Shown here: piece after piece, positions 1-64,000 of the stretch
How the letters are laid out: every line of letters starts with the position of its first letter
Position numbering within the stretch: position 1 is the stretch's first letter
Assembly: GCF_009647605.1 (NCBI RefSeq)
Contig: NZ_WJIF01000016.1
Span: 1-64,000, forward strand
Length of the DNA: 64,000 nt
Source: Agromyces agglutinans
GTDB lineage: Bacteria > Actinomycetota > Actinomycetes > Actinomycetales > Microbacteriaceae
Reading direction: 5' to 3'
Notes under the pieces: generated by a model
Told to the model about the DNA's origin: nothing
Seen by the model: the letters and a program-made list of their open reading frames with translations, nothing else
Databases searched by the model: none
Translations under genes and position numbers: made by a program

Positions 1-172
1 ACGAGACGCCCGACGGCTTGATCACGAACAGGTCGGCACCCGGAACGCGGCCCGAGACATTGCCGCCCGTCCACACCACCAGGCCGTACCGAGTCAGCTC
101 GGCGTGCAGTCGCGCGACGTCGGCGCGCACGCGGGCGATCGCGACCTCGACCTGGGGTCCGAACGAGCTCAT
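1..172 (-). CDS. araD: L-ribulose-5-phosphate 4-epimerase, N-terminal part (runs off the window)
   Basis: The first 57 codons are visible; the 3' part lies beyond position 1. The translated stretches GLVVWTGGNVSGR (about residues 30-42) and FVIKPSGVS (about 49-57) match the substrate-binding N-terminus of the class II aldolase/epimerase AraD, which converts L-ribulose-5-phosphate to D-xylulose-5-phosphate in the cytoplasm. The zinc-binding histidines expected later in the family cannot be seen. The ATG at 172 follows GGAGG with about 8 nt spacing, so the start is well supported. It is the first gene after the AraR-like regulator at 436-1548 and a palindromic operator lies upstream at 338-353, so it probably heads an arabinose operon (inferred). 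Confidence 0.88.
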   Translation of the reverse strand, partial: MSSFGPQVEVAIARVRADVARLHAELTRYGLVVWTGGNVSGRVPGADLFVIKPSGVS

Positions 173-337
173 CGCGCCGCCTCCGAGATCGCGACCGCGA
201 TCGAGCCGCCGGGGCGGCGGCTGTGCGCGACGGGGGCGGCGAACACGTGGACTCCTTCGTCAGGGGCGGTGCTGGACTCGGCGCCGGAACGGGCCCGGGT
301 GCGTGCCGAAGCGTTCGACGCTTTCGTGTGACACCCG

Positions 338-353
338 ATGTGACCGTTCACAT
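338..353. promoter_or_regulatory. Operator-like palindrome before araD
   Basis: ATGTGACCGTTCACAT is an inverted repeat with ATGTGA half-sites and a central CG, typical of LacI-family operators. The same half-sites recur three times in front of the LacI-type gene (1557-1572, 1610-1624, 1625-1639), so the regulator at 436-1548 probably represses araD and itself. The rest of 173-435 shows no gene I can support. Confidence 0.75.
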
Positions 354-435
354 GGCGGTGCCCATAGTAACCCCAGGGCCGATCGAACTGTCAACTCGGC
401 CGAATCACGGAACGGTAACGCCGCTCGGAACGCGG

Positions 436-1548
436 TCAGAATGCCGGCCGCCCGGTCGACGCGCGCACGACGAGCTCCGGCACGATCGTCTTCGGCCCGG
501 CCGGGGCCGAAGGCTCCCCCGGCGCGGTGCCGGCGTCGCCGGCACCGCCCGGGCCGCCCGCCGAGGCCGCCGCCTCGGACGGGGCATCCGCATCGCCGAT
601 CAGCAGCGACACGCAGCGCCGGCCGAGCTCGGCGAAGTCCTGGCGCACCGTCGTGAGCGGCGGCCAGAAGTGCGCCGCCTCGGGGATGTCGTCGAAGCCG
701 ATGATGGACACGTCGCGGGGCACGTCGAGGCCGGCGTCGTGGATCGCGTGCATGAGCCCGAGCGCCATCTGGTCGTTCGAGGCGAAGATCGCCGTGAAGT
801 CGCGCACCCTGAGCAGCTCCCGGCCCACGTGGAAGCCGAAGTCCGCCGTCCAGTCGCCGAGGATCGGCGCGGTCGTCGGCACGTCCTGCGCGCTCATCTC
901 CTCGAGGAACCCGCGCATGCGAGCCTCGGCCTCGATCCAGTCCTGTGGGCCGGTGAGGTGGTAGATGTTGCGGTGCCCGAGCTCGATCAGGTGCCGCGTG
1001 GCGAGTCGCGCGCCGGCGATCTGGTCGACCGAGAGCGCATGGTCGGGGTCGCGCCCGGTCGACTGCAGCGTCACGTAGGGCACGTCGATCGACAGCTGGG
1101 CGAGCGTGTCGAACACGCGCACCTGCGGCGCGATCACGACGAGCCCCTCGATGCCCTGCGCGGCGAGGTGGGCCAACCCGTCGGCGATCGACGCGGGGTC
1201 GGAGGCCTCGATGTTCGCCGTGCTCACCCAGTACCCGGCGGCCCGCGCGGCACCCTCGATCGCCGCGATGCTCGAGGCCGGGCCGTACTGGGTGCTCGTG
1301 CTCGACGCCGACAGGATGCCGAGCGTGCGCGACCGGTGCGTGACGAGCGCCCGCGCGGCGCGGTTGGGCGTGTACTGCAGCTCGGCCATGACGTCGAGCA
1401 CGCGCTGCTTGGTCTCGGGCCGGATGCTCGGATGGTGGTTCAGCACGCGCGACACCGTCTGGTGCGAGACGCCGGCGAGGCGCGCCACGTCGCGGATGCT
1501 GGGGGGCCGGCCCCGCTGCGACTCTGCTGTCACGGCGACCTCGTTCAC
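436..1548 (-). CDS. LacI-family transcriptional regulator, AraR-like
   Basis: A 370-residue cytoplasmic repressor of normal LacI length. The N-terminal helix-turn-helix (about 20-39, IRDVARLAGVSHQTVSRVLN) is followed by a periplasmic-binding-protein-like sensor domain with ASNDQMALGLM and IIGFDDIPEA signatures. The extreme C-terminus carries a low-complexity Gly/Ala/Pro stretch before the final VVRAST motif. The GTG at 1548 has no clear ribosome site; the GTG at 1533 has GAGG at a good distance and may be the true start. Adjacent araD and shared operators suggest it senses arabinose or a derivative, as the LacI-type AraR of Corynebacterium does; the ligand is inferred. Confidence 0.85.
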   Translation of the reverse strand: MNEVAVTAESQRGRPPSIRDVARLAGVSHQTVSRVLNHHPSIRPETKQRVLDVMAELQYTPNRAARALVTHRSRTLGILSASSTSTQYGPASSIAAIEGAARAAGYWVSTANIEASDPASIADGLAHLAAQGIEGLVVIAPQVRVFDTLAQLSIDVPYVTLQSTGRDPDHALSVDQIAGARLATRHLIELGHRNIYHLTGPQDWIEAEARMRGFLEEMSAQDVPTTAPILGDWTADFGFHVGRELLRVRDFTAIFASNDQMALGLMHAIHDAGLDVPRDVSIIGFDDIPEAAHFWPPLTTVRQDFAELGRRCVSLLIGDADAPSEAAASAGGPGGAGDAGTAPGEPSAPAGPKTIVPELVVRASTGRPAF

Positions 1549-1556
1549 GTCACGGC

Positions 1557-1572
1557 ATGTGCACGGTCACAT
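1557..1572. promoter_or_regulatory. Operator-like palindrome before the AraR-like gene
   Basis: ATGTGCACGGTCACAT has one half-site mismatch against ATGTGA-N4-TCACAT. It lies 9 bp upstream of the GTG at 1548, a position suited to autorepression. Confidence 0.6.
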
Positions 1573-1609
1573 GCGACGTGCACCAGTATGCCCGAAGTCC
1601 GCGAACGGC

Positions 1610-1639
1610 ATGTGACGGTCACACATGTGACGGTCACAT
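1610..1639. promoter_or_regulatory. Two abutting operator-like palindromes
   Basis: ATGTGACGGTCACAC (1610-1624) and ATGTGACGGTCACAT (1625-1639) lie head to tail with no gap. Both have 3-nt centres, against 4 nt in the sites at 338 and 1557. They sit between the AraR-like gene and the divergent gene at 1705, so could affect both. Confidence 0.65.
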
Positions 1640-1704
1640 GGGCGAACGGGCCGTCTTTCCGCTCCGGATGCCACGGATCCCGGCTGCGGGGTGACAATGG
1701 GGCG

Positions 1705-2229
1705 GTGTCCGACTACATGAGGAACCTGCCGCTCAGCTGGAAGGAGCGGCGCGACGAGTCCGACGTGCACTCCGACTGGCGGGCCGAGCTCGACGAGGTG
1801 CTCGCGCAGGGCGAGGCGATCTCGGCCGGGCTCGGCGACGGGGCATCCGATGCCGCCGACGCGCTCGCCGCGAGCCTGCGCGCACTCGGCGCCGACAGCC
1901 GTGCGCGACGCAAGGTGCCCGTGCGCCTGCTGGCCCGCGGGGTCCTCGACCTCCTCGCGCTGGCGCGAGAGGCATCCGTTCGACCGCCCCTCGCCGAACG
2001 CACCGGCGGAGCCGTCGCCCTCTACCTGGCCGCCAAGGCGCCGACCGAGATCCGGGCGGTCACCCGCGGCCACGCGCTGCGCGCGACCGACGCCGATTGG
2101 GAGTTCGGCCACGGGCCGGTGCTCGAGGCGCCGGCGGTCGAGATGATCGAGTTCCTCGCGGGCCGCAGCCTCAGCGCACCGCGGCCGGCCGCACCCGAGG
2201 GGCCAGCAGCACCGCCAGCACCGCGATGA
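1705..2229 (+). CDS. Conserved protein with MDMPI-like C-terminus
   Basis: A 174-residue cytoplasmic protein starting at GTG 1705. The C-terminal part contains RGHALRATDADWEFGHGP followed by a stretch ending FLAGRSL, resembling the end of maleylpyruvate isomerase/mycothiol-dependent (MDMPI, TIGR03083-like) proteins. The usual N-terminal DinB-like half is not obvious; residues 1-100 look helical and charged. The function is not known. Its last 59 bases overlap the convergent MFS gene. A copy of the CGGATGCC octamer lies at 1665 in its upstream region. Confidence 0.55.
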   Translation: MSDYMRNLPLSWKERRDESDVHSDWRAELDEVLAQGEAISAGLGDGASDAADALAASLRALGADSRARRKVPVRLLARGVLDLLALAREASVRPPLAERTGGAVALYLAAKAPTEIRAVTRGHALRATDADWEFGHGPVLEAPAVEMIEFLAGRSLSAPRPAAPEGPAAPPAPR

Positions 2230-3562
2230 CGACGGTCACGACGAACTCGACCGTGTAGCCCGACGAGGCGGCGATGGTCGCGACGAGCGCCGTCGCCGTG
2301 ATCGCGACGACTGATCCGAGCGACTCGCCGATCGTCAGCGCCGCCGAGTTGAACCCCTGTTCGGGCTGCGGCGACTGCGACAGCACCGCGACCGAGAAGC
2401 GCGGGTACATGAACCCCATGCCGGCGCCCGCGACGGTCCACGCGGCGAAGGCGACCGCCGGGTGCCACCGCATCGCCGCGCCCGCGAGGATGACCGCGAG
2501 CGCGACCAGCAGCAGGCCCGTGCCGATGCGAACCGCGGCGGTGTTCGAGACCCGATCGACGAGCCGGCCCTGGAGCCACGACGCCGCGGCCCAGCTGAGG
2601 CCCGCACCGGTCAGCACGGCGCCCGCGAGCGCCGGCGGCATGCCGTACTCCTCGCGGAACATGGCCGGCAGGTAGACCTCGGTCGCGAAGAAGGCGCCGC
2701 CCACGATCGCGCGCAGCATGATCGTCGCGGGCATGCCGCGGCGCACCAGCAGCGTGCCGCGCGGCACGAGCGGGCGGACGGCGATCACGATCACCGCGAT
2801 CGACGCCACCGCGACGATGCCGCGCCACGGGTCGGGCAGTTCCTTCGCGAGACCGAGGACGAGGGCCGCGAACGCGGTGACGACCGACCACGCGATCCGG
2901 CCGATGCTCCACGGCACGGCGGGGTCGCCCCGCAGCCGCTCGCGCTCCTTGGCGAGCGGCGGCAGGATCATCGCGGCCACCGGCAGGATCAGCACGAGCA
3001 CGCCGAGGAATACCCAGTGCCAGCTCGTCGCCTCGGCGATGACGCCGGCGAGCGCGGGCCCAACGATCGACGGGATGACCCAGGCGGCCGCGAATCCCGC
3101 GAACACCTTGGCCGTGAGGTACTCGGGGTAGACGCGCGCGACGACGACGTAGAGCGGCACGATCACCGCGGCGCCGCCGAGGCCATGCACGAATCTGCCG
3201 ACGACGAGCAGCTCCATGCTGGTCGCGGTGCCCGCGATGAGCACGCCCACGAGCCAGACGACCGCCGAGGCGAGCAGGGCCGGCATGGGCCCCGAGCGGT
3301 CGACCCAGTTGCCCGCGATGACCATGCCGACGACGCCCGAGGCGAGCGGCATCGAGAACGCGACCGCGTAGAGCGCCCAGCCGTCGAGGTCGTCGGCGAC
3401 GAGCGGCATGACGGTGGTGACGGCGAGCGCCTCGAACGCGGCGAGCACGATGAGGGCGAACATGCCGAGGCTGAGCCACCGGTACGGCGCCGACAGCACG
3501 CCCGGCCGACGCGCGGGAGCGGCTTCGGGCGATGCGGGCGGCGTCGAGGGTGCTTCGGTCAC
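2171..3562 (-). CDS. MFS transporter
   Basis: A 463-residue integral membrane protein of the major facilitator superfamily. A short Pro/Ala-rich cytoplasmic N-terminus precedes about 12 predicted membrane segments; the loop after TM2 reads GNWVDRSGPMPA, a form of MFS motif A, and GRFVHGLGGAAVIVP fits TM4-5. The architecture resembles drug/metabolite exporters, but the substrate cannot be told. The start is GTG at 3562. It follows the aldo/keto reductase on the same strand with a short gap, and its 3' end overlaps the convergent gene at 1705-2229. Confidence 0.8.
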   Translation of the reverse strand: MTEAPSTPPASPEAAPARRPGVLSAPYRWLSLGMFALIVLAAFEALAVTTVMPLVADDLDGWALYAVAFSMPLASGVVGMVIAGNWVDRSGPMPALLASAVVWLVGVLIAGTATSMELLVVGRFVHGLGGAAVIVPLYVVVARVYPEYLTAKVFAGFAAAWVIPSIVGPALAGVIAEATSWHWVFLGVLVLILPVAAMILPPLAKERERLRGDPAVPWSIGRIAWSVVTAFAALVLGLAKELPDPWRGIVAVASIAVIVIAVRPLVPRGTLLVRRGMPATIMLRAIVGGAFFATEVYLPAMFREEYGMPPALAGAVLTGAGLSWAAASWLQGRLVDRVSNTAAVRIGTGLLLVALAVILAGAAMRWHPAVAFAAWTVAGAGMGFMYPRFSVAVLSQSPQPEQGFNSAALTIGESLGSVVAITATALVATIAASSGYTVEFVVTVVIAVLAVLLAPRVRPAAVR

Positions 3563-3590
3563 CCGATCGAGCCTACGACGTGCCTCGCGG

Positions 3591-4421
3591 TCACATCTCC
3601 TCGTGCGTGTCGGGGTCGCCGCCCCAGAGCCGGCCGCGTTCGAGCGCCGCGATGGCCTCGACCTCTTCGGGCTGCAGCGCGAACCCGAACACGTCGAGGT
3701 TGGCCCGGCGCCGCACGGGGTCGGCCGACTTCGGGATGGGGATCGCCTCGAGCTCGACGTGCCACCGCAGCACGACCTGCGCGGGCGTCACGCCGTACCG
3801 AGCCGCGAGCTCGGTGATGACCGGCTCCTGCAGCAGCTCGCTGCGCTTGGCCAGCGGGCTCCAGCTCTCGGTGCGGATGCCGTGCTCGTCGTGGAAGGCG
3901 CGCAGCTGCGCCTGCGGGAAGTAGGGGTGGAGCTCGACCTGGTTGACGACCGGGAGCAGGCCCGTCTCGCGCTCGAGCCGCTCGAGCATGGGCTGGGTGA
4001 AGTTCGAGACGCCGATGGAGCGCACGAGGCCCTTCTCGCGCAGCGTGATCATCGCGCGCCACGTGTCGACGTACTTGTCGGCGCTGGGGTTCGGCCAGTG
4101 GATGAGGTAGAGGTCGACCCACTCGAGCCCGAGCCGGCGGCGCGACTCCTCGAAGCTCGTGAGCGTCGCCTGCGACCCGTGGTGCCGGCCGGGCAGCTTC
4201 GTCGTGATGACGAGGTCGCTGCGGTCGACCGTCGTGCGCGCGATCGCCTCGCCGACCGCCGCCTCGTTGCCGTAGTTGTAGGCCGTGTCGATGAGGCGGT
4301 AGCCGTCGTCGATCGCGGTGAGGATCGCCTCGACCCCCGGCTCGTCGTCGAGCCCGTAGGTGCCGAGCCCGAGGGCGGGGATCCGGTTGCCGTCACGAAG
4401 GGCGTACTCGGGCGCGGTCAT
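3591..4421 (-). CDS. Aldo/keto reductase
   Basis: A 276-residue NADPH-dependent cytosolic reductase of the AKR5 type (2,5-diketo-gluconate reductase/YqhE-like). The catalytic tetrad is visible: Asp45 and Tyr50 in IDTAYNYGNE, Lys75 in TTKLP and His108 in YLIHWP. GVSNF and the C-terminal IPKS cofactor motif are also present. I chose the ATG at 4421 because GGAG lies 5-8 nt upstream; an in-frame extension to 4457 is possible but lacks a good site. The physiological substrate is not determined by the sequence. Confidence 0.9.
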   Translation of the reverse strand: MTAPEYALRDGNRIPALGLGTYGLDDEPGVEAILTAIDDGYRLIDTAYNYGNEAAVGEAIARTTVDRSDLVITTKLPGRHHGSQATLTSFEESRRRLGLEWVDLYLIHWPNPSADKYVDTWRAMITLREKGLVRSIGVSNFTQPMLERLERETGLLPVVNQVELHPYFPQAQLRAFHDEHGIRTESWSPLAKRSELLQEPVITELAARYGVTPAQVVLRWHVELEAIPIPKSADPVRRRANLDVFGFALQPEEVEAIAALERGRLWGGDPDTHEEM

Positions 4422-4473
4422 TGCTCCATCCTCACGCACCCGGGCGACCGGCGCCACCGCGCCGCACGAGGAT

Positions 4474-5418
4474 TCAGGAATCCGTCGGCACCGCAGGGAG
4501 CTCGGCGAAGGCGCGCACGGGGAACGTTCCGAAGCCCTCGATGCGCGGTGGCACGGCCGTGAACCGGGCGCCGCGCGCGGGCACGCGCTCGAGCGCGGCG
4601 AGGTGCTCGACGACGTGGATGCCCGCGTCGAGCAGGATCGAGTGCGCCGGCCGCTCGCCGCCCGACTCGGTGTCGTCGATGTTGAGCGAGTCGATGCCGA
4701 CGAGCGCGACGCCGACGTCGGCGAGGTACTGCGCGCCCGCGCCGGTGAGGAACGGCGCGCCGGTCGCGTACGCGGGCGTGCCGAACCGGCTCACCCAGCC
4801 GGTGTCCAGCAGTACCGCGGCGCCGCGCAGGTCGCGTTCGAAGAACACCTCGGCGGGGATGCCGCGCTCGGTCGCGTCGGCGAGGTGGAAGACCTCGGCC
4901 CGCAGCCCCACGAGGGTCTCGAGCGGCAGCGAGGCGAGGTCGCCGCCGCCCTCGTACCGGTGGAACGGGCTGTCGAGGTACGTGCCGGTGTTGCCGGCGA
5001 GGTGGATGACGTCCATGCGGAACTCCGTGCCGGGCGCGTAGTTCGCCCGCGAGGCCTCGCGCGTGAGGTGCGGCGTGATCGTCGGCGCGGGGATGCCCGG
5101 GTAGGTCACGAGCCCCTCGCGGATCGGGTGGCTGAGGTCGACGAGCTCGCCGCGGGCCGGGGCATCCGCTCGCTCGCCGGGCTCGCCGACCGCGTCGGCG
5201 ACGCCCCGCGATCCCTTGTGCGCCTCCTCGACGACCTGCAGGTTCGTCAGGGCGACGGATGCCACGAGCGCGAGCCCGAGGTGACGCACGAGCAGTTCGG
5301 CGACCTGGGTCTCGGTCACGTCGGCCGAGGGCAGGTCGAGGCGGAAGCCGTCGGCCCGCAGCCCTCCCCCGTTCACGAACGCGATGTCGGCGTCGAAGGC
5401 GGCGCGGTACTGGGTCAT
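4474..5418 (-). CDS. Cyclase-family (kynurenine formamidase-like) hydrolase with N-terminal extension
   Basis: A 314-residue protein. Residues 1-72 form a separate domain ending EEAHKGSRG; residues 90-314 are a cyclase/isatin-hydrolase fold starting VDLSHPI. The usual metal motif HxGTHxDxPxH appears here as NTGTYLDSPFH (143-153): Asp and the last His remain, but the first two His are Asn and Tyr. I recall this extended variant from other actinobacteria. It probably hydrolyses an amide or cyclic substrate, but the changed metal ligands make that uncertain. ATG 5418 has GAGGAGC upstream and overlaps the permease stop by 4 bp (ATGA), so the two are translationally coupled. Confidence 0.75.
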   Translation of the reverse strand: MTQYRAAFDADIAFVNGGGLRADGFRLDLPSADVTETQVAELLVRHLGLALVASVALTNLQVVEEAHKGSRGVADAVGEPGERADAPARGELVDLSHPIREGLVTYPGIPAPTITPHLTREASRANYAPGTEFRMDVIHLAGNTGTYLDSPFHRYEGGGDLASLPLETLVGLRAEVFHLADATERGIPAEVFFERDLRGAAVLLDTGWVSRFGTPAYATGAPFLTGAGAQYLADVGVALVGIDSLNIDDTESGGERPAHSILLDAGIHVVEHLAALERVPARGARFTAVPPRIEGFGTFPVRAFAELPAVPTDS

Positions 5419-6785
5419 GCGGTGGGCTCCTCAGGGGCGGGGATCGAGGCGGTTCGGCGAGCGCGGATGCGCCGCACCACGGTCACGACGACGGCGGCGG
5501 CCGCGAGCAGCAGCGGCACCAGCAGGTTCGACCAGGCCAGCACGAGCAACCCCACGGTCATCACGGTGGCGACGACGGCGAGCCACCAGCCGAACGACCA
5601 GCGCCGCAGGAGCAGGGTGGCGGCGACCATGCCGGCCGCGTAGATCGCGACCATGTTCGACGTGTGGACGAGGATGAAGGCCGTCAGGTCCAACCCGTTC
5701 GCGAGCATGAGCGCGAAGTACACGGCGACGAGGCCGGCGGTGAGCAGCAGCGCTCGGCGCGGCACCTCGCCGGCGGCCGCGCCCTTCGCGAAGAAGCGGG
5801 GCAGGTCGCCGTCGCGACCGAGGGCCGCACCCAGCTTGGCGAAGGCGGGCAGGTACGCGTTCATCACGCCGAGGCAGACGATGGCGGTCACGATCGCGAC
5901 GAGCGTCGACCCGATGCCGGGCGCGGTGGAGTCGACGAGGTCGAGCAGCGGCACGACCCCCGTGCCGGCCTCCTCGCCGAGCACGCCCACCGTCACGACC
6001 TGGAGCCCGAGGTAGCCGGCGCCGACGACGACGATCGCGATGCCGGTGGCGAGCGGGATGATGCGTCGCGGGTTGCGGAACTCGCCCGCGATGTGGGTGC
6101 CGACCTCCCACCCGGCGAACGCCCACACGAAGAGGCTGATGGCCGTGCCCACACCCGCCCACCCGTGCGGGAGGAACGGCTGGAAGTTCGAGGCCTCGAC
6201 GGCCGGGAAGGTCACGCCGACCACGCCGACCACCGTGGCGATCAGCAGCCCGGTCAGCGCGAACTGCGCCCACCCGGCGACGCGCACGCCGAACCAGTTC
6301 GCCACGAACGGCGGGATGAAGACGGCCAGGGCGATGATCGGCACGGCCGAGCGGTCGACGCCGAGCACGGCCACCACGTACTCGCCGCCGAGCACGGCGA
6401 GCACGGGCGCGCCGACGCAGACGCCGAAGAAGAACCAGTACCCGGTCATGCGCGCGGCCGTGTCGCCGAGCGTGCGGCGGACGTAGCTCGCGACGCCTCC
6501 CGCGTCGGGGTAGCGCGATGCGAGGGCTGCGAAGGTTCCCGCGAGCGGGATCGACAGGACCAGCACGGCCGCCACGGCGACGATCGAGGCGGGTCCGGCG
6601 GCCGCGGCGGCGAGGCCGGGGAGCACGAGGATGCCGGTGCCGAGGACGCTGGCGATGTACAGCGCGGTGCCCTGCCCGAGGCCGAGACTGCCGCGGCCCG
6701 CCGGTGGGTGGTCATAGGCCGGGTCGGCGGCGATCGCCGGGCCCGTGGCATCCGTTCTCGTGGTCACCTGCTCAGTTTGGAGCAT
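5415..6785 (-). CDS. APC-family amino-acid permease, YjeH-like
   Basis: About 456 residues with about 12 membrane segments. The N-terminal region (LGQGTALYIASVLGTGILV) has the APC glycine-rich unwound TM1, followed by RYPDAGGVASYVRRTLGD, close to the E. coli methionine/branched-chain amino-acid exporter YjeH. Lying next to metB and cbs, it may export methionine or a related amino acid (inferred). The start is uncertain: ATG 6785 is used; GTG 6767 and an extension to 6818 are alternatives and none has a strong ribosome site. The 3' end overlaps the cyclase-family gene by 4 bp. Confidence 0.75.
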   Translation of the reverse strand: MLQTEQVTTRTDATGPAIAADPAYDHPPAGRGSLGLGQGTALYIASVLGTGILVLPGLAAAAAGPASIVAVAAVLVLSIPLAGTFAALASRYPDAGGVASYVRRTLGDTAARMTGYWFFFGVCVGAPVLAVLGGEYVVAVLGVDRSAVPIIALAVFIPPFVANWFGVRVAGWAQFALTGLLIATVVGVVGVTFPAVEASNFQPFLPHGWAGVGTAISLFVWAFAGWEVGTHIAGEFRNPRRIIPLATGIAIVVVGAGYLGLQVVTVGVLGEEAGTGVVPLLDLVDSTAPGIGSTLVAIVTAIVCLGVMNAYLPAFAKLGAALGRDGDLPRFFAKGAAAGEVPRRALLLTAGLVAVYFALMLANGLDLTAFILVHTSNMVAIYAAGMVAATLLLRRWSFGWWLAVVATVMTVGLLVLAWSNLLVPLLLAAAAVVVTVVRRIRARRTASIPAPEEPTA

Positions 6786-6853
6786 CCGAACGCGCCGTGT
6801 CGCTGGCAGGCAGGACACGCTTCATCGAATTCCTGCCACCGATGCCGCGCGTG

Positions 6854-8011
6854 CTACAGGCGCGCGAGCGCGCCGTCGATATCGGCGAGCAGGTCGTCGA
6901 CATCCTCGATGCCGACCGACAGCCGCACGATCGACTCGGGCACCTCGGCCTCGGTGCCGCGCACCGACGCGTGGGTCATCGACCACGGGTGGTTCACGAG
7001 CGACTCGACGCCGCCGAGCGACTCGGCGAGCTGGAACAGCTCCGTCGACTCGGCGAACCGGCGCGCCGCCTCGCCGCCGCCGGCGAGCTCGATCGAGAGC
7101 ATGCCGCCGAAGCCCGACATCTGGCGCGCCGCGAGCTCGTGCCCCGGATGCGACGGCAGGCCCGGGTAGAACACCCGGGCGATGCCGTCGTGCGATTCGA
7201 GCCGCTGCGCGATCGCGAGGGCGTTCCGGCTGTGCCGCTCCATGCGCACGCCGAGCGTCTTGATGCCGCGGGTCGTGAGGAACGCGTCGAACGGCCCCGA
7301 GACGGCGCCGGCCGCGAACTGCGTGAACCCGACGCGCTCGGCCAGCTCCTCCTGCCCGGCGGCGAACACCAGCGCGCCGCCGACCACGTCGGAGTGGCCG
7401 CCCAGGTACTTCGTGGTGGAGTGCGCGACGACGTCGGCGCCGAGCGCGATCGGCTGCTGCAGCGCTGGGCTCGCGAACGTGTTGTCGACGACGGTCAGCA
7501 CGCCGCGCTCGCGGCCGAGCGCGGCGAGCGCCGCGACGTCGGAGATCTTCATGAGCGGATTCGACGGCGTCTCGACCCAGAGCACCCTGGTCGCCGGCTC
7601 GATCGCCGCGCGCACCGCGTCGAGGTCGCTCGTGTCGACCGTCGAATGGCGGATGCCCCAGGCCCCGAGCACGCGGCGGACGAGCCGGTGCGTGCCGCCG
7701 TAGACGTCGTCGCCGATCACGACGTGGTCGCCCGGCGCGAGCACCGTTCGCAGGAAGGCGTCCTCGGCAGCCAGGCCGGACGCGAACGAGAGGCCGCGGA
7801 CGCCGCCCTCGAGCGCCCCGAGCTGCGACTCGAGGGCCGTGCGCGTGGGGTTGCCGCCGCGCGAGTACTCGTAGCCGCTCCGGAGCCCGCCGATGCCGTC
7901 CTGCACGTAGGTCGAGGTCTGGTAGATCGGTGGGATGACCGCGCCCGTCGTCGGGTCGAAGGCCTGGCCCGCGTGGATCGCGCGGGTGTCGAAGCGTGCG
8001 TCGTCGTGCAT
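6854..8011 (-). CDS. metB: Cystathionine gamma-synthase (PLP enzyme)
   Basis: A 385-residue cytosolic enzyme of the Cys/Met metabolism PLP family. EYSRGGNPTRTALE (about 48-61), the cofactor-lysine motif VAHSTTKYLGGHSD (Lys201) and a C-terminal SIRLSVGIED-type motif are present (here SIVRLSVGIEDVDDL). It joins an activated homoserine with cysteine to give cystathionine, or works in the reverse direction as a gamma-lyase; sequence alone does not separate these. It starts 40 bp after cbs on the same strand and is probably co-transcribed. ATG 8011 is chosen because family similarity begins at once; the ribosome site is weak. Confidence 0.9.
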   Translation of the reverse strand: MHDDARFDTRAIHAGQAFDPTTGAVIPPIYQTSTYVQDGIGGLRSGYEYSRGGNPTRTALESQLGALEGGVRGLSFASGLAAEDAFLRTVLAPGDHVVIGDDVYGGTHRLVRRVLGAWGIRHSTVDTSDLDAVRAAIEPATRVLWVETPSNPLMKISDVAALAALGRERGVLTVVDNTFASPALQQPIALGADVVAHSTTKYLGGHSDVVGGALVFAAGQEELAERVGFTQFAAGAVSGPFDAFLTTRGIKTLGVRMERHSRNALAIAQRLESHDGIARVFYPGLPSHPGHELAARQMSGFGGMLSIELAGGGEAARRFAESTELFQLAESLGGVESLVNHPWSMTHASVRGTEAEVPESIVRLSVGIEDVDDLLADIDGALARL

Positions 8012-8051
8012 GGGATCGTTGCTTTCGCGGGTCGGGACGGTCGGTTGCGGG

Positions 8052-9431
8052 TCAGTGGGAGAGGTAGGCGAGCAGGTCGCTGCGCGTGATGACGCCGAGC
8101 GCCTTGCCGCCATCGGTGACGAGCAGCGCCGGCGCCGAGCCGAACGCCTGGCGCGCGGTCACGACGGGCTCGTTCACGCCGATGAGGGGCAGCGGGTCGC
8201 CGACCACCGTCTCCACCTTGTCGGTGAGCTTCGCCTCGCCCGTGAAGACCAGGTCGAGCAGCTCCTGTTCGCGCAGGGATCCGCGCACCTCGCCGAGCAC
8301 GACGGGCGGCTCGGCCGAGATGACGACCAGCTGCGAGACGCCGGTGCCGGTCATCCGGTCGATCGCCTCCCGGATGGTGTCGCCGGGGTACGCGTACACG
8401 AGCGGCGCCGTGCGGTCGGCCTTGGACGCGAGGACGTCGGCGATCGTGTGGCCCTCGGGGGCGTTGCCGAAGCCGTAGGCCCGCATCCACTTGTCGTTGA
8501 AGATCTTGCCGAGGTAGCCGCGACCGCCGTCGGGCAGCAGCACGACGAAGACGTCGTCGGCGGTGACCTCGGGACGGGCGGCGGCCTCGAGCGCGGCGAC
8601 GACGGCCATGCCGGACGAACCGCCGACGAGGATGCCCTCTTCCCGAGCCAGGCGACGCGTCATCGCGAACGACTGCGCGTCGGTCACGGCGATGATCTCG
8701 TGCGGCACGGCGGGGTCGTACGCCCCGGGCCAGAAATCCTCGCCCACACCCTCGACGAAGTACGGCCGGCCGGTGCCGCCCGAGTACACCGACCCCTCGG
8801 GGTCGGCGCCGATGATGCGCACGCGGTCGCCCGAGGCCTCTCGCAGGTAGCGGCCGGTACCGGTGATGGTGCCGCCCGTGCCGACGCCGGCGACGAAGTG
8901 CGTCACCCGCCCGTCGGTGTCGCGCCAGATCTCGGGACCGGTCGTCTCGTAGTGCGAGCGAGGGCCGTTGGGGTTCGCGTACTGGTTCGGCTTGAACGCG
9001 CCGGGGATCTCGCGCACGAGACGGTCGGAGACGCCGTAGTACGACTCGGGGCTGTCGGGCGCGACCGCGGTCGGCGTGACCACGACCTCGGCGCCGTAGG
9101 CCGTCAGCACGTTGATCTTGTCTTCGCCGACCTTGTCGGGCAGCACGAAGACGCAGCGGTAGCCGCGCTGCTGGGCGACGAGCGCGAGCCCGACGCCGGT
9201 GTTGCCCGAGGTCGGCTCGACGATCGTGCCGCCCGGCTTCAGGTCGCCGCTGGCCTCGGCGGCATCGATGATGCGCGCGGCGATGCGGTCCTTCGAGGAC
9301 CCGCCCGGGTTCAGGTACTCGAGCTTCACGAGGACCGTGGCATCCGTCACGCCCTGCGTGACCCGGCCGAGCTTGACGAGCGGGGTGTCGCCCACGAGGT
9401 CGACGATGGATTCGGCGTAGTTCATGTTCAT
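8052..9431 (-). CDS. cbs: Cystathionine beta-synthase
   Basis: A 459-residue PLP enzyme that condenses homocysteine with serine (or O-acetylserine) to cystathionine. The PLP lysine is Lys47 in NPGGSSKDRIA, and the phosphate-binding loop is TSGNTG (about 75-80) with GTGGTITGTG further on. The C-terminal third (about 340-459) holds a pair of CBS domains, the usual regulatory module. The ATG at 9431 follows ACAGGAA at a longish distance; an ATG two codons later is an alternative. A cysteine-codon leader peptide lies 95 bp upstream, so expression is probably cysteine-responsive (inferred). Confidence 0.93.
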   Translation of the reverse strand: MNMNYAESIVDLVGDTPLVKLGRVTQGVTDATVLVKLEYLNPGGSSKDRIAARIIDAAEASGDLKPGGTIVEPTSGNTGVGLALVAQQRGYRCVFVLPDKVGEDKINVLTAYGAEVVVTPTAVAPDSPESYYGVSDRLVREIPGAFKPNQYANPNGPRSHYETTGPEIWRDTDGRVTHFVAGVGTGGTITGTGRYLREASGDRVRIIGADPEGSVYSGGTGRPYFVEGVGEDFWPGAYDPAVPHEIIAVTDAQSFAMTRRLAREEGILVGGSSGMAVVAALEAAARPEVTADDVFVVLLPDGGRGYLGKIFNDKWMRAYGFGNAPEGHTIADVLASKADRTAPLVYAYPGDTIREAIDRMTGTGVSQLVVISAEPPVVLGEVRGSLREQELLDLVFTGEAKLTDKVETVVGDPLPLIGVNEPVVTARQAFGSAPALLVTDGGKALGVITRSDLLAYLSH

Positions 9432-9525
9432 GCTGTGTGTTCGTTCCTGTCAGTCACCGGCTCTGGTGGAGAGCGCCGAACAGCGAGCGGATGCTGCGCG
9501 CGGCGTTTCGGAAGGGGTCGCCTGC

Positions 9526-9570
9526 CTAGCGACGACAACACAGCAGTGAAGAGCTCACGGAGACCACCAT
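9526..9570 (-). CDS. Cysteine leader peptide (14 codons) upstream of cbs
   Basis: A short open frame, MVVSVSSSLLCCRR, carries two consecutive Cys codons (TGT TGT) just before its end and stops 95 bp before cbs. Known polycysteine short frames upstream of cysteine and sulfur genes in mycobacteria act as cysteine-responsive attenuators; this one fits in position and composition. A GTCGC/GCGAC stem flanks the stop codon. No Shine-Dalgarno site or clean -10 box precedes the ATG, so the exact start (ATG 9570 or an internal GTG) is uncertain. Confidence 0.65.
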   Translation of the reverse strand: MVVSVSSSLLCCRR

Positions 9571-9584
9571 ACAAGGCGGCGCGC

Positions 9585-11147
<1,563 letters not shown>

Positions 11148-11303
11148 GTCGTCCCCCTTCGACAGGCCGAGCCTATCGTCGGGATCGGCACGGCCCCCCG
11201 GCGCAGGTGGCTCACAGCTGCATGCACTCGAATGGTTCGGGACCGCCGCGTAGCCTGAGACTGCGACGTGTCCGCCGCATCCCCCGACCGGAAGGCCCCT
11301 CCC

Positions 11304-11975
11304 GTGAGCGCCAGCCCCTCGACCGGCTCCTCCCGACCGACCGCCAAGCAGCAGCGAGCCGCCGAGCGGGAACGCAAGCTCGCCGAGTACAAGCGCCAGG
11401 AGGCGCGCCGCAAGCGCAACCGCAAGCTCGCCATCGGCGGCGGCATCCTCGCGGCCGTGGTCGTGGTCGGCCTCGTCGTCGCGGCGTTCGTGCTCGCGCC
11501 GAAGCCCGCGAACTACACCGCCGGCGGCTCGGGTGCGCAGATCGAGGGCGTCGAGACGTTCGACAACGCGTCGGCCCACGTGCCGGGCGCCGTCGACTAC
11601 CCCCAGACGCCTCCCGCCGGCGGCGAGCACAACCAGGTGTGGCTCAACTGCGGCGTGTACACCGAGCCCGTGCCGAACGAGAACGCCGTGCACTCGCTGG
11701 AGCACGGCGCGATCTGGGTCACGTACGACCCGTCGCTGCCGGCCTCGGAGCTCGAGACCCTGAAGGCCGCGCTCCCGTCGACGTACGTCGTGCTCTCGCC
11801 GTTCGATGGGCTCCCCTCCCCGATCGTGTTGAGCGGCTGGAACGTGCAGCTCCAGGTCGACGAGGCGGACGACGCGCGCGTCGGCGAGTTCCTCGAGGAG
11901 TACTGGAAGAGCGACCTCGTACCCGAGCCCGGCGCGCTGTGCACGGGCGGCGTGGACGCGCCCGGCAAGGCGTGA
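11304..11975 (+). CDS. DUF3105 membrane-anchored protein
   Basis: A 223-residue protein. A Lys/Arg-rich, probably coiled N-terminus (about 15-40) is followed by one membrane segment (about 42-65) and an outer domain with HVPGAVDYPQTPPAGGEHN, WLNCGVY and NAVHSLEHGAIWVTYDP, the DUF3105 hallmarks. Conserved His and Cys suggest a metal or redox role, but the function is unknown. GTG 11304 is chosen because GGAAGG lies 8 nt upstream; a GTG at 11268 is in frame without a site. It overlaps the DUF305 gene by 4 bp, a pair often seen together in actinobacteria. Confidence 0.82.
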   Translation: MSASPSTGSSRPTAKQQRAAERERKLAEYKRQEARRKRNRKLAIGGGILAAVVVVGLVVAAFVLAPKPANYTAGGSGAQIEGVETFDNASAHVPGAVDYPQTPPAGGEHNQVWLNCGVYTEPVPNENAVHSLEHGAIWVTYDPSLPASELETLKAALPSTYVVLSPFDGLPSPIVLSGWNVQLQVDEADDARVGEFLEEYWKSDLVPEPGALCTGGVDAPGKA

Positions 11976-12676
11976 GCGACGCCGAGCCGAGCCGTCGGCG
12001 GCCGGCGCGGCTCGCCGCGCTCGTCGCGGCGGGCATCGCGCTCGTCGTCGTCGCGATCGTCGCCTTCTCGTTCGGGCGGCTCTCGACGCTCTCCGACCCG
12101 ACGCCCGCCGACCGCAGCGCCGACGCGGGGTTCGCGCGCGACATGCAGGTGCACCACCTGCAGGGCGTCGAGCTGGCGATGCTGATCCGCGACCGCTCGG
12201 AGGCCGACGACATCGCGCACCTCTCGTACGACATCGCCACCAGCCAGGCCCAGCAGGCCGGCCAGATGTACGGATGGCTCGAGCAGTGGGGTCTCTCGCA
12301 GGCCGGCTCGGAACCGTCGATGACGTGGATGACGCGGCCCGCGCGCGGTGGGTCCGACGGGTCGGGCCACGATGGGCATTCGGATGCCTCGGGGTCGGCC
12401 GCCGCGGGCGCCGCGACGGCGCACGAACCGGGTTCGCCGATGCCGGGCCTCGCGACCCCCGAGCAGGTCGCGCAGCTCGAGGCGTCGACGGGCGTCGAGG
12501 CCGAGGAACGCTTCCTCGAGCTGATGATCGCCCACCACCGCGGGGCCGTCGAGATGGCCGAGGCGGCGCTCGACCGGGCCGACTCCGGCGTCGTGTTGAA
12601 CCTCGCCCGGGCGATCGTCGCGAGCCAGTCCTCCGAGATCGAGCTGATGGAGCGCATGCTCGCCGAGCGCGAGTGA
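11972..12676 (+). CDS. DUF305 membrane-anchored protein
   Basis: A 234-residue protein with one N-terminal membrane segment (about 13-35) and a four-helix-type outer domain. The two DUF305 His-Met motifs are visible: MQVHHLQGVELAML and MIAHHRGAVEMAEAAL, separated by a His/Gly/Ser-rich linker. Some relatives bind copper; the function here is inferred. The GTG at 11972 overlaps the DUF3105 stop (GTGA), so the two genes form a translationally coupled operon. Confidence 0.85.
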   Translation: MSDAEPSRRRPARLAALVAAGIALVVVAIVAFSFGRLSTLSDPTPADRSADAGFARDMQVHHLQGVELAMLIRDRSEADDIAHLSYDIATSQAQQAGQMYGWLEQWGLSQAGSEPSMTWMTRPARGGSDGSGHDGHSDASGSAAAGAATAHEPGSPMPGLATPEQVAQLEASTGVEAEERFLELMIAHHRGAVEMAEAALDRADSGVVLNLARAIVASQSSEIELMERMLAERE

Positions 12677-12749
12677 ACCTCGATCGGGCTCCTCCGGCAA
12701 CCACCCAACTCACCGCGCCCGGGGGCCACTCCACGCCACGGTCTACCTG

Positions 12750-12809
12750 TCGACAAATCGACCCGCTACAAGTCGACAGATCGACAAATCGACCCGCTAC
12801 AAGTCGACA
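12750..12809. repeat. Two 29-bp direct repeats, 31-bp period
   Basis: The 29-bp unit at 12750-12778 recurs exactly at 12781-12809. Each unit contains CGACAAATCGACCCGCTACA and ends in AAGTCGACA. They lie in the gap between two convergent genes (12677-12859). No hairpin of terminator type is obvious; I cannot assign a role. Confidence 0.85.
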
Positions 12810-12859
12810 AGAAGACCGCGCGCGTGGACGTCCTCCCCCACCCCGCGGAAATCAGCGCG

Positions 12860-13228
12860 CTACGGGCCGAGGAACCCGTGCCGCTCGAGCACGGTGTCGA
12901 TGAGCACCTTGAGCGCCGGCTTCGCGTCGACGTTCGAGTACTTCACCGCAACGTTGCCCTTGCCGCCCTTCGCGCCGGGGATGTCGGCCTGCGCCTGCGC
13001 GATGAGGTCGAAGTCGATCGCGTGCGTCGCGAAGTGGTCCTTCGCGGCCGTGAACATCACGTACCCCTTCTGGTAGCTGTCGAAGAACCGGTACATCGGC
13101 ACCTGGCGGAACATGATGGGCGAGAGCCGCGGCGCGCGCTCGTCGACGTACGACCAGAACTCGGTGAGCCACGGCCTCCCGATCTCGGGAGCGTTCCGCA
13201 GGTAGGCCTCGGGCGATTCGGTGACCAT
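12860..13228 (-). CDS. DUF1801-family (YdhG/iron-chaperone-like) protein
   Basis: A 122-residue cytosolic protein of the DUF1801 fold: the N-terminal PEAYLRNAPEI region, a central YMFTAAKDHFATHAIDF-type core (here MFTAAKDHFATHAIDF) and GGKGNVAVKYSN near the C-terminus. Members resemble frataxin in fold and some are annotated iron chaperones; the function is inferred only from the family. ATG 13228 lacks a Shine-Dalgarno site, so it may be leaderless or weakly translated. It faces the DUF305 gene. Confidence 0.7.
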   Translation of the reverse strand: MVTESPEAYLRNAPEIGRPWLTEFWSYVDERAPRLSPIMFRQVPMYRFFDSYQKGYVMFTAAKDHFATHAIDFDLIAQAQADIPGAKGGKGNVAVKYSNVDAKPALKVLIDTVLERHGFLGP

Positions 13229-13272
13229 GCGAGGAGGGTACCGCGTCGCGCGCCCGGCCGACCGGTTCGGCG

Positions 13273-15252
13273 CTACTCCGCCACCGAAGCCGCCTCCGCG
13301 ACCCCGGCCGACGCCTCCGGCACCGACCCCGGCACCGACGCCGGCACCGAAGCCGGCGCCTGCGCCAGCTGCTGCCGGTACAGCGCCTCGTAGACGCCGC
13401 CTGCCGCGATGAGCTCGGCGTGCGTGCCGCGCTCGACCACGCGGCCCTCGACGATCACGAAGATGACGTCGGCCGCGACCACGGTCGAGAGCCGGTGCGC
13501 GATGGCGATCGTCGTACGGCCGCGGGCCGCGTCGTCGAGCGCTTCCTGCACGACGCGCTCCGAGATCGTGTCGAGCGCGCTCGTCGCCTCGTCGAGCACG
13601 AGCACGGGCGGGTCCTTCAGCAGCACGCGGGCTATCGCGATGCGCTGCTTCTCGCCGCCAGAGAGCCGATAGCCGCGCTCGCCGACGACCGTGTCGTAGC
13701 CGTCGGGGAACGAGGCGATCGTCTCGTGGATGTTCGCCGCGCGAGCGGCGGCCTCGAGCTCGGCGTCCGAGGCATCCGGCTTGGCGTATCGGAGGTTCTC
13801 GGCGATCGTGGCGTGGAACAGGTAGGTCTCCTGGCTGACGATGCCGATCTGCGAGACGAGCGACTCCTGGCGGAGCTCGCGCACGTCGACGCCCGCGAAG
13901 CGCACCGACCCCCCGGATGCCTCGTACAGCCGCGGCACGAGGTACGAGACCGTCGTCTTGCCAGCGCCGGAGGGGCCCACGAACGCGGCGTACTCTCCCG
14001 GCTCGATCGTGAACGAGACGTCGTCGAGGGTGGGTCGGGCACCGGCCGGGGCATCCGGATACGCGAACGACACGTGCTCGAACTCGACGCGCCCCAGTGC
14101 GGCGTCGGCCGGCACCTCGCGCGCGTCGGGCGCATCCACGATCGCCGGCCGCAGGTCGAGGTACTCGAAGATGCGCGCGAACAGCGCGCTCGAGGTCTGC
14201 AGATCGAGCGCCACCCGCATGAGCCCCATCAGCGGGAACAGCAGCCGCGCCTGCACGGTCGTGAAGGCGACGATGGTTCCGGCGGTGACATCCGCGCCGC
14301 CCGCGATGAGCCAGCCGGCCACCAGGTAGACGATCGCCGGGACCGACGACATGAAGATGCCGACCATCGCGAAGAACCACTGCCCGGTCATCTGCTGCTT
14401 CACCTGCAGCCGGATCTGGTTCGCGTTCTCGTCGGCGTAGCGGTCGATCTCGCTCTGCTGCCTCGTGAAGCTCTTCGACAGCAGGATGCCCGAGACGCTC
14501 AGCGTCTCCTGCGTGATCGCCGTCATCTCCGACAGCGACTCCTGCGTCTTCGCGGCGACCTTCGCCCGCACGAGGCCGACGCGGCGCTGCGCGAACACCA
14601 TCACCGGCAGCAGCACGAGCGCGATGATCGTCAGCTGCCAGTTCAGCAGCAGCATCGCGACGAACGCCGAGATCACGGTGACGGTGTTGCCGAGCACGCT
14701 CGACACCGTATTCGTCAGCACGGATGCCACGCCGCCCACGTCGTTCTGCAGCCGCGACTGGATCACGCCGGTCTTCGTGCGCGTGAAGAAGCTGAGCTCC
14801 ATGCGCTGGAGGTGCGTGAACAGCCGCACCCGCAGGGCGCCCATCACCCGGTTGCCCACCGTCGCGGTCAGCCAGGTCTGCCAGACGCCGAGCAGCGTCG
14901 ACACGACGAACACGATGATCATGGCGAGCACGAGCCAGCCGAGCACCGGCAGGTTCGGCGGGGATGCCTCGCCGTCGGCGCCCACGGGGAACAGCCCGTC
15001 GTCGAACGCGCGCTGGGTCAGCAGGGGCGGCACGACGCTCAGCGCCGCGCCGATGAGCACGAGCACGACGGTGACGATGAGCGCGGCCTTGTGCGGGGCG
15101 AACAGCTCGCCGATGCGGCGCATCAGGTGCGGGATGCGCGGCGCGTCGGCGTTCTCGGCGCGCTGCGACGCCTCGTCGGCGCTCGAGATGCGGGTGCGCG
15201 GCTTGCCGAACTTGCCGGTCTGGCTGCCGGGCGGCGACTGGTGCATGCTCAC
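13273..15252 (-). CDS. ABC exporter, fused membrane and ATPase domains
   Basis: A 659-residue half-transporter of the MsbA/MdlB type. Residues about 50-345 hold six membrane helices. The ATPase domain (about 385-610) shows Walker A GPSGAGKTT, Q-loop near GIVSQETYLFH, signature LSGGEKQR, Walker B VLVLDEATSALD and H-loop IAHRL. The last 30 residues are a Pro/Ser/Val/Ala repeat (ASVPASVPGSVPEASAG). It probably exports a lipid or drug as a homodimer (inferred). GTG 15252 has AGGG upstream; ATG 15246 is the alternative. The gene lies just after the terminator of the AglEFG-like operon. Confidence 0.88.
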   Translation of the reverse strand: MSMHQSPPGSQTGKFGKPRTRISSADEASQRAENADAPRIPHLMRRIGELFAPHKAALIVTVVLVLIGAALSVVPPLLTQRAFDDGLFPVGADGEASPPNLPVLGWLVLAMIIVFVVSTLLGVWQTWLTATVGNRVMGALRVRLFTHLQRMELSFFTRTKTGVIQSRLQNDVGGVASVLTNTVSSVLGNTVTVISAFVAMLLLNWQLTIIALVLLPVMVFAQRRVGLVRAKVAAKTQESLSEMTAITQETLSVSGILLSKSFTRQQSEIDRYADENANQIRLQVKQQMTGQWFFAMVGIFMSSVPAIVYLVAGWLIAGGADVTAGTIVAFTTVQARLLFPLMGLMRVALDLQTSSALFARIFEYLDLRPAIVDAPDAREVPADAALGRVEFEHVSFAYPDAPAGARPTLDDVSFTIEPGEYAAFVGPSGAGKTTVSYLVPRLYEASGGSVRFAGVDVRELRQESLVSQIGIVSQETYLFHATIAENLRYAKPDASDAELEAAARAANIHETIASFPDGYDTVVGERGYRLSGGEKQRIAIARVLLKDPPVLVLDEATSALDTISERVVQEALDDAARGRTTIAIAHRLSTVVAADVIFVIVEGRVVERGTHAELIAAGGVYEALYRQQLAQAPASVPASVPGSVPEASAGVAEAASVAE

Positions 15253-15287
15253 TGCTTCACCCTACGCGCGCGCACGCAGACGACAGA

Positions 15288-15318
15288 CGGATGCCGCGGG
15301 CCGGGCCCGCGGCATCCG
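15288..15318. terminator. Terminator hairpin of the aglEFG-like operon, built from an octamer pair
   Basis: A perfect 15-bp inverted repeat with a 1-nt centre, starting CGGATGCCGCGGGCC and ending GGCATCCG. It lies 20 bp after the 15338-16327 permease stop. There is no run of T after it on the minus strand. The stem ends are the two orientations of the dispersed octamer discussed in the findings. Confidence 0.7.
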
Positions 15319-15337
15319 CTCCCCCTGCCCGCCTGGG

Positions 15338-16327
15338 TCAGCCCTTGGTCGCCCCCGCGAGGAGCCCTCGGACGAAGTAGCGTTGCAGGCCGAAGAACAC
15401 CGCGAGCGGGATGATCATCGAGATGAAGGCGCCGGCCGTCAGGCGCTCCCACTCCTGGCCTCTCGAGCCGACCATCTCCGCCAATCGTTGGGTGAGCGGC
15501 GCGACGTCTTGCGTGCCGCCCGAGAAGATGAGCGCGACGAGCAGGTCGTTCCACACCCAGATGAACTGGAAGATCGCGAACGACGCGATCGCCGGGGTCG
15601 CCAGCGGCAGCACGATGCGGAAGAAGATCTGCCCGTGCGTGGCGCCGTCGACGCGCGCGGCCTCGATGATGTCGCCCGGGATCTCGGCGATGAAGTTGTG
15701 CAGCAGGAAGATCGCCAGCGGCAGCCCGAACATGGCGTGCGCGAGCCAGACCGGTGCGTAGTTCTGCTCGGGGATGATCGGCACGACGTCGTGCAGCCAG
15801 GCCTGCATCGGCCGCAGCCAGGTCGAGAAGATCTGCAGCAGCGGCACGAGCGCCATCTGCAGCGGGATGATCTGCAACGCGAACACGAGGACGAAGAGCG
15901 TGGTCGCGCCCTTGAACTTGATCCACGCGAACGCGTAGGCGGCCATCGTGGCGAAGACCAGCGGGATGAGCGTGCCCAGCAGCGCGATCGCGATCGAGTT
16001 GACGATGTAGGCGCCGAGTTGCGGCGACGACTGCGACGTCGACAGCAGCACGTCCCCGTAGTTCTCCAGCGTGAACCCGGGGTTCTCGAAGATGGTCCAC
16101 CAGCCGGTCGTGCGCACGAGCTCGCCGGGCCGGAACGACGAGATGAGCAGGCCGAAGGTGGGAATGGTCCAGACGACCGCGATGATCAGCGACACGATGG
16201 TCGCCGTGCGCGACGTCAGGCGCTTCTTCACCCGCGCGGTCTTCGTGCCGCCGTACTCGGCCTGCTCGGCCTGCTCGAGCGAGCCGACGTCTTTGCCGAC
16301 GGGAAGGTCGGCGGGGGCGATGCTCAT
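15338..16327 (-). CDS. Sugar ABC permease, MalG/AglG-like
   Basis: A 329-residue inner-membrane permease with six membrane segments after a 35-residue cytoplasmic N-terminus. The EAA-loop that docks the ATPase is seen in EAARVDGATHGQIFFRIVLP (about 205-224). The start at 16327 has GGGAG 6 nt upstream and overlaps the upstream permease by 4 bp (ATGA). It is the last gene of the operon 18767-15338. No ATPase gene is present in the operon, so it presumably shares an MsiK-type ATPase encoded elsewhere, as is usual in actinobacteria. Confidence 0.9.
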   Translation of the reverse strand: MSIAPADLPVGKDVGSLEQAEQAEYGGTKTARVKKRLTSRTATIVSLIIAVVWTIPTFGLLISSFRPGELVRTTGWWTIFENPGFTLENYGDVLLSTSQSSPQLGAYIVNSIAIALLGTLIPLVFATMAAYAFAWIKFKGATTLFVLVFALQIIPLQMALVPLLQIFSTWLRPMQAWLHDVVPIIPEQNYAPVWLAHAMFGLPLAIFLLHNFIAEIPGDIIEAARVDGATHGQIFFRIVLPLATPAIASFAIFQFIWVWNDLLVALIFSGGTQDVAPLTQRLAEMVGSRGQEWERLTAGAFISMIIPLAVFFGLQRYFVRGLLAGATKG

Positions 16328-17292
16328 CGGATCTCCCTCTGCTTGCGAAGCACGTTGACGTTGTAGACCACGATCGGCAGCACCAGGAGGAACAGGATCA
16401 GCGCGAGCGCCGAACCACGGCCGACCTCGCTGGCCCGGAACGCCTGCGTGTACATCTCGTTCGCGATGACCGAGGTGTTGAAGTTGCCCGCCGTCATCGT
16501 GCGCACGATGTCGAAGACCTTCAGCGTCGCGATCGAGATCGTGGTGAGCACCACGACGAGCGACCCCCGGATGCCCGGGACGGTGACGTTGATGAACCGC
16601 TGCCACGCGTTCGTGCCGTCGAGCTCGGCCGCCTCGAGCTGCTCGGTCGGCACGCCCTTGATCGCCGCGCTCAGCAGGACCATCGCGAAACCCGTCTGGA
16701 TCCAGATCATCACGATGATGAGCAGGAACGTGTTCAGCGGATCGGTCTGCAGCCACTGCACCGGTTCACCGCCGAACGCGACGACGATGCCGTTCAGCAG
16801 GCCGATCTGGTCGCGGCCCGGCGACTTGTACTCGTACACGAACCGCCAGATGATTCCGGCACCCACGAACGAGATCGCGATCGGCATGAACAGGATGACC
16901 TTGTAGTACTTCTCGCCGCGCGACTTGTCGATGAACACGGCGTAGGCCAGGCCGATGATGGTGGAGATCGTCGGCACGAACAGCACCCAGATGACGGTGT
17001 TGATGAGGGTGCGGATCGCCGTCGGCTGCGTGAAGGTCCAGATGAAGTTGTCGAGGGTCCAGTCGCCGCTGCTGTCCTGGAAGGCGAGCAGCGACGTGCG
17101 GATCGCGGGATAGATGAGGCCGATGGTGACGAAGATCAGCGCCGGAGCCAGGAACCCCGCGAGCTGCCAGTAGTCGCGGCCGCGCTTCGGCGCCTTGTCG
17201 ATGAAGAAGATGAGGAGGCCGACCACCGCGGCGAACACCGCGAGCCCCATCACCACCTGCAGCAATTTGCCGAGCAGGTCTTCCGTCGTCAT
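16324..17292 (-). CDS. Sugar ABC permease, MalF/AglF-like
   Basis: A 322-residue permease whose first membrane segment (about 12-31) is followed by a cytoplasmic RGRDYWQLAGF stretch and five or six more segments. The EAA motif is EAAELDGTNAWQRFINVTVP (about 220-239). ATG 17292 has GGGAGG upstream and family similarity starts shortly after. It sits between the binding-protein gene and the second permease gene and forms with them an alpha-glucoside-type (AglEFG-like) importer. Confidence 0.9.
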   Translation of the reverse strand: MTTEDLLGKLLQVVMGLAVFAAVVGLLIFFIDKAPKRGRDYWQLAGFLAPALIFVTIGLIYPAIRTSLLAFQDSSGDWTLDNFIWTFTQPTAIRTLINTVIWVLFVPTISTIIGLAYAVFIDKSRGEKYYKVILFMPIAISFVGAGIIWRFVYEYKSPGRDQIGLLNGIVVAFGGEPVQWLQTDPLNTFLLIIVMIWIQTGFAMVLLSAAIKGVPTEQLEAAELDGTNAWQRFINVTVPGIRGSLVVVLTTISIATLKVFDIVRTMTAGNFNTSVIANEMYTQAFRASEVGRGSALALILFLLVLPIVVYNVNVLRKQREIR

Positions 17293-17408
17293 CGTGCCTC
17301 CCGATTCTCCGTTGAATTCAGCCGAAGCTGGGTAGCCGAGGGGCGGGGTTCGCACCCCGCCCCTCGATCATTCCGCGCCGGACGCGCAAGCGCCACCCGG
17401 CGCGCGGA

Positions 17409-18767
17409 CTAGCTCGCGGGCCAGCTGGCCTCGATGGTGTCGAGGACCTGCTGGGTCTCCTCGCCGGTGACCCAGGCCACGATGCCCTTCCAGAAGGAGT
17501 CGGCGCCGACGGCACCGGGCATCAGGTCGGAACCGTCGAAGCGGAACGTCGTCTCGGGGTCCTGGAGGATCTCGATCGACTGCACCAGCAGCTCGCTCGA
17601 CGCGTTCTCGGGGTCGACGCCCGTGTTCGCGCTGATGACGCCGCCGAGGCTCACCCGGTTGTTCGCCCAGGTGTCGCTCGACAGGTAGGCGCGGACCGCC
17701 TCGACCTCTTCGGCGTCGCGGAACGCGACCACGATCTCGCCACCACCCGTGACCGACAGCGGGTCGTCGGCGTTGGCCGGCGGGGTCAGGAAGCCGAACA
17801 CGTCGCCGTCGGACGCGACCTCGACCTCGTCGCCGCCCTCGGGGTTCCAGAAGGTCTCGTAGAACGAGGCCTGGTGGTGCAGCGAGCACTCGCCGTCGAT
17901 GATCGGGAGGCCGGCCGTCTGGAAGGCCTCGGTCACGAGCGTCGACACGTCGCCGATGCCGGCGTTGACCATCTCCTCGCTCTTCAGGTACTCGCCGACC
18001 GCGTCGAACGCCTCAGCGACCCGCGGGTCGTTGAAGGGAATCTCGTGCGTGACCCACTGGTCGTAGACGTCGGGGCCGTGCATGCGCAGCATGTAGTCCT
18101 CGATCCAGTCGGTGGCGGGCCATCCGGTGGCGTCACCCGACTCGAGGCCGACGCACCACGGGGGCGAACCCTTGTCTTCGGCGATCTGCTCGGAAAGGGT
18201 CTTCAGCTCGTCGAGCGTGGCGGGGATCTCGTAGCCGTTCTCCTCGAACTCGGCCGGCGAGTACCAGACGTAGCCCTTGATGCTCGCCATGAGCGGCGCG
18301 CCGTAGAACGTGTCCTCGTAGGTGCCGTACTTCTTCCAGTCTTCGGACCAGAACTCGTCGGTGTTCGCCTCGACCGCCTCGGAAGCCGGGATGAGCCAGC
18401 CACCCGCCGCGAGGCGGTTCATGAGGCCGGGCTGCGGCACGAAGCCGATGTCGGTCGCGTTGCCGCCCTCGGCGAGCACGGCGATCTGTGCCTCGAACTC
18501 GCTGGAGCCCTGGTAGTCGATCGAGATGCCGGTGCACGTCTCGAAGTCGGCCCACGACTCGACGAGCCGGTCGGCCTCGAGGTCGAGGATGGTGCCGCTC
18601 GCGGTGACCTCGGCGCCGTCGAACGTGCCGTACTGCTCGTAGTCGGCGCAGTCGACCTCGGCGGCGTCCTGCTCCGCGATGTCGCCCGTGCAACCGGTGA
18701 GGGCCAGTCCGACCGCGGCGGCCGCCACGACGGGCACCATCCACCGGCGATGCCGTGTGAGTCTCAT
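17409..18767 (-). CDS. Sugar-binding lipoprotein, AglE-like
   Basis: A 452-residue extracellular solute-binding lipoprotein (family 1). The signal peptide ends in the lipobox LTGC (Cys about 27). The mature part shows TGISIDYQGSSEFEAQIAV and GGNATDIGFVPQPGL, the pattern of alpha-glucoside binding proteins (AglE). It delivers the sugar to the two permeases downstream. ATG 18767 has GAGGAG at a good distance. A promoter and operator are visible upstream (18813-18861). Confidence 0.9.
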   Translation of the reverse strand: MRLTRHRRWMVPVVAAAAVGLALTGCTGDIAEQDAAEVDCADYEQYGTFDGAEVTASGTILDLEADRLVESWADFETCTGISIDYQGSSEFEAQIAVLAEGGNATDIGFVPQPGLMNRLAAGGWLIPASEAVEANTDEFWSEDWKKYGTYEDTFYGAPLMASIKGYVWYSPAEFEENGYEIPATLDELKTLSEQIAEDKGSPPWCVGLESGDATGWPATDWIEDYMLRMHGPDVYDQWVTHEIPFNDPRVAEAFDAVGEYLKSEEMVNAGIGDVSTLVTEAFQTAGLPIIDGECSLHHQASFYETFWNPEGGDEVEVASDGDVFGFLTPPANADDPLSVTGGGEIVVAFRDAEEVEAVRAYLSSDTWANNRVSLGGVISANTGVDPENASSELLVQSIEILQDPETTFRFDGSDLMPGAVGADSFWKGIVAWVTGEETQQVLDTIEASWPAS

Positions 18768-18812
18768 GTCGTCTCCTCGTTGAGTGTGAATGCAGGTGGG
18801 CCCCGATCCCCC

Positions 18813-18861
18813 GGAACCGTTTCCAGCGACCACGCTAGGACACAGTCGTCGTCGCGCACAA
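18813..18861 (-). promoter_or_regulatory. Promoter and operator of the aglEFG-like operon
   Basis: Reading leftwards: -35 TTGTGC (18856-18861), an 18-bp spacer and -10 TAGCGT (18832-18837). The imperfect palindrome GGAAACGGTTCC (18813-18824) begins 8 bp after the -10, about the transcription start, as expected for repression by a LacI-type protein. Confidence 0.65.
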
Positions 18862-18967
18862 GGCGACGACGGTCACGATCCGGAAACCATGCGCGCCGAG
18901 CCCGGCGAAACGGTGAGAGCGCGATCACGATCGGAGATGACGCCCGGCGCGACGGCTCGCTTGACGA

Positions 18968-18983
18968 GTGGAACCGGTTCCAC
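18968..18983. promoter_or_regulatory. LacI-type operator, perfect palindrome
   Basis: GTGGAACCGGTTCCAC is a perfect 16-bp palindrome with a central CG. It shares GGAA..TTCC half-sites with the operator at 18813 and lies 60 bp before the LacI gene at 19044, so it probably serves autorepression. Confidence 0.7.
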
Positions 18984-19043
18984 CGCTGCTCGGGAGCGAG
19001 CGCTATGCTCGGCAGCGGGAACCGCCCGATGGAGGGAGGCGCG

Positions 19044-20069
19044 ATGGCCGCGATCAGCGATGTCGCGCGTCTCGCGGGGGTCTCGAAGGCCACGGCGTCG
19101 CGCGCGCTCTCGGGTCGGGGCCACGTCGCGCCGGCCACTCGGCACCGGGTCGAGCAGGCCGCCGCCGAGATCGGCTACATCGCCTCCCCCGACGCCGCCA
19201 GCCTCGTCACCGGCCGCACGATGAACGTCGGCGTCGTCATCCCGTACGTGAACCGCTGGTTCTTCGGCGAGGTGCTCGAGGGCGTCGAGACCGCCCTGCT
19301 GGCAGCCGGCTACGACCTCACGCTCTACCACCTCGGCGAGCCGGGGCCCGAGCGGCGGCGGGTGTTCGACTTCTTCCTCGCCCGCAAGCGGGTCGACGCC
19401 GTCCTCGCCGTCGGCATCGACCTCGCTCCGCACGAGGTCGAATCGCTCGATCGCCGCGAGAAGCCGATCGTGCTGCTCGGCGGCAGCGGCGCCGGTGCGG
19501 CCCGGCTGTCGATCGACGACCGGGCGATCGGCCAACTCGCCACCGAGCATCTGCTGCACCTCGGCCACACGCGCATCGCGCACCTCGCCGGGCTGGGCGC
19601 GGCCGCCCACGGCCACAGCGTCCCGGGCCTGCGGCGCCGCGGGTTCCTCGAGGCGATGTCGGCGGCCGGCCTCACCCCGGCCGGCCGGGCGCACATCGTC
19701 GAGGCCGAGATGTCGCTGCCCGGCGGCTACGTGTCGGGGCTGCAGCTGCTCGGACACCCCGGCCGCCGCCCGACCGCCGTCTTCGCGGCCTCCGACGAGG
19801 TCGCCTTCGGGCTCATGCGCGCCGCCGACCGGCTCGGCATCTCGATCCCGGGCGAGCTCTCGGTCATCGGCGTCGACGGGCACGAGTACGCCGACCTCTT
19901 CGGCCTCACGACCGTCGAGCAGCACCCGGCCGAGCAGGGCGCGCTCGCCGTCGAGGTGCTGCTGCGCCTGCTCGGCGAGGGCGACGCGGTGGACCCGCTC
20001 CCCGACTCCGGCGCCCCGCTGCCGACCCGGCTCGTCGTGCGTTCGAGCACCACGAGCGCGCCCCGCTGA
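19044..20069 (+). CDS. LacI-family regulator of the aglEFG-like operon
   Basis: A 341-residue repressor. The HTH is at the very N-terminus (ISDVARLAGVSKATASRALS, residues 4-23) followed by the hinge helix and sensor domain (VGVVIPYVNRWFFGEVLEG; FAASDEVAFGLMRAADRLG; VIGVDGHEYADLFGLTTV). ATG 19044 has GGAGGGAGG just upstream. It is divergent from the AglE-like gene and both flank GGAA-ACGG-TTCC-type palindromes, so it most likely represses that operon until an alpha-glucoside or derivative is present (inferred). Confidence 0.88.
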   Translation: MAAISDVARLAGVSKATASRALSGRGHVAPATRHRVEQAAAEIGYIASPDAASLVTGRTMNVGVVIPYVNRWFFGEVLEGVETALLAAGYDLTLYHLGEPGPERRRVFDFFLARKRVDAVLAVGIDLAPHEVESLDRREKPIVLLGGSGAGAARLSIDDRAIGQLATEHLLHLGHTRIAHLAGLGAAAHGHSVPGLRRRGFLEAMSAAGLTPAGRAHIVEAEMSLPGGYVSGLQLLGHPGRRPTAVFAASDEVAFGLMRAADRLGISIPGELSVIGVDGHEYADLFGLTTVEQHPAEQGALAVEVLLRLLGEGDAVDPLPDSGAPLPTRLVVRSSTTSAPR

Positions 20070-20088
20070 GCGACGCCGGGCGCCCTCC

Positions 20089-21336
20089 TCAGGCCGCGTC
20101 GCCGATGAGGATCGCCTCGGCCTCGGCCGGGGCATCCGTCTCGGTCTCGTCGGCGTCGGCCCGGGCGAGCGCCTTCGCGCTGCAGACGACGATCACCGCC
20201 GCGACGAGCACCGACGCCGCGCCGGCCCAGTACGGCGCGGCAGGCGAGAGCAGCTTCGCCAGCTCGGTCGCCGCGGGCGGCGCGATGGCGCCGCCGAGGA
20301 AGCGCACGCCCGAGTACGCACCGGATGCCACGACGCGCGGCAGCTCGGTCGCGCCCATGACGCACTCGGTGAGCACCGTGTTGAGCACGCCCAGCACGAG
20401 CCCGCCCGCGATGATCAGCCCGACCAGCACCGCGACGTCGTCGATGAAGAGCGCGCACGCGGCGAGGTCGAGCGCGAGCAGGGGCAGGGCGACCCAGAGC
20501 ACGCGTGAGCGGCGCACGCGCGCGGTCAGCCATGGCGCGACGAACACCGAGGTGATCGCAAGGCCCACGCCCCAGCCGAAGAAGGTGAGCCCGAGTCCCC
20601 AGACGTCGAACATCAGCACGAACGGCGAGTAGGCCAGCATCACGAAGAAACCGATGTTGTAGAAGAGCGCCGCGAGGGCGAGCGCGAGCAGCGTCGGGTT
20701 GCCGAGCGCCCTGACCGAGGCGCTCAGCTTCGTCGGCCGGAACTCGGCCGGGTCGTCCTTCCGCAGCAGCACCGTGATCGCGATGAACGCGAAGGCCATG
20801 AGCGCCGCGGTGCCGAAGAACGGACCGCGCCAGCTGACGTCGCCGAGCGCGGCGCCCACGAGCGGGCCGATCGCGATGCCGAGGCCGAGCGCCGCCTCGT
20901 AGAGCACGATCGCCGCACCGGTGCCGCCCGAGGCCGCTCCGACGATCGTCGCGAGCGCCGTCGAGATGAAGAACGCGTTGCCGAGGCCCCAGCCGGCGCG
21001 GAAGCCGATGATCGCCTCGACGTCGTTCGAGAGGCCGGCGGCGGCGGCGAACACGATGATCAGCGCGAGGCCGATGAGCAGCGTCTTCTTCGGACCGATC
21101 CGGCTCGAGACGAAGCTCGTGACGAACATCGCGAGTCCGGTGACGGCCAGGTACGCCGTGAACAGCATCTCGGCCTCGGTGGGCGTGGCCTCGAGGCTCT
21201 CGGCGATCGCCGGGAGGATCGGATCGACCAGGCCGATGCCCATGAACGAGATGACGCTCGCGAACGCGACGGCCCAGACCGCCTTCGGCTGCTTCAGAAT
21301 CGATCCGGATGCCCCGTGCGCCGTGCCGCGGCTCAC
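20089..21336 (-). CDS. MFS transporter
   Basis: A 415-residue, 12-segment MFS exporter of the Bcr/ProP-type drug-resistance group: SFMGIGLVDPILPAIAESL in TM1, SSRIGPKKTLLIG (motif A) between TM2 and TM3, and GRAxG-like packing in TM5. The GTG at 21336 overlaps the stop of the MarR gene (GTGA), so the two are coupled and the MarR protein probably regulates the pump. A 20-residue acidic tail rich in Asp, Glu and Ala ends the protein. Confidence 0.85.
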   Translation of the reverse strand: MSRGTAHGASGSILKQPKAVWAVAFASVISFMGIGLVDPILPAIAESLEATPTEAEMLFTAYLAVTGLAMFVTSFVSSRIGPKKTLLIGLALIIVFAAAAGLSNDVEAIIGFRAGWGLGNAFFISTALATIVGAASGGTGAAIVLYEAALGLGIAIGPLVGAALGDVSWRGPFFGTAALMAFAFIAITVLLRKDDPAEFRPTKLSASVRALGNPTLLALALAALFYNIGFFVMLAYSPFVLMFDVWGLGLTFFGWGVGLAITSVFVAPWLTARVRRSRVLWVALPLLALDLAACALFIDDVAVLVGLIIAGGLVLGVLNTVLTECVMGATELPRVVASGAYSGVRFLGGAIAPPAATELAKLLSPAAPYWAGAASVLVAAVIVVCSAKALARADADETETDAPAEAEAILIGDAA

Positions 21337-21809
21337 GCGACGGCCCCCTCGCGCGCAGCGACGTCGGCACGCTCCATGCGGGCGCCGAGGATCGCGACGG
21401 CCGTTTCGAGCACGCTGCGCTCGGCGTCGTCGAGGTCGGCGAAGTGGGGGGCCATCGCCGCGGAGAGCTCCTCGCGCCACGCGTCGAGGGCGGCGAGCCC
21501 GCGCGGATCGGCGGAGATCAGCCAGGCGCGGGCGTCGCCGGCATCGGCGATGCGCCGCACCCAGCCGCGCTCGTCGAGCGCGTGTACGAGCTTGGTCATG
21601 GTCGGCTGCGAGACGCGGCTGACCCGTGCGAGCTCGCCCAGCCGCATCGCCCCGAGGTCGCGCAGGACGCTGAGCGTGCGCCAGGTGGCGGGAGACTCCG
21701 CACTGCCGGTCGCAGTGGCGGCCAGGCGCGTAAGCCGGTGGTTGACCGCGACGAGCCGGCCGATGAGGTCGGTCAGCCGCGGATCGGTGGAGGCATCCGT
21801 GAACTGCAT
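21333..21809 (-). CDS. MarR-family regulator
   Basis: A 158-residue winged-helix repressor: LRDLGAMRLGELARVSRVSQ and PTMTKLVHALDERGWVRR form the DNA-reading region, followed by the wing ADAGDARAW. It is coupled to the MFS gene downstream. The ATG at 21809 has no Shine-Dalgarno site; a -10 TATAGT ends 6 nt before it, so the mRNA is probably leaderless. It likely represses its own operon through the inverted repeat at 21821-21833. Confidence 0.87.
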   Translation of the reverse strand: MQFTDASTDPRLTDLIGRLVAVNHRLTRLAATATGSAESPATWRTLSVLRDLGAMRLGELARVSRVSQPTMTKLVHALDERGWVRRIADAGDARAWLISADPRGLAALDAWREELSAAMAPHFADLDDAERSVLETAVAILGARMERADVAAREGAVA

Positions 21810-21815
21810 AGCCCA

Positions 21816-21833
21816 ACTATATAGGCGATCTAT
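21816..21833 (-). promoter_or_regulatory. Leaderless promoter and MarR-type operator
   Basis: -10 TATAGT occupies 21816-21821 on the minus strand, 6 nt before the MarR ATG. The inverted repeat ATAG-N5-CTAT (21821-21833) overlaps its edge. Confidence 0.55.
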
Positions 21834-21876
21834 GCATATGCGGCCCACCCGACGATTCCGCGCATTCCCGCGGGTG

Positions 21877-21894
21877 TGAGAAACCCCTTTCTCG
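21877..21894. promoter_or_regulatory. Upstream operator-like repeat of the 22086 operon
   Basis: TGAGAAACCCCTTTCTCG has TGAGAA/TTCTC(G) arms like the site exactly 100 bp downstream, with a mismatched centre. Together they could support looping by the LacI-type regulator at 25582. Confidence 0.45.
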
Positions 21895-21933
21895 GAATCG
21901 GTCTCGATCTCGGCATCAGTTTCGGGAAAGCGG

Positions 21934-21994
21934 TTGCGAACGCCCGAGGACATGGGGTAGAAACGTCTCCAGTCGCTGAGATAGCGCTTTCTCA
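21934..21994 (+). promoter_or_regulatory. Promoter and operator of the 22086 ABC operon
   Basis: -35 TTGCGA (21934-21939), an 18-bp spacer, -10 TAGAAA (21958-21963), and the near-perfect 18-bp palindrome TGAGATAGCGCTTTCTCA (21977-21994) about 14 bp after the -10. That position fits repression by the LacI-type protein encoded at the end of the same operon. Confidence 0.65.
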
Positions 21995-22085
21995 GACGGT
22001 GATCAACGAAGATGACTGGAGCATCCGTGCCAGAGATGACAACCCCCGGCGGGCCCGCCCGCCCGCTGCATCGGCGAGGCGGCGC

Positions 22086-23015
22086 ATGAGCGCCCTCGGC
22101 GAGCTGCGCAGCTTGAAGGGCGCGGCCGCCCCCAAGCAGCGCAAGCAGAACAAGGCGGCCTTCCTCTTCCTGCTCCCGTGGTTCGTCGGCCTCGCGCTCA
22201 TCACCGTCGGGCCGATGGTCGCGTCGTTCGCGCTCTCGTTCACGAGGTACAACCTGCTGAGCCCGCCCCGGTTCAACGGCGTCGAGAACTACATCCGGAT
22301 GCTCGAGGACGAGCGGCTGCACAAGGCCCTGGTCGTGACCTTCCAGTACGTGCTGGTCTCGGTTCCACTGCAGCTGGGTCTCGCCCTCGTGCTGGCCCTC
22401 GTGCTGGACCGCGGCCTCCGCGGCCTCGCCCTGTACCGATCGGCCTTCTACCTGCCGTCGCTGCTCGGTGCGAGCGTCGCGATCGCCATCCTGTGGCGCC
22501 AGCTCTTCGGCGTCGACGGGCTGATCAACATCGCGCTCGGATGGTTCGGCATCGAGGGCCAGGGCTGGATCTCCAACCCCGAGACCGCCCTCGGCACCCT
22601 CATGATCCTGAACGTCTGGACCTTCGGCGCCCCGATGGTGATCTTCCTCGCCGGCCTGCGGCAGATCCCCGTCATGTACTACGAGGCGGCCTCGGTCGAC
22701 GGCGCGAACCGCATGCAGCAGTTCCGGCACATCACGCTGCCGATGCTGACACCGATCATCTTCTTCAACCTGATCCTGCAGCTCATCGGCGCCTTCCAGT
22801 CGTTCACCCAGGCGTTCGTCGTCTCCGGCGGAACGGGCGGCCCCGTCGACTCGACGCTGTTCTACACGCTGTACCTCTACCAGCAGGGCTTCGCGAACCT
22901 CAACATGGGGTACGCCTCGGCCATGGCCTGGCTGCTCCTGGTGATCATCGCCGCGCTCACCGCCATCAATTTCTGGGCCTCGAAGTATTGGGTGTTCTAC
23001 GATGACCAAGACTGA
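22086..23015 (+). CDS. Sugar ABC permease, MalF/UgpA-like
   Basis: A 309-residue permease with six membrane segments; the first is FLFLLPWFVGLALITVGPMV. The EAA motif reads EAASVDGANRMQQFRHITLP (about 200-219). The ATG at 22086 is preceded by GAGGCGG; family similarity begins soon after, so the longer frame to 21876 is rejected. It is the first gene of an importer operon and overlaps the next permease by 14 bp. No ATPase gene is present in the operon. Confidence 0.9.
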   Translation: MSALGELRSLKGAAAPKQRKQNKAAFLFLLPWFVGLALITVGPMVASFALSFTRYNLLSPPRFNGVENYIRMLEDERLHKALVVTFQYVLVSVPLQLGLALVLALVLDRGLRGLALYRSAFYLPSLLGASVAIAILWRQLFGVDGLINIALGWFGIEGQGWISNPETALGTLMILNVWTFGAPMVIFLAGLRQIPVMYYEAASVDGANRMQQFRHITLPMLTPIIFFNLILQLIGAFQSFTQAFVVSGGTGGPVDSTLFYTLYLYQQGFANLNMGYASAMAWLLLVIIAALTAINFWASKYWVFYDDQD

Positions 23016-23937
23016 CCCCTCGACCGACCTCGCGCCGCTGACCGAATCGGTCGTGACCGGACTTCCGCCCGAGCGAGTGCGCGAAGCGCGCCGCCGCCGG
23101 CATCCGTTCCGCAAGCCGGTGACGAGCATCCTGCGCCACGCGTTCCTCATCGCGGCCGCCGTGCTGATGCTCTACCCGGTGATCTGGATGGTCGTCAGCT
23201 CGTTCCGCCCGACCGAGCTGATCTTCCGCGAGGCCGGCCTCGTCTTCGACAGCTTCGAGATCTCGAACTACGTCGAAGGATGGAACGCCCTGTCGTACCC
23301 CTTCAACGTGTACCTGCTGAACTCGGGGCTCGTCGTCGTCGGCTCGATCATCGGCAACCTGGTCTCGTGCTCGCTCGCGGCCTACGCGTTCGCCCGGCTC
23401 GAGTTCACGGGCAAGAAGTTCTGGTTCGCGATCATGCTGCTGAGCATCATGCTCCCGATCCACGTGATCATCGTGCCGCAGTACGTCATGTTCTCCCAGC
23501 TCGGCTGGGTCAACACGTTCCTGCCGCTGATCGTGCCGAAGCTGCTCGCGACCGACGCGTTCTTCATCTTCCTGATGGTGCAGTTCATCCGCGGCATCCC
23601 GCGCGAACTCGACGAGGCCGCACGCATCGACGGGGCGGGGCATCCGCGGATCTTCCTGCAGATCATCCTGCCGCTCATGGTGCCCGCGCTCGCGACCACC
23701 ACGATCTTCACGTTCATCTGGACCTGGAACGACTTCTTCAGCCAGCTGATCTTCCTGACCAAGCCGAGCCTCTACACCGTGCCGCTCGCCCTGAACGCGT
23801 TCCAGGACGCGCAGAGCTCGACCGACTTCGGCGAACTGTTCGCGATGAGCGTCGTCTCGCTCATCCCGATCTTCCTGATCTTCCTCTTCGGCCAGCGGTT
23901 CCTCATCAAGGGCATCGCCACGACGGGGATCAAGTGA
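23002..23937 (+). CDS. Sugar ABC permease, MalG/UgpE-like
   Basis: A 311-residue permease with six membrane segments; AAAVLMLYPVIWMVVSSFRP is the first, and the EAA motif EAARIDGAGHPRIFLQIILP is at about 208-227. It forms the transmembrane pair with the product of 22086-23015, whose stop it overlaps by 14 bp. The binding protein follows 95 bp downstream. Confidence 0.9.
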   Translation: MTKTDPSTDLAPLTESVVTGLPPERVREARRRRHPFRKPVTSILRHAFLIAAAVLMLYPVIWMVVSSFRPTELIFREAGLVFDSFEISNYVEGWNALSYPFNVYLLNSGLVVVGSIIGNLVSCSLAAYAFARLEFTGKKFWFAIMLLSIMLPIHVIIVPQYVMFSQLGWVNTFLPLIVPKLLATDAFFIFLMVQFIRGIPRELDEAARIDGAGHPRIFLQIILPLMVPALATTTIFTFIWTWNDFFSQLIFLTKPSLYTVPLALNAFQDAQSSTDFGELFAMSVVSLIPIFLIFLFGQRFLIKGIATTGIK

Positions 23938-24032
23938 CCGGCCCCACCGGTCGCACCACCATCACCATCCGCACCACCAGCACCACGCTCATTCCCCGAG
24001 CACCTCACGACAGCACCAGGAAGGAACCGACC

Positions 24033-25358
24033 ATGCGAGGCATCACACGACGCCGTGCCGGGTTCGTCGCAGCCATCGGCGCCGCGACGCTCGTCCTCAC
24101 GGCGTGCGCCGGCAACGACGCCGGCGGCGGCGAGGCCGCAGCCCCCGAACTGAAGCTCAGCGACGAGCCAGTGACCCTCTCGTTCACGTGGTGGGGCAAC
24201 GACACCCGCCACGCCGCGACCGAGGAGATCATCGCCGCGTTCGAGGCCGAGTACCCGAACATCACCATCGAGCCGCAGTACACCGACTGGGCCGGCTACT
24301 GGGACAAGCTCTCGACGTCGGTCGCCGCGGGCGACATCCCCGACATCATCCAGATGGACGAGAAGCAGCTCTCGACCTACGCGGCCAACGGCGTGCTCGC
24401 CGACCTGGGCGAACTCTCGTCGATCCTCTCGACCGAGGACTTCCCCGAGGCCGTGCTCGGAACGGGTGCCCTCGACGGCACCCAGTACGGCGTGCCGGTC
24501 GGCATCAACTCGTACACGATCATCGCCAACAAGGACCTGCTCGACCAGTACGGCGTCGACCTGCCCGACGACGAGACCTGGACGTGGGACGACTTCGTCG
24601 CGACCGCCGAGGAGGTCGCGACGGCTTCGGGCGGCGCGATCGTCGGCACCCAGTCGTGGGGCTTCGAGGACGGCGGCCTGAACAACTGGCTGCGCCAGCA
24701 CGGCGAGTCGCTGTACGACGGCGCCGAGGTGGCCGCCAGTGAAGAGACGCTCGCCGGTTGGTGGGAGTTCCTGCTCGAGGCGACCGAGGCCGGCGCGACG
24801 CCCGACCCCGCCGCGACCATCGAGCGCGAGTCCGGCGGCCTCGCCGAATCGTTCACCGCGACGAACGCCTCGGCGTTCGGCCCGTGGTGGTCGAACCAGG
24901 TGCAGGCGCTGCGCGACGCGAGCGGCCAGGACCTCGTCGCCCTGCGCGTGCCCTCGACCGCTGACGGCAGCGCGTACTACAAGCCGTCGATGTTCTGGTC
25001 GGCCTCGGCCAAGACCGAACACCAGGCCGAGGTCGCGACCTTCCTCGACTTCCTCGCCAACAGCGAGGAGGCGGCCGACCTGCTGCTCGCCGAGCGCGGC
25101 GTCCCGGCCAACGAGAAGATCCGCGAGTACATCACGCCCAAGCTCGACGAGGTCAACCAGACCGTCGTGGAGTTCCTCGACGGCCTCGCCCCCGAGGTCG
25201 GCGACGCCCCGCCGGCCACGCCCCCGGGCGGCGGCGCGATCGAGACGATCATCGACCAGCACACCCAGAAGGTGCTGTTCGGCGAACTGACCCCCGAGCA
25301 GGCCGCGACGAGCTTCATCGAGGAGCTCCAGCGGGCGCTCGACGACGCGGCGATCTGA
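24033..25358 (+). CDS. Sugar-binding lipoprotein
   Basis: A 441-residue extracellular solute-binding protein with a lipobox LTAC (Cys about 25). Mature residues VTLSFTWWGNDTRHAATEEI and the DIPDIIQMDEKQLSTYAA stretch are typical of family 1 oligosaccharide or polyol binding proteins. ATG 24033 has AGGAAGGA upstream. It completes the importer with the two permeases before it; substrate unknown, but the following DUF6807 fusion and oxidoreductase suggest a glycoside or sugar-acid pathway (inferred). Confidence 0.9.
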   Translation: MRGITRRRAGFVAAIGAATLVLTACAGNDAGGGEAAAPELKLSDEPVTLSFTWWGNDTRHAATEEIIAAFEAEYPNITIEPQYTDWAGYWDKLSTSVAAGDIPDIIQMDEKQLSTYAANGVLADLGELSSILSTEDFPEAVLGTGALDGTQYGVPVGINSYTIIANKDLLDQYGVDLPDDETWTWDDFVATAEEVATASGGAIVGTQSWGFEDGGLNNWLRQHGESLYDGAEVAASEETLAGWWEFLLEATEAGATPDPAATIERESGGLAESFTATNASAFGPWWSNQVQALRDASGQDLVALRVPSTADGSAYYKPSMFWSASAKTEHQAEVATFLDFLANSEEAADLLLAERGVPANEKIREYITPKLDEVNQTVVEFLDGLAPEVGDAPPATPPGGGAIETIIDQHTQKVLFGELTPEQAATSFIEELQRALDDAAI

Positions 25359-25387
25359 TCCACCCACCCGGCGCCCGGCCACCGGAC

Positions 25388-25480
25388 GCCACCCGACGGT
25401 CCCCCTGACCGCCACCCGACGGCCTGACCGTCACCACGACGGTCTGACCGTCACCCGACGGTTCCTCCCCGACCGTCACC
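25388..25480. repeat. Irregular short tandem repeats
   Basis: About four units of 19-25 bp built on (G/C)(T/C)CACCCGACGGtctGACC, starting at 25388, 25411, 25430 and 25450, with a partial fifth at 25475. They fill the gap after the binding-protein gene. Unit length and sequence vary too much for a CRISPR array. Confidence 0.7.
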
Positions 25481-25487
25481 CCTCGGG

Positions 25488-25518
25488 GCGGCTGCCGCAC
25501 CTCGCGTGCGGCAGCCGC
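25488..25518 (+). terminator. Strong hairpin between the ABC operon and the LacI fusion gene
   Basis: A perfect 13-bp stem (GCGGCTGCCGCAC and its complement) with a 5-nt loop CTCGC, followed by a C/T-rich tract TCCCCCTCATCTT. It probably ends or attenuates transcription of the 22086-25358 genes before the regulator gene. Confidence 0.75.
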
Positions 25519-25581
25519 TCCCCCTCATCTTCCCGGCGCCGAACGGCAGCCGCAGCCGACATCCTTCCGACGGAGGTCCAC

Positions 25582-27486
25582 GTGCCCAATCCGGCGCAGC
25601 GCCAGGTCACGATCGCCCAGGTGGCCGAGTACGCCGGCGTCTCGCAGGCTTCCGTGTCGCGAGTGCTCAACCGCAACGACAAGGTCGACCCGGCGATCTC
25701 GGCGAAGGTGCTCGACGCCATCGACAAGCTCAACTACTCGCCGAGCCAGATGGCGCGCAACCTCGTCCGCGGCCGCAGCAACACCGTGGCCCTGCTCGTG
25801 CCCGACCTCGAGAACCCGATGTTCCAGGGCGTCCTCAAGGGCCTCAGCCGCGAAGCCGCGCGCGACGGCTATCGCGTGCTCGTCGCCGACACCGCCGAGC
25901 GGGTCGCCGACGAGGAGGAGATCGCGATCGAGGCGCGCTCGCGCTGCGACGCCCTCGTGCTGGTCTCGCCGCGCATGCCGGCCGAGCGCCTCGAGGCGCT
26001 GCTCGAGCGAGTCCGCCCCACCGTCGTCGTGAATCGCCCCGTCGCGAGCGATCCGGCCGCCGAGCTCTCGGTCGACTACGCGCACGCCAGCCGCACGCTC
26101 GGCGAGCACCTCATCTCCCTCGGCCACACCCGCATCGCCTACCTCGCGGGCCCGCCGCAGTCCTACGCCGACAGCCTCCGCCGCCGCGGCCTCGCCGAGC
26201 TCGCCGCCCACCACCCGCAGCTCGAGGTCCGCGACCTCGCCGGCGGTTCGCAGGTCGAGGACGGCTACCGCGCCGCCGAGGCCGTGCTCTCCGCCGGAGT
26301 CACCGCCGTCGTCGCGTTCAACGACCTCGCCGCGCTCGGCCTGCTCGCGCGACTTCGCGAACTCGGCGTCGACGTGCCCGGCGAGCTCTCGGTCACCGGC
26401 ATCGACGACGTGCCCCTCGCCCGCTTCGCCGCTCCGGCCCTCACCACGATGTCGGTGCCGCGGCTCGAGCTCGGCGCCCAGTCCTGGCGGCGCCTGCGCG
26501 ATGCGATGGCCGGCGAGCCGGCGACGCATCCGCTCTCCTACCGCGCGATCCTCGAGGTCCGCGGCAGCACCGGGCCCGCGCCCGAGGCATCCGGCTGGCT
26601 GTCGCCCGGCCGCCCGGTGCTGCGACTCGGCCACCGCATCGTCGCCCGCTACGAGGAGGGCACGTCGATCGACGCCGTGCTCTCGCCGCGGCCGTTCCTG
26701 CACCCCGTCGAGACGCTCGGCGGCGTGCGCGTGACCGACGTGCATCCGACCGACCACCTGCACCACTTCGGCATCGGCGTCGCGATCCCCGACGTCAACG
26801 GAACCTCGTACTGGGGCGGACGCACGTACGTGCAGGGCGTCGGCTCGGTCATGCTCGAGAACCAGGGCCGCCAGCGCCGCGACGACGTCAGCGTCGATGC
26901 CGACACCCTCACCGAGCGGCTCACCTGGATCGACGAGCGCGAGGTCGCCCAGCTCAGCGAGGTGCGTACGCTCCGCGGGCGCGCCGTGCGGCTCGGCGAG
27001 CGCGACGCGTGGTCGATGGGCTGGCGGAGCGTCCTCACCGCGAACTTCGGCGCGCTGCGCATCGGATCGCCGGCCACGAACGGCCGGTCGGGTGCCGGGT
27101 ACGGCGGCCTGTTCTGGCGCTTCCCGCGATGGGATGCCACGGTCACGACCGCCGACGGCGTCGGCGAGCAGGCGGCGCACGGGTCGTCGTCGCCGTGGCT
27201 CGCGGTGACGGATGCCTCGCGCCGGGTCACCGTGCTGCTGATCCAGCCGGCCGGCGCACCGGCCCGGCCCTGGTTCGCCCGCGTCGCCGAGTACCTCGGC
27301 GTGGGGCCGGCGGTCGCGTGGGACGAGGTCGCCGAGGTTCCCGAGGGCGGCACGCTCGAACTCGGCATCGACGCACTGCTCATCGACCGGGCGATCACGG
27401 ACCCGGGCGAGCTCGCCGAACTCGCCGCCGCGCACGCCGCCGAGTGGCGTCCGGGCCCGACCGCGAAACCGGCCCCCAAGGGATGA
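25582..27486 (+). CDS. LacI-family regulator fused to a DUF6807/PmoA-like domain
   Basis: A 634-residue protein, about twice normal LacI length. Residues 1-340 form a complete LacI regulator: HTH TIAQVAEYAGVSQASVSRVL (10-29), sensor domain with VALLVPDLENPMFQGVLKGL and VTGIDDVPLARFAAPAL. Residues 365-625 resemble DUF6807 (PmoA-like) proteins: PFLHPVETLGGVRVTDVHP, DHLHHFGIGVAIPDVNGTS and WGGRTYVQGVG. DUF6807 proteins occur in sugar catabolic clusters, so the second domain may bind or modify the inducing sugar (inferred). GTG 25582 has GGAGG 6 nt upstream. The oxidoreductase gene overlaps its stop by 4 bp. Confidence 0.83.
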   Translation: MPNPAQRQVTIAQVAEYAGVSQASVSRVLNRNDKVDPAISAKVLDAIDKLNYSPSQMARNLVRGRSNTVALLVPDLENPMFQGVLKGLSREAARDGYRVLVADTAERVADEEEIAIEARSRCDALVLVSPRMPAERLEALLERVRPTVVVNRPVASDPAAELSVDYAHASRTLGEHLISLGHTRIAYLAGPPQSYADSLRRRGLAELAAHHPQLEVRDLAGGSQVEDGYRAAEAVLSAGVTAVVAFNDLAALGLLARLRELGVDVPGELSVTGIDDVPLARFAAPALTTMSVPRLELGAQSWRRLRDAMAGEPATHPLSYRAILEVRGSTGPAPEASGWLSPGRPVLRLGHRIVARYEEGTSIDAVLSPRPFLHPVETLGGVRVTDVHPTDHLHHFGIGVAIPDVNGTSYWGGRTYVQGVGSVMLENQGRQRRDDVSVDADTLTERLTWIDEREVAQLSEVRTLRGRAVRLGERDAWSMGWRSVLTANFGALRIGSPATNGRSGAGYGGLFWRFPRWDATVTTADGVGEQAAHGSSSPWLAVTDASRRVTVLLIQPAGAPARPWFARVAEYLGVGPAVAWDEVAEVPEGGTLELGIDALLIDRAITDPGELAELAAAHAAEWRPGPTAKPAPKG

Positions 27487-28703
27487 GCGCGGGGCACGCC
27501 CCGGTTGGAGCGGAGACCGGCGCGGCGAGCGGCTCGGCGAGCGGCCGCCCCCGCATCGGCATCGCCGGCATCCACGGACACGGCGCGAGCCATGTGCGCG
27601 CCGCGCTCGAACTCGTGCGCGCGGGCCGTGCCGAGCTCGCGGCCGTGGCCGACCCTCGCCCCGTCGAGGGCGACCTCGCAACGCTCGCCGGCGGCGCGAC
27701 GACCGGCGGCGCGGGGGCGAGTCATCCCATCGCCGTGTACGCGGACGCCGCGGCGATGATCGCCGCCGAAGGGCTCGACATCGTCGTGCTCTCGACGCCG
27801 ATGCACACGCACCTGCCGCTCGCACTCGCGGCGCTCGACGCCGGATCGCATGTGCTGCTCGAGAAGCCGCCGACGCCGACGCTCGCCGACTTCCGCCGCC
27901 TGGTCGACGCCTCGGCGGAGGCCGGCCGCGCCGTCCAGGTCGGCTTCCAGAGCCTCGGCTCGGCCGGCATCGCGGCGGTGCACGACCTCGTCGCCACGGG
28001 CGCCGTGGGCGAGGTGCGCCACTACGGCGCCCTCGGCACGTGGCTGCGCACCGAGGCCTACTGGACCCGCGCCGCCTGGGCCGGCCGCCGCACGCTCGAC
28101 GGCGTGCCGGTCGTCGACGGCGCGGTCACGAACCCGCTCGCACACGCGACGGCGACGGCGCTCGCGATCGCGGGGGCGACCTCCGAGGCGGATGTCGCCG
28201 CGGTGCGCCTCGACCTGCACCGGGCGAACGCGATCGAGGCCGACGACACCTCGTCGCTGGTCGTCGACCTCGTCGGTCGTCCGCCGCTCGCGGCGGCGCT
28301 CAGCCTCACGGCGCCCAGGCGCAGCGAGCCGTCGGTGATCGTCGAGGGAACGGCCGGGCGGATCGTCTACTGGTACACGCTCGACCTCGTGCAGGTGTTC
28401 GAGCCCGGCTCGACCGTGCCGGTGACCTCGACCCACGCGAGGACCGGCCTGCTCGAGAACCTCGTCGACCACGTCTCGGCCGGCGCGCCGTTGCTCGTGC
28501 CCGTCGCCGCGACCGGAGGCTTCATGCGCATCCTCGAGGCCGTGCGCATGGCGCCCGCGCCCGAGCCGATCGACCCGTCGTTCCTCGAGCGCCGCACGGG
28601 CGCCGACGGTGCGCACCTCGTGGTCGACGGCATCGAGGCCTGGAGCGAGCGGGTCGTGCTCGAGGGACGCACCTTCGCCGAGCTCGGAGCACCCTGGGCC
28701 TGA
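27483..28703 (+). CDS. Gfo/Idh/MocA-family oxidoreductase
   Basis: A 406-residue NAD(P)-dependent sugar dehydrogenase. The Rossmann motif here is GIAGIHGHGASHVRAALEL (about 22-40), a variant of GxGxxG; the EKPP motif that carries the catalytic Lys is in GSHVLLEKPPTPTLADFRRL. The C-terminal substrate domain has DGAVTNPLAHATATAL, with the His expected in the active site. The ATG overlaps the LacI-fusion stop (ATGA), so the two are coupled. It likely oxidises the sugar imported by the transporter encoded upstream (inferred). Confidence 0.85.
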   Translation: MSAGHAPVGAETGAASGSASGRPRIGIAGIHGHGASHVRAALELVRAGRAELAAVADPRPVEGDLATLAGGATTGGAGASHPIAVYADAAAMIAAEGLDIVVLSTPMHTHLPLALAALDAGSHVLLEKPPTPTLADFRRLVDASAEAGRAVQVGFQSLGSAGIAAVHDLVATGAVGEVRHYGALGTWLRTEAYWTRAAWAGRRTLDGVPVVDGAVTNPLAHATATALAIAGATSEADVAAVRLDLHRANAIEADDTSSLVVDLVGRPPLAAALSLTAPRRSEPSVIVEGTAGRIVYWYTLDLVQVFEPGSTVPVTSTHARTGLLENLVDHVSAGAPLLVPVAATGGFMRILEAVRMAPAPEPIDPSFLERRTGADGAHLVVDGIEAWSERVVLEGRTFAELGAPWA

Positions 28704-28729
28704 CGCCACCTCCGGCGCCCGCGCGCCGG

Positions 28730-28773
28730 TCCGGCGCCCGCCCCTCCGGCGCCCGCCCCTCCGGCGCCCGCCC
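28730..28773. repeat. 15-bp tandem repeat, about three copies
   Basis: TCCGGCGCCCGCCCC at 28730-28744 and 28745-28759, then 14 matching bases from 28760. It lies in the 270-bp gap after the oxidoreductase gene, which otherwise shows no gene. Confidence 0.8.
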
Positions 28774-28973
28774 GCGCGTCGCCGAATGATGACGAAGTGC
28801 ACCGGATGATGTCGTTCCGGTCGCGCCGACTCGGCATTCCGTCATCACTCGCGGGTGCTTCGCTCAGGGCCAACCCTGTGGTCGCCGCCCGGCACGGCGT
28901 CGTAGCCTCCGCGTGACGCGACCTGCGGCACCGATCCGAGCCGCGGCGGCACGCCTGTCCCGAGGAGGGCACC

Positions 28974-29594
28974 ATGACCACCGAAACCTCCGCCGCCACG
29001 AGCGCGGCGATCACCCCCGACGAGGGGATCACGCTGCAGCGGATGGCCCGCGCGGGCGGCTACCGAGGGCCGAACGACGGCGTCCCGGGCCCGAACACGT
29101 GGAGGGGCATCCAGCATCTCGTCACGGGCTACGGCTACACGGGCGCCATCGACGGCCTGCCGGGGCCGAACACGTGGAAGGCGGTCCAGCGGCTCGCGGC
29201 GAAGGGCGGCTACACCGGCCCGATCGACGGCGACCTGGGGGCCGCTTCATGGAAGGGCGTCCAGACCGTCCTCACGGGCTTCGGCTACGCCCACCCGATC
29301 GACGGCATCCCCGGGCCGGCAACCAACACGGCCTTCCAGGTCCTCGGCCGCATCGGCGGGTACTTCGGGCCCTACGACGGCGTCCTCGGCCCGCACTCGT
29401 GGCGGGGCATCCAGACCGTGCTCGCCGGCGCCGGGTACACGGGGCCCGCCGACGGCGTCCCCGGACCGAACACCTGGAAGGCCCTCCAGCGCATCGCCCG
29501 GCGGGGCGGGTACGCCGGGCCGATCGACGGCGTTCCCGGTCCGAACACGTACGCCGGGCTCGCGGCACTCCTGGTCAGGAGCGAGCACGACTGA
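28974..29594 (+). CDS. Seven-repeat protein of PG-binding-like half repeats
   Basis: A 206-residue protein made almost wholly of seven 25-residue repeats from about residue 25, each close to GGYTGPIDGVPGPNTWKAVQ. The G-x-x-G-P-x-D-G-x-x-G-P-x-T-W pattern resembles the end of type-1 peptidoglycan-binding repeats. There is no signal peptide or membrane segment, so either it stays inside the cell or it leaves by a non-Sec route. ATG 28974 has GAGGAGGG upstream. Function unknown. Confidence 0.75.
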   Translation: MTTETSAATSAAITPDEGITLQRMARAGGYRGPNDGVPGPNTWRGIQHLVTGYGYTGAIDGLPGPNTWKAVQRLAAKGGYTGPIDGDLGAASWKGVQTVLTGFGYAHPIDGIPGPATNTAFQVLGRIGGYFGPYDGVLGPHSWRGIQTVLAGAGYTGPADGVPGPNTWKALQRIARRGGYAGPIDGVPGPNTYAGLAALLVRSEHD

Positions 29595-29606
29595 CGGCGT
29601 GAACGA

Positions 29607-29645
29607 CGGATGCCCCGCGGCTCATGACGAGCCACGGGGCATCCG
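29607..29645 (+). terminator. Terminator hairpin built from an octamer pair
   Basis: CGGATGCCCCGCGGCTC pairs with GAGCCACGGGGCATCCG around an ATGAC loop (one mismatch) and is followed by CGTGTTT. It sits 12 bp after the seven-repeat gene. Both stem ends are the dispersed octamer. Confidence 0.8.
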
Positions 29646-29702
29646 CGTGTTTCAGGTGACGCAGGTCACCTCAAGGGGTGCGCTCGAGTGAGCGCACGTG
29701 TT

Positions 29703-29775
29703 ACTTGAGGGTGACGGTCGCCGTCAAGGTGCTGCCCTCCGAAGAGGGCGGCGATCACTTGAGGGTGACGGTCGC
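29703..29775. repeat. 19-bp direct repeat duplicating the end of rplL
   Basis: ACTTGAGGGTGACGGTCGC occurs at 29757-29775 (the rplL C-terminal codons) and again at 29703-29721, 54 bp downstream of the gene end in transcription order. The offset is a multiple of three. Between them lies a CUUCGG-loop hairpin, GCCCTCTTCGGAGGGC. Confidence 0.9.
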
Positions 29776-30144
29776 GCCGGCTTCCTCGAGGGCAGCCTTG
29801 GCCTTCTCGGCGGTCTCCTTGTTCGCGCCCTCGAGCACGGCCTTGGGAGCACCGTCGACGACGGCCTTGGCCTCGCCGAGGCCGAGCGAGGTGAGCTCGC
29901 GGACGACCTTGATGACCTGGATCTTCTTGTCACCGGCAGCCTCGAGGACGACGTCGAAGGAGTCCTTCTCCTCGACCTCTTCAGCAGCGGCGCCGCCGCC
30001 TGCGGCAGCGGGGCCGGCAACGGCGACGGGGGCGGCCGCGGTGACCTCGAAGGTCTCCTCGAACGCCTTGACGAACTCCGAGAGCTCGATGAGGGTCAGG
30101 CCCTTGAACTGCTCGAGCAGTTCTTCAGTGGACAGCTTCGCCAT
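29755..30144 (-). CDS. rplL: 50S ribosomal protein L7/L12
   Basis: A 129-residue acidic ribosomal stalk protein. The N-terminal dimerisation region ([20 protein letters not shown]), Ala/Gly/Glu hinge (about 38-60) and C-terminal factor-binding domain ([20 protein letters not shown]) are all standard, and length is normal. It recruits elongation factors to the ribosome. ATG 30144 has AGGAGA upstream. It lies 49 bp after rplJ and is co-transcribed. A copy of its last codons, followed by TAA, lies in frame beyond its TGA. Confidence 0.98.
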
Positions 30145-30193
30145 GATTTTCTCCTTAGATTTCCTGGTTACTCACCGCTTGAGAGGCTCGCGC

Positions 30194-30709
30194 CTACGCA
30201 GCGGACTCCTGCTTCTCACGCAGCGCGTCGACCGTGCGAACGGCCTTCGAGAGCGGTGCGTTGAACAGATATGCGGCTCCGAACAGCGAGGCCTTGAAGG
30301 CACCGGCGAGCTTCGCCAGCAGCACTTCGCGGGACTCGAGGTCGGCGAGCTTGCCTACCTCTTCGGCGGTCAGGGGCTTGCCATCGAAATAGCCGCCCTT
30401 GACCACGAGGAGGGGGTTCGCCTTGGCGAAGTCACGCAGCGACTTCGCGACGGCGACCGGGTCACCGTGCACGAATGCGATCGCCGACGGGCCCTTGAGC
30501 TCGTCGTCGAACGAGGAGATCCCGGCGTTGTTGGCCGCGATCTTCGTCAGCGTGTTCTTCACCACGGCGTAGCTCGCGTCCCCACTGATGGACTTGCGCA
30601 GCGTCTTGAGCTGGGCAACAGTGAGGCCGCGGTATTCGGTCAGCAGAACGGCGGTCGAGCTCTCGAACAGGTTCGTGAGTTCGGCAACCGAGGCTTCCTT
30701 GTTCGCCAT
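30194..30709 (-). CDS. rplJ: 50S ribosomal protein L10
   Basis: A 171-residue stalk base protein that binds 23S rRNA and the L7/L12 dimers. [31 protein letters not shown] and [15 protein letters not shown] are typical of the family. ATG 30709 follows AAGGAGTGGCC. It heads the rplJ-rplL operon; the usual neighbours rplK-rplA are not in the window. In bacteria L10 represses its own leader, and a leader with an attenuator-like hairpin lies upstream. Confidence 0.97.
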
Positions 30710-30964
30710 GGCCACTCCTTGTGTCTTCAACGTGCATCGCGGAGGCGCTGCACGGCCTGGAGCGCTGGCCTGCAAAAGAAAAGAGCCCCGGCGCAGACGC
30801 GCGGAGCTCGAACCGGAAACCCGGAAAGTCTTCGTCACACCTGCGCGGGCCCCTGCATTCGCAGAGCTTCGGTCGGCTCGCCCACTGCTCTCGCAGCCTG
30901 CGCGCACGACGACCAGCGGTCTTCGGCTTCGGGACACATTACCGGATGCCTCGGCGACCGCCAA
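30710..30964 (-). ncRNA. L10 leader with promoter and attenuator-like hairpin
   Basis: This 342-bp gene-free stretch (30710-31051) holds the rplJ promoter and leader, then the M64 terminator. -35 TTGGCG (30959-30964), a 17-bp spacer and -10 TAATGT (30936-30941) put the start near 30929, giving a leader of about 220 nt. Within it, GAGCTCCG pairs with CGGGGCTC at 30783-30809, followed by TTTTCTTTT, a classic intrinsic terminator before the gene. This fits known L10-mediated attenuation; the exact RNA fold was not computed. Confidence 0.7.
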
Positions 30965-30970
30965 ATCGGC

Positions 30971-31002
30971 GAGGCACCCGGGCCGACCGGCCCGGGTGCC
31001 TC
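30971..31002 (-). terminator. Terminator of the M64 peptidase gene
   Basis: A perfect 14-bp stem (GAGGCACCCGGGCC) with a 4-nt loop, 50 bp after the M64 stop and just before the rplJ promoter. The following T run is weak (GATTTGG). Confidence 0.75.
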
Positions 31003-31051
31003 CTGCTGTGCCGTCCGCGACGGCGCGATCGATCCGGCGTCGCGGCGCCGG

Positions 31052-32983
31052 TCAACCCCGCACGTCGACGGTGAACGCGCCGACGGCGCCGATGTTGCCC
31101 GCGGCATCCGTCGACCGGTACTCGACCCGGTGGAGGCCGTAGCCCGGCTCACGCGGCTGGAACGGCGAGAGCGACATGCCGCCCGTGCCGAGGTTGCCGT
31201 AGATGAGGTCGTCGACGTTCGTGCCCGTGGGCGTGAACAGGAACGGGGCATCCGCGTCGGTCGGCCAGCCGTAGTAGTTGTGCCAGCCGTCGCCGTCGAG
31301 GCGGAACTCGGTCACGAGCGCGCCCGCCTGGTCGTCGGTCGCGGTGAGCTTCATCGTGAACGACTCGTCGACGACGTAGTGCGGTTCGCCGTTCTCGCCG
31401 ACCGTCGTCTCGACGGGCGCGGACACGACGGCCTCGACCGAGGGCCCGGCCGCGTCGACGGTCCAGGTCAGCGTCTCGGAGGCCGCGCCGTGGCGCTTCG
31501 AGTCGGAGACCGTCGCGGTGACCGTGTGCGTGCCCGGGGCGAGCCCGAGATCGGCGAGCTCGAGGGTGCGAGCGTCGTGAGGGTTGCCCTGGCGGACGCC
31601 GTCGACGGTCCACGTGACCTCGAAGAGCCGGTCGGGACGGTGCGTGGTCTCGACGTAGAGCACGTCGAGCGAGCCGACGGGGCGGTCGGTGCGGGTCGAC
31701 TCGGTGAAGGCCGGCTCGACATCGCTGGACGCCGGGCCCTCGGCGCCGACGGTCCACGTCCGCGTCTGGGTCATCGACGGGGCGCCGCGCAGGGCGGGGT
31801 CCCGCACGAACGGCGTGTTGTCGACGACGGTGACCGTCACCACGTCGCCGGGCTTCGCCCGCGTCTTCTTGAGCTCGAGGTGCGTCGTGTTGTGGGGGTT
31901 CGGCACGGCCTTGCCGTCGACCGTCCACTCGATGTCGAGCTCGTGGTAGACGGGGTGGGCGACGTCGATCGAGATCACGCCGTCGTCGGGAACGGTGGCG
32001 CCATCGGCCGGCGCCGCCGAGATGAGGGGCACCTTCGAGGAGATCCGCTCGGTCATGATCTCGCGGCCGACCTGGTCCATCTGGTACCCGAGGGTCTTCA
32101 TCATCGAGTGCCGGCTGGGGCGGAAGACACCGGTGGAGTAGTACATGCCGCCCTCGTAGACGCCGATCGTGCCACCGGCCTCGCTGGGTTCGCCGAGCCA
32201 GCGCCACCACTTGACCTGCTGGGCGGCCATCTCCTCGGCGGTCAGCAGCGTGTGCGTGGCCGACCGCGGCTCGGGACCCGTGTAGTCGCCCGTGGTGACG
32301 CCGCGCGAGTAGTAGTCGTACTCGTCGGCGAGGCCGCCGAGCGAGTGGCCGATCTCGTGGGGCGAGATCAGCGCGGAGAGGGAGTTGCCGCCGCTCGCCG
32401 TCGCGTAGCTGCCGCCCGCACCGCCGTAGGTGTCGCTGTTGGCGATTGCGAGGATCTGGTCGACCTCGGGCGCGGCCGACGCGTACTGGCGGGCGAGCGA
32501 GCTGTTCACCGTGAGCAGCCGCTGCACGCTGTTGGCGTTGCATCCGCCCCAGAACGCCATCTTGAGCGGCGTCTCACGCCGCGGCGAGTCGAGCGAGGAG
32601 TCGCAGCTGACGCCCGACTCGCCCGAGATGATCTCCACGGCGTACACGTTGAAGTAGTTGCGGTAGCTCTTGTACGGCTCGATGCTCCACATGGTCTCGA
32701 GGTGCTCCTCGACCTGCTCGCGGAACAGCGGCTGCTCCTCGGCCGTGTACCCGTCGCCGAGGATGACGAGCGAGAAGCGCTCGGCGGGATCCCCGGTCAC
32801 CTGGATCGGCACGAGCGTCGAGCTGCCGACCGCGGGTTCGTCGGCGAAGGCCGGCTGGGTGGCCGTGACGGCCAGGCCCGCGGTGAGGGCCGCGGTGAGC
32901 ACGAGGGCGCCGGCACGGCGCCGGCCCGCGCGCGAAGCGGCGAGCGGCCGGGCGGCCGACGGAGTGAGCGGTGGGGGGTTCAT
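31052..32983 (-). CDS. Secreted M64-family metallopeptidase
   Basis: A 643-residue secreted peptidase. An Arg-rich N-terminus and hydrophobic stretch end in a signal site near QPAFA/DEP (about residue 47). The zinc motif HEIGHSLGGLAD (His209, Glu210, His213, Asp220) is that of M64 (IgA peptidase family). After about residue 330 follow Ig-like repeats, with WTVDG at two places, and a final domain. It likely degrades extracellular proteins. The promoter carries inverted repeats shared with the S15 peptidase gene, and the PucR/CdaR-type activator gene lies just upstream. Confidence 0.88.
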   Translation of the reverse strand: MNPPPLTPSAARPLAASRAGRRRAGALVLTAALTAGLAVTATQPAFADEPAVGSSTLVPIQVTGDPAERFSLVILGDGYTAEEQPLFREQVEEHLETMWSIEPYKSYRNYFNVYAVEIISGESGVSCDSSLDSPRRETPLKMAFWGGCNANSVQRLLTVNSSLARQYASAAPEVDQILAIANSDTYGGAGGSYATASGGNSLSALISPHEIGHSLGGLADEYDYYSRGVTTGDYTGPEPRSATHTLLTAEEMAAQQVKWWRWLGEPSEAGGTIGVYEGGMYYSTGVFRPSRHSMMKTLGYQMDQVGREIMTERISSKVPLISAAPADGATVPDDGVISIDVAHPVYHELDIEWTVDGKAVPNPHNTTHLELKKTRAKPGDVVTVTVVDNTPFVRDPALRGAPSMTQTRTWTVGAEGPASSDVEPAFTESTRTDRPVGSLDVLYVETTHRPDRLFEVTWTVDGVRQGNPHDARTLELADLGLAPGTHTVTATVSDSKRHGAASETLTWTVDAAGPSVEAVVSAPVETTVGENGEPHYVVDESFTMKLTATDDQAGALVTEFRLDGDGWHNYYGWPTDADAPFLFTPTGTNVDDLIYGNLGTGGMSLSPFQPREPGYGLHRVEYRSTDAAGNIGAVGAFTVDVRG

Positions 32984-33095
32984 GCGTGGTTCCCTTCGAT
33001 CTGGATGTCCGCGGCGCGGCGCCGCGCAGCGGTCGGGGATCGCCGCATGGATCGTGCGATGAGCCGGCCGTCGGTACCCGTATCAGGTGGCTCAC

Positions 33096-33200
33096 AGCCT
33101 AGGAAATCGGCACCGCCGGGTCACTCGCCAACTGTCGAGCGCCTTCGACCGCGGCCGCGACAGCTGTCGCACGGCGCCCGGCGGCCGCGACAGCTGCCGC
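33096..33200 (-). promoter_or_regulatory. M64 promoter with three CGACA-N2-TGTCG-type sites
   Basis: -10 TAGGCT is at 33096-33101 and a weak -35 GTGACC at 33119-33124 (17-bp spacer). Inverted repeats lie upstream: CTCGCCAACTGTCGAG (33124-33139), GCGACAGCTGTCGC (33157-33170, perfect) and GCGACAGCTGCCGC (33187-33200). The last two sit in a 30-bp tandem duplication (33151-33210). The nearest site is centred about -42 from the likely start, a class II activator position. Confidence 0.65.
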
Positions 33201-33222
33201 ACGGCGCGCGGCGCGACCACGT

Positions 33223-34419
33223 TCAGCGCGTCGCGTCGCGCTCGATGCGGTGCAGGAGCACGGCGAGGTGCACGCCGAGCCGCTCGAGTCCGTCCTGCAG
33301 GTCGACGCCGAGGATCCGCTCGACGCGCGCGAGCCGGTGATACACCGTCGCGCGGTGCACGTTCAGCCGTGCCGCGACGTCGCGCAGGCGACCGCCGTAC
33401 CGGAGGTAGGCCTCGAGCGTCTCGAGCAGCACGTCGCCGTCGCGCTCCTCGAGGAGGCCGTCGAGGCCCGCTTCGAAGTCCTCCGAGCGCACGCCGAGCG
33501 ATGCGGCGGCCTGGAGTCCGCGGTAGGCGCCGAGTCCGTCCCAGGCCACGGTCGGCCCGGGCAGCCCGAAGGCGGTCGCGATCGCGAGGGCGCGCTGCGC
33601 CTCACGGTGGCTGCGGGCCGAGTCGGCCACGCGGGCGGCCGAGCCGCCGATCGCCACGACCGGTTCGCGCAGCGGGCCGTCGTCGCGCACGACCGCGGAG
33701 CGCAGCCGCTCGGCGACGACGTCGACGGGCGGGTGGAGCCGTCCGCCGTCGTCGGGCACCACGACCACGACGCCGTCGGCGGTGACGAGGGTGAGCGGGG
33801 CCAGGCTCGCGGCGGCACGGCGGATCCGGCGCTCGGCCGCCTCGAGGTCGTCTCGCGAGAGTGTGCCGCGATCGCGCACGGTGACGAGGTGCGCGCGAAG
33901 GGAGCTCGCGGCTTCGACGTCGCCCGAGGCGATCAGCTCGTCGGCGGCGGCGTGCCGCTCCCGCCGGTCCCCGAGGATCAGCACGCGCGTGCGCTCGGCC
34001 CGCCGCGCCGACTCGTCATCGCGCTGCGAATGCAGCCGGGCCCACTCCTCGGCCAGGCGCTCGGCGAGCTCACGCGCGCGGGCGACGTCGGCGGGCGGCA
34101 TCCGATCGGGCTCCTCGATGAGCCAGAGGTGCGCGCGGGCGCCGTCGGGGGTGCGGATCGGCACGTAGAGGCGCTGCATCATGCCGAGCGCCGGATTCCG
34201 GGGGACGTGCATGACCTCGTCGGAGCGGTAGACGCCGAGCTCGGCGAGCCAGGAGTGCACTCCGGGACCCGCCCGGTGCTCGAGGATCGAGCGGCGCCGC
34301 ACCTCGTCGATGACCTCGGACTGCGGGCTGAACGCGACGACGCGGTAGCGGCCGTCTTCGAGGAGCGCCGGGCGACCGAGCTCTCGCGCGATGCGATTGA
34401 CGAGCTGACTGACGGTCAC
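33223..34419 (-). CDS. PucR/CdaR-type transcriptional regulator
   Basis: A 398-residue regulator. N-terminal sensor (VNRIARELGRPALLEDGRYR), a GGDEF-like middle region and a C-terminal HTH (DVAARLNVHRATVYHRLARV, about 350-370) as in PucR/CdaR activators. GTG 34419 has GGAGG 7 nt upstream. It is 45% or so alike by eye to the regulator at 39457-40821, including the start and the HTH. It lies upstream of, and parallel to, the M64 gene, which it probably activates (inferred). Confidence 0.83.
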   Translation of the reverse strand: MTVSQLVNRIARELGRPALLEDGRYRVVAFSPQSEVIDEVRRRSILEHRAGPGVHSWLAELGVYRSDEVMHVPRNPALGMMQRLYVPIRTPDGARAHLWLIEEPDRMPPADVARARELAERLAEEWARLHSQRDDESARRAERTRVLILGDRRERHAAADELIASGDVEAASSLRAHLVTVRDRGTLSRDDLEAAERRIRRAAASLAPLTLVTADGVVVVVPDDGGRLHPPVDVVAERLRSAVVRDDGPLREPVVAIGGSAARVADSARSHREAQRALAIATAFGLPGPTVAWDGLGAYRGLQAAASLGVRSEDFEAGLDGLLEERDGDVLLETLEAYLRYGGRLRDVAARLNVHRATVYHRLARVERILGVDLQDGLERLGVHLAVLLHRIERDATR

Positions 34420-34526
34420 CGGGTGCCTCCGACATGCGTCGCGCGGGACGGAACATGGCACGCGTCACATCTGGGTTCTCAGGATACCGGGAGGGCATCC
34501 CCCCGATTCGTCGGGATCCGGGAATA

Positions 34527-34587
34527 GTTGACTGGCATCAATAGTTGACTGAATTCAACGATTAAGATACAGTTGACTTCGATCAAC
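34527..34587 (+). promoter_or_regulatory. Promoter with three GTTGA-N6-TCAAC operators
   Basis: -35 TTGACT (34545-34550), a 17-bp spacer and -10 TACAGT (34568-34573) drive the DHA2 gene. GTTGACTGGCATCAAT (34527-34542), GTTGACTGAATTCAAC (34544-34559) and GTTGACTTCGATCAAC (34572-34587) cover both boxes; the natural repressor is the MarR protein at 36367. Confidence 0.8.
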
Positions 34588-34616
34588 GAATTAGACGCAG
34601 CGCAAGGGAACCGATT

Positions 34617-36365
34617 TTGACTGCAGCCAGCTCCACCGCCCCGGAGGCGATGCGTTCGCCCCGCGAGGTGTACATCGCCCTGTCCGGCCTCATCATGGGC
34701 ATGTTCGTCGCCGTGCTCTCGGGCACGGTCGTCTCGACCTCGATGCCCGTCATCATCGCCGACCTCGGCGGCGACCAGTCCGCCTACACCTGGGTCATCA
34801 CCGCGAGCCTGCTCGCGACGGCCGTCTCGACCCCGATCTGGGGCAAGCTCGCCGACCTCGTCAACCGCAAGGCCCTGCTGCAGATCGCGCTCGGCCTCTT
34901 CGTCGTGGGCACCGTCATCGCGGGCTTCTCGACCAGCGCCGAGATGCTCATCGGCGTCCGCGTCATCCAGGGCCTCGGCGCCGGCGGACTCATGTCGCTG
35001 GTCATGATCGCGGTCGCACTCATCATCTCGCCGCGCGAGCGCGGCAAGTACATGGGCGTCGTCGGCGGCATCATGGCGTTCGCGACCATCGGCGGGCCGC
35101 TGCTCGGCGGCCTCATCACCGACGTCTTCGGCTGGCGCGGCAACTTCTTCATCGGCGTGCCGTTCGCGGTCGTCGCGATCATCCTCATCCAGCGCACGCT
35201 GCACCTGCCCAAGCCCACCCGCGAGAAGGTCAAGATCGACTACCTCGGCGCGGTGCTGCTCGCCGTCGGCGTCTCGCTCCTGCTCGTGTGGGTGTCGATG
35301 GGCGGCAGCCAGTTCGACTGGGACTCGATGACGAGCTTCGTGCTCGTCGGCATCTCGGCGGCGGCGATCATCGGCTTCGTCGTGACGGAGTTCCTCGTCG
35401 AGGAGCCGATCGTGCCGATGACGCTCTTCACGAATCGCACGTTCACGCTCGCGGTGATCGCCTCGATCTCGGTCGGCGTTGCGATGTTCGCGACCAGTGT
35501 CTTCCTCGCGCAGTACTTCCAGCTCGCGCGCGGGGCCACCCCCACCGAGTCGGGCCTCATGACGATCCCGATGATCGTCGGCCAGATGGGCGCCTCGATC
35601 GGCATCGGCGCGCTCGTGAGCCGGTTCGGCAAGTGGAAGGGCTGGATGCTGTTCGGCTCGGTCCTGATCATCGCCGGCGTCAGCCTCATGGCGACCCTGC
35701 GCTACGACACCGACTTCTTCCTGGTCTCGGTCTACATGGTCGTGCTCGGCGCGGGCCTCGGCATGGTGATGCAGAACCTCACGCTCATCGTGCAGAACGA
35801 CACCCCGCCGTCGCAGCTGGGCGCCGCGAGCTCGAACGTCAACTTCTTCCGCTCGATCGCCGGCACCATCGGCGTCACGATCATGGGCTCGGTGCTCGCC
35901 ACGCAGGTGACCTCGCACATCACCGACGGGCTCTCGAAGTTCACCCCGACGTCCGAGGCCGAGGTCGACGCGCTCAAGGGGCTCGCCTCCGGCAACCTGC
36001 CGAAGGTCGGCGAGCTGCCCGACGCGATCCGCGTGATCGTCGAGGGCGCCTACGGCCAGGGCATCGCCGACGTGTTCATCATCGCGATCCCCCTCGCCGT
36101 GCTGAGCCTCATCGCCATCGCGTTCCTGCCCAACAAGTCGCTCTCGACCAAGAACGCGGCGCAGTCGCTCGCCGAAGAGGCCGAGGGTGCGGCCATCGAC
36201 CTCGCGGAGGCCGAGATCGCCGCTCCCGTGACGTCGTCGGTCGCCGTGATCGAGGGCGGGCGGCCGGGTGCCGGCGATTCCGGTTCGGATGCCTCGGCGC
36301 GCGGAATCTCGCGTGCGTCGTCGCGCGACGAGCGCCCGTCGGGTGCCGCGGGGGGCGGCAAGTAG
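34617..36365 (+). CDS. MFS drug efflux pump, DHA2 (EmrB/QacA) type
   Basis: A 582-residue proton-driven exporter with 14 membrane segments. TM1 holds SGTVVSTSMPVIIADLGG, motif A is GKLADLVNRKALLQ, and GVRVIQGLGAGGLMSL is the TM4-5 region. A 70-residue cytoplasmic tail is rich in Ala, Ser, Gly and Arg. The start is TTG 34617, with AAGGGA about 9 nt upstream. The MarR gene follows with a 1-bp gap; three operators in the promoter suggest release of the pump when a toxic ligand binds the MarR protein (inferred). Confidence 0.88.
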   Translation: MTAASSTAPEAMRSPREVYIALSGLIMGMFVAVLSGTVVSTSMPVIIADLGGDQSAYTWVITASLLATAVSTPIWGKLADLVNRKALLQIALGLFVVGTVIAGFSTSAEMLIGVRVIQGLGAGGLMSLVMIAVALIISPRERGKYMGVVGGIMAFATIGGPLLGGLITDVFGWRGNFFIGVPFAVVAIILIQRTLHLPKPTREKVKIDYLGAVLLAVGVSLLLVWVSMGGSQFDWDSMTSFVLVGISAAAIIGFVVTEFLVEEPIVPMTLFTNRTFTLAVIASISVGVAMFATSVFLAQYFQLARGATPTESGLMTIPMIVGQMGASIGIGALVSRFGKWKGWMLFGSVLIIAGVSLMATLRYDTDFFLVSVYMVVLGAGLGMVMQNLTLIVQNDTPPSQLGAASSNVNFFRSIAGTIGVTIMGSVLATQVTSHITDGLSKFTPTSEAEVDALKGLASGNLPKVGELPDAIRVIVEGAYGQGIADVFIIAIPLAVLSLIAIAFLPNKSLSTKNAAQSLAEEAEGAAIDLAEAEIAAPVTSSVAVIEGGRPGAGDSGSDASARGISRASSRDERPSGAAGGGK

Positions 36366-36366
36366 C

Positions 36367-36816
36367 ATGTCCGTCATGACCGCCGACCGCGCCCTCGACG
36401 AGGCGATCGCCGCCGTCGAGCAGCAATTCAGCCACATGTTCAACCGAGCGCGCGTGGCGTGGAAGCAGGCGGCCGAGCAGATCCACCCCGACCTGCAGCC
36501 GGCGGGATACAAGATCCTCTCGTTGATCGTGCGGCACGGCACGACGAATGCGCACGTGCTCGCCGAGCAGCTCGAGATGGACAAGTCGGTCATCAGCCGG
36601 CAGGTGCGCACGCTCGAGGAGTTCGGCCTCGTCGAGAGCCGGCCCGACGCGAAGGACGGGCGGCTGCGCGTGCTCGCGCCGACGGCGACGGCCATCGAAC
36701 GCGTGCAGGCCGTGCGGGTGCAGAACCAGAACCGCTTCCGCACGGCGCTCGAAGGGCGCTCGGCGGAGGAGCTGCTCGCGTTCGCCGAGCTCCTCGGCGA
36801 GCTCGCGGAGGCCTGA
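36367..36816 (+). CDS. MarR-family regulator of the DHA2 pump
   Basis: A 149-residue winged-helix protein: TNAHVLAEQLEMDKSVISRQ (about 60-79) is the HTH and ESRPDAKDGRLRVLAP the wing. ATG 36367 is 1 bp after the pump stop; an ATG three codons later is possible. Promoter operators GTTGA-N6-TCAAC upstream of the pump would put both genes under its control. Confidence 0.88.
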   Translation: MSVMTADRALDEAIAAVEQQFSHMFNRARVAWKQAAEQIHPDLQPAGYKILSLIVRHGTTNAHVLAEQLEMDKSVISRQVRTLEEFGLVESRPDAKDGRLRVLAPTATAIERVQAVRVQNQNRFRTALEGRSAEELLAFAELLGELAEA

Positions 36817-36913
36817 CGCACCTTCATCGACGGCCGGTCGCCTTCGGGCGGCCGGCCGTTCGGCGTATCGGCAAGGGGTCGACGCTGTCGGTGGCGGCGA
36901 GTAGACCGGGGTC

Positions 36914-37306
36914 ATGGAGATCGAACACCTGAACCCCGACTCGCTGCACCGCAACCCCGCCTTCAGCCAGGGTGTGCTCGTTCGCGGCGACCACGACACG
37001 CTCTACGTCGGCGGCCAGAACGGCACGGATGCCTCGGGCGCCATCGTTCCCGGCGGCATCGGCGCCCAATCGGCCCAGGCGATGCGCAATGTGCTCGCCG
37101 TGCTCGAGGCCGCCGGCGCCGACCAGTCGAACGTGGTCCGGCTGGCCATCCTCATCGTCCACGGCGAAGACCTGCAGGAGGCGTTCGAGGCGTCGATGCC
37201 CGTCTGGGGCGCACACGCCACGGCGATCACGGGGGCGCACGTCGCCGCCCTCGCGAGGCCCGACGCGCTCGTCGAGGTCGAGGCGATCGCGGCGATCCCG
37301 CGGTAG
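36914..37306 (+). CDS. RidA-family (YjgF/YER057c/UK114) protein
   Basis: A 130-residue cytosolic protein, slightly longer than RidA. NPAFSQGVLVRGDHDTLYVG and the GQNGTD segment match the family; the Arg that binds the imine carboxylate in RidA is not at the usual C-terminal RxxVE position (here ARPDALVEVEAIA, Arg present). It may deaminate reactive enamine/imine intermediates; subgroup uncertain. No clear operon partner. Confidence 0.8.
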   Translation: MEIEHLNPDSLHRNPAFSQGVLVRGDHDTLYVGGQNGTDASGAIVPGGIGAQSAQAMRNVLAVLEAAGADQSNVVRLAILIVHGEDLQEAFEASMPVWGAHATAITGAHVAALARPDALVEVEAIAAIPR

Positions 37307-37316
37307 GCCGAACGGC

Positions 37317-37350
37317 GGTCGAGGAGGCGCGCCAGCGCCGTATCGAGACC
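37317..37350. repeat. REP-like element, single arm
   Basis: Starts GGTCGAG and ends GTATCGAGACC, the shared ends of a dispersed element also found at 40882, 48765 and 50788. The middle diverges here. It lies between convergent genes. Confidence 0.65.
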
Positions 37351-37429
37351 CCCACCCGGTTCGACGGGCGCGCGAAACGGCCGGCCGACGCGGTCTCCCG
37401 CGCCGGCCGGCCGTCCGTCGTACGTGCGA

Positions 37430-39286
37430 CTACTGGGCCGCGCGGAGCGAGGCCTGCAGGGCGTCGGTGCCACCGACGAGCGGCAGGTGCAGTTCCGACT
37501 TGAACGGCCGCACCGAGAGCGTGGTGCCGGGTGCGGGGCGCACGGTGTACTCCTGGTCCGACGACATCACGACGACCCCGATGCGCGATCCGGCGTTGAA
37601 CACGTAGTCCTTCGGCTCGAAGTCGAACGCGAAGTCGTAGGCCTGGCCGGGCACGATCGGCTCGGTCAGCCAGGCGTCGTTGCGGTTCTCGACGTCCATC
37701 CAGCCGCGCGTGATGATCTTCGGCTCACCCGACGCCGGGTACTCGACGAGCAGGGCGGTGAGGTTGGCCTTGGCACGGTCGACCGACAGCTCGAGCGACA
37801 CCGACGGCGTGCCCGAGAGCCGCAGCGGCGCACCGAGCGCGTCGGTGCGGTACGCGAGTCGGTTCGGCGACGTCTCGGCCGCGGCGAGCACCGACGCGCG
37901 GATGCTCGCGTCGTCGACGAGGTCCTCGACCGCCTTGTTCGAGTCGCGCGAGATGCCGAGCCCGCCGACGCCGTCGGCTGCTGCGGCCGGGCGGAACTTG
38001 AGCTTCACGTCTTCGGCGGCGGGGTCGGGCCACTCGGGGTACTCGGTGAGCGTGCGGTCCTCGCGGACCACGTAGGCCTTGGGCAGCTGCTCGACGCCGT
38101 TCTCCACGTCGTAGAGGTAGCGCGTGAACCAGCGGTTCAGCAGCGTGTCCGTCGGGTTGCCGCCGTGGCCGCCCTGGTGCAGGTAGATCTGGTGCGGCAC
38201 GTCGTTGGCCTTGAGCGCCTCGTAGAGGTCGGAGGCGTGGCCGGTCATGACGTTCCAGTCGTTCAGGCCGTGCGCCACGAGCGTCGCTGCCGAGATCTGG
38301 TCGGCGTCGGCGAGGTAGTTGCGCTCCTCCCAGAACTCGCTCCGGTCGCCGGTCGCGCGGTCCTGGTTCGCGCGCAGCTCGTCGAGGATCGGCTGGCAGA
38401 TCTCCTGGTCGAACCGGGTGTAGACGTAGTCCGCGAGCACGTCGAGGTCTTCGCCCTGGTAGCCGCCCGGAGCCCGCACAGCACCGTCGGAGCGGTAGTA
38501 GCCGTACCAGTCGGAGATCGCCGACACCGGGACGATCGCCTCGAGGCCCTCGACACCCGTGCTCGCCACGCCGATCGGCAGCGTGCCGTTGTACGAGGTT
38601 CCGGTCATGCCGACCTGTCCGGTGGTCCAGTCGGCCGCGACCTCGGTCGCCCGGTCGGGCGCCGTGTAGGCCTTCGCGCGGCCGTTCAGCCAATCGATGA
38701 CCGCCTTGCCGGCCAGCACCTCGTTCGGTGCGCCCGAGGTGGGGCAGCCCTCCGACCAGCCGCTGCCGAGACCCTCGGCGTGCACGACGGCGAAGCCGCG
38801 CGGCACCCAGGTGCTCTCGAGCGACCGTGAGATGGTGGGGCTCGTCCGGTTGGTCGGCGTGAAGGCGGGCCATCCGGGCTTCTCGGACGGCGGATCGCCG
38901 ATCTCGTGGTCGACGGGCCAGTTCGTCACCTGCGTGCCGCCCGCGTAGTAGGGGCTCATCTCCATGAGCACGGGCACCTTGAGGCCGGTGCTCTCGGTCT
39001 CGGGCACCCGGCTGACGTCGATGTGCACGAGGTCGGGCTTGCCGTCGCGGTCGGAATCGACCTCGCTCTCGACCCAGGCCTCCTCATTGATCCACTCGGA
39101 TGCGACCCGGGTGAACACGGCCTGCGAGAGGCCGTCGACGAATGTCGGCTCGGCGGGCTCGGGCTCGGGCGTCGCCTGCGCGGGCGAGGCGGCGACGACG
39201 AGGCCGCACGCGAGGACCGACGTCACCGCGACGGCGAGCGCGCGACCGCGTCGCCTGCCGACGGCGCGAGGGATCGCTGGTGTCAT
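37430..39286 (-). CDS. Secreted S15-family (X-Pro dipeptidyl-peptidase/CocE-like) hydrolase
   Basis: A 618-residue secreted serine peptidase. An Arg-rich N-terminus and hydrophobic core end at a signal site near ASPAQA (about residue 38). The nucleophile is in TGTSYNGTLPIG, the GxSYxG motif of S15; LNDWNV carries the acid and QGGHGG the catalytic His. A C-terminal jelly-roll domain ends in LHLPLVGG. It probably removes X-Pro dipeptides or hydrolyses related esters outside the cell. ATG 39286 has AAGGAGC at 9 nt. The neighbouring regulator and promoter match those of the M64 gene. Confidence 0.88.
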   Translation of the reverse strand: MTPAIPRAVGRRRGRALAVAVTSVLACGLVVAASPAQATPEPEPAEPTFVDGLSQAVFTRVASEWINEEAWVESEVDSDRDGKPDLVHIDVSRVPETESTGLKVPVLMEMSPYYAGGTQVTNWPVDHEIGDPPSEKPGWPAFTPTNRTSPTISRSLESTWVPRGFAVVHAEGLGSGWSEGCPTSGAPNEVLAGKAVIDWLNGRAKAYTAPDRATEVAADWTTGQVGMTGTSYNGTLPIGVASTGVEGLEAIVPVSAISDWYGYYRSDGAVRAPGGYQGEDLDVLADYVYTRFDQEICQPILDELRANQDRATGDRSEFWEERNYLADADQISAATLVAHGLNDWNVMTGHASDLYEALKANDVPHQIYLHQGGHGGNPTDTLLNRWFTRYLYDVENGVEQLPKAYVVREDRTLTEYPEWPDPAAEDVKLKFRPAAAADGVGGLGISRDSNKAVEDLVDDASIRASVLAAAETSPNRLAYRTDALGAPLRLSGTPSVSLELSVDRAKANLTALLVEYPASGEPKIITRGWMDVENRNDAWLTEPIVPGQAYDFAFDFEPKDYVFNAGSRIGVVVMSSDQEYTVRPAPGTTLSVRPFKSELHLPLVGGTDALQASLRAAQ

Positions 39287-39368
39287 GAGGATGCTCCTTC
39301 GATCGAGAGCGGGCGGCACCCGTTCGCCGTGGGACACGGGCGACGGCCACCACCCGGTGGCACTGCAC

Positions 39369-39444
39369 ACGCTACGCATGGCCCTCGCACAGGGCACGCG
39401 TCAGGTGTCGCGACCCGGCGCCGGACTGCTCGACAGATGTCGAG
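39369..39444 (-). promoter_or_regulatory. S15 promoter with CGACA-N2-TGTCG-type sites
   Basis: -10 TAGCGT lies at 39369-39374. An imperfect site CGTCAGGTGTCG (39399-39410) and the perfect 16-bp palindrome CTCGACAGATGTCGAG (39429-39444) lie upstream. The site centre is 30.5 bp from the -10 edge and the two sites are 32 bp apart, exactly as in the M64 promoter. Confidence 0.65.
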
Positions 39445-39456
39445 GCCGAGCGATGC

Positions 39457-40821
39457 TCAGGCGACCTCGCGCGTGCGTCGGCTCCGCCGCCCGCCGCGCT
39501 CGCCGGCGCGGAGCAGCAGGGCGACGTGCAGCCCGAGCCGGTCGAGCCCGTCGCCGAGATCGATGCCGAGGATCCGCTCGACCCGGGCGAGACGGTTGTA
39601 GAGCGAGGTCCGGTGCACCTTCAGCCGCGAGGCGGCCTCCTGCACGTGCCCGGCCGCGGCGAGGTAGCACTCGAGGGTCTCGAGCAGCACGGGCCCGTCG
39701 CGTTCGGCGGCCAGTCGCTCGAGGCCCGGCTGGAAGTCGCCCGAGCGGAGGCCGAGCGCCGACGCGGAGTCGAGCCCGCGGTAGACGCCGAGGCGGTCCC
39801 AGTGCACGACCGGCCCCTCGAGGCCGAATGCCTCGCCGATGGCGAGCGCGCGCCGGCCCTCACGATAGCTGCGGCGTGCGGCGGCGACCGCCGAGGCCGC
39901 TCCGACGCCGATCCGCAGGCCCCCTGCGAGCGATGCACCCGTTCCGCCCGCTCCGCCCGCTCCACCCGCGCCGCCCGCTCCGGCGGTATCGGGCGACCGC
40001 GGAGCCGTGCGGTCACCCGGCGTCACGGCCGCCGAGGCAGCCGCGGCCAGAACGGTCGCGGCGATGCGCTCGGGGTCGGCGAACCGCCCGAACGACGCGG
40101 GCACGACGAGCGCGGCGTGGTCGCGGCGCGTCAGCGCGAGCACGCTGCGGCCGCCCAGCGCCTGACGGGCCCGGCGCGCCACGCGCTCCAGCGACGGCCT
40201 CGCGGCATCCGCAGCGTCGCCGGCCGAACCGGCGGACCCGCCCCACCCGGCCGACCCGGCCGACCCGGCCGACCCGGCCGATCCTGCCGCGAGGACGAAG
40301 ACCCGAACGCGACCGCCGTCGAACCGCCCCGATTCGCCGAGCTCGTCGGCGGCGCGGCGGCGCAGTTCGGCACGGCCGAGCACGAGCTCGCGCGCCAGCT
40401 CATCGTCGCGGGCTCCGTCGAGATCCTGCGAGTTGCGGGCGCGCGCCCACACGTCGGCCACCTGCTCGGCGCAGCTGCCGGCACGCTCGAGGTCGAGCGG
40501 CGCACCGAGCCCGGGGTCGATGAACCAGAGATGCCCGAACACGACGCCCGCGCGGGCGATCGGCACGCACACGCGCGGCAGCATGCCGAACTCGGCGTTG
40601 CCCGGCACGCGCGTCGGCGCCGTCGCCGCGTACACGCCCAGCCCGGTGATCCACGCGTGCACGGCGGGATTCGCGCGGTGCTCGAGGATCGAGCTGCGGC
40701 GCACGTCGTCGATACCGTCGGGGTGCGGGCTGTACGCCACGACGCGGCGACGGTGATCTTCGAGCAACGCCGGGCGCCCGAGCTCGTCGGCGATGCGCGT
40801 GATCGTCTGTTGCAGGGTCAT
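39457..40821 (-). CDS. PucR/CdaR-type transcriptional regulator, second paralogue
   Basis: A 454-residue regulator of the same layout as 33223-34419: start TITRIADELGRPALLEDHRR, C-terminal HTH EAASRLKVHRTSLYNRLARV and IDLGDGLDRLGLHVALLLR. It is longer because of two low-complexity inserts: a Gly-Ser-Ala run (about 175-200, coded by a 9-bp repeat near 40235-40280) and a Gly-Ala run (about 290-305, near 39950-39985). It lies upstream of the S15 peptidase gene and probably activates it (inferred). ATG 40821 is the first in-frame start; no strong ribosome site is seen. Confidence 0.82.
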   Translation of the reverse strand: MTLQQTITRIADELGRPALLEDHRRRVVAYSPHPDGIDDVRRSSILEHRANPAVHAWITGLGVYAATAPTRVPGNAEFGMLPRVCVPIARAGVVFGHLWFIDPGLGAPLDLERAGSCAEQVADVWARARNSQDLDGARDDELARELVLGRAELRRRAADELGESGRFDGGRVRVFVLAAGSAGSAGSAGSAGWGGSAGSAGDAADAARPSLERVARRARQALGGRSVLALTRRDHAALVVPASFGRFADPERIAATVLAAAASAAVTPGDRTAPRSPDTAGAGGAGGAGGAGGTGASLAGGLRIGVGAASAVAAARRSYREGRRALAIGEAFGLEGPVVHWDRLGVYRGLDSASALGLRSGDFQPGLERLAAERDGPVLLETLECYLAAAGHVQEAASRLKVHRTSLYNRLARVERILGIDLGDGLDRLGLHVALLLRAGERGGRRSRRTREVA

Positions 40822-40881
40822 GAATGGTCTCGGTCGCTCCGGGTGCGGGCATGCCCAGCCTACGCGGCAGCGATAGGTCTC

Positions 40882-40908
40882 GGTCTCGATACGCTTCGCT
40901 ACTCGACC
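40882..40908. repeat. REP-like element, single arm
   Basis: GGTCTCGATACGCTTCGC then TACTCGACC: the complement of the arm at 50788, 27 bp. It overlaps the last codons of the histidine kinase gene, so the element encodes the end of that protein. Confidence 0.75.
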
Positions 40909-42473
40909 GCCGGGGCCGACGGAGGCGCCAGCGGCAGTCGCACGGTGAAGACCGTACGCCCGGACTCACTCGCGACCTCGACCGATCCGTGGTGCGCTTC
41001 GACCACGGCCCTCACGATCGCGAGGCCGAGGCCCGTGCTGCCCGCACGGCGCGAGCGCGACGAGTCGCCGCGCGCGAAGCGCTCGAACAGCGTCTCGCGC
41101 ACGTCGGGATCGATGCCGGGACCGTCATCGGCGACCGAGATCGTCGCGCGCGTGGCATCCGTCGACAGGGTCGCGCCCACCGACGTGCCCGCCGGCGTGT
41201 GCACGCGCGCGTTCGCGAGCAGGTTGCCGACGACCTGGTGGAGGCGCGCGCGGTCGCCGGGCACGACGACGGGTACGTCGGGGAGCTCGACCGACCAGTC
41301 GTGGTCGGGGCCGGCGACCTGGGCGTCGGCGACGGCGTCGACGAGGAGCGCGCCCAGGTCGACCTCGTCGTCGACCAGGTCGCGGCCCTCGTCGAGCCGC
41401 GCGAGCAGCAGCAGGTCCTCGACGAGCTCGGTCATCCGCACCGACTCCGACTCGATGCGCCCGAGCGCGTGCACGACGTCGTCGGGCAGGGCGCCGCCGT
41501 GCATGCGGGTCAGTTCGGCGTAGCCGCGGATCGATGCGAGCGGGGTGCGCAGTTCGTGCGAGGCGTCCGCGACGAATCGGCGCACCTTGCGCTCGGACTG
41601 CTCGCGAGCCGACAGCGCGGATGCCACGTGCCCGAGCATGCGGTTGAACGCCGTGCCGAGGCGGCCCACCTCGGTGCGCGGATCCTCGACCGCGACGCGC
41701 TCGTCGAGGTCGACGTCGCCGCGGTCGAGGGGGCGTTCGGAGACGGCCTGCGCGGTCGCGGTGACCTGCTCGAGCGGAGCCAGCGCGCGGCGCACCACGA
41801 ACGAGCCGATGCCGAGCACGAACGCGAGGCCGGCGACCGCGACGATGGCGACGGTGATCGTGAGCTGCGCGGTCTGCGCGGTGACCTCGGCGAGCGGCAG
41901 CGCGAGCACGATCCGGACCCCGGGTGCGGTCTCGATGGTGAGCGAGCGGTACTCCCCCAGTTCGCCGGCCCGGATCGTGTGCACCTCCCGGTCGACGGGC
42001 ACGTCGGCGAGCGCGGCGAGCGCGGCGGGCCCCGCCGGCAGGAGCTCGCCCTCGGCGATGTACGCGGCATCCGACAGCTGGCCGACGAAGATGCCGCCGA
42101 GGGTGCCGTCGGGCTGGCCGGGCACGCTGAGGAACTCGCGGACCGTGGCGCTCGGATCGGTCGGGATGCCCGACCCGGTCGCGCTGTCGGCGCGCTCGGC
42201 CGCCGCGCGCAGGCTCGCGTCGAGCCGCGCGACGCTCGCCGTGTGCACCTGCACGACCGCCGCGACGCCGATCACGACGCCCATGGCGACGAGGAGGCCC
42301 GCGACGAGCGTGAGGAGTCGCCGGCGGAGCGTCCACGGCGCGCGGCCCTTGGGCACGTCGCGGGACGGGTCGGCGTCCTCCGGCGCGACACCGCCCGCGA
42401 CATCGCCAGCGCCCCGCGCGCCCGCCACCGCGCGCGCGGCCGCGGCGTGGCCGGGATCGCCGGGGCGAGTCAT
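40899..42473 (-). CDS. Sensor histidine kinase
   Basis: A 524-residue membrane kinase. Two membrane segments (about 53-75 and 205-226) enclose an outer sensor region; a HAMP domain follows, then the phosphoacceptor His306 in ASHELRTPLASI and the ATP-binding N, G1 and G2 boxes (NLLANARVHTPAG, DDGPGI, GLGLAIV). The N-terminal 50 residues are Ala-rich and cytoplasmic. The ATG overlaps the response regulator stop (ATGA). The family resembles the mycobacterial TrcS-type kinases; the stimulus is unknown. Confidence 0.9.
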   Translation of the reverse strand: MTRPGDPGHAAAARAVAGARGAGDVAGGVAPEDADPSRDVPKGRAPWTLRRRLLTLVAGLLVAMGVVIGVAAVVQVHTASVARLDASLRAAAERADSATGSGIPTDPSATVREFLSVPGQPDGTLGGIFVGQLSDAAYIAEGELLPAGPAALAALADVPVDREVHTIRAGELGEYRSLTIETAPGVRIVLALPLAEVTAQTAQLTITVAIVAVAGLAFVLGIGSFVVRRALAPLEQVTATAQAVSERPLDRGDVDLDERVAVEDPRTEVGRLGTAFNRMLGHVASALSAREQSERKVRRFVADASHELRTPLASIRGYAELTRMHGGALPDDVVHALGRIESESVRMTELVEDLLLLARLDEGRDLVDDEVDLGALLVDAVADAQVAGPDHDWSVELPDVPVVVPGDRARLHQVVGNLLANARVHTPAGTSVGATLSTDATRATISVADDGPGIDPDVRETLFERFARGDSSRSRRAGSTGLGLAIVRAVVEAHHGSVEVASESGRTVFTVRLPLAPPSAPAVE

Positions 42474-43216
42474 CCGTTCGCCGCTTTCAGCAGGTACCCG
42501 GCGCCGCGCACCGTGTGGATCATCGGCGGGCGCCCCTGGTCGATCTTCTTGCGCAGGTAGGAGATGTACAGCTCGACGACGGACTCCTTGCCGCCGAAGT
42601 CGTACGACCAGACCCGGTCGAGGATCTGCGCCTTCGAGAGCACGCGGCGCGGGTTGCGCATGAGGAAGCGCAGCAGCTCGAACTCGGTCGCGGTCAGCTC
42701 GATCGGCTCACCGCCCCGCTCGACCTCGTAGGAGTCCTCGTCGAGCGTGAGGTCGCCGACGCGCAGCACCGGGTCGCGTTGCTGCGCGAGGGTCAGCGTC
42801 GAGCGGCGGATGAGTCCGCGCACGCGCGCCACGACCTCCTCGAGACTGAACGGCTTCGTGACGTAGTCGTCGCCGCCCGCGGTGAGGCCCGCGATGCGAT
42901 CGTCGAGCGAGTCCTTCGCCGTGAGGAAGAGGACCGGCGTCTCAGTGCCGTCGGCGCGCACGCGCTGGAGCACCTCGAGGCCGTCGAAGTCGGGGAGCAT
43001 GATGTCGAGCACGATGGCGTCGGGGCGGAACTCGCGCGCGGCCTTCACGGCGCTCACGCCGTCGCCCGCCGTGCGAACGTCCCAGCCCTCGTAGCGGAAC
43101 GCCATCCGCAGCAGCTCGGCGAGGGATGCCTCGTCGTCGACCACGAGCACGCGCACCATCGAGCCGTCGGGCTTGTGCAGCTGCGGGGCGCGGTGGGTCG
43201 TCGGCTCGGTGCTCAT
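42470..43216 (-). CDS. OmpR-family response regulator
   Basis: A 248-residue regulator: receiver domain (about 22-135) with acidic pair VDDE, phosphoacceptor Asp71 in IVLDIMLP and Lys in YVTKPF, then a winged-helix DNA-binding domain ending SYLRKKIDQG and HTVRGAGYLL. It is the partner of the kinase encoded downstream with a 4-bp overlap. A GATACT box ends 7 nt before the ATG, so the mRNA may be leaderless. Confidence 0.93.
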   Translation of the reverse strand: MSTEPTTHRAPQLHKPDGSMVRVLVVDDEASLAELLRMAFRYEGWDVRTAGDGVSAVKAAREFRPDAIVLDIMLPDFDGLEVLQRVRADGTETPVLFLTAKDSLDDRIAGLTAGGDDYVTKPFSLEEVVARVRGLIRRSTLTLAQQRDPVLRVGDLTLDEDSYEVERGGEPIELTATEFELLRFLMRNPRRVLSKAQILDRVWSYDFGGKESVVELYISYLRKKIDQGRPPMIHTVRGAGYLLKAANG

Positions 43217-43300
43217 GCTCCCAGTATCGCGACGCCGCTATGCGTTCCCTATGTCTCCGCTGGACATGTCCCCGTCGGACGTTCAGCCAGCCGGCTGGCG

Positions 43301-44458
43301 CTACCCGATGCGATAGAAGCGCCAGAACGGGTTCTCGATGCCGAGCACCTCGACCCCGTCGTATCCCGCTTCGCTCGCCCAGCGGCGCAGCGTCGGCGCC
43401 CGCAGCACGGTGCCGTTCGCGTCGGCGGCGGACTCGGCCGTCGTCGCCGGCAGGCAGTGCAGCACGCTCATCGCATAGAGCATCCGCTCGACCGGGTCGG
43501 CGTCGGCCTGGAACGCCTCGCCCACCCGCTCGTCGGCGACGAGCAGCGCTCCGCCGTCGGCGAGCGCCTCGCGGAAGGCGGCGAGCGCTGCGGCAGGCCG
43601 GCCCATGTCGTGCAGCGCCTCGAACACCGTGACCAGGTCGAACCCGGCCGGCGCGTCGACGGCCTCGGCGGCGGCGCGCACCGTCGCGGTCTCGCCTGCG
43701 TCGCCGACCAGGAACCGCACACGGTCGGCGACGCCGGCCACGGCCGCGTGCCCGCGAGCCTCGTCGATGGATGCCTCGTCGAGGTCGACCCCGACGACGC
43801 GTGCCCGCGGGAACGCCGCGGCGAGCGCGACGCTCGACCACCCGGTGCCGCAGCCCGCGTCGAGCACGACGCCGCCGCGGTCGAGCGCCGCAGCGCGGTC
43901 GGGCAGCGCTCCGACCCAGTCGCGCATGGCGTGGTGGAACCCCGGGCGGTTCAGCGCACCGAGCCCGTGGCGCAGTTCCGCGCCGTACGCGTCGAACGCG
44001 ACGCCGCGGCCGTGCGGGAAGTCGGCGACCACTGCGGGGAATGCGAGCGCGACGCCCGCGAGCACACTCGCGGCCGGTGCGGCGTGACCCGGGTGCAGTT
44101 CCTCGACGAGCCCGGGCACGTGGTGGCCCGGGAGCGTGAACGGACGGGCATCGGCAGCGGGGGCGGCGGTCTCGGCGTGGAGGATGCCGGCCGCGGCCTG
44201 CTGTTCGAGCCATTCGCGGGCGTAGCGCGGCGCGATGCCCGTCGCCTCGGCGAGCTCGACGGGGTTCAGGGGTCCGCGTTCGTGCAGCGCCCGGTAGAGG
44301 CCGAAGCGCCGGCCGAGCTCGATCGTGAGCAGGGTGGTCGCCGCGCCGAGCATGCCGACGAGCTGCTCGGCGAACTCGCCGATGCGGGCGGCCTCCGCCT
44401 CCTCGGCATCGCGCAGTGCGCTCGGTTCGGGCTCGGTGTGGATCAGGGTGTCGGACAT
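43301..44458 (-). CDS. SAM-dependent methyltransferase with winged-helix N-domain
   Basis: A 385-residue enzyme. Residues 35-115 form a winged-helix domain (LLTIELGRRFGLYRALHERG, EWLEQQAAAGIL) typical of O-methyltransferase-like proteins; residues 160-385 hold a class I methyltransferase with VVLDAGCGTGWSSVALA as the SAM motif and VVGVDLDEASID as motif II. ATG 44458 has AAGGAA 7 nt upstream; the frame opens further but similarity starts here. Substrate unknown. A 126-residue partial relative lies at 45688. Confidence 0.85.
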   Translation of the reverse strand: MSDTLIHTEPEPSALRDAEEAEAARIGEFAEQLVGMLGAATTLLTIELGRRFGLYRALHERGPLNPVELAEATGIAPRYAREWLEQQAAAGILHAETAAPAADARPFTLPGHHVPGLVEELHPGHAAPAASVLAGVALAFPAVVADFPHGRGVAFDAYGAELRHGLGALNRPGFHHAMRDWVGALPDRAAALDRGGVVLDAGCGTGWSSVALAAAFPRARVVGVDLDEASIDEARGHAAVAGVADRVRFLVGDAGETATVRAAAEAVDAPAGFDLVTVFEALHDMGRPAAALAAFREALADGGALLVADERVGEAFQADADPVERMLYAMSVLHCLPATTAESAADANGTVLRAPTLRRWASEAGYDGVEVLGIENPFWRFYRIG

Positions 44459-44604
44459 CTCGGCTTCCTTGCGTGCTTGCTTGCTCTGCGCCGCACGGTC
44501 GAGCGGCACGAGACCCCAGTGAACGCCGCACGCCCGTCGGCGGAATCCCCGGTTCCGGCCAACCTCGGCTGGCCGGAACCGGCCAGCGTGCGCCGGGCAC
44601 CCGG

Positions 44605-45678
44605 TCAGATGACCTCGTGGCGCAGCGCCCACGCGGCGGCGGCCGTGCGCGACGGCACGTCGAGCTTCAGGCGGATGTTGGCGACGTGGCGGTGCACGGT
44701 GTGCGCCGAGAGCATGAGCCGCGTCGCGATCTCGCCATCGGTGCATCCCTGCGCGACGAGGCGGAGCACCTCTCGCTCGCGTTCGGTCAGGCGTGCCGTC
44801 GGCACGGCCGCACCCGCGCTCGCGACCACGCCGGCGCGCGACCGCCCTCCGGACGCATCGACCGGCGCGCCGAGGAACGCGAGCGTCTCGCGGACGACCG
44901 CATCGGCGTCACCGCGCCACGGGAAGTGGTCGTCGCCTTCGAGCTCCACGAAACGGGCGTTGCGGATGCGCCGGGCGATGTCCTTGCCGAGTGCGAACGG
45001 GATGGCGCGGTCGTGGCGGCGGTGCAGCACGAGCGTGGGGGCGAGCACGTCGCCGAGGTGCCCGGTCGCGTCGAACGCGTACACGGCGCGCAGCGAGGCG
45101 AGCGCTACCTCGCGCGAGGCCGACCGCCGCTGGAACTCCACGAACTCGGCGCGCTCGTCTGCGGTCGCGTCGGGCAGGAAGAGGTCGGCGAGCACCCGTG
45201 AGCCGAGCCCCCAGTGCTGCGCGATGACGGCGAGCATGGCGTCGCGGGCCGCGGGCGACGCGAGATCGGCCCCGCGCGCGTACGAGCCGTACAGCACCAG
45301 CGCGTCCACGCGCTCGGGGTGACGGGCCGCGTAGAGCGACGCCACCCCGGCGCCCGAGGACGCGCCGAACAGCGCGACCCGGCCGGGCGCCGCCTCGTCG
45401 ATGAGCGTCTCGAGCGTCGCGAGCTCCTCCTCGAGCGTCCGCGCCGGGATGCCGCCACGGTCGGACACGCCCGCGCCGGGCCGGTCGTACCTGATGACCG
45501 TGCGATGCCGCGCGAGCGCCGCGGCGAACCGGCGGAACCGGGCGTTACGCCAGTCGAGCTCGAGATGACTGGACCACCATCCGCCGATGACAAGCGGAGC
45601 CCCTCGGCCGACGGCCGACCACGCGATCGATGCGCCGTCGTGCTCCGCGTAGCGGATGACCTGGTCCTCGGGTTCCAC
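44605..45678 (-). CDS. Alpha/beta hydrolase fused to a LuxR-type HTH
   Basis: A 357-residue fusion. Residues 10-270 are an alpha/beta hydrolase with nucleophile Ser107 in FGASSGAG, an acid in HRRHDRAIP and His in GDDHFPW. Residues 293-357 are a LuxR C-terminal domain: LTEREREVLRLVAQGCTDGE, followed by RLMLSAHTVHRHVANIRLKL. Hydrolase-LuxR fusions are known in actinobacteria; the hydrolase domain may sense an ester or signal (inferred). It has no close promoter partner; the truncated methyltransferase lies 9 bp upstream on the same strand. Confidence 0.87.
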   Translation of the reverse strand: MEPEDQVIRYAEHDGASIAWSAVGRGAPLVIGGWWSSHLELDWRNARFRRFAAALARHRTVIRYDRPGAGVSDRGGIPARTLEEELATLETLIDEAAPGRVALFGASSGAGVASLYAARHPERVDALVLYGSYARGADLASPAARDAMLAVIAQHWGLGSRVLADLFLPDATADERAEFVEFQRRSASREVALASLRAVYAFDATGHLGDVLAPTLVLHRRHDRAIPFALGKDIARRIRNARFVELEGDDHFPWRGDADAVVRETLAFLGAPVDASGGRSRAGVVASAGAAVPTARLTEREREVLRLVAQGCTDGEIATRLMLSAHTVHRHVANIRLKLDVPSRTAAAAWALRHEVI

Positions 45679-45687
45679 GCCCCGAGT

Positions 45688-46068
45688 CTAGGAGTCGAGG
45701 GATGCTCGACCTAGGTCCGAGAGTGCGACCGGCAGCTCATCGCGGTGTTCGGCCAGCAGTGCGCGGGCCCCGGCCAGCTCGGGTCCGCCGTCGTCGCCGA
45801 GGAGGGCGACGACGTGCTCGCCGGGGAGGAGGAACTCGTCGCCGCCGCCGCCGGCGGGCGACGGGACCAGCCGGAGGATGCCGCCGGCCAGCTGCACAGC
45901 CAGCCACTCGCTCGCGGCCTCCTCGGCGGCGCCGGCCAACACCGCGAAGGTCGCGACATCGACCGGTCCGGCGTCGAACAGCACGCGGTAGTACCCGCGT
46001 GCCCGGCCGACGGCGATCGACGCGCGGACGCGCCCCTCAGAGGCTGTGGCGGTGAGATCAATCGACAT
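45688..46068 (-). CDS. Small protein resembling the N-domain of the neighbouring methyltransferase
   Basis: A 126-residue protein. SIAVGRARGYYRVLFDAGPV and EWLAVQLAGGILRLV, then FLLPGEHVVALL, parallel the winged-helix part and FTLPGHHVPGLV of the methyltransferase at 43301, but the SAM domain is missing. ATG 46068 has GAGGAGG at a good distance, so it looks translated. It could be a truncated paralogue or a regulator of the enzyme; function unknown. Confidence 0.6.
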   Translation of the reverse strand: MSIDLTATASEGRVRASIAVGRARGYYRVLFDAGPVDVATFAVLAGAAEEAASEWLAVQLAGGILRLVPSPAGGGGDEFLLPGEHVVALLGDDGGPELAGARALLAEHRDELPVALSDLGRASLDS

Positions 46069-46233
46069 GGGATCCTCCTCGATCGGGTCGCCACGGTGCG
46101 GGCGACGATCAGATTCCAGATCGAAGCGGGGCCTGCGGCATCCCGCCTTCGAGCCATCGCCGACTGGCCGGTTCGGGCCACGCCGCGGTGCATCCAAGGC
46201 GACGCTCAGGTGGCTTCCGTACCGTCGAAGGCG

Positions 46234-46941
46234 ATGTCGGAAACGCCCAACTCCCCCAATCCCGCCGTCCGCCGCAACCGGCTCGTCGCGATCGGCGTCG
46301 CCGCCGCGCTCGTCGTCGGCGGCGGTGCGGCGACCGCGATCGCCCTCGGCTCGGGCGGCGCCCCCTCGGATGCCTCCGGCGCAGCCGCCGCCGATGCGGC
46401 CGCCGAGACGTCGACGGACGACTCGTCCGGCGAGGCATCCGACCGCGACCTCTCGCCGGCCGTCGCCGCGCAGCTCGCCTACGTGAGCGCGCACTGGCGC
46501 GACACGTCGAACGAGGAGTTCGGCTTCCTGGAAGAGAGCGACTGCGTGAACTTCGCGAGCCAGTCGCTGCTGGAGCGCGGCTGGACGACCGACGACGAGT
46601 GGTGGTACGAGCCCGGCGGCGACCCGTACGCGCACGCGCCCGCCTGGATCAGCTCGACCGCGTTCCGCGACTACCTCGAAGCCCACCCCGAGCGCGCGAC
46701 CGCACTCACCGACGCGCAGCGCGAGCGGGTGAAGGTCGGCGACATCGTGCAGTTCGACTGGGACGACTCGGGCGACCGCGACCACACCGGCATCGTGACC
46801 GCCGTCGAGATGCGCGACGACGGCAGCGTCTCGATCGAGTACGCCGGCCACACGGACGCCACCTACGACTACACGGTCGACGAGGCGATCACCGAGAAGC
46901 ACCCGGGCGGGATCGCGTACTACTGGAGCGTTCCCGAGTGA
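46234..46941 (+). CDS. Membrane-anchored amidase-domain (Amidase_6) protein
   Basis: A 235-residue protein: one membrane segment (about 17-39), an Ala/Ser/Asp linker (43-75), then an Amidase_6-type Cys/His hydrolase domain with ESDCVNFASQSLLERGW (Cys nucleophile), DIVQFDWDDSGDRDHTGIV (His) and GGIAYYWSVPE. It probably acts on the cell wall outside the membrane. ATG 46234 is chosen; GTG 46210 is in frame with a weaker site. Its last 22 bases overlap the convergent SIP gene. Confidence 0.75.
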   Translation: MSETPNSPNPAVRRNRLVAIGVAAALVVGGGAATAIALGSGGAPSDASGAAAADAAAETSTDDSSGEASDRDLSPAVAAQLAYVSAHWRDTSNEEFGFLEESDCVNFASQSLLERGWTTDDEWWYEPGGDPYAHAPAWISSTAFRDYLEAHPERATALTDAQRERVKVGDIVQFDWDDSGDRDHTGIVTAVEMRDDGSVSIEYAGHTDATYDYTVDEAITEKHPGGIAYYWSVPE

Positions 46942-47327
46942 GCTGAGCGAGCGGATGCCTCGCGCTCGAGGTCACGGGCGTAGGCGTCGACGAGGCTCGA
47001 GCCGCGCGCGCCGAGCCAGACGTCGAGCTCGACGCCGCCCTCGGGCCGCATCCACTCGCCGAGCCAGTGGTCGACTGCGGCGATGAGCGCCTCGCCGCGC
47101 GGAGCGACGCCGCTCGCGCGCTCGCGGAACACCCAGTGCACGCCGACGCCCGCGGGCGCGCCGAGGGGCGCGATCTGCAGGGCGTTGCACGCTTCGATCA
47201 GCACGAGGCCCACGGCGTCGGCCGGGCACGCCTCCAGCTTGGAGCGGATGACGGCCAGGTCGCCCGTATCGCCCGCGAACAGCACGCGAGGCGCCTCGGG
47301 TTCGCGCTTGCGCATACGACTGGCCAT
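46920..47327 (-). CDS. SIP-domain protein (siderophore-interacting C-domain only)
   Basis: A 135-residue protein matching only the C-terminal NAD(P)H domain of siderophore-interacting ferric reductases (VLFAGDTGDLAVIRSKLEA, then HWVFRER, HWLGEWMR); the FAD-binding N-domain is absent. It may work with a separate protein or act as a stand-alone reductase. A DtxR/IdeR iron box lies in its promoter, so it should be derepressed when iron is scarce. ATG 47327 has no ribosome site and a -10 TAAAGT ends 6 nt before it (leaderless). Confidence 0.8.
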   Translation of the reverse strand: MASRMRKREPEAPRVLFAGDTGDLAVIRSKLEACPADAVGLVLIEACNALQIAPLGAPAGVGVHWVFRERASGVAPRGEALIAAVDHWLGEWMRPEGGVELDVWLGARGSSLVDAYARDLEREASARSAHSGTLQ

Positions 47328-47333
47328 GCCGCC

Positions 47334-47355
47334 ACTTTAGGTAAGCCTTACCTGA
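47334..47355 (-). promoter_or_regulatory. DtxR/IdeR iron box and leaderless promoter
   Basis: TTAGGTAAGCCTTACCTGA (47337-47355) matches the DtxR consensus TTAGGTTAGCCTAACCTAA in 16 of 19 positions. It overlaps the -10 TAAAGT (47334-47339, minus strand) of the SIP gene. Confidence 0.85.
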
Positions 47356-47382
47356 ACCGCAAGTCGGTGCAGCCGGCGCACC

Positions 47383-47769
47383 TCACCCGTCGTTCATGCC
47401 GAACGTCGCCGGGTCGACCGGGCGCGCGGCTCGGGGAAGGTTCGCAACGACGAGCCGATACGACTCGGTGACCAACTCGTCGACCAGGCGCTGCCCGAGC
47501 GTCCCGCCCGGGCGCAGCGTGATCCAGTGCCGCTTGTTCATGTGGTAGCCGGGCGTGATGCCCTCGTGCTGCTCCCGGAGCGCCCTGCCGTCCTCCGGCG
47601 CGGACTTCAGAGTGACGATCGGTTCCCCGGTGATCTCGGTCAGCAGCATGAACACGCGGCCGCGGACCTTGAAGACCTCCCAGTCCGGGCCGAACGGGTA
47701 CTCGAGGACGGCGCCCGGCAGCTCCTCCGCGCGGCGCCTGGCGCACTGCTGCACGGCGTCGAGCCGCAT
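47383..47769 (-). CDS. YjbR/MmcQ-family protein
   Basis: A 128-residue protein of the CyaY-like YjbR fold: LPGAVLEYPFGPDWEVFKVR, MLLTEITG, NKRHWITLRPGG and ESYRLVVANLPR are the typical blocks. Members are thought to bind DNA or ligands; function unknown. ATG 47769 has GGGAGG at 6 nt; a longer reading (to 47898) would pass through the tandem repeat and is rejected. Confidence 0.82.
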   Translation of the reverse strand: MRLDAVQQCARRRAEELPGAVLEYPFGPDWEVFKVRGRVFMLLTEITGEPIVTLKSAPEDGRALREQHEGITPGYHMNKRHWITLRPGGTLGQRLVDELVTESYRLVVANLPRAARPVDPATFGMNDG

Positions 47770-47794
47770 GCGTCCTCCCGAGATCGCGGTGGGA

Positions 47795-47858
47795 AGTTCC
47801 GAACTGCGGGAGGTCCGAACTGCCGGAGTTCCGAAGTGCCGGAGTTCCGAACTGCCGC
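47795..47858. repeat. Four 16-bp tandem repeats, each with an inverted core
   Basis: Units at 47795, 47811, 47827 and 47843, close to AGTTCCGAACTGCCGG. Each holds AGTTC-C-GAACT (or a one-base variant), an inverted repeat. They lie between the YjbR gene and the divergent ArsR gene. Confidence 0.85.
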
Positions 47859-47913
47859 CTTCGCTCGATGGTAGACACATCGACCGACCGACCGACAATT
47901 CATTGCACCTTCT

Positions 47914-47947
47914 GGTTCAGTGTTGTATAGTGAACCGCATGGTTCAC
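47914..47947 (+). promoter_or_regulatory. Leaderless promoter with ArsR operator
   Basis: -10 TATAGT (47926-47931) ends 7 nt before the ATG. GGTTCA at 47914, TGAACC at 47931 and GGTTCA at 47941 form overlapping inverted repeats; GTGAACCGCATGGTTCAC (47930-47947) is a perfect palindrome over the start codon. Confidence 0.7.
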
Positions 47948-48274
47948 AGTGAGGTCCTCGACGCGGCGTTCGCCGCACTCGCCGATCCGACCCGGCGCAG
48001 CGTGCTCGTTCGGCTCGGCGACGGGCCGGCGACGGTCACCGAACTCGCCGAGCCGGCGGGCATGTCGGTGACCGGCATGGCCAAGCACGTGCGCGTCCTC
48101 GAAGACGCGGGTCTCGTCACGACCGAGAAGGTCGGACGCACCCGCCAGTGCCGGCTCGGCACCGAACGATTGGACGACGCCATGTCGTGGATCGGCTTCT
48201 ACCAACGGCTCTGGGACCGTCGCCTCGACGGCCTCGACGCCTTCCTCCTCCTCCAGAAGGGAACGACATCATGA
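47939..48274 (+). CDS. ArsR-family regulator
   Basis: A 111-residue winged-helix repressor: ALADPTRRSVLVRLGDGPAT (about 13-32), HTH VTELAEPAGMSVTGMAKHVR and wing TEKVGRTRQCRL. No metal-binding Cys pair of ArsR/SmtB type is seen. It overlaps the SRPBCC gene by 4 bp, the common ArsR-Aha1 pairing, and probably represses it. The mRNA appears leaderless. Confidence 0.9.
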   Translation: MVHSEVLDAAFAALADPTRRSVLVRLGDGPATVTELAEPAGMSVTGMAKHVRVLEDAGLVTTEKVGRTRQCRLGTERLDDAMSWIGFYQRLWDRRLDGLDAFLLLQKGTTS

Positions 48275-48729
48275 CCGACACGACCGCCCTCAGCCTGCGC
48301 ATCGAGCGAGCGCTTCCGGCCTCCCCCGAGGAGGTGTTCGACGCCTACACCGACGCCGAGAAGCAGAAGATCTGGTTCTCGATCCTCGACGAGGATCCCG
48401 GCATCGTGGAGATCGAGGTCGACCTGCGAGTCGGCGGCACGCAGACCGCCGTCTGGGGCCCCGACCGCGAGCATCTCTTCCGCGAGACGCAGACCTTCCT
48501 CGAGATCGACCGGCCGAACCGGCTGGTCACCGAATCCGTCGGCAGCGGACCCGACGGCGACTCGATGACCACGCGCGTCGAGATCGACTTCGCCCCCACG
48601 AACGGCGGCACCCTCATGACGATCGTGCAGTCGGGCTTCCCGACGCCCGAGGTGCGGGACTTCTTCGAGACGGAGGCCTGGATCGGCGCGCTCGAGCGCA
48701 TCGAGGCCTACCTGCGCCGCGAGGCCTGA
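48271..48729 (+). CDS. SRPBCC (Aha1-like) protein
   Basis: A 152-residue START-like fold protein: IERALPASPEEVFDAYTD at the N-terminus, LRVGGTQTAVWGPDREHLF in the middle and MTIVQSGFPTPEVRDFFE near the end. Such proteins bind hydrophobic ligands; this one is coupled to the ArsR gene (ATGA overlap), so it may handle the compound the regulator senses (inferred). Confidence 0.87.
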   Translation: MTDTTALSLRIERALPASPEEVFDAYTDAEKQKIWFSILDEDPGIVEIEVDLRVGGTQTAVWGPDREHLFRETQTFLEIDRPNRLVTESVGSGPDGDSMTTRVEIDFAPTNGGTLMTIVQSGFPTPEVRDFFETEAWIGALERIEAYLRREA

Positions 48730-48764
48730 CGCAGGCTGCGCTCGACCGACGACACGGCCCCGTC

Positions 48765-48847
48765 GGTCGAGGAGCGACGAAGGAGCGTATCGAGGCTACG
48801 TCCGCGGGTCTCGATACGCGTCCTCCTTCGTCGGGCGCTCCTCGACC
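48765..48847. repeat. REP-like element, inverted pair
   Basis: GGTCGAGGAGCGACGAAGGA onward (48765-48795) and its complementary arm GGTCTCGATACG...CTCGACC (48807-48847), separated by 11 bp. This can fold as one large hairpin after the SRPBCC gene. Confidence 0.8.
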
Positions 48848-48875
48848 AGCGAGATCGACTCCTCGACCGACGACC

Positions 48876-49883
48876 TCACTGGTTCGAGAATGCCGCGTCG
48901 AACGAGGCGGTCGGCCGCGGGAACAGCTTCGACCGGATGAACCCGACGGCCTCGGCCGCGCCGTGCAGCCGGTCCATGCCCGCGTCCTCCCACTCAACCG
49001 AGATGGGCCCCGTGTAGCCGATCGCGTCGAGCGCGCGGAACGCGTCCTCCCACGGCACGTCGCCGTGCCCGGTCGAGACGAAGTCCCAGCCGCGGCGCGG
49101 GTCGCCCCACGGCAGGTGCGACCCGAGGATGCCGGCGCGGCCGGTGGCCGGACGCATCCGCGTGTCCTTGCAGTCCACGTGGTAGATGCGGTCCTGGAAG
49201 TCCTGGATGAACCCGACGGGGTCGATGCCCTGCCACATCATGTGCGACGGGTCCCAGTTGAACCCGAACGCCTCCCGCCGGTCGATCGCCTCGAGCGTGC
49301 GCACGCTGGTCCAGTAGTCGTAGGCGATCTCCGACGGATGCACCTCGTGCGCGAAGCGCACGCCCTCGGCGTCGAACACGTCGAGGATGGGGTTCCACCG
49401 GTTCGCGAAGTCCTCGTAGCCCGCGTCGATCACCGACGCCGGCACGGGCGGGAACATCGCCACGTACGGCCAGATGCTCGACCCCGTGAACCCGACGACG
49501 ACGTCGACGCCGAGCTTGCGCGCGACGCGCGCCGACCGCTTCATGTCGTCGGCCGCGCGCTGCCGCACGCCCTCGGCGTCGCCGTCGCCCCACGTGTACG
49601 GGCGGACGATGCCCTGGTGGCGGAAGTCGATCGGGTCGTCGCACACCGCCTGGCCGGTGAGGTGGTTGGAGATGGCGTGCACCCCGAGCCCGTACCGCTT
49701 CAGGATCTCGCGGCGCTCGTCGAGGTAGCCCGGCTCCTCCTCGGCGAGCTTGAGGTCGAGGTGATCGCCCGAGCACGCGATCTCGAGGCCGTCGTAGCCC
49801 CACTTCGCGGCGAGGCGCGCGACCTCCTCGAACGGCAGGTCGGCCCACTGGCCGGTGAACAGCGTGACCGGGTGCGTGCTCAT
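48876..49883 (-). CDS. TIM-barrel sugar isomerase/epimerase-family protein
   Basis: A 335-residue AP-endonuclease-2-type TIM barrel. VTLFTGQWADLPFEEVARLA, GYDGLEIACSGDHLDLKLA, FAHEVHPSEIAYD, FNWDPSHMMWQG and ISVEWEDAGMDR place the metal-binding Glu, Asp and His residues of xylose-isomerase-like epimerases. ATG 49883 has AGAGGGA upstream and overlaps the next epimerase gene by 4 bp. It is the last gene of the operon from 57031 and probably acts on the imported sugar or its keto form (inferred). Confidence 0.85.
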   Translation of the reverse strand: MSTHPVTLFTGQWADLPFEEVARLAAKWGYDGLEIACSGDHLDLKLAEEEPGYLDERREILKRYGLGVHAISNHLTGQAVCDDPIDFRHQGIVRPYTWGDGDAEGVRQRAADDMKRSARVARKLGVDVVVGFTGSSIWPYVAMFPPVPASVIDAGYEDFANRWNPILDVFDAEGVRFAHEVHPSEIAYDYWTSVRTLEAIDRREAFGFNWDPSHMMWQGIDPVGFIQDFQDRIYHVDCKDTRMRPATGRAGILGSHLPWGDPRRGWDFVSTGHGDVPWEDAFRALDAIGYTGPISVEWEDAGMDRLHGAAEAVGFIRSKLFPRPTASFDAAFSNQ

Positions 49884-50749
49884 CGTGGTTCCCTCTCGTT
49901 CTGCAGTTCGTTCAGAAAGTGGATGCTCCGTGCCGCGAGCTCGTCCTGCGTGGCGGCCAGCGGCCGCCACACCGAGGCCGCGACCGCGATCGTCGCGTTC
50001 TCGCCGGTGAAGCTCTCGAGCCCGAGCGGCCCGGGATAGCCGACGTCGTCGAGCGCGTCGAGGAACGCCGGCCAGTCGAAGTGGTCGTCGCCGACGGCGC
50101 CGCGGTCGTTGCCGCAGACCTGCACGTAGGCGACGTGCTCGCCCGCGGCGCGAACGGCATCGCCGACGTGCTTCTCCTCGATGTTCAGGTGGTAGGTGTC
50201 GAGGGCGAGGCCGAGGCCCGGCCCGAGCAGCGGCCCGAGCGCCTCGAGCGCCTGCTCGACGGTGTTCACGAGGCTCGTCTCGTAGCGGTTGAGCGGCTCG
50301 ATCGCGAGACGGATGCCCCGCTCCTCGGCCTGCCGCACGACGGGTGCGAGCGCCGAGCGGAGCTCGCCGTAGCGGCCCGCGCGCTCCTCGGCGTCCATGC
50401 GCCACGTGCGCCCGGTGGCCGCCGTGAACGGACCCGCCACCACGCGCGAACCGAGCCGCTCGGCGACCTTCACGCAGTGCACGAGGTAGTTCTGCGTCGC
50501 GACCACCTCCGAGCCGGGCGCCGCGACGAGGTTGCGGCCGGGGCCCATCGCCCCGATCACGACGGGGGCGAGGCGGTGCTCGGCCAGCACCTCGGCCGCG
50601 GCATCCGGCGACCAGTCGCCCGGCTGCTCGACCGGCAGCTCGATCGCGCCGAATCCCATGCCGGCCGCCTTCGCGGCGAGCTCGCGCAGCGAGCCGTCGT
50701 CGAGCGGCGAGGTCCAGACCCAGGTGTTGACGCCGATGGTGCGGCGCAT
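49880..50749 (-). CDS. TIM-barrel epimerase, D-psicose/tagatose 3-epimerase-like
   Basis: A 289-residue protein. GVNTWVWTSPLDDGSLRELA, FGAIELPVEQPGDW, LAIEPLNRYETSLVNTVEQA, LALDTYHLNIEEK and LESFTGEN match ketose 3-epimerases, with the metal ligands Glu, Asp, His and Glu in place. It lies 130 bp after the binding-protein gene, beyond a REP-like hairpin, and overlaps the second epimerase gene. Confidence 0.87.
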   Translation of the reverse strand: MRRTIGVNTWVWTSPLDDGSLRELAAKAAGMGFGAIELPVEQPGDWSPDAAAEVLAEHRLAPVVIGAMGPGRNLVAAPGSEVVATQNYLVHCVKVAERLGSRVVAGPFTAATGRTWRMDAEERAGRYGELRSALAPVVRQAEERGIRLAIEPLNRYETSLVNTVEQALEALGPLLGPGLGLALDTYHLNIEEKHVGDAVRAAGEHVAYVQVCGNDRGAVGDDHFDWPAFLDALDDVGYPGPLGLESFTGENATIAVAASVWRPLAATQDELAARSIHFLNELQNEREPR

Positions 50750-50787
50750 GCTGCCTCCTTGCAGGGGTGCGATCGGGGAAACCCGTC

Positions 50788-50864
50788 GGTCGAGTAGCGA
50801 AGCGTATCGAGACCAGGCGAACGGATCACCGGGTCTCGATACGCTCCTTCGTCGCTACTCGACC
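50788..50864. repeat. REP-like element, inverted pair
   Basis: GGTCGAGTAGCGAAGCGTAT CGAGACC (50788-50814) and the inverted arm GGTCTCGATACGCTCC...CTACTCGACC (50832-50864). The hairpin sits between the binding-protein and epimerase genes and may lower expression of the latter. Confidence 0.85.
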
Positions 50865-50879
50865 AACGTACTCAGCGGG

Positions 50880-52085
50880 TTACGGGATGATGCGGTCCTC
50901 CCAGACCTGCGGGTACCCGGGCAGGTCCTCGCCGCCGAACTTGGCGTAGTGCCCGTCGGGCATGCCCTCGTTCAGGGCGAGGTACTGGTCGACCTCCTCG
51001 GCGGTGATCGGCGACTGCGGCAGCACCCACTCCTTCGGCACCTGCTGGCCCGCGAAGATCATCTGCGCGGCGAGCAGCGGCGTGCGCCACTGGAAGTTCG
51101 AGTACACCGGCGCGAGGCCCGTGAGCCCGGTCTCCTTCCACTTGCGGAGGAAGCTCATCTCGTCTTCACCGGTCATGACGGGGTAGTCGGCCCCGGCGTC
51201 CTCGAACGCCTCGATGGCGGCGACGGCGCCGTCACCGGCGTCCATCCACACGCCCTGCACGTCGCCCTTGGCGAGCTCGTCCGAGATGATCTTCTTGATC
51301 TCGGCCGGGTCGGCGCCCGTGAAGTAGTCGACCGCCTCGATGCCGGCCTCGTCGAACAGCTTCTCGGCCGCGGCCCAGCGCTGCTCGAGCACGTCGACGC
51401 CCGGCAGGATGCGCAGCGCCACGACCTTGTCGCCCTCTTCGAGCTCGTCGATCAGGAACTCGGCCGTGTCGATGCCCCACGCGAATCCGCCGATCGGGTG
51501 GATGAACGTGACGGGGCAGTCGGTCTCGACGCCGCGGTCGAACACGATCACGGGCTTGCCCGTGTCGCACGCCCGCTCGACGGCCGGGGTCATCGCCGCC
51601 GTGGAGTTCGGCGAGATGATGAAGACGTCGCAGTTGCCCTCGTTGATGAAGTAGTCGATGTCGGCGATCTGCGTGTCATCCGAGTCCTGCGCGTCGCGCG
51701 TCTCCATCTCGGAGATCGCACCGGCCTCCTGGAGCACCTTGAGCTGTTCGTTCATGGTGATCCAGCCGGTCTGCCGCCACGGGTTGGAGATCGAGGCGTT
51801 CGCGAAGCACGCCTTCTTCGCGCCCTGCGACGCGTACTGCGCCGTGTCGACGAGCTCGGCGTTGATGGTCTGGAGCCACGGCTGGCCCTCGGGACCCTCC
51901 GGCACGACGTCGCGCTCGGCGTCCTGCTTGTCGAAGAGCTCCTGGTCGAACCACTCGACCGCCTCTTCGGTCTCCGCCGCCTCTTCGCTCGGGGCGGAGA
52001 CGTTGGGGTCGGTGGTACAGCCCGCCAGCGCGATCAGCGCGAGAGCCCCGACCATGGCGGATGCCACGGTGAACCTGCGTCGCAT
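50880..52085 (-). CDS. Sugar-binding lipoprotein (RbsB-type)
   Basis: A 401-residue substrate-binding lipoprotein with lipobox LAGC (Cys about 23). ACFANASISNPWRQTGWITM, DVFIISPNSTAAMTPAVERA and GKPVIVFDRGVETDCPVTFI match the type I periplasmic binding fold used with RbsAC-like transporters. The ATG overlaps the permease stop by 1 bp (TGATG). It presents an unknown sugar or polyol. Confidence 0.88.
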   Translation of the reverse strand: MRRRFTVASAMVGALALIALAGCTTDPNVSAPSEEAAETEEAVEWFDQELFDKQDAERDVVPEGPEGQPWLQTINAELVDTAQYASQGAKKACFANASISNPWRQTGWITMNEQLKVLQEAGAISEMETRDAQDSDDTQIADIDYFINEGNCDVFIISPNSTAAMTPAVERACDTGKPVIVFDRGVETDCPVTFIHPIGGFAWGIDTAEFLIDELEEGDKVVALRILPGVDVLEQRWAAAEKLFDEAGIEAVDYFTGADPAEIKKIISDELAKGDVQGVWMDAGDGAVAAIEAFEDAGADYPVMTGEDEMSFLRKWKETGLTGLAPVYSNFQWRTPLLAAQMIFAGQQVPKEWVLPQSPITAEEVDQYLALNEGMPDGHYAKFGGEDLPGYPQVWEDRIIP

Positions 52086-53248
52086 CACGAACCTCCCTTG
52101 GTGTCGTTGTCGTCCCTCTGCGTCGAGGGAATGTGTGCAGGACGAGCGGATGCCGGGTCGGCAACCGTCTCCTTCGCCTCGTCTGGCCCGGGCTCTGGTG
52201 CCTGCTCGGGTCCGGCGGGGGAAGCTTCGAGGGCGCGGCCCTTGCGGCGCGCGCGGAATGTCGTCGCCGCGTAGGCGACGGCGAGGATGATGATGACGCC
52301 CTGGACGGCGTCGCGGTACGTCGACGGGACGCCGGCGAAGTTCAGCAGCGTGAAGAGGGCCTCGAGCGCGAACGCGCCGGCGACCGCGGCGACGACCCAG
52401 CCCCGCCCGCCGCCCAGCACGACGCCGCCGAGCACGACGGCGGTGATCGCCGTGAACTCGTAGCCGCGGCCGACGCTCGGGTGGACGCCCGCATAGCCGA
52501 CGAGCAGGATGCCGGCGACGGTGGCCGACAGCGACGAGAGGATGAATGTCGAGGTCTTCACCCACCACGTTCGGGTGCCCGAGTACGCGGCGGTCACCGG
52601 GTTGTCGCCGAGCGCGATGATCGTGCGGCCGAACGGCCGCTTCGAGAACCAGATCGCGAGCGCGAGCACCACGGCGAGGATCACGACGGCCCACGGCAGG
52701 ATGCCGATGACCGGCAGGTCGCGGATGCCGCCGCGGCCGAGCTCGCGGAACTCGTCGGCCGGGTTGCCCGTGGCCGCACCGCCCGTCCAGTAGAGGACGC
52801 CGCCGAGCAGCGCCAGCATCATGCCGAGCGTCACGATGAAGCTCGGCACCCGCAGGAACGAGACGACCAGGCCGTTCACGAGGCCGACGAGGGCGCCGAA
52901 GGCGAGCATCAGCGCCGTGACGGGCAGGGCCAGCGAGGCATCCTGCCCGATGAGATTGCCGGCGATCACGACCTGCGCGGTCACGACCGAGCCCATCGAC
53001 AGGTCGAACTCGCCGCCGACGATCACGAAGTACTGGCCGATCGCGACGATCGCGATGGGCGCGACACGCTGGATGAACCGCACCAGCTGGTCGGGCTCGG
53101 CGAACGAGGGGTTCAGCACCGTGATCGCCACGAGCAGGATCGCGAGGAGCAGGAACACCGCTCCGCGGGGGCTGATCAGGATCCGGCCGAACGCGGCGAG
53201 GCGCTCGCCGAAGCCCGGCTGGGTCGGGGTCGTGGTCGTCGCGGTCAT
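52085..53248 (-). CDS. Sugar ABC permease, RbsC-like
   Basis: A 387-residue permease with 8-10 membrane segments. IAIVAIGQYFVIVGGEFDLS, FIVTLGMMLALLGGVLY and FTAITAVVLGGVVLGGGRGW are RbsC signatures. A 45-residue charged tail follows the last segment. It overlaps the other permease gene by 4 bp and the binding-protein gene by 1 bp. Confidence 0.9.
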   Translation of the reverse strand: MTATTTTPTQPGFGERLAAFGRILISPRGAVFLLLAILLVAITVLNPSFAEPDQLVRFIQRVAPIAIVAIGQYFVIVGGEFDLSMGSVVTAQVVIAGNLIGQDASLALPVTALMLAFGALVGLVNGLVVSFLRVPSFIVTLGMMLALLGGVLYWTGGAATGNPADEFRELGRGGIRDLPVIGILPWAVVILAVVLALAIWFSKRPFGRTIIALGDNPVTAAYSGTRTWWVKTSTFILSSLSATVAGILLVGYAGVHPSVGRGYEFTAITAVVLGGVVLGGGRGWVVAAVAGAFALEALFTLLNFAGVPSTYRDAVQGVIIILAVAYAATTFRARRKGRALEASPAGPEQAPEPGPDEAKETVADPASARPAHIPSTQRDDNDTKGGS

Positions 53249-54357
53249 GCGCGCACCTCCTCGCGGTCGGAGGACGTCTCACCGGGGCGGCCGGTGCCGG
53301 TGGAGTCGCTGCCGCCCGGGGCATCCGTCGCCTGCGAGACCGACCCGCGCGGACCGAATCTCGGGCGCCGCCGGTCGACCTGCCGACTCGTGTACACCGC
53401 GACGGCGGCGACGATGACGACCCCGCGCACGACGTCCTTCAGGAACGGGTTCACCTGCAGCACGCTCATCACGTTGTCGACGACCGCGAAGATCGCGACG
53501 CCGCCGATGGTGCCCCAGATCGAGCCGCGGCCGCCCATGAGCAGGGTGCCGCCGAGCACGACCGCGGCGATCGAGAGCAGGTCGTAGCCGCCCTGCGTGC
53601 CGACGGTCGGGCTGCCGACGCCGAGCCGGCTCGCGAGCAGCAGCCCGGCGAGTGCCGCCGAGATGGAGCAGAGCACGTGCGCCACGATCACGGGGCGCGC
53701 GGTGCGGATGCCCGACAGCCGGGCGACCTGCTCGTCGCCGCCGACCGCGTAGATGCGGTGGCCGGTGCGCGTGCGGGCGAGGAACAGCGCGGCGAGGAGC
53801 GCGACGAACAGCATGAGGAGCGTCGACACGGGGATCGGACCCACGCCGGTCGCGCCGATCAGCTGGAAGTCCCAGGGCACCGAGCCGCTCGTGCCCTGGT
53901 AGTTCGTGTCGAGGTAGCCCTTGATGATGAGGCCGGTGCCGAGCGTCGCGATGAAGCCGTTGACCTTGAGCTTGGAGACGATGAGCCCGTTCGCGAGCCC
54001 GATCAGGGCGGCGACCACGAGCACCACCAGCACCGCCATCGGGATGTTCGCCGGGTTGCCGGCCATGATGTCGGCGGCGATCAGGCTCGACAGGCTCACC
54101 ACGTACGGCACCGACAGGTCGAGCGACGCGCACAGGATCACGAGGGTCTGCCCGATCGCGACGAAGCCGAGCACGCTCATACCGGTCAGGATGTCGCGGA
54201 TGTTGCCCGCGCTGAAGAAGTTGCGGCCGATCGTGGCCAGCAGAACCGCGCCGATGACGATCACGGCGACGAGCGCGATGCCCACGATGAGCGACGCGTC
54301 GAGGCGGCGCCTGCGGCGCGGCCGGGCGGGTCGGGGTGCCGCGGAGGCGGCGCTCAC
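53245..54357 (-). CDS. Sugar ABC permease, RbsC-like
   Basis: A 370-residue permease with an Arg-rich N-terminus and 8-10 membrane segments: GFVAIGQTLVILCASLDLSV, VNGFIATLGTGLIIKGYL and LLSIAAVVLGGTLLMGGRGS. A 40-residue tail is rich in Arg, Gly and Ser. The GTG at 54357 overlaps the ATPase stop (GTGA). Confidence 0.9.
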   Translation of the reverse strand: MSAASAAPRPARPRRRRRLDASLIVGIALVAVIVIGAVLLATIGRNFFSAGNIRDILTGMSVLGFVAIGQTLVILCASLDLSVPYVVSLSSLIAADIMAGNPANIPMAVLVVLVVAALIGLANGLIVSKLKVNGFIATLGTGLIIKGYLDTNYQGTSGSVPWDFQLIGATGVGPIPVSTLLMLFVALLAALFLARTRTGHRIYAVGGDEQVARLSGIRTARPVIVAHVLCSISAALAGLLLASRLGVGSPTVGTQGGYDLLSIAAVVLGGTLLMGGRGSIWGTIGGVAIFAVVDNVMSVLQVNPFLKDVVRGVVIVAAVAVYTSRQVDRRRPRFGPRGSVSQATDAPGGSDSTGTGRPGETSSDREEVRA

Positions 54358-55922
54358 GACGCACCCCCCAGGTCCGCGACATCCGTGCCGCCGACGCGCA
54401 GCGTGCCGGTGGCCGCCGCGAGGATGGTCGCCTCGTCGCTGCGCGCGGGCAGCTCGGCGGAGGCGCGGCCGTCGTGCATGACCAGGATGCGATCGGACAT
54501 GCCGATCACCTCGGGCAGCTCGGACGAGATCATCAGGATCGCGACCCCTTCCTTCGCGAGTCGTCGCATGAGTCGGTAGACGGCGACCTTGGCGCCGACG
54601 TCGATGCCGCGCGTCGGCTCGTCGAGGAGCACGACGCGGGGCTTGGTCGCGAGCCACTTGGCGAGCACGACCTTCTGCTGGTTGCCGCCCGAGAGGTACT
54701 GCACCTCCTGGTCGACGCCCTGCGAGGCCACCTCGAGGCTCGTGAGGACGCCCGGGAGCTCGCGGCGAACCGCGCCGGTGCGACGCGAGAACACCGAGCG
54801 GATGACGAGCAGCGCGTTGTCGGCGATCGACTGGTTGAGGGCGAGGCCCTGCGCCTTGCGGTCCTCGGTGATGAGGGCGAGGCCCGCACGCACCGCCTGG
54901 CGGGCGCCGGTCACGCGCACCTCGCGGCCGTCGAGCCGCATCGATCCGCGCGTGAACGGCGCGACGCCGAAGACGGCCTCGACGAGCTCGGTGCGGCCCG
55001 ACCCCTGCAGGCCCGCGATGCCGACGATCTCGCCCGCGCGCACCTCGAGGTCGACGGCGTCGACGTAGTCGTTGCCCGCGCCGCGCAGTTCGAGGCGCGG
55101 CTCGCCGAGCTCGGTGCCCGGCTCGGCGTCGGGATAGTAGGCCTCGATCGGCCGGCCGACCATGCGGCGCACGAGCTCGTCGGTGTCGAGGTCGGCGGCG
55201 GGGTCGGTCGAGACGAGCGCGCCGTCCTTCAGCACGGTGATCGTGTCGCACAGGTCGAAGATCTCGCGCAGCCGGTGCGAGACGTAGAGGATCGCGACGC
55301 CGCGCTCCTGCAGCCGCCGGATGATCGAGTAGAGCAGCTCGACCTCGTGGTCGGCGAGCGCGGCCGTGGGCTCGTCCATCTGGATGACGCGGGCGTCGGT
55401 CGAGAGGCCCTTCACGATCTCGACGATCTGCTGCTCGGCGACGGTGAGGCTGCGCACCGGGGCATCCGCGTCGATGAAGTCGATGCCGAGCTCGTCGAGG
55501 AGCTCGCGCGTGCGGCGCACCATGCCCTTGCGATCGACGAACCCGCCCTTGCGCGGCTCACGGCCGAGGAAGACGTTCTCGGCGACGCTGCGCTCGGGCA
55601 GCAGGTTGAACTCCTGGAAGACGGTCGCGAGGCCCGCCTGCGCCGCCTCGACGGGGTGGTGGAAGTCGACGTCCGCGCCGCCGAGTCGCACCGTGCCGGC
55701 GTCGCGTTCGTACACGCCAGCGAGGATCTTCATGAACGTGGACTTGCCCGCGCCGTTCTCGCCGACGAGGCCGTGCACCTCGCCCGCACGCAGCTCGAGG
55801 CCGACGCCGCGCAGCACGGTCACACCGAAGAAGGACTTCTCGAGGCCGCTCGCGACGAGCACGGGCTCGGCGGTCGCCGTGCCCGTCGCTCCGCTCGCGC
55901 CCGGGTTCGTCTGGTCGCTCAC
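54354..55922 (-). CDS. Sugar ABC ATPase, RbsA/MglA-like (two ATPase domains)
   Basis: A 522-residue double ATPase. Domain 1 (about 20-245): Walker A GENGAGKST, signature LTVAEQQ, Walker B VIQMDEPTAAL. Domain 2 (about 260-505): degenerate Walker A GLQGSGRTE, signature LSGGNQQK, Walker B VVLLDEPTRGID. It powers uptake through the two permeases encoded downstream. GTG 55922 has GGAGG 7 nt upstream and overlaps the oxidoreductase stop by 4 bp. Confidence 0.93.
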   Translation of the reverse strand: MSDQTNPGASGATGTATAEPVLVASGLEKSFFGVTVLRGVGLELRAGEVHGLVGENGAGKSTFMKILAGVYERDAGTVRLGGADVDFHHPVEAAQAGLATVFQEFNLLPERSVAENVFLGREPRKGGFVDRKGMVRRTRELLDELGIDFIDADAPVRSLTVAEQQIVEIVKGLSTDARVIQMDEPTAALADHEVELLYSIIRRLQERGVAILYVSHRLREIFDLCDTITVLKDGALVSTDPAADLDTDELVRRMVGRPIEAYYPDAEPGTELGEPRLELRGAGNDYVDAVDLEVRAGEIVGIAGLQGSGRTELVEAVFGVAPFTRGSMRLDGREVRVTGARQAVRAGLALITEDRKAQGLALNQSIADNALLVIRSVFSRRTGAVRRELPGVLTSLEVASQGVDQEVQYLSGGNQQKVVLAKWLATKPRVVLLDEPTRGIDVGAKVAVYRLMRRLAKEGVAILMISSELPEVIGMSDRILVMHDGRASAELPARSDEATILAAATGTLRVGGTDVADLGGAS

Positions 55923-57031
55923 GCCGCCACCTCCGCCCACTCGCCGGATGCCGCCGAGGCGAGCACCGCCTCGGTCACGCGCACCGCGCGCAGCCCGTCG
56001 TCGAAGGTCGGCAGGCCTTCGGGGCGGTCGCCCGCGATGGCCGCGTAGACGTCGGCGACGAACGCGTTGAACGCGTCTTGATAGCCCATCGGATGCCCCG
56101 CCGGTACGAGCGAGAGGCGCGCCGCGTCGGCCGAGAGCCGGGCGGCGTCGCGCTCGACCAGCTGGGAGGCGTCGGTGCGCCCGATCCAGAGTCGCTCGGG
56201 CCGCTCCTGCTCGAAGCGGACGCTGGCCGCGGTGCCGCCGAGCTCGAGCACGAGCCCGTTCTTGTGCCCTGGCGCGACCTGGGAGACGAGCAGCGTGCCG
56301 ACCGCGCCGCCCTCGAGTTCGACGATGACGGCGACCAGGTCTTCAGTGGCGATGTCGGTGTTCTGCGACCGCTCGCCGTAGACCGTGCTCGTCACGGCGT
56401 TCAGGCGCGTGACGCGCGCGCCCGCGGTGAACTCGAGCAGGTCGACGAGATGGCTGCCGATGTCGGCGAAGGCGCGCGACGGCCCGCCGAGGCCGCGGTC
56501 GACGCGCCAGTCGTCGTCGTGGGGCGTCGCGAGCCAGTCCTGGAGGTAGGCGCCGTGCACGCTGACGAGCCGGCCCGCGTCGCCGCCCGCGATGCGCGCC
56601 CGCGCCTCGCGGGCCATCGGGTGGAAGCGGTACACGAAGGGCACTGCGGCGACGAGGCCCCGCTCGGCGGCGAGCGCCGTGAGTTCGGCCGCGGTCGCCG
56701 CGTCGGTCGCGAGCGGCTTCTCGCAGATGACGTGCTTGCCGGCCTCGAGGGCGGCACGAACGATGCGGGCGTGCGTGGCGTTCGGGGTGCAGACGTGCAC
56801 CACGTCGACATCGGCCGCCGCGTCGAGCAGGAGGTCGTCGAGCGAGTCGAAGGAGCGCTGCAGGCCGAGTCGGCCGGCCGCCTCCCGCGAGCGTTCGGGT
56901 GACGAGGATGCCCCGCCCGCGAGCTCGGCGCCCGCCGCCCGTGCCGCACGGGAATGCACGGCGGCCATGAAGCCGCCCCCGACGAAGCCGGCCCGTATCG
57001 TGCGGGCGGGAGCCGTGACATCCGTTGTCAT
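55919..57031 (-). CDS. Gfo/Idh/MocA-family oxidoreductase
   Basis: A 370-residue NAD(P)-dependent dehydrogenase: Rossmann motif FVGGGFMAAVHSRAARAAG (about 16-34), EKPLATDAATAAEL with the catalytic Lys, and DWRVDRGLGGPSRAFADIGSH in the substrate domain. It leads the operon 57031-48876 and presumably oxidises the imported sugar or a derivative before the epimerases act (inferred). ATG 57031 has no ribosome site; ATG 57049 is an alternative. Confidence 0.88.
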   Translation of the reverse strand: MTTDVTAPARTIRAGFVGGGFMAAVHSRAARAAGAELAGGASSSPERSREAAGRLGLQRSFDSLDDLLLDAAADVDVVHVCTPNATHARIVRAALEAGKHVICEKPLATDAATAAELTALAAERGLVAAVPFVYRFHPMAREARARIAGGDAGRLVSVHGAYLQDWLATPHDDDWRVDRGLGGPSRAFADIGSHLVDLLEFTAGARVTRLNAVTSTVYGERSQNTDIATEDLVAVIVELEGGAVGTLLVSQVAPGHKNGLVLELGGTAASVRFEQERPERLWIGRTDASQLVERDAARLSADAARLSLVPAGHPMGYQDAFNAFVADVYAAIAGDRPEGLPTFDDGLRAVRVTEAVLASAASGEWAEVAA

Positions 57032-57056
57032 GCGGACAGAGTGACACATGCTTCGC

Positions 57057-57084
57057 AGCTTTTGCTAGTCCCTCGTCAAAAGTT
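57057..57084. promoter_or_regulatory. Inverted repeat between the ROK gene and the sugar operon
   Basis: AGCTTTTG (57057-57064) and CAAAAGTT (57077-57084) form an inverted repeat with 12 bp between arms. It lies in the shared region between the divergent oxidoreductase and ROK genes, a likely ROK operator. Confidence 0.5.
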
Positions 57085-57146
57085 GTCCTCGTCGTGACAC
57101 TTTCGTGATGTTCGGGCAAGCGAAGGCGGTGTGCTTTACTCAGTGA

Positions 57147-58334
57147 ATGGTCGACATCAGCCGGGGATCCGCACTCGGCATCTCGGGGGCGAGCGAGCTG
57201 TTCCAGCTGCTCCGCGACGGCGTGCCCCGTACCCGCGCCTCGCTGGCGCAGGCGACCGGCCTCGCGCGATCGACCATCGCCGCGCGCGTCGACGAGCTCA
57301 TGCGACTCGGCCTCGTGACCCCCGTCGCCGACGCGGCCTCGACCGGCGGGCGACCCCCGTCGCAGTTTGCGCTGAACCCCGGCGCGCGCCTCGTGCTGGC
57401 CGCCGACCTGGGCGCCTCGCACGCCACGATCGCCCTCACCGACCTCGCCGGCACCGTGCTCGCGCGCCACGGCGAGCCGATGGACATCGCCGACGGCCCC
57501 GAGGCGGTGCTCGGCTGGATGGTCGACGCCGGCCGCGAGCTCGTCGACGGCCTCGGCCGCGACCGGCACGACCTCGTCGCCATCGGCATCGGCGTGCCCG
57601 GCCCGGTCGAGCACTCCACGGGGCGGCCGGTGAACCCGCCGATCATGCCCGGCTGGGATCGCTTCGACGTGCCCGGCTGGGTGCAGCAGCACCTCGAGGT
57701 GCCCGTGCTCGTCGACAACGACGTGAACATCATGGCCCTCGGCGAGCGCGCGCAGGCGTGGCCCGCCGTCGAGCACCTCGTCTTCGTCAAGGTCGCCACC
57801 GGCATCGGCTCGGGCGTCATCTCCGGAGGCCTCCTCCAGCGCGGGGCGCAGGGCATCGCGGGCGACATCGGCCACGTGCAGGTCGCCCGCGGCGCGGGCG
57901 TTCCCTGCCACTGCGGCAATCGCGGATGCCTCGAGGCCCTGGCCTCGGGCCCCGCCATCGCCCGCGCGCTCCGCGAACAGGGCGTCGCCGCGAACTCGGG
58001 CAGCGACGTCATCGACCTGGTCAAGCGCGGCGACCTCGATGCGATCCAGGCCGTTCGCCAGGCCGGCCGCGACATCGGCGAGGTGCTGACGGCCTGCGTG
58101 AGCCTGGTGAACCCGTCGGTCATCGCGATCGGCGGCTCGATGGCGCGGGCCGGCGAGCACCTCATCGCCGGCGTGCGCGAGGTCGTCTACACGCGCTCGA
58201 TGCCCCTCGCGACCGAGCACCTCGCGATCGTGCAGTCGGCGGCGGCGGCCGACGCAGCCGTGCTGGGCGCGAGCATGCTCGCGATCCACCACGCGCTCTC
58301 GCCCGAGGGCATCGACCAGCTCGCGGCCCGCTGA
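57147..58334 (+). CDS. ROK-family transcriptional regulator
   Basis: A 395-residue regulator: winged helix (TRASLAQATGLARSTIAARV, about 29-48), sugar-kinase-like domain with DLGASHATIALTDLAG and GIGVPGPVEHSTGRPVNPP, and the ROK zinc motif CHCGNRGCLEAL. Like NagC/XylR it should bind a sugar and control the divergent operon at 57031. A TTTACT box ends 7 nt before the ATG at 57147 and no Shine-Dalgarno site is present, so the mRNA may be leaderless. Confidence 0.88.
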   Translation: MVDISRGSALGISGASELFQLLRDGVPRTRASLAQATGLARSTIAARVDELMRLGLVTPVADAASTGGRPPSQFALNPGARLVLAADLGASHATIALTDLAGTVLARHGEPMDIADGPEAVLGWMVDAGRELVDGLGRDRHDLVAIGIGVPGPVEHSTGRPVNPPIMPGWDRFDVPGWVQQHLEVPVLVDNDVNIMALGERAQAWPAVEHLVFVKVATGIGSGVISGGLLQRGAQGIAGDIGHVQVARGAGVPCHCGNRGCLEALASGPAIARALREQGVAANSGSDVIDLVKRGDLDAIQAVRQAGRDIGEVLTACVSLVNPSVIAIGGSMARAGEHLIAGVREVVYTRSMPLATEHLAIVQSAAAADAAVLGASMLAIHHALSPEGIDQLAAR

Positions 58335-58393
58335 GCCGCGGTCCGGCCGACCGGTCGTGCAAGGCCGCGGGCCCCGCACGACCGCGCCCGTCG

Positions 58394-58816
58394 TCATGCG
58401 AGCACGAGGGTCACGCACAGCAGCAGCACCGCCAGCCCGATCAGCACGGCGCGGAGCACGATGATCGACTCCCAGCGTGCCTGCAGCGCGCGGGCGTCGG
58501 ACGGCACCTCGTCGCTCAGCGCGGCAGCGGTGAGCGTCTTGTTGATGGGTGCCGAGATGCGGGCGAAGAGCGCGAGCCAGGTGAGCAGCAGCACGAGTGC
58601 AGCGACCGACAGCGTGGCGGTCGCCGCCGTTCCCCATGCGATCGCAACGCCCGCGGTCGCGGCGGTGAGCACCGTGCCGAGGATGCCGGTGACCGGCAGT
58701 CGCCGGTCACCGTAGTGGTGGCCTCGGCCGACGACCTGCACCATGCTTCGGTCGTCGAGCTCGGCGTAGACGGGGCGCAGCACGAGCGCCGCGACCACGT
58801 CGGTGCCGAAGATCAC
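58394..58816 (-). CDS. DUF1772-family membrane protein (see overlapping leader/frameshift)
   Basis: A 140-residue reading from GTG 58816 with three membrane segments: IFGTDVVAALVLRPVYAELD, RRLPVTGILGTVLTAATAGV and a final LRAVLIGLAVLLLCVTLVLA. This is the DUF1772 (anthrone-oxygenase-like) layout, but the usual N-terminal membrane helix is missing. That helix is encoded just upstream in another frame (58813-58869). Function unknown. It is divergent from a TetR gene. Confidence 0.65.
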   Translation of the reverse strand: MIFGTDVVAALVLRPVYAELDDRSMVQVVGRGHHYGDRRLPVTGILGTVLTAATAGVAIAWGTAATATLSVAALVLLLTWLALFARISAPINKTLTAAALSDEVPSDARALQARWESIIVLRAVLIGLAVLLLCVTLVLA

Positions 58817-58869
58817 GGCCAGTTGAGGACGGCGACGATCGCGGCGACGGCGGTGATGATGAGTTCCAT
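58813..58869 (-). CDS. 18-codon overlapping frame encoding the missing DUF1772 helix
   Basis: MELIITAVAAIVAVLNWP starts at ATG 58869 after AGGAGCCGAA, the best ribosome site nearby. It looks like the first half of the DUF1772 N-terminal helix and ends at TGA overlapping the GTG of the next frame (GTGA). Either one base has been gained or lost (frameshift), or this is a coupled leader. Confidence 0.5.
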   Translation of the reverse strand: MELIITAVAAIVAVLNWP

Positions 58870-58890
58870 TTCGGCTCCTGATCCGTAAGT

Positions 58891-58922
58891 GTTAGCGACG
58901 CTAGCGGTTAGCACTGCTAACC
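58891..58922. promoter_or_regulatory. Two TetR-type operators and leaderless promoter
   Basis: GTTAGCGACGCTAGC (58891-58905) and GGTTAGCACTGCTAACC (58906-58922, perfect) abut each other; both follow TTAGC-N3-GCTAA. The -10 TAACCT (58918-58923) of the TetR gene overlaps the second and ends 6 nt before its ATG. Confidence 0.75.
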
Positions 58923-58929
58923 TAGCTTC

Positions 58930-59490
58930 ATGGCACGGAATGCGCAAGAGATCGACCGACGCCGCGACCGCGAGCGCCGCATCGTCGACACGACGCGCCG
59001 CATCGCCGAGGAAGAGGGGTGGGCCGCGGTCACGGTGCGCCGACTCGCCGACGAGATGGGCTTCAGCCAGCCGATCCTGTACCGCCTCTTCCCGGGCGGG
59101 CGCGACGAGATCGTCGGGCGCCTCGTGCTCGAGGGGTACGCCGACCTCACGGCGCGCATGACATCGCCCGACGACGATCTGCGGCACCTGATCGCCGGTT
59201 ACCTCGAGTTCGCGCGATCGAACCCGGCCATCTACGAAGCGATGGCCTCGTTCCGCACGGACTTCGCGTTCGCCGCGGGCGACACGCCCGAATCCCTCGT
59301 CGAAGGGTTCGCGGTCCTCCAGCGGGCCGTCGGTGGACGCGACGCGACGGAGCGCACCGTGCGGGCCGAACTCCTGTGGAGCCTCCTCCACGGGGTGGGG
59401 CTCCTCTCGTCGAACGGACGACTCGACGACGCGCTCGACGACGCTCGCGAGAACACGATCGCCGACCTCTTCGCGACCCCGCCCGGATAG
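58930..59490 (+). CDS. TetR-family regulator
   Basis: A 186-residue repressor: HTH in the first 50 residues (AAVTVRRLADEMGFSQPILY, about 32-51) and a helical ligand domain with YLEFARSNPAIYEAMASFRT. It is divergent from the DUF1772 gene, and the two operators between them suggest it controls both. No ribosome site is seen; the mRNA is probably leaderless. Confidence 0.88.
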   Translation: MARNAQEIDRRRDRERRIVDTTRRIAEEEGWAAVTVRRLADEMGFSQPILYRLFPGGRDEIVGRLVLEGYADLTARMTSPDDDLRHLIAGYLEFARSNPAIYEAMASFRTDFAFAAGDTPESLVEGFAVLQRAVGGRDATERTVRAELLWSLLHGVGLLSSNGRLDDALDDARENTIADLFATPPG

Positions 59491-59553
59491 CGGCTCGCCG
59501 GGCATCGGTCGCGTCGCGTGATTCCCGCCGGTGGCGGCGAGTACGCTCGGAAC

Positions 59554-60273
59554 GTGCCAGAACCGTTCGCGCTCTTCGACCTCGAGGAGTACACGCCCCC
59601 GGTGCACGCAGCGGTCGCCGTCGAACGCGCGCCCCTGCCGCACGAGCGGCGCATCGTCGCCGACTCGGGCGACCGGGTCGCCTGGCTGCGGGCACGGTCG
59701 CGCGGGGTCACCGCGACCGACGCGGCCAAGCTGTCGAGCCGCCAGGCCGTGCGCTCGGCCGCGTGGGAGAAGCTGCACGGCTCCGGCGGACGGAGCTTCG
59801 GCGGCAGCCGGTTCACCGACCACGGCCGCGAGCGCGAACCCGTCATCGCCGAGTGGGTGCGACGCGAGCACGGCATCGACCCGTCGGGCCTCCTGTTCCA
59901 CGCCGAGAGCGACCCCAGGCACCTCGCGACCCCCGACGGCCTCGCCGTGCGAGCGGGCGGCGCGCTCGAGCTGTGCGAGATCAAGACGACGGCCAAGCCC
60001 TGGCGCGGCATCCCCCGCGGATACCTCCGCCAGGTGTGGTGGCAGCAGTACGTGCTCGGCGCCGAGCGCACCCTCGTCGTGTGGGAACGCCACGACGGGT
60101 TCATCCCCGTGGGCGATCCCGAGTGCCGATGGGTCGACCGCGACGACGACCAGATCCAGATCCTCGTCGGCCTCGCCGAGCACCTGCTCGCACTGATCGC
60201 CCCGACGGCCCCGCCGCTGGCTCCGCCCGACGGCCGCGACCGGGGGTTCTACCGGCCCGGGCCGCTCGCGTGA
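59554..60273 (+). CDS. YqaJ-family (lambda-exonuclease-like) nuclease
   Basis: A 239-residue PD-(D/E)XK nuclease. RSRGVTATDAAKLSSRQAVR, GREREPVIAEWVRREHG (Glu), ATPDGLAVR (Asp) and LELCEIKTTAKPW (E-x-K) line up with YqaJ/lambda-exonuclease-type active sites. It is coupled to a hydrolase gene by a 4-bp overlap and no phage genes are near. GTG 59554 is chosen because TACGCT (59542-59547) ends 6 nt before it, as in a leaderless gene. Confidence 0.78.
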   Translation: MPEPFALFDLEEYTPPVHAAVAVERAPLPHERRIVADSGDRVAWLRARSRGVTATDAAKLSSRQAVRSAAWEKLHGSGGRSFGGSRFTDHGREREPVIAEWVRREHGIDPSGLLFHAESDPRHLATPDGLAVRAGGALELCEIKTTAKPWRGIPRGYLRQVWWQQYVLGAERTLVVWERHDGFIPVGDPECRWVDRDDDQIQILVGLAEHLLALIAPTAPPLAPPDGRDRGFYRPGPLA

Positions 60274-61058
60274 GCACCCTGCTGATCCACGGCCTCGGGG
60301 CCGATCGCCGTCAACCGCTCGAACTGTTCAGCCCCGTGCTCGCCGCGATCGACGCCGCGACCGGCCAGGTCGTCGCCGTCGACGTCCGGGCGCACGGCAC
60401 CTCGCACGAGGTGGGATCCCCCGCCGACTTCGCGCTCGACCGGCTCGCCGCCCAGGTCGCCGAGGCCGCCCTGGCCGAGTTCTCCGCCGAAGCCGCCGCC
60501 GAGCCGGTGACCGTGATCGGCATCTCGATGGGTGCGGCGATCGCCCTCCGACTCGCAGCCGACGCCCTGCTGCCGGTCGAGCGCGCCGTGTTCGTGCGAC
60601 CGTCGTTCGACGACACGTCGCTGCCCGATCACCTGCGGGTCTTCCCCGTCATCGGCGATCTCCTGCACGACGGCGGCGCCGGTGCCGTCGACCAGTTCCG
60701 CGAGACCGAGCTGTTCCACGCCGTCGCCGCGCAGTCCCGTGCGGGTGCCGCGGCGCTGCTCGCGCAGTTCTCGGCACCGCTCGCGGTCGAACGTGCGATG
60801 CGCCTGGTCGAGGTGCCGCGCAACCGCGCGTTCGCCGACGAGTCCGAGCTCGCGGAGATCTCCGGCCGCGGCATCCGTTCGCTCGTCCTCGGCGCCGAGA
60901 ACGACCCGGTGCATCCGCTCGAGCTCGCCGAGCGCTGGGCCGGCGCGCTCGACGCGCCGCTCGAGACGGTTCCGCCGCGCGACCGCGGTCAGCCCGCGCA
61001 GACGGCCGCGATGCGCGACGCGGTCGGCCGCTGGCTCGCACTCACGGCGCGGATGTAG
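60270..61058 (+). CDS. Alpha/beta hydrolase
   Basis: A 262-residue hydrolase: LLIHGLGADRRQPLELFSPV (oxyanion region), nucleophile Ser in VIGISMGAAIALRLA and acid in LVLGAENDPVHPLELA. The final His, expected near the C-terminal DRGQPAQTAAM, is not clear, so activity is uncertain. GTG 60270 overlaps the nuclease stop (GTGA). Its last 17 bases overlap the convergent ArsR-type gene. Confidence 0.75.
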   Translation: MSTLLIHGLGADRRQPLELFSPVLAAIDAATGQVVAVDVRAHGTSHEVGSPADFALDRLAAQVAEAALAEFSAEAAAEPVTVIGISMGAAIALRLAADALLPVERAVFVRPSFDDTSLPDHLRVFPVIGDLLHDGGAGAVDQFRETELFHAVAAQSRAGAAALLAQFSAPLAVERAMRLVEVPRNRAFADESELAEISGRGIRSLVLGAENDPVHPLELAERWAGALDAPLETVPPRDRGQPAQTAAMRDAVGRWLALTARM

Positions 61059-62085
61059 CACCCGCACCCGCGCCCACGCCCGCGCCCACGCCCACGCCCG
61101 TGCCCACACCTGCACCCGCGCCCGCACCCGCACCCGCACCCGCGAGGAGGCCCGTGCCGAGCTCCGACCGCAGGTACAGCACGCTGCGCCCGTACCTCGT
61201 CGCCGTGAGCAGGCCCGCCTCGCGGAGCACGCGCAGGTGCTGGTTCACCGCCGACGGCGTGACCCCGAGGCGCACCGCGAGTTCGGTCGACGAGGCCGGC
61301 TCGCCGAGCGCGGCGAGGAGGCCCGCCCGCGTCTCGCCGAGCACGGCCGCGACGGCGGCCGGATTGCTCACCGGTTCGGTCTCCCAGAGCGCGCCCTGTC
61401 CTCGAGCGGGGTAGAGCAGCATCGGCGGGCCGTCGCCGACCGGGGCCGAGCTGCGGCGCGTGAACATCGTCGGGATGAGCGTGAGCCCGTCGCCGCCGAT
61501 CGGCCGCTCCCGAACCGTCGGATCGGTGAGGCGGATGGCCAGCACGCCGTGCTCGTACTCGACGCGAGGGCTCAGCCCGTTCAGCATCGGCGCGAGGCCC
61601 GATTGCGCGACCTGCCGGCCGCGGTAGACGATGTCGGCTTCGAGCACGGCGCGCATCCGCGGCCAGTACGGCTCGAAGCATCCGGCCCAGAGTTCGCGCA
61701 GCGCCCGCTCGATGCGGCGCAACGCGCGCGTCGGCGAGCCGCGGAACACCGGCGGCACCTCGCCGAAGACGGCCTCGAGCTCGGCCCGGAACACCTCGGG
61801 CGGCGTCGCGAGCAGTGCGGCGAACTCGTCGTCGAGGCGCGTGAGCGGCGAAGCCGGCCGGGGGTTCAGGAAGTCGGGGATCCAGCCCCGCTCGTCGACG
61901 AGCGCCAGCAGCGTCTCGAGGTCGAGTCGCTCGCGCGCCGCCTCGGTTCGGCGCAGCCAGCCGAGCTGGAGCGGGAAGAGCGACGGATCGGTGATCGCGC
62001 GCAACGAGAGGCCGAGCTCGGTCAACGGGGAGATGCCGAAGCGGATCGCGCCGATGTCGTCCTCGGTGAGCAGGTACCGCAACAT
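61042..62085 (-). CDS. DUF5937/ArsR-type transcriptional regulator
   Basis: A 347-residue protein. The N-terminal part (YLLTEDDIGAIRFGISPLTE) is the DUF5937 domain often linked to an ArsR winged helix, here GEPASSTELAVRLGVTPSAV and NQHLRVLREAGLLTATRYGR. The C-terminus is a Gly-Ala/Gly-Val low-complexity run coded by a hexamer repeat (61059-61142). It faces an MFS gene; a TAGCGT box ends 8 nt before the ATG (leaderless). It probably regulates the divergent pump (inferred). Confidence 0.82.
   Translation of the reverse strand: MLRYLLTEDDIGAIRFGISPLTELGLSLRAITDPSLFPLQLGWLRRTEAARERLDLETLLALVDERGWIPDFLNPRPASPLTRLDDEFAALLATPPEVFRAELEAVFGEVPPVFRGSPTRALRRIERALRELWAGCFEPYWPRMRAVLEADIVYRGRQVAQSGLAPMLNGLSPRVEYEHGVLAIRLTDPTVRERPIGGDGLTLIPTMFTRRSSAPVGDGPPMLLYPARGQGALWETEPVSNPAAVAAVLGETRAGLLAALGEPASSTELAVRLGVTPSAVNQHLRVLREAGLLTATRYGRSVLYLRSELGTGLLAGAGAGAGAGAGVGTGVGVGAGVGAGAGATSAP
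61059..61142. repeat. Hexamer-based low-complexity repeat
   Basis: Imperfect copies of a GCACCC/GCCCAC hexamer encode the Gly-Ala/Gly-Val tail of the DUF5937/ArsR regulator, similar in type to the sugar porter repeat at 11062-11115. Confidence 0.8.
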
Positions 62086-62140
62086 GAAGCACAACGCTAC
62101 ATCGATTCCATGCGGTCGCCGCTTCTGGGAGAAACGAACC

Positions 62141-63472
62141 GTGACCCGCTCCCTCACCGCCCGGCTCGCGGCATCCGTCGCCGACCCGATCCTGCGCATC
62201 CTCGTCACCGCAACGTTGATCAGCCGTGTCGGCCGCGGCATCTTCCTGGCCGTCACCGTGCTCTACTTCACGCTCATCGTCGGCCTGTCGGCCGGCGAGG
62301 TCGCGGTGATCCTCGCCGCGTCGAGCGCGGCCGGCGTGCTCGCATCCTTCGCGAGCGGATGGCTCGCCGACCGGTTCCCCGTGCGCCGCCTGCTCCTGGC
62401 ATTCACGGCGCTCGAGGCGCTCGGCCTGATCTGCTACGCGCTGATCGGCGATTTCGGCACGGCCCTCGCCATCGCCATCGTCGTCGGCGCCTTCGGACAG
62501 GCCGCCAACACGTCGCGGATGGCGATCCTCGCGCGCGCGTTCGCCCCGGAGGGCCGCGTGCACGCGCGCGCCGTGCTGCGAACCGTCACCAACCTCGCGA
62601 TCGCCGTCGGCTCGGGCGTCGGCGCGATCGCCCTCGCGATCGGCACCGCCGACGCCTACCGCTGGCTGCTGGTGATCGCGGGCATCTCGTACCTGCTCGC
62701 CCTCGTACGGCTCGTGCGGCTGCCCGCGTCGGTCGACGAGATCCCCGCCGGCGAGCCCGTCGAGCCGCTCCGCACCGAGACCGGCTCGCTCGACGCGGTC
62801 GCCAACCGGCGCGCCGCCCGCCGCGCCGCCGCCGTGCACTCCCCCTGGCGCGACCCGCGCTACCTGCTGCTGACCGCGCTGTGCGCGGTGTTCGGCATGC
62901 AGTTCGGCGTGGGCGAACTGGCCGTGCCGCTCTGGATCACCCAGCAGACCGAGGCGTCCGAGGTGCTCGTGGCCGCCGTGCTGATCCTCAACACCGTCGT
63001 GGTCATCTGCTTCCAGGTGCCGCTCTCGCGCGGCACGCACGACTTCCGCGTCGCCGGTCGAGCCGCGGGCATCGCGGCGTGGCTGATGGCCGGAGCGTGC
63101 GTCGTCTACGCCCTCGCGGCGGGCATCCCGGCCTGGATCGCGATCATCGCGATCATCCTCGCCGCGCTCGGGCACGCGTTCGCCGAGGTGCTCTCACAGG
63201 CCAGCGGCTGGGGCCTGAGCTTCGAGCTCGCCGACCCGGTGCGCATGGGCACCTACCAGGGCCTGTTCGGGGCCGGCTACTCCATCGGCGCGATGGCCGC
63301 GCCGCTCGTCGTCGCGGGAACCACCGAATCGATGGGCTTCGCCGGGTGGATGCTCCTCGCCGCGGTCTTCCTCGCGTCGGGGCTCGGCATCCGCGCGATC
63401 GCTCGCCGGGCGGCCCGCACGGCGGAACGCGTCGCGGACGCGCCGGCGGTCGCGGCCTCGATCACGGGCTGA
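62141..63472 (+). CDS. MFS transporter
   Basis: A 443-residue 12-segment exporter: SRVGRGIFLAVTVLYFTLIV (TM1), GWLADRFPVRRLLLAFTALE (motif A), and a long central loop of about 45 residues. GTG 62141 has GGGAGA about 9 nt upstream. It is divergent from the DUF5937/ArsR gene with 55 bp between starts, so is probably its target. Confidence 0.86.
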   Translation: MTRSLTARLAASVADPILRILVTATLISRVGRGIFLAVTVLYFTLIVGLSAGEVAVILAASSAAGVLASFASGWLADRFPVRRLLLAFTALEALGLICYALIGDFGTALAIAIVVGAFGQAANTSRMAILARAFAPEGRVHARAVLRTVTNLAIAVGSGVGAIALAIGTADAYRWLLVIAGISYLLALVRLVRLPASVDEIPAGEPVEPLRTETGSLDAVANRRAARRAAAVHSPWRDPRYLLLTALCAVFGMQFGVGELAVPLWITQQTEASEVLVAAVLILNTVVVICFQVPLSRGTHDFRVAGRAAGIAAWLMAGACVVYALAAGIPAWIAIIAIILAALGHAFAEVLSQASGWGLSFELADPVRMGTYQGLFGAGYSIGAMAAPLVVAGTTESMGFAGWMLLAAVFLASGLGIRAIARRAARTAERVADAPAVAASITG

Positions 63473-63534
63473 AGAGCTGCGCGGAGCACCGATCGCGGGC
63501 GCGCCGCGGCCAGCGGGCGGGCGATGCTTCGGGT

Positions 63535-64000
63535 TCAGCCAGCGAGGGCCAGCACGCCGAGCGTGACGAGGCCGGCGACGGAGAAGACCCCGGTGGCGGC
63601 GACGGCGACGACGCTTCCGACCGCGCGTCGACGCGAACGACGCGCGAGTGACGGCAGGTCGGCATCCGTGGCTCGGGTGGGCTCGTCGGCGTCGACCCCG
63701 AGCGGCGGCGCAGAGGCCGCCGCGATCGTGCGGACCGGCCGCACCGGGTAGGCGTCGATCGCACCGGCGCCCGCTCCGGGGCGGGCCGGACGCAGCGTCG
63801 CCGGATCGAGGGGCGCGGGCTGCAGGGCGCGCCGGCGCTTCGTGGACCGCACGCGGCGACTCGTGCGCAGTGGCGCAGCCTCGGCCTCGGGCGCCTGGTG
63901 CACTCGGTCGACGACGACCACCGTGCGGTCGGCGTCGGCGTCGGCTTCCGACTCGGCGTCCGCGGCGCGGCGCACGACGACCGTACGGTCGGCCTCGTCG
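63535..64000 (-). CDS. C-terminal part of an unknown membrane-anchored protein
   Basis: The reading continues past position 64000, so the N-terminus is missing. A repeat of ADRTVVV occurs twice near the edge, followed by Arg-rich and Pro-rich linker sequence and one C-terminal membrane segment (VGSVVAVAATGVFSVAGLVT). The tail RTVVV pattern may belong to a signalling or surface protein, but I do not recognise the family. Confidence 0.5.
   Translation of the reverse strand, partial: DEADRTVVVRRAADAESEADADADRTVVVVDRVHQAPEAEAAPLRTSRRVRSTKRRRALQPAPLDPATLRPARPGAGAGAIDAYPVRPVRTIAAASAPPLGVDADEPTRATDADLPSLARRSRRRAVGSVVAVAATGVFSVAGLVTLGVLALAG

What the first reader, a model, noticed from the sequence alone, without database searches (positions are those of the whole stretch)
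1..64000. A dispersed octamer, CGGATGCC / GGCATCCG, behaves like a DNA uptake signal
By manual count about 55 copies occur (27 as GGCATCCG, 28 as CGGATGCC), roughly one per 1.2 kb, where an 8-mer would be expected about 2-4 times. Flanks often extend it to CGGATGCCNC. Copies fall on both strands, in genes of either direction and between genes. Inside genes they bring in codons otherwise scarce here (GAT, GCA) in Asp-Ala-Ser or Glu-Ala-Ser contexts, so the DNA word, not the protein, seems selected. Inverted pairs form terminator stems at 15288-15318 and 29607-29645. Density, two-strand spread and terminator use resemble Neisseria DUS and Haemophilus USS. I know of none described for actinobacteria; Chi/KOPS-type roles fit less well because there is no strand bias.
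Basis: partly seen in the sequence, partly recalled or inferred. Interest (0 to 1): 0.85.

Follow-up and report, generated by a model that had tools for sequence, protein, structure and literature searches.

The report
Uptake-signal-like DNA word in Agromyces
A short DNA word is scattered thousands of times over the genome of this soil bacterium, and related words mark members of its family, in the way that two unrelated bacterial families tag their own DNA so that cells prefer to take it up; whether it does the same here has not been shown.

Summary
CGGATGCC occurs 57 times in the window (shuffles 6.7, order-3 Markov 7.5) and 3543 times in the 3.91 Mb genome (reversed-word control 171). The fuller word is CGGATGCCnCG. 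Synonymous-codon shuffling gives 8.8 in the window's genes against 47 found; density is higher between genes; close inverted pairs form hairpins; 20 stretches of a one-contig Agromyces show no strand bias. The 19 genus genomes have 1195-4440 copies. In 199 family genomes the count runs from below control to over 4000; in six of nine poor genomes or genera looked at closely another word takes its place, such as GGATGCTG, GGATGCGC, GGAGGCGCG, GCGGATCG. Single sites are no better conserved than control words. These are marks of Neisseriaceae/Pasteurellaceae uptake sequences with dialects. ComEC and a Flp/Tad pilus locus are nearly universal in the family. No uptake, competence or receptor was shown; links to pilus genes are weak, phages only partly depleted, codon-atypical genes not depleted. 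Best reading: an actinobacterial uptake-signal system, about 0.6. Ten paper searches listed no earlier report.

The parts
583..590 (-). word copy CGGATGCC
1665..1672 (+). word copy
1842..1849 (-). word copy
1971..1978 (-). word copy
3874..3881 (+). word copy
5161..5168 (-). word copy
5256..5263 (+). word copy
6747..6754 (-). word copy
7650..7657 (+). word copy
9339..9346 (-). word copy
10526..10533 (+). word copy
12381..12388 (+). word copy
13771..13778 (-). word copy
13914..13921 (+). word copy
14050..14057 (-). word copy
14721..14728 (+). word copy
15288..15318 (.). inverted pair of word copies (15288-15295 +, 15311-15318 -), intergenic hairpin about 20 nt behind the 3' end of a called gene on the - strand
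   Evidence: fold z -4.5
16568..16575 (+). word copy
20131..20138 (-). word copy
20322..20329 (+). word copy
21306..21313 (+). word copy
21792..21799 (-). word copy
23099..23106 (-). word copy
23639..23646 (-). word copy
26586..26593 (-). word copy
27209..27216 (+). word copy
29607..29645. inverted pair of word copies (29607-29614 +, 29638-29645 -), hairpin between the convergent ends of two called genes, one of them ribosomal L7/L12
   Evidence: fold z -6.0 (+) and -7.6 (-)
30943..30950 (+). word copy
31103..31110 (-). word copy
31247..31254 (-). word copy
34097..34104 (-). word copy
36286..36293 (+). word copy
37026..37033 (+). word copy
40204..40211 (-). word copy
41154..41161 (-). word copy
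41618..41625 (+). word copy
42066..42073 (-). word copy
46367..46374 (+). word copy
46434..46441 (-). word copy
46952..46959 (+). word copy
50310..50317 (+). word copy
50600..50607 (-). word copy
52058..52065 (+). word copy
52147..52154 (+). word copy
52722..52729 (+). word copy
53320..53327 (-). word copy
53705..53712 (+). word copy
55461..55468 (-). word copy
55945..55952 (+). word copy
56090..56097 (+). word copy
57923..57930 (+). word copy
60870..60877 (-). word copy
62170..62177 (-). word copy
63386..63393 (-). word copy
63661..63668 (-). word copy

Best explanation
CGGATGCCnCG is the DNA uptake signal of Agromyces, and related words are its dialects in other Microbacteriaceae. Proposed working: a pilus of the Flp/Tad (or type IV) kind on the competent cell, probably through one of its minor pilins, grips DNA that carries the word; ComEA/ComEC bring one strand in; recombination replaces the matching stretch of chromosome. 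Because fragments with the word enter more often, each new copy that arises by mutation tends to spread and each lost copy tends to be restored, so the genome fills up with the word wherever proteins allow, most easily between genes and at terminators. When the receptor's taste drifts, the whole genome slowly drifts to a new dialect. Shown: the excess, its independence of protein and codon usage, two-strand spread, intergenic preference, hairpin pairs, turnover of single sites while relatives carry a similar number, dialects, and the presence of ComEC and Flp/Tad genes. Inferred: competence, uptake preference, the receptor and the drive.
For: Excess in window and genome. CDS count 47 against 8.8 sd 2.0 in the window, and 228 against 44.8 sd 5.5 in 20 stretches of G004, under synonymous shuffling; intergenic 1.43 and 1.19 per kb against 0.82 and 0.67 in genes; close pairs up to 25 nt: 12 of the hairpin order, 1 of the opposite order, 11 direct. 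No strand bias across 20 G004 stretches: chi-square 23.8 on 20 df. 19 of 19 genus genomes 1195-4440 copies; one genome each of 11 other families of the order 157-560. 104 of 148 large, fairly complete family genomes exceed 3 times the reversed word, 45 exceed 10 times, 10 are under 1.5. Dialects: GGATGCTG 3355 copies (control 98) in G113 while none of the other 85 genomes exceeds 777; GGATGCGC up to 2097 (control 178); GGAGGCGCG 66 against 3.2 in 102 kb of two Frigoribacterium, GCGGATCG 43 against 5.3 in 100 kb of genus g63; GGAGGCGC 3062 and 2767 in two genera. Site conservation 20 of 63 comparisons (18 window sites) against 382 of 1340 for 150 composition-matched words. ComEC in 195 of 199, DUF4244 Flp pilin in 192 of 199, TadE in 43 of 43 chosen, ComEA-like gene beside ComEC in Agromyces G004. 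M. luteus needs genes of two tad clusters for transformation, one with TadB and TadC fused as here (passages of PMC4322843). Neisserial DUS also form inverted pairs at terminators and dialects with a fixed core (passages of PMC3630211). G191, whose Flp locus is split, has 313 copies; congener G134, with all five genes together, has 2791.
Against: No competence or uptake is shown; one search returned no paper with its three terms, and the word Microbacterium occurs in none of the 12 of 78 papers listed. ComEC and DUF4244 are also present where the word is at background, and ComEC occurs in 10 of 14 control genomes including E. coli, so presence does not predict the word or competence. Of 7 genomes without a DUF4244 hit (all incomplete or fragmented) two still show excess (G141 864 copies, G204 629). 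Excess correlates only weakly with the number of pilus platform hits (rho 0.37 in 148 genomes; 0.30, p 0.016, in 64 genomes one per genus; 0.23, p 0.06, when the better of two words is used), uncorrected for phylogeny. Three Microbacterium phages carry 0.15-0.275 CGGATGCC per kb (1.5-2.7 times Markov) and 0.20-0.475 GGATGCCG per kb (1.8-3.4 times) against 0.65 (4.8) and 0.95 (5.3) in Microbacterium DNA, so depletion is partial; two phages of other hosts had 1.5 and 1.8 times Markov for CGGATGCC. Codon-atypical genes are not poorer (63 observed, 13.1 expected in the lowest quartile; 52 and 10.3 in the highest). Besides G191 and G085, five genomes with weak or split DUF4244 hits have 395-2491 copies. 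No residue pattern in TadE-type proteins follows the dialects by eye. No single core is shared by all the words (GGAGGC, GCGGATCG, AGTTCCTG differ).
Confidence: 0.6

Rival explanations
1. The word is the target of a DNA-modifying or restriction-linked enzyme and is kept by that, like the HIP1 palindrome of cyanobacteria with its orphan methyltransferases.
For: HIP1 is also a dispersed octamer far above chance, tied to methyltransferases (start of the abstract of PMC4390886 in the listing). Palindromes such as GCGATCGC and ATCGCGAT are mildly enriched in some relatives.
Against: The word and the main dialect words are not palindromes, the full word has an internal N and loose edges, and seven of twelve hairpin pairs are intergenic. 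No methylome or enzyme evidence was sought or available either way.
Confidence: 0.14
2. It is a Chi-like or KOPS-like signal that steers a recombination nuclease or the FtsK translocase.
For: Octamer length, genome-wide spread and species-specific words fit Chi (recalled knowledge).
Against: Chi and KOPS are skewed along the replichores (recalled); here the window has 28 and 29 copies on the two strands, and 20 stretches of one contig show no heterogeneity (chi-square 23.8 on 20 df). The whole-genome 1775 and 1768 say little alone. Inverted pairs with a 12 to 1 preference are not expected of either.
Confidence: 0.1
3. It is the binding site of an abundant nucleoid or chromosome-organising protein.
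For: Genome-wide spread on both strands with random spacing (gap coefficient of variation 1.07).
Against: Does not explain dialect switches between congeners (G030 and G113), enrichment as terminator-like inverted pairs, or neutral turnover of sites without a further assumption.
Confidence: 0.08
4. It is a by-product of mutation bias, codon-pair preference or protein motifs.
For: Within genes the word sits mostly in three of six frame-orientation classes.
Against: Synonymous shuffling removes four fifths of the in-gene copies, and density is higher outside genes; the reversed word is 20 times rarer; two congeners differ almost ninefold, 2791 and 313.
Confidence: 0.05

Closest known systems
Neisseriaceae DNA uptake sequence (DUS) and its dialects
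   Same: Thousands of copies, intergenic inverted pairs able to form terminator stems, dialects that differ by few bases (passages of PMC3630211)
   Different: Word unrelated (commonest core GGATGC, not CTG; no core shared by all words); high-GC Gram-positive host; Flp/Tad locus rather than a ComP-bearing type IVa system; uptake not tested; no receptor known
Pasteurellaceae uptake signal sequence (USS)
   Same: A highly enriched 9-base word with two variants in the family (passages of PMC12616744); site turnover like the rest of the genome (recalled for USS)
   Different: Word unrelated, no A/T-rich flanks seen; no outer membrane to cross; uptake not tested
Micrococcus luteus Flp/tad competence pilus
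   Same: tadA, fused tadB/C, small Flp pilin and TadE-type genes in one locus, a second tad cluster with separate tadB and tadC in Agromyces G004, and ComEA/ComEC
   Different: No uptake sequence is mentioned in PMC4322843 (0 occurrences of the term); transformation is shown there, not here
Cyanobacterial HIP1
   Same: Dispersed octamer far above expectation
   Different: HIP1 is a palindrome tied to methyltransferases (start of abstract); this word is not a palindrome

Membership tests
DNA uptake sequence (DUS/USS) | Hundreds to thousands of copies far above a compositional expectation | tested here: met
   3543 copies against 171 for the reversed word; top 8-mer by order-3 Markov in window and in 418 kb of G004
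DNA uptake sequence (DUS/USS) | Spread on both strands without strand bias along the chromosome | tested here: met
   chi-square 23.8 on 20 df over 20 stretches of G004; 28 and 29 in the window; ori and ter not mapped
DNA uptake sequence (DUS/USS) | Intergenic inverted pairs able to form terminator stems | tested here: met
   12 hairpin-order to 1 opposite-order pairs within 25 nt, 7 of the 12 intergenic; folds z -4.5 to -7.6; termination itself not tested
DNA uptake sequence (DUS/USS) | Dialects around a shared core in related taxa | tested here: inconclusive
   dialects met; the core GGATGC is shared by the commonest words but not by GGAGGCGCG, GCGGATCG or AGTTCCTG
DNA uptake sequence (DUS/USS) | Preferential uptake of DNA that carries the word | not testable with these tools
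   needs an uptake or transformation experiment
DNA uptake sequence (DUS/USS) | Naturally competent host with pilus and ComEA/ComEC machinery | tested here: inconclusive
   genes present; competence itself unknown
DNA uptake sequence (DUS/USS) | A receptor that binds the word (ComP in Neisseria) | tested here: inconclusive
   TadE and Rv3654c-type genes are candidates only; no residue pattern followed dialect by eye in 32 genomes
DNA uptake sequence (DUS/USS) | Depleted in phages and recently acquired DNA | tested here: inconclusive
   phages 2-5 times poorer than host but above Markov; codon-atypical genes not poorer
Chi or KOPS | Orientation bias along replichores | tested here: not met
   by region only; ori and ter were not mapped
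HIP1-type methylation word | Palindromic word | tested here: not met
   word not palindromic
HIP1-type methylation word | Cognate orphan methyltransferase | not tested
   no search made

The most novel reading that the evidence does not exclude
Actinobacteria evolved a third, independent DNA uptake-signal system, run by Flp/Tad pili instead of type IVa pili, with dialects that switch even between species of one genus and so draw the borders of gene exchange across a whole family (and perhaps, with other words such as GTATGCCG in Ornithinimicrobium, across the order); TadE-type minor pilins are its receptors.
Probability: 0.4. Interest if true: 0.93.

Novelty: new variant of a known kind. Interest (0 to 1): 0.85.

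Why it matters
[quoted passage not shown] A high-GC Gram-positive family with the same genomic signature would show the trait arose again with other machinery, would predict hidden natural competence across Microbacteriaceae, would give simple tagged-DNA designs for strains that are hard to transform, and would supply many natural dialects for finding the receptor and testing molecular drive.

Tried and rejected
Competence-gene presence as predictor: ComEC (195 of 199) and DUF4244 (192 of 199) are nearly universal, so they cannot separate rich from poor genomes. TadE search in 43 chosen genomes found it in all 43, over the cut-off in 37. Number of T2SSF hits against motif excess: weak, fades when a second word is allowed. 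A first impression from 14 genomes, that dialect goes with the kind of second pilus (PilC-type or separate TadB/TadC), does not hold, where the 88 genomes with a PilC-like hit include many rich in CGGATGCC and several GGATGCGC users (G040, G055, G101, G102) have none. Residue differences in TadE and Rv3654c-type proteins across dialects: 32 sequences each inspected by eye, nothing seen that follows dialect beyond kinship; no statistical test was made. Mobile DNA test: a plasmid search with a window ABC transporter showed no Microbacteriaceae plasmid among the 40 rows listed of at least 5000, so phages were used instead. Atypical-gene depletion: not seen. Locus-specific role of single sites: disfavoured because they are no better conserved than control words. 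The window genes that were looked at by family search (mostly sugar ABC transporter parts and LacI regulators, a PALP/CBS-domain enzyme used as probe, ribosomal L7/L12) show no evident tie to the word. Gene calls are from my own simple caller, not from an annotation.
Full report
What is there. The window holds 57 exact copies of CGGATGCC, 28 on the + strand and 29 on the - strand. One hundred dinucleotide shuffles give 6.7 (sd 2.8, maximum 14); an order-3 Markov model gives 7.5, and the word is the highest-ranked 8-mer of the window under that model. Flanks add a C at +9 (50 of 57) and a G at +10 (47 of 57), so the full word is CGGATGCCnCG; words with A or G instead of the first C are also raised (14 and 13 against 5.5 and 3.7), so the first base matters less. 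The whole genome, 3.91 Mb in 26 contigs, has 1775 + 1768 copies; the same letters read backwards occur 83 + 88 times. The genome is most likely an Agromyces: the six best relatives of a window protein among 80 loci are all Agromyces.

Not proteins, not codons. With genes called by a small codon-model script, 47 copies lie in the window's 57 called coding sequences; shuffling synonymous codons inside each gene gives 8.8 (sd 2.0, maximum 13 of 60). In twenty 20-kb stretches of a one-contig relative, G004, 228 copies lie in 343 called coding sequences against 44.8 (sd 5.5, maximum 60). Density is higher between genes (1.43 and 1.19 per kb) than inside (0.82 and 0.67).

Arrangement. Successive copies at most 25 nt apart, over window and G004 stretches together, are 12 in hairpin order, 1 in the opposite order and 11 in direct order, 7 of these 11 in two in-gene runs. 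Seven of the twelve hairpin pairs are intergenic, five lie in called genes. The two in the window sit behind gene ends; their RNA folds have z-scores of -4.5, -6.0 and -7.6. Spacing of copies is close to random (gap coefficient of variation 1.07). Copies by strand in the 20 G004 stretches are 81 and 74 in the first ten and 66 and 78 in the last ten; chi-square 23.8 on 20 df, 14.8 without the stretch that holds an in-gene run. Ori and ter were not mapped.

Taxonomic spread and dialects. All 19 genomes of the genus have 1195-4440 copies; one genome each of 11 other families of the order has 157-560. In 199 genomes of 85 genera of the family, the ratio to the reversed word among 148 large, fairly complete ones runs from 0.37 to 39; 104 exceed 3, 45 exceed 10, 10 are below 1.5. 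Named examples: Agromyces ramosus 4000, Microbacterium arabinogalactanolyticum 4079, Leifsonia flava 3681, Herbiconiux daphne 3076, Cryobacterium glucosi 2300; but two Frigoribacterium 334 and 232, two Curtobacterium 419 and 439, two Frondihabitans 374 and 422.

Nine poor genomes or genera were looked at closely for other over-represented words, each in 60-207 kb. Six have one: Frigoribacterium GGAGGCGCG 66 against 3.2, Leifsonia sp. Root227 GGATGCGC 77 against 12.3, G175/G113 GGATGCTG 68 against 6.2, G057 CGGATGCGC 26 against 4.3, G149/G080 GCGGATCG 43 against 5.3, Frondihabitans AGTTCCTG 22 against 1.7, dispersed 7, 7 and 8 over three stretches. Three show no clear single word: G046, G191, Curtobacterium. 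In another family, Ornithinimicrobium has GTATGCCG 23 against 1.9 and 33 against 1.8. Stretches of 20-43 kb of further poor genomes (for instance Leifsonia sp. Leaf336 with L. shinshuensis, G043, G074, G077, G084) showed nothing clear, although G084 then proved rich in GGAGGCGC genome-wide. Whole-genome counts in 86 genomes of 84 genera: GGATGCTG is 3355 (control 98) in G113 and at most 777 in the other 85; GGAGGCGC is 3062, 2767 and 1249 in three genomes and at or below its control in most of the other 83, though that control word is itself common; GGATGCGC is graded rather than exclusive, highest at 2097, 1929, 1869, 1799 and 1673, but 703 (control 183) in the own genome. In genus g13 one species (G030) is rich in CGGATGCC (1864; GGATGCTG 575) and another (G113) in GGATGCTG (3355; CGGATGCC 835): a dialect change inside a genus.

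Turnover. In alignments of the window with Agromyces loci, 20 of 63 site-by-relative comparisons (18 window sites, six named relatives and one G004 stretch) keep the word exactly; for 150 composition-matched words it is 382 of 1340. In the reverse direction the figures are 20 of 59 and 382 of 1228. Single sites drift like other sequence while both sides carry similar numbers; this fits a drive that makes copies anywhere, not a job at fixed loci.

Machinery. ComEC (PF03772) is found in 195 of 199 family genomes, but also in 10 of 14 control genomes, E. coli included; in Agromyces G004 it lies next to a ComEA-like gene with SLBB and helix-hairpin-helix domains. All 14 genomes, and 194 of 199, carry T2SSF genes. 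The own genome has a compact pilus locus between acsA and topA: TadA-type ATPase (TIGR03819), one T2SSF gene with two domain hits (a fused TadB/C), a DUF4244 Flp-like pilin, a TadE_Rv3655c minor pilin and an Rv3654c-type TadE-like gene. Profiles of the five genes hit in all 32 chosen genomes, the Flp hit of G191 and of G085 falling in the same frame as TadE. DUF4244 is in 192 of 199 genomes, TadE in 43 of 43 chosen. G004 has a second tad locus with separate TadB and TadC. In M. luteus genes of two tad clusters, the second with TadB and TadC fused and a 77-residue Flp, are required for transformation (passages of PMC4322843; also passages of the review PMC6370729).

Tests that link word and machinery are weak. 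In G191 the locus is split: TadB is cut short beside a transposase pair (PF01527 and rve), no separate Flp pilin was found, and TadE lies on another contig behind a TIR-domain gene; this genome has 313 copies where its congener G134 has 2791. G085, with an odd flp and TadE, has 277 (control 129). But five other genomes with weak or split DUF4244 hits (G069, G087, G136, G147, G217) have 395-2491 copies, two genomes without a hit (G141, G204; incomplete) have 864 and 629, and many poor genomes have hits for ComEC, DUF4244 and, where looked for, TadE. Excess correlates with the number of T2SSF hits (rho 0.37 in 148 genomes; 0.30, p 0.016 in 64, one per genus; 0.23, p 0.06 if the better of two words is taken), without phylogenetic correction. 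Three phages of Microbacterium have 0.275, 0.20 and 0.15 CGGATGCC per kb against 0.65 in Microbacterium DNA, i.e. 2.7, 2.4 and 1.5 against 4.8 times Markov; for GGATGCCG 0.375, 0.20 and 0.475 against 0.95 (2.5, 1.8, 3.4 against 5.3 times). Genes with atypical codons are not poorer in the word.

Comparison. Neisserial DUS are said to sit in permissive and intergenic places, to form inverted pairs at terminators in all genomes with DUS dialects, and to keep a three-base core over eight dialects (passages of PMC3630211). The first two marks are met here; dialects are met too, with a wider range, but no single core is shared by all words. It works, on this evidence, most like a DUS/USS; membership needs an uptake experiment and is not claimed. 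A passage of PMC12616744 (2025) calls Neisseriaceae and Pasteurellaceae the only families known with this trait. Ten searches of the open library listed no paper on such a word in Actinobacteria; some searches listed only 20 of 454, 12 of 107 and 12 of 78. Of the papers that hold the letters of the word, two were opened (PMC12089995, PMC3388099) and hold it in a probe or primer; the rest were not opened. Subscription papers are mostly missing from that library.

Verdict. The uptake reading is the best single explanation (0.6), ahead of a modification-linked word (0.14), a Chi/KOPS role (0.1), a chromosome-organising protein (0.08) and mutation or codon effects (0.05).

Noticed in passing
L152 9370-12369 and L168 7731-10259 (genome G191): Flp/Tad locus split: truncated TadB beside a transposase pair on one contig, TadE-type genes with a TIR-domain gene upstream on another, no separate Flp pilin found; the species is poor in the word while a congener is rich.
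   Followed up: partly
L116 7111-7238 (Agromyces G004): Seven word copies in a row inside one called gene in the same orientation, coding Glu-Ala-Ser repeats; looks like spread of the word through a protein linker.
   Followed up: no
15 Arthrobacter-type loci among L050-L080 (L070 included): CGACGTCG 234 against 34 expected and CGACGGCG 336 against 81 in 309 kb: another strongly over-represented word family outside Microbacteriaceae.
   Followed up: no
L057, L061, L188-L194 (Ornithinimicrobium): GTATGCCG 12 to 18 times over expectation; one base from the Microbacterium word GGATGCCG. Not counted genome-wide.
   Followed up: partly
L032, L201, L202 (Frondihabitans): GCAGGAACTCG-type word (AGTTCCTGCG 12 against 0.2), unlike the GGATGC family, dispersed over three stretches. 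Not counted genome-wide.
   Followed up: partly
L037, L052 (Leifsonia), L010-L014 (Cryobacterium): HIP1-like palindromes GCGATCGC and ATCGCGAT about 3 to 8 times over expectation.
   Followed up: no
L070: Record titled Sporosarcina beigongshangi has 67 percent GC and Arthrobacter-type words, and its probe match ranks among Arthrobacter; probably mislabelled.
   Followed up: no
L033, L203, L204 (Salinibacterium MAG) and L093, L135-L137 (G046): AGCACAGCAC-type short tandem words over-represented in both.
   Followed up: no
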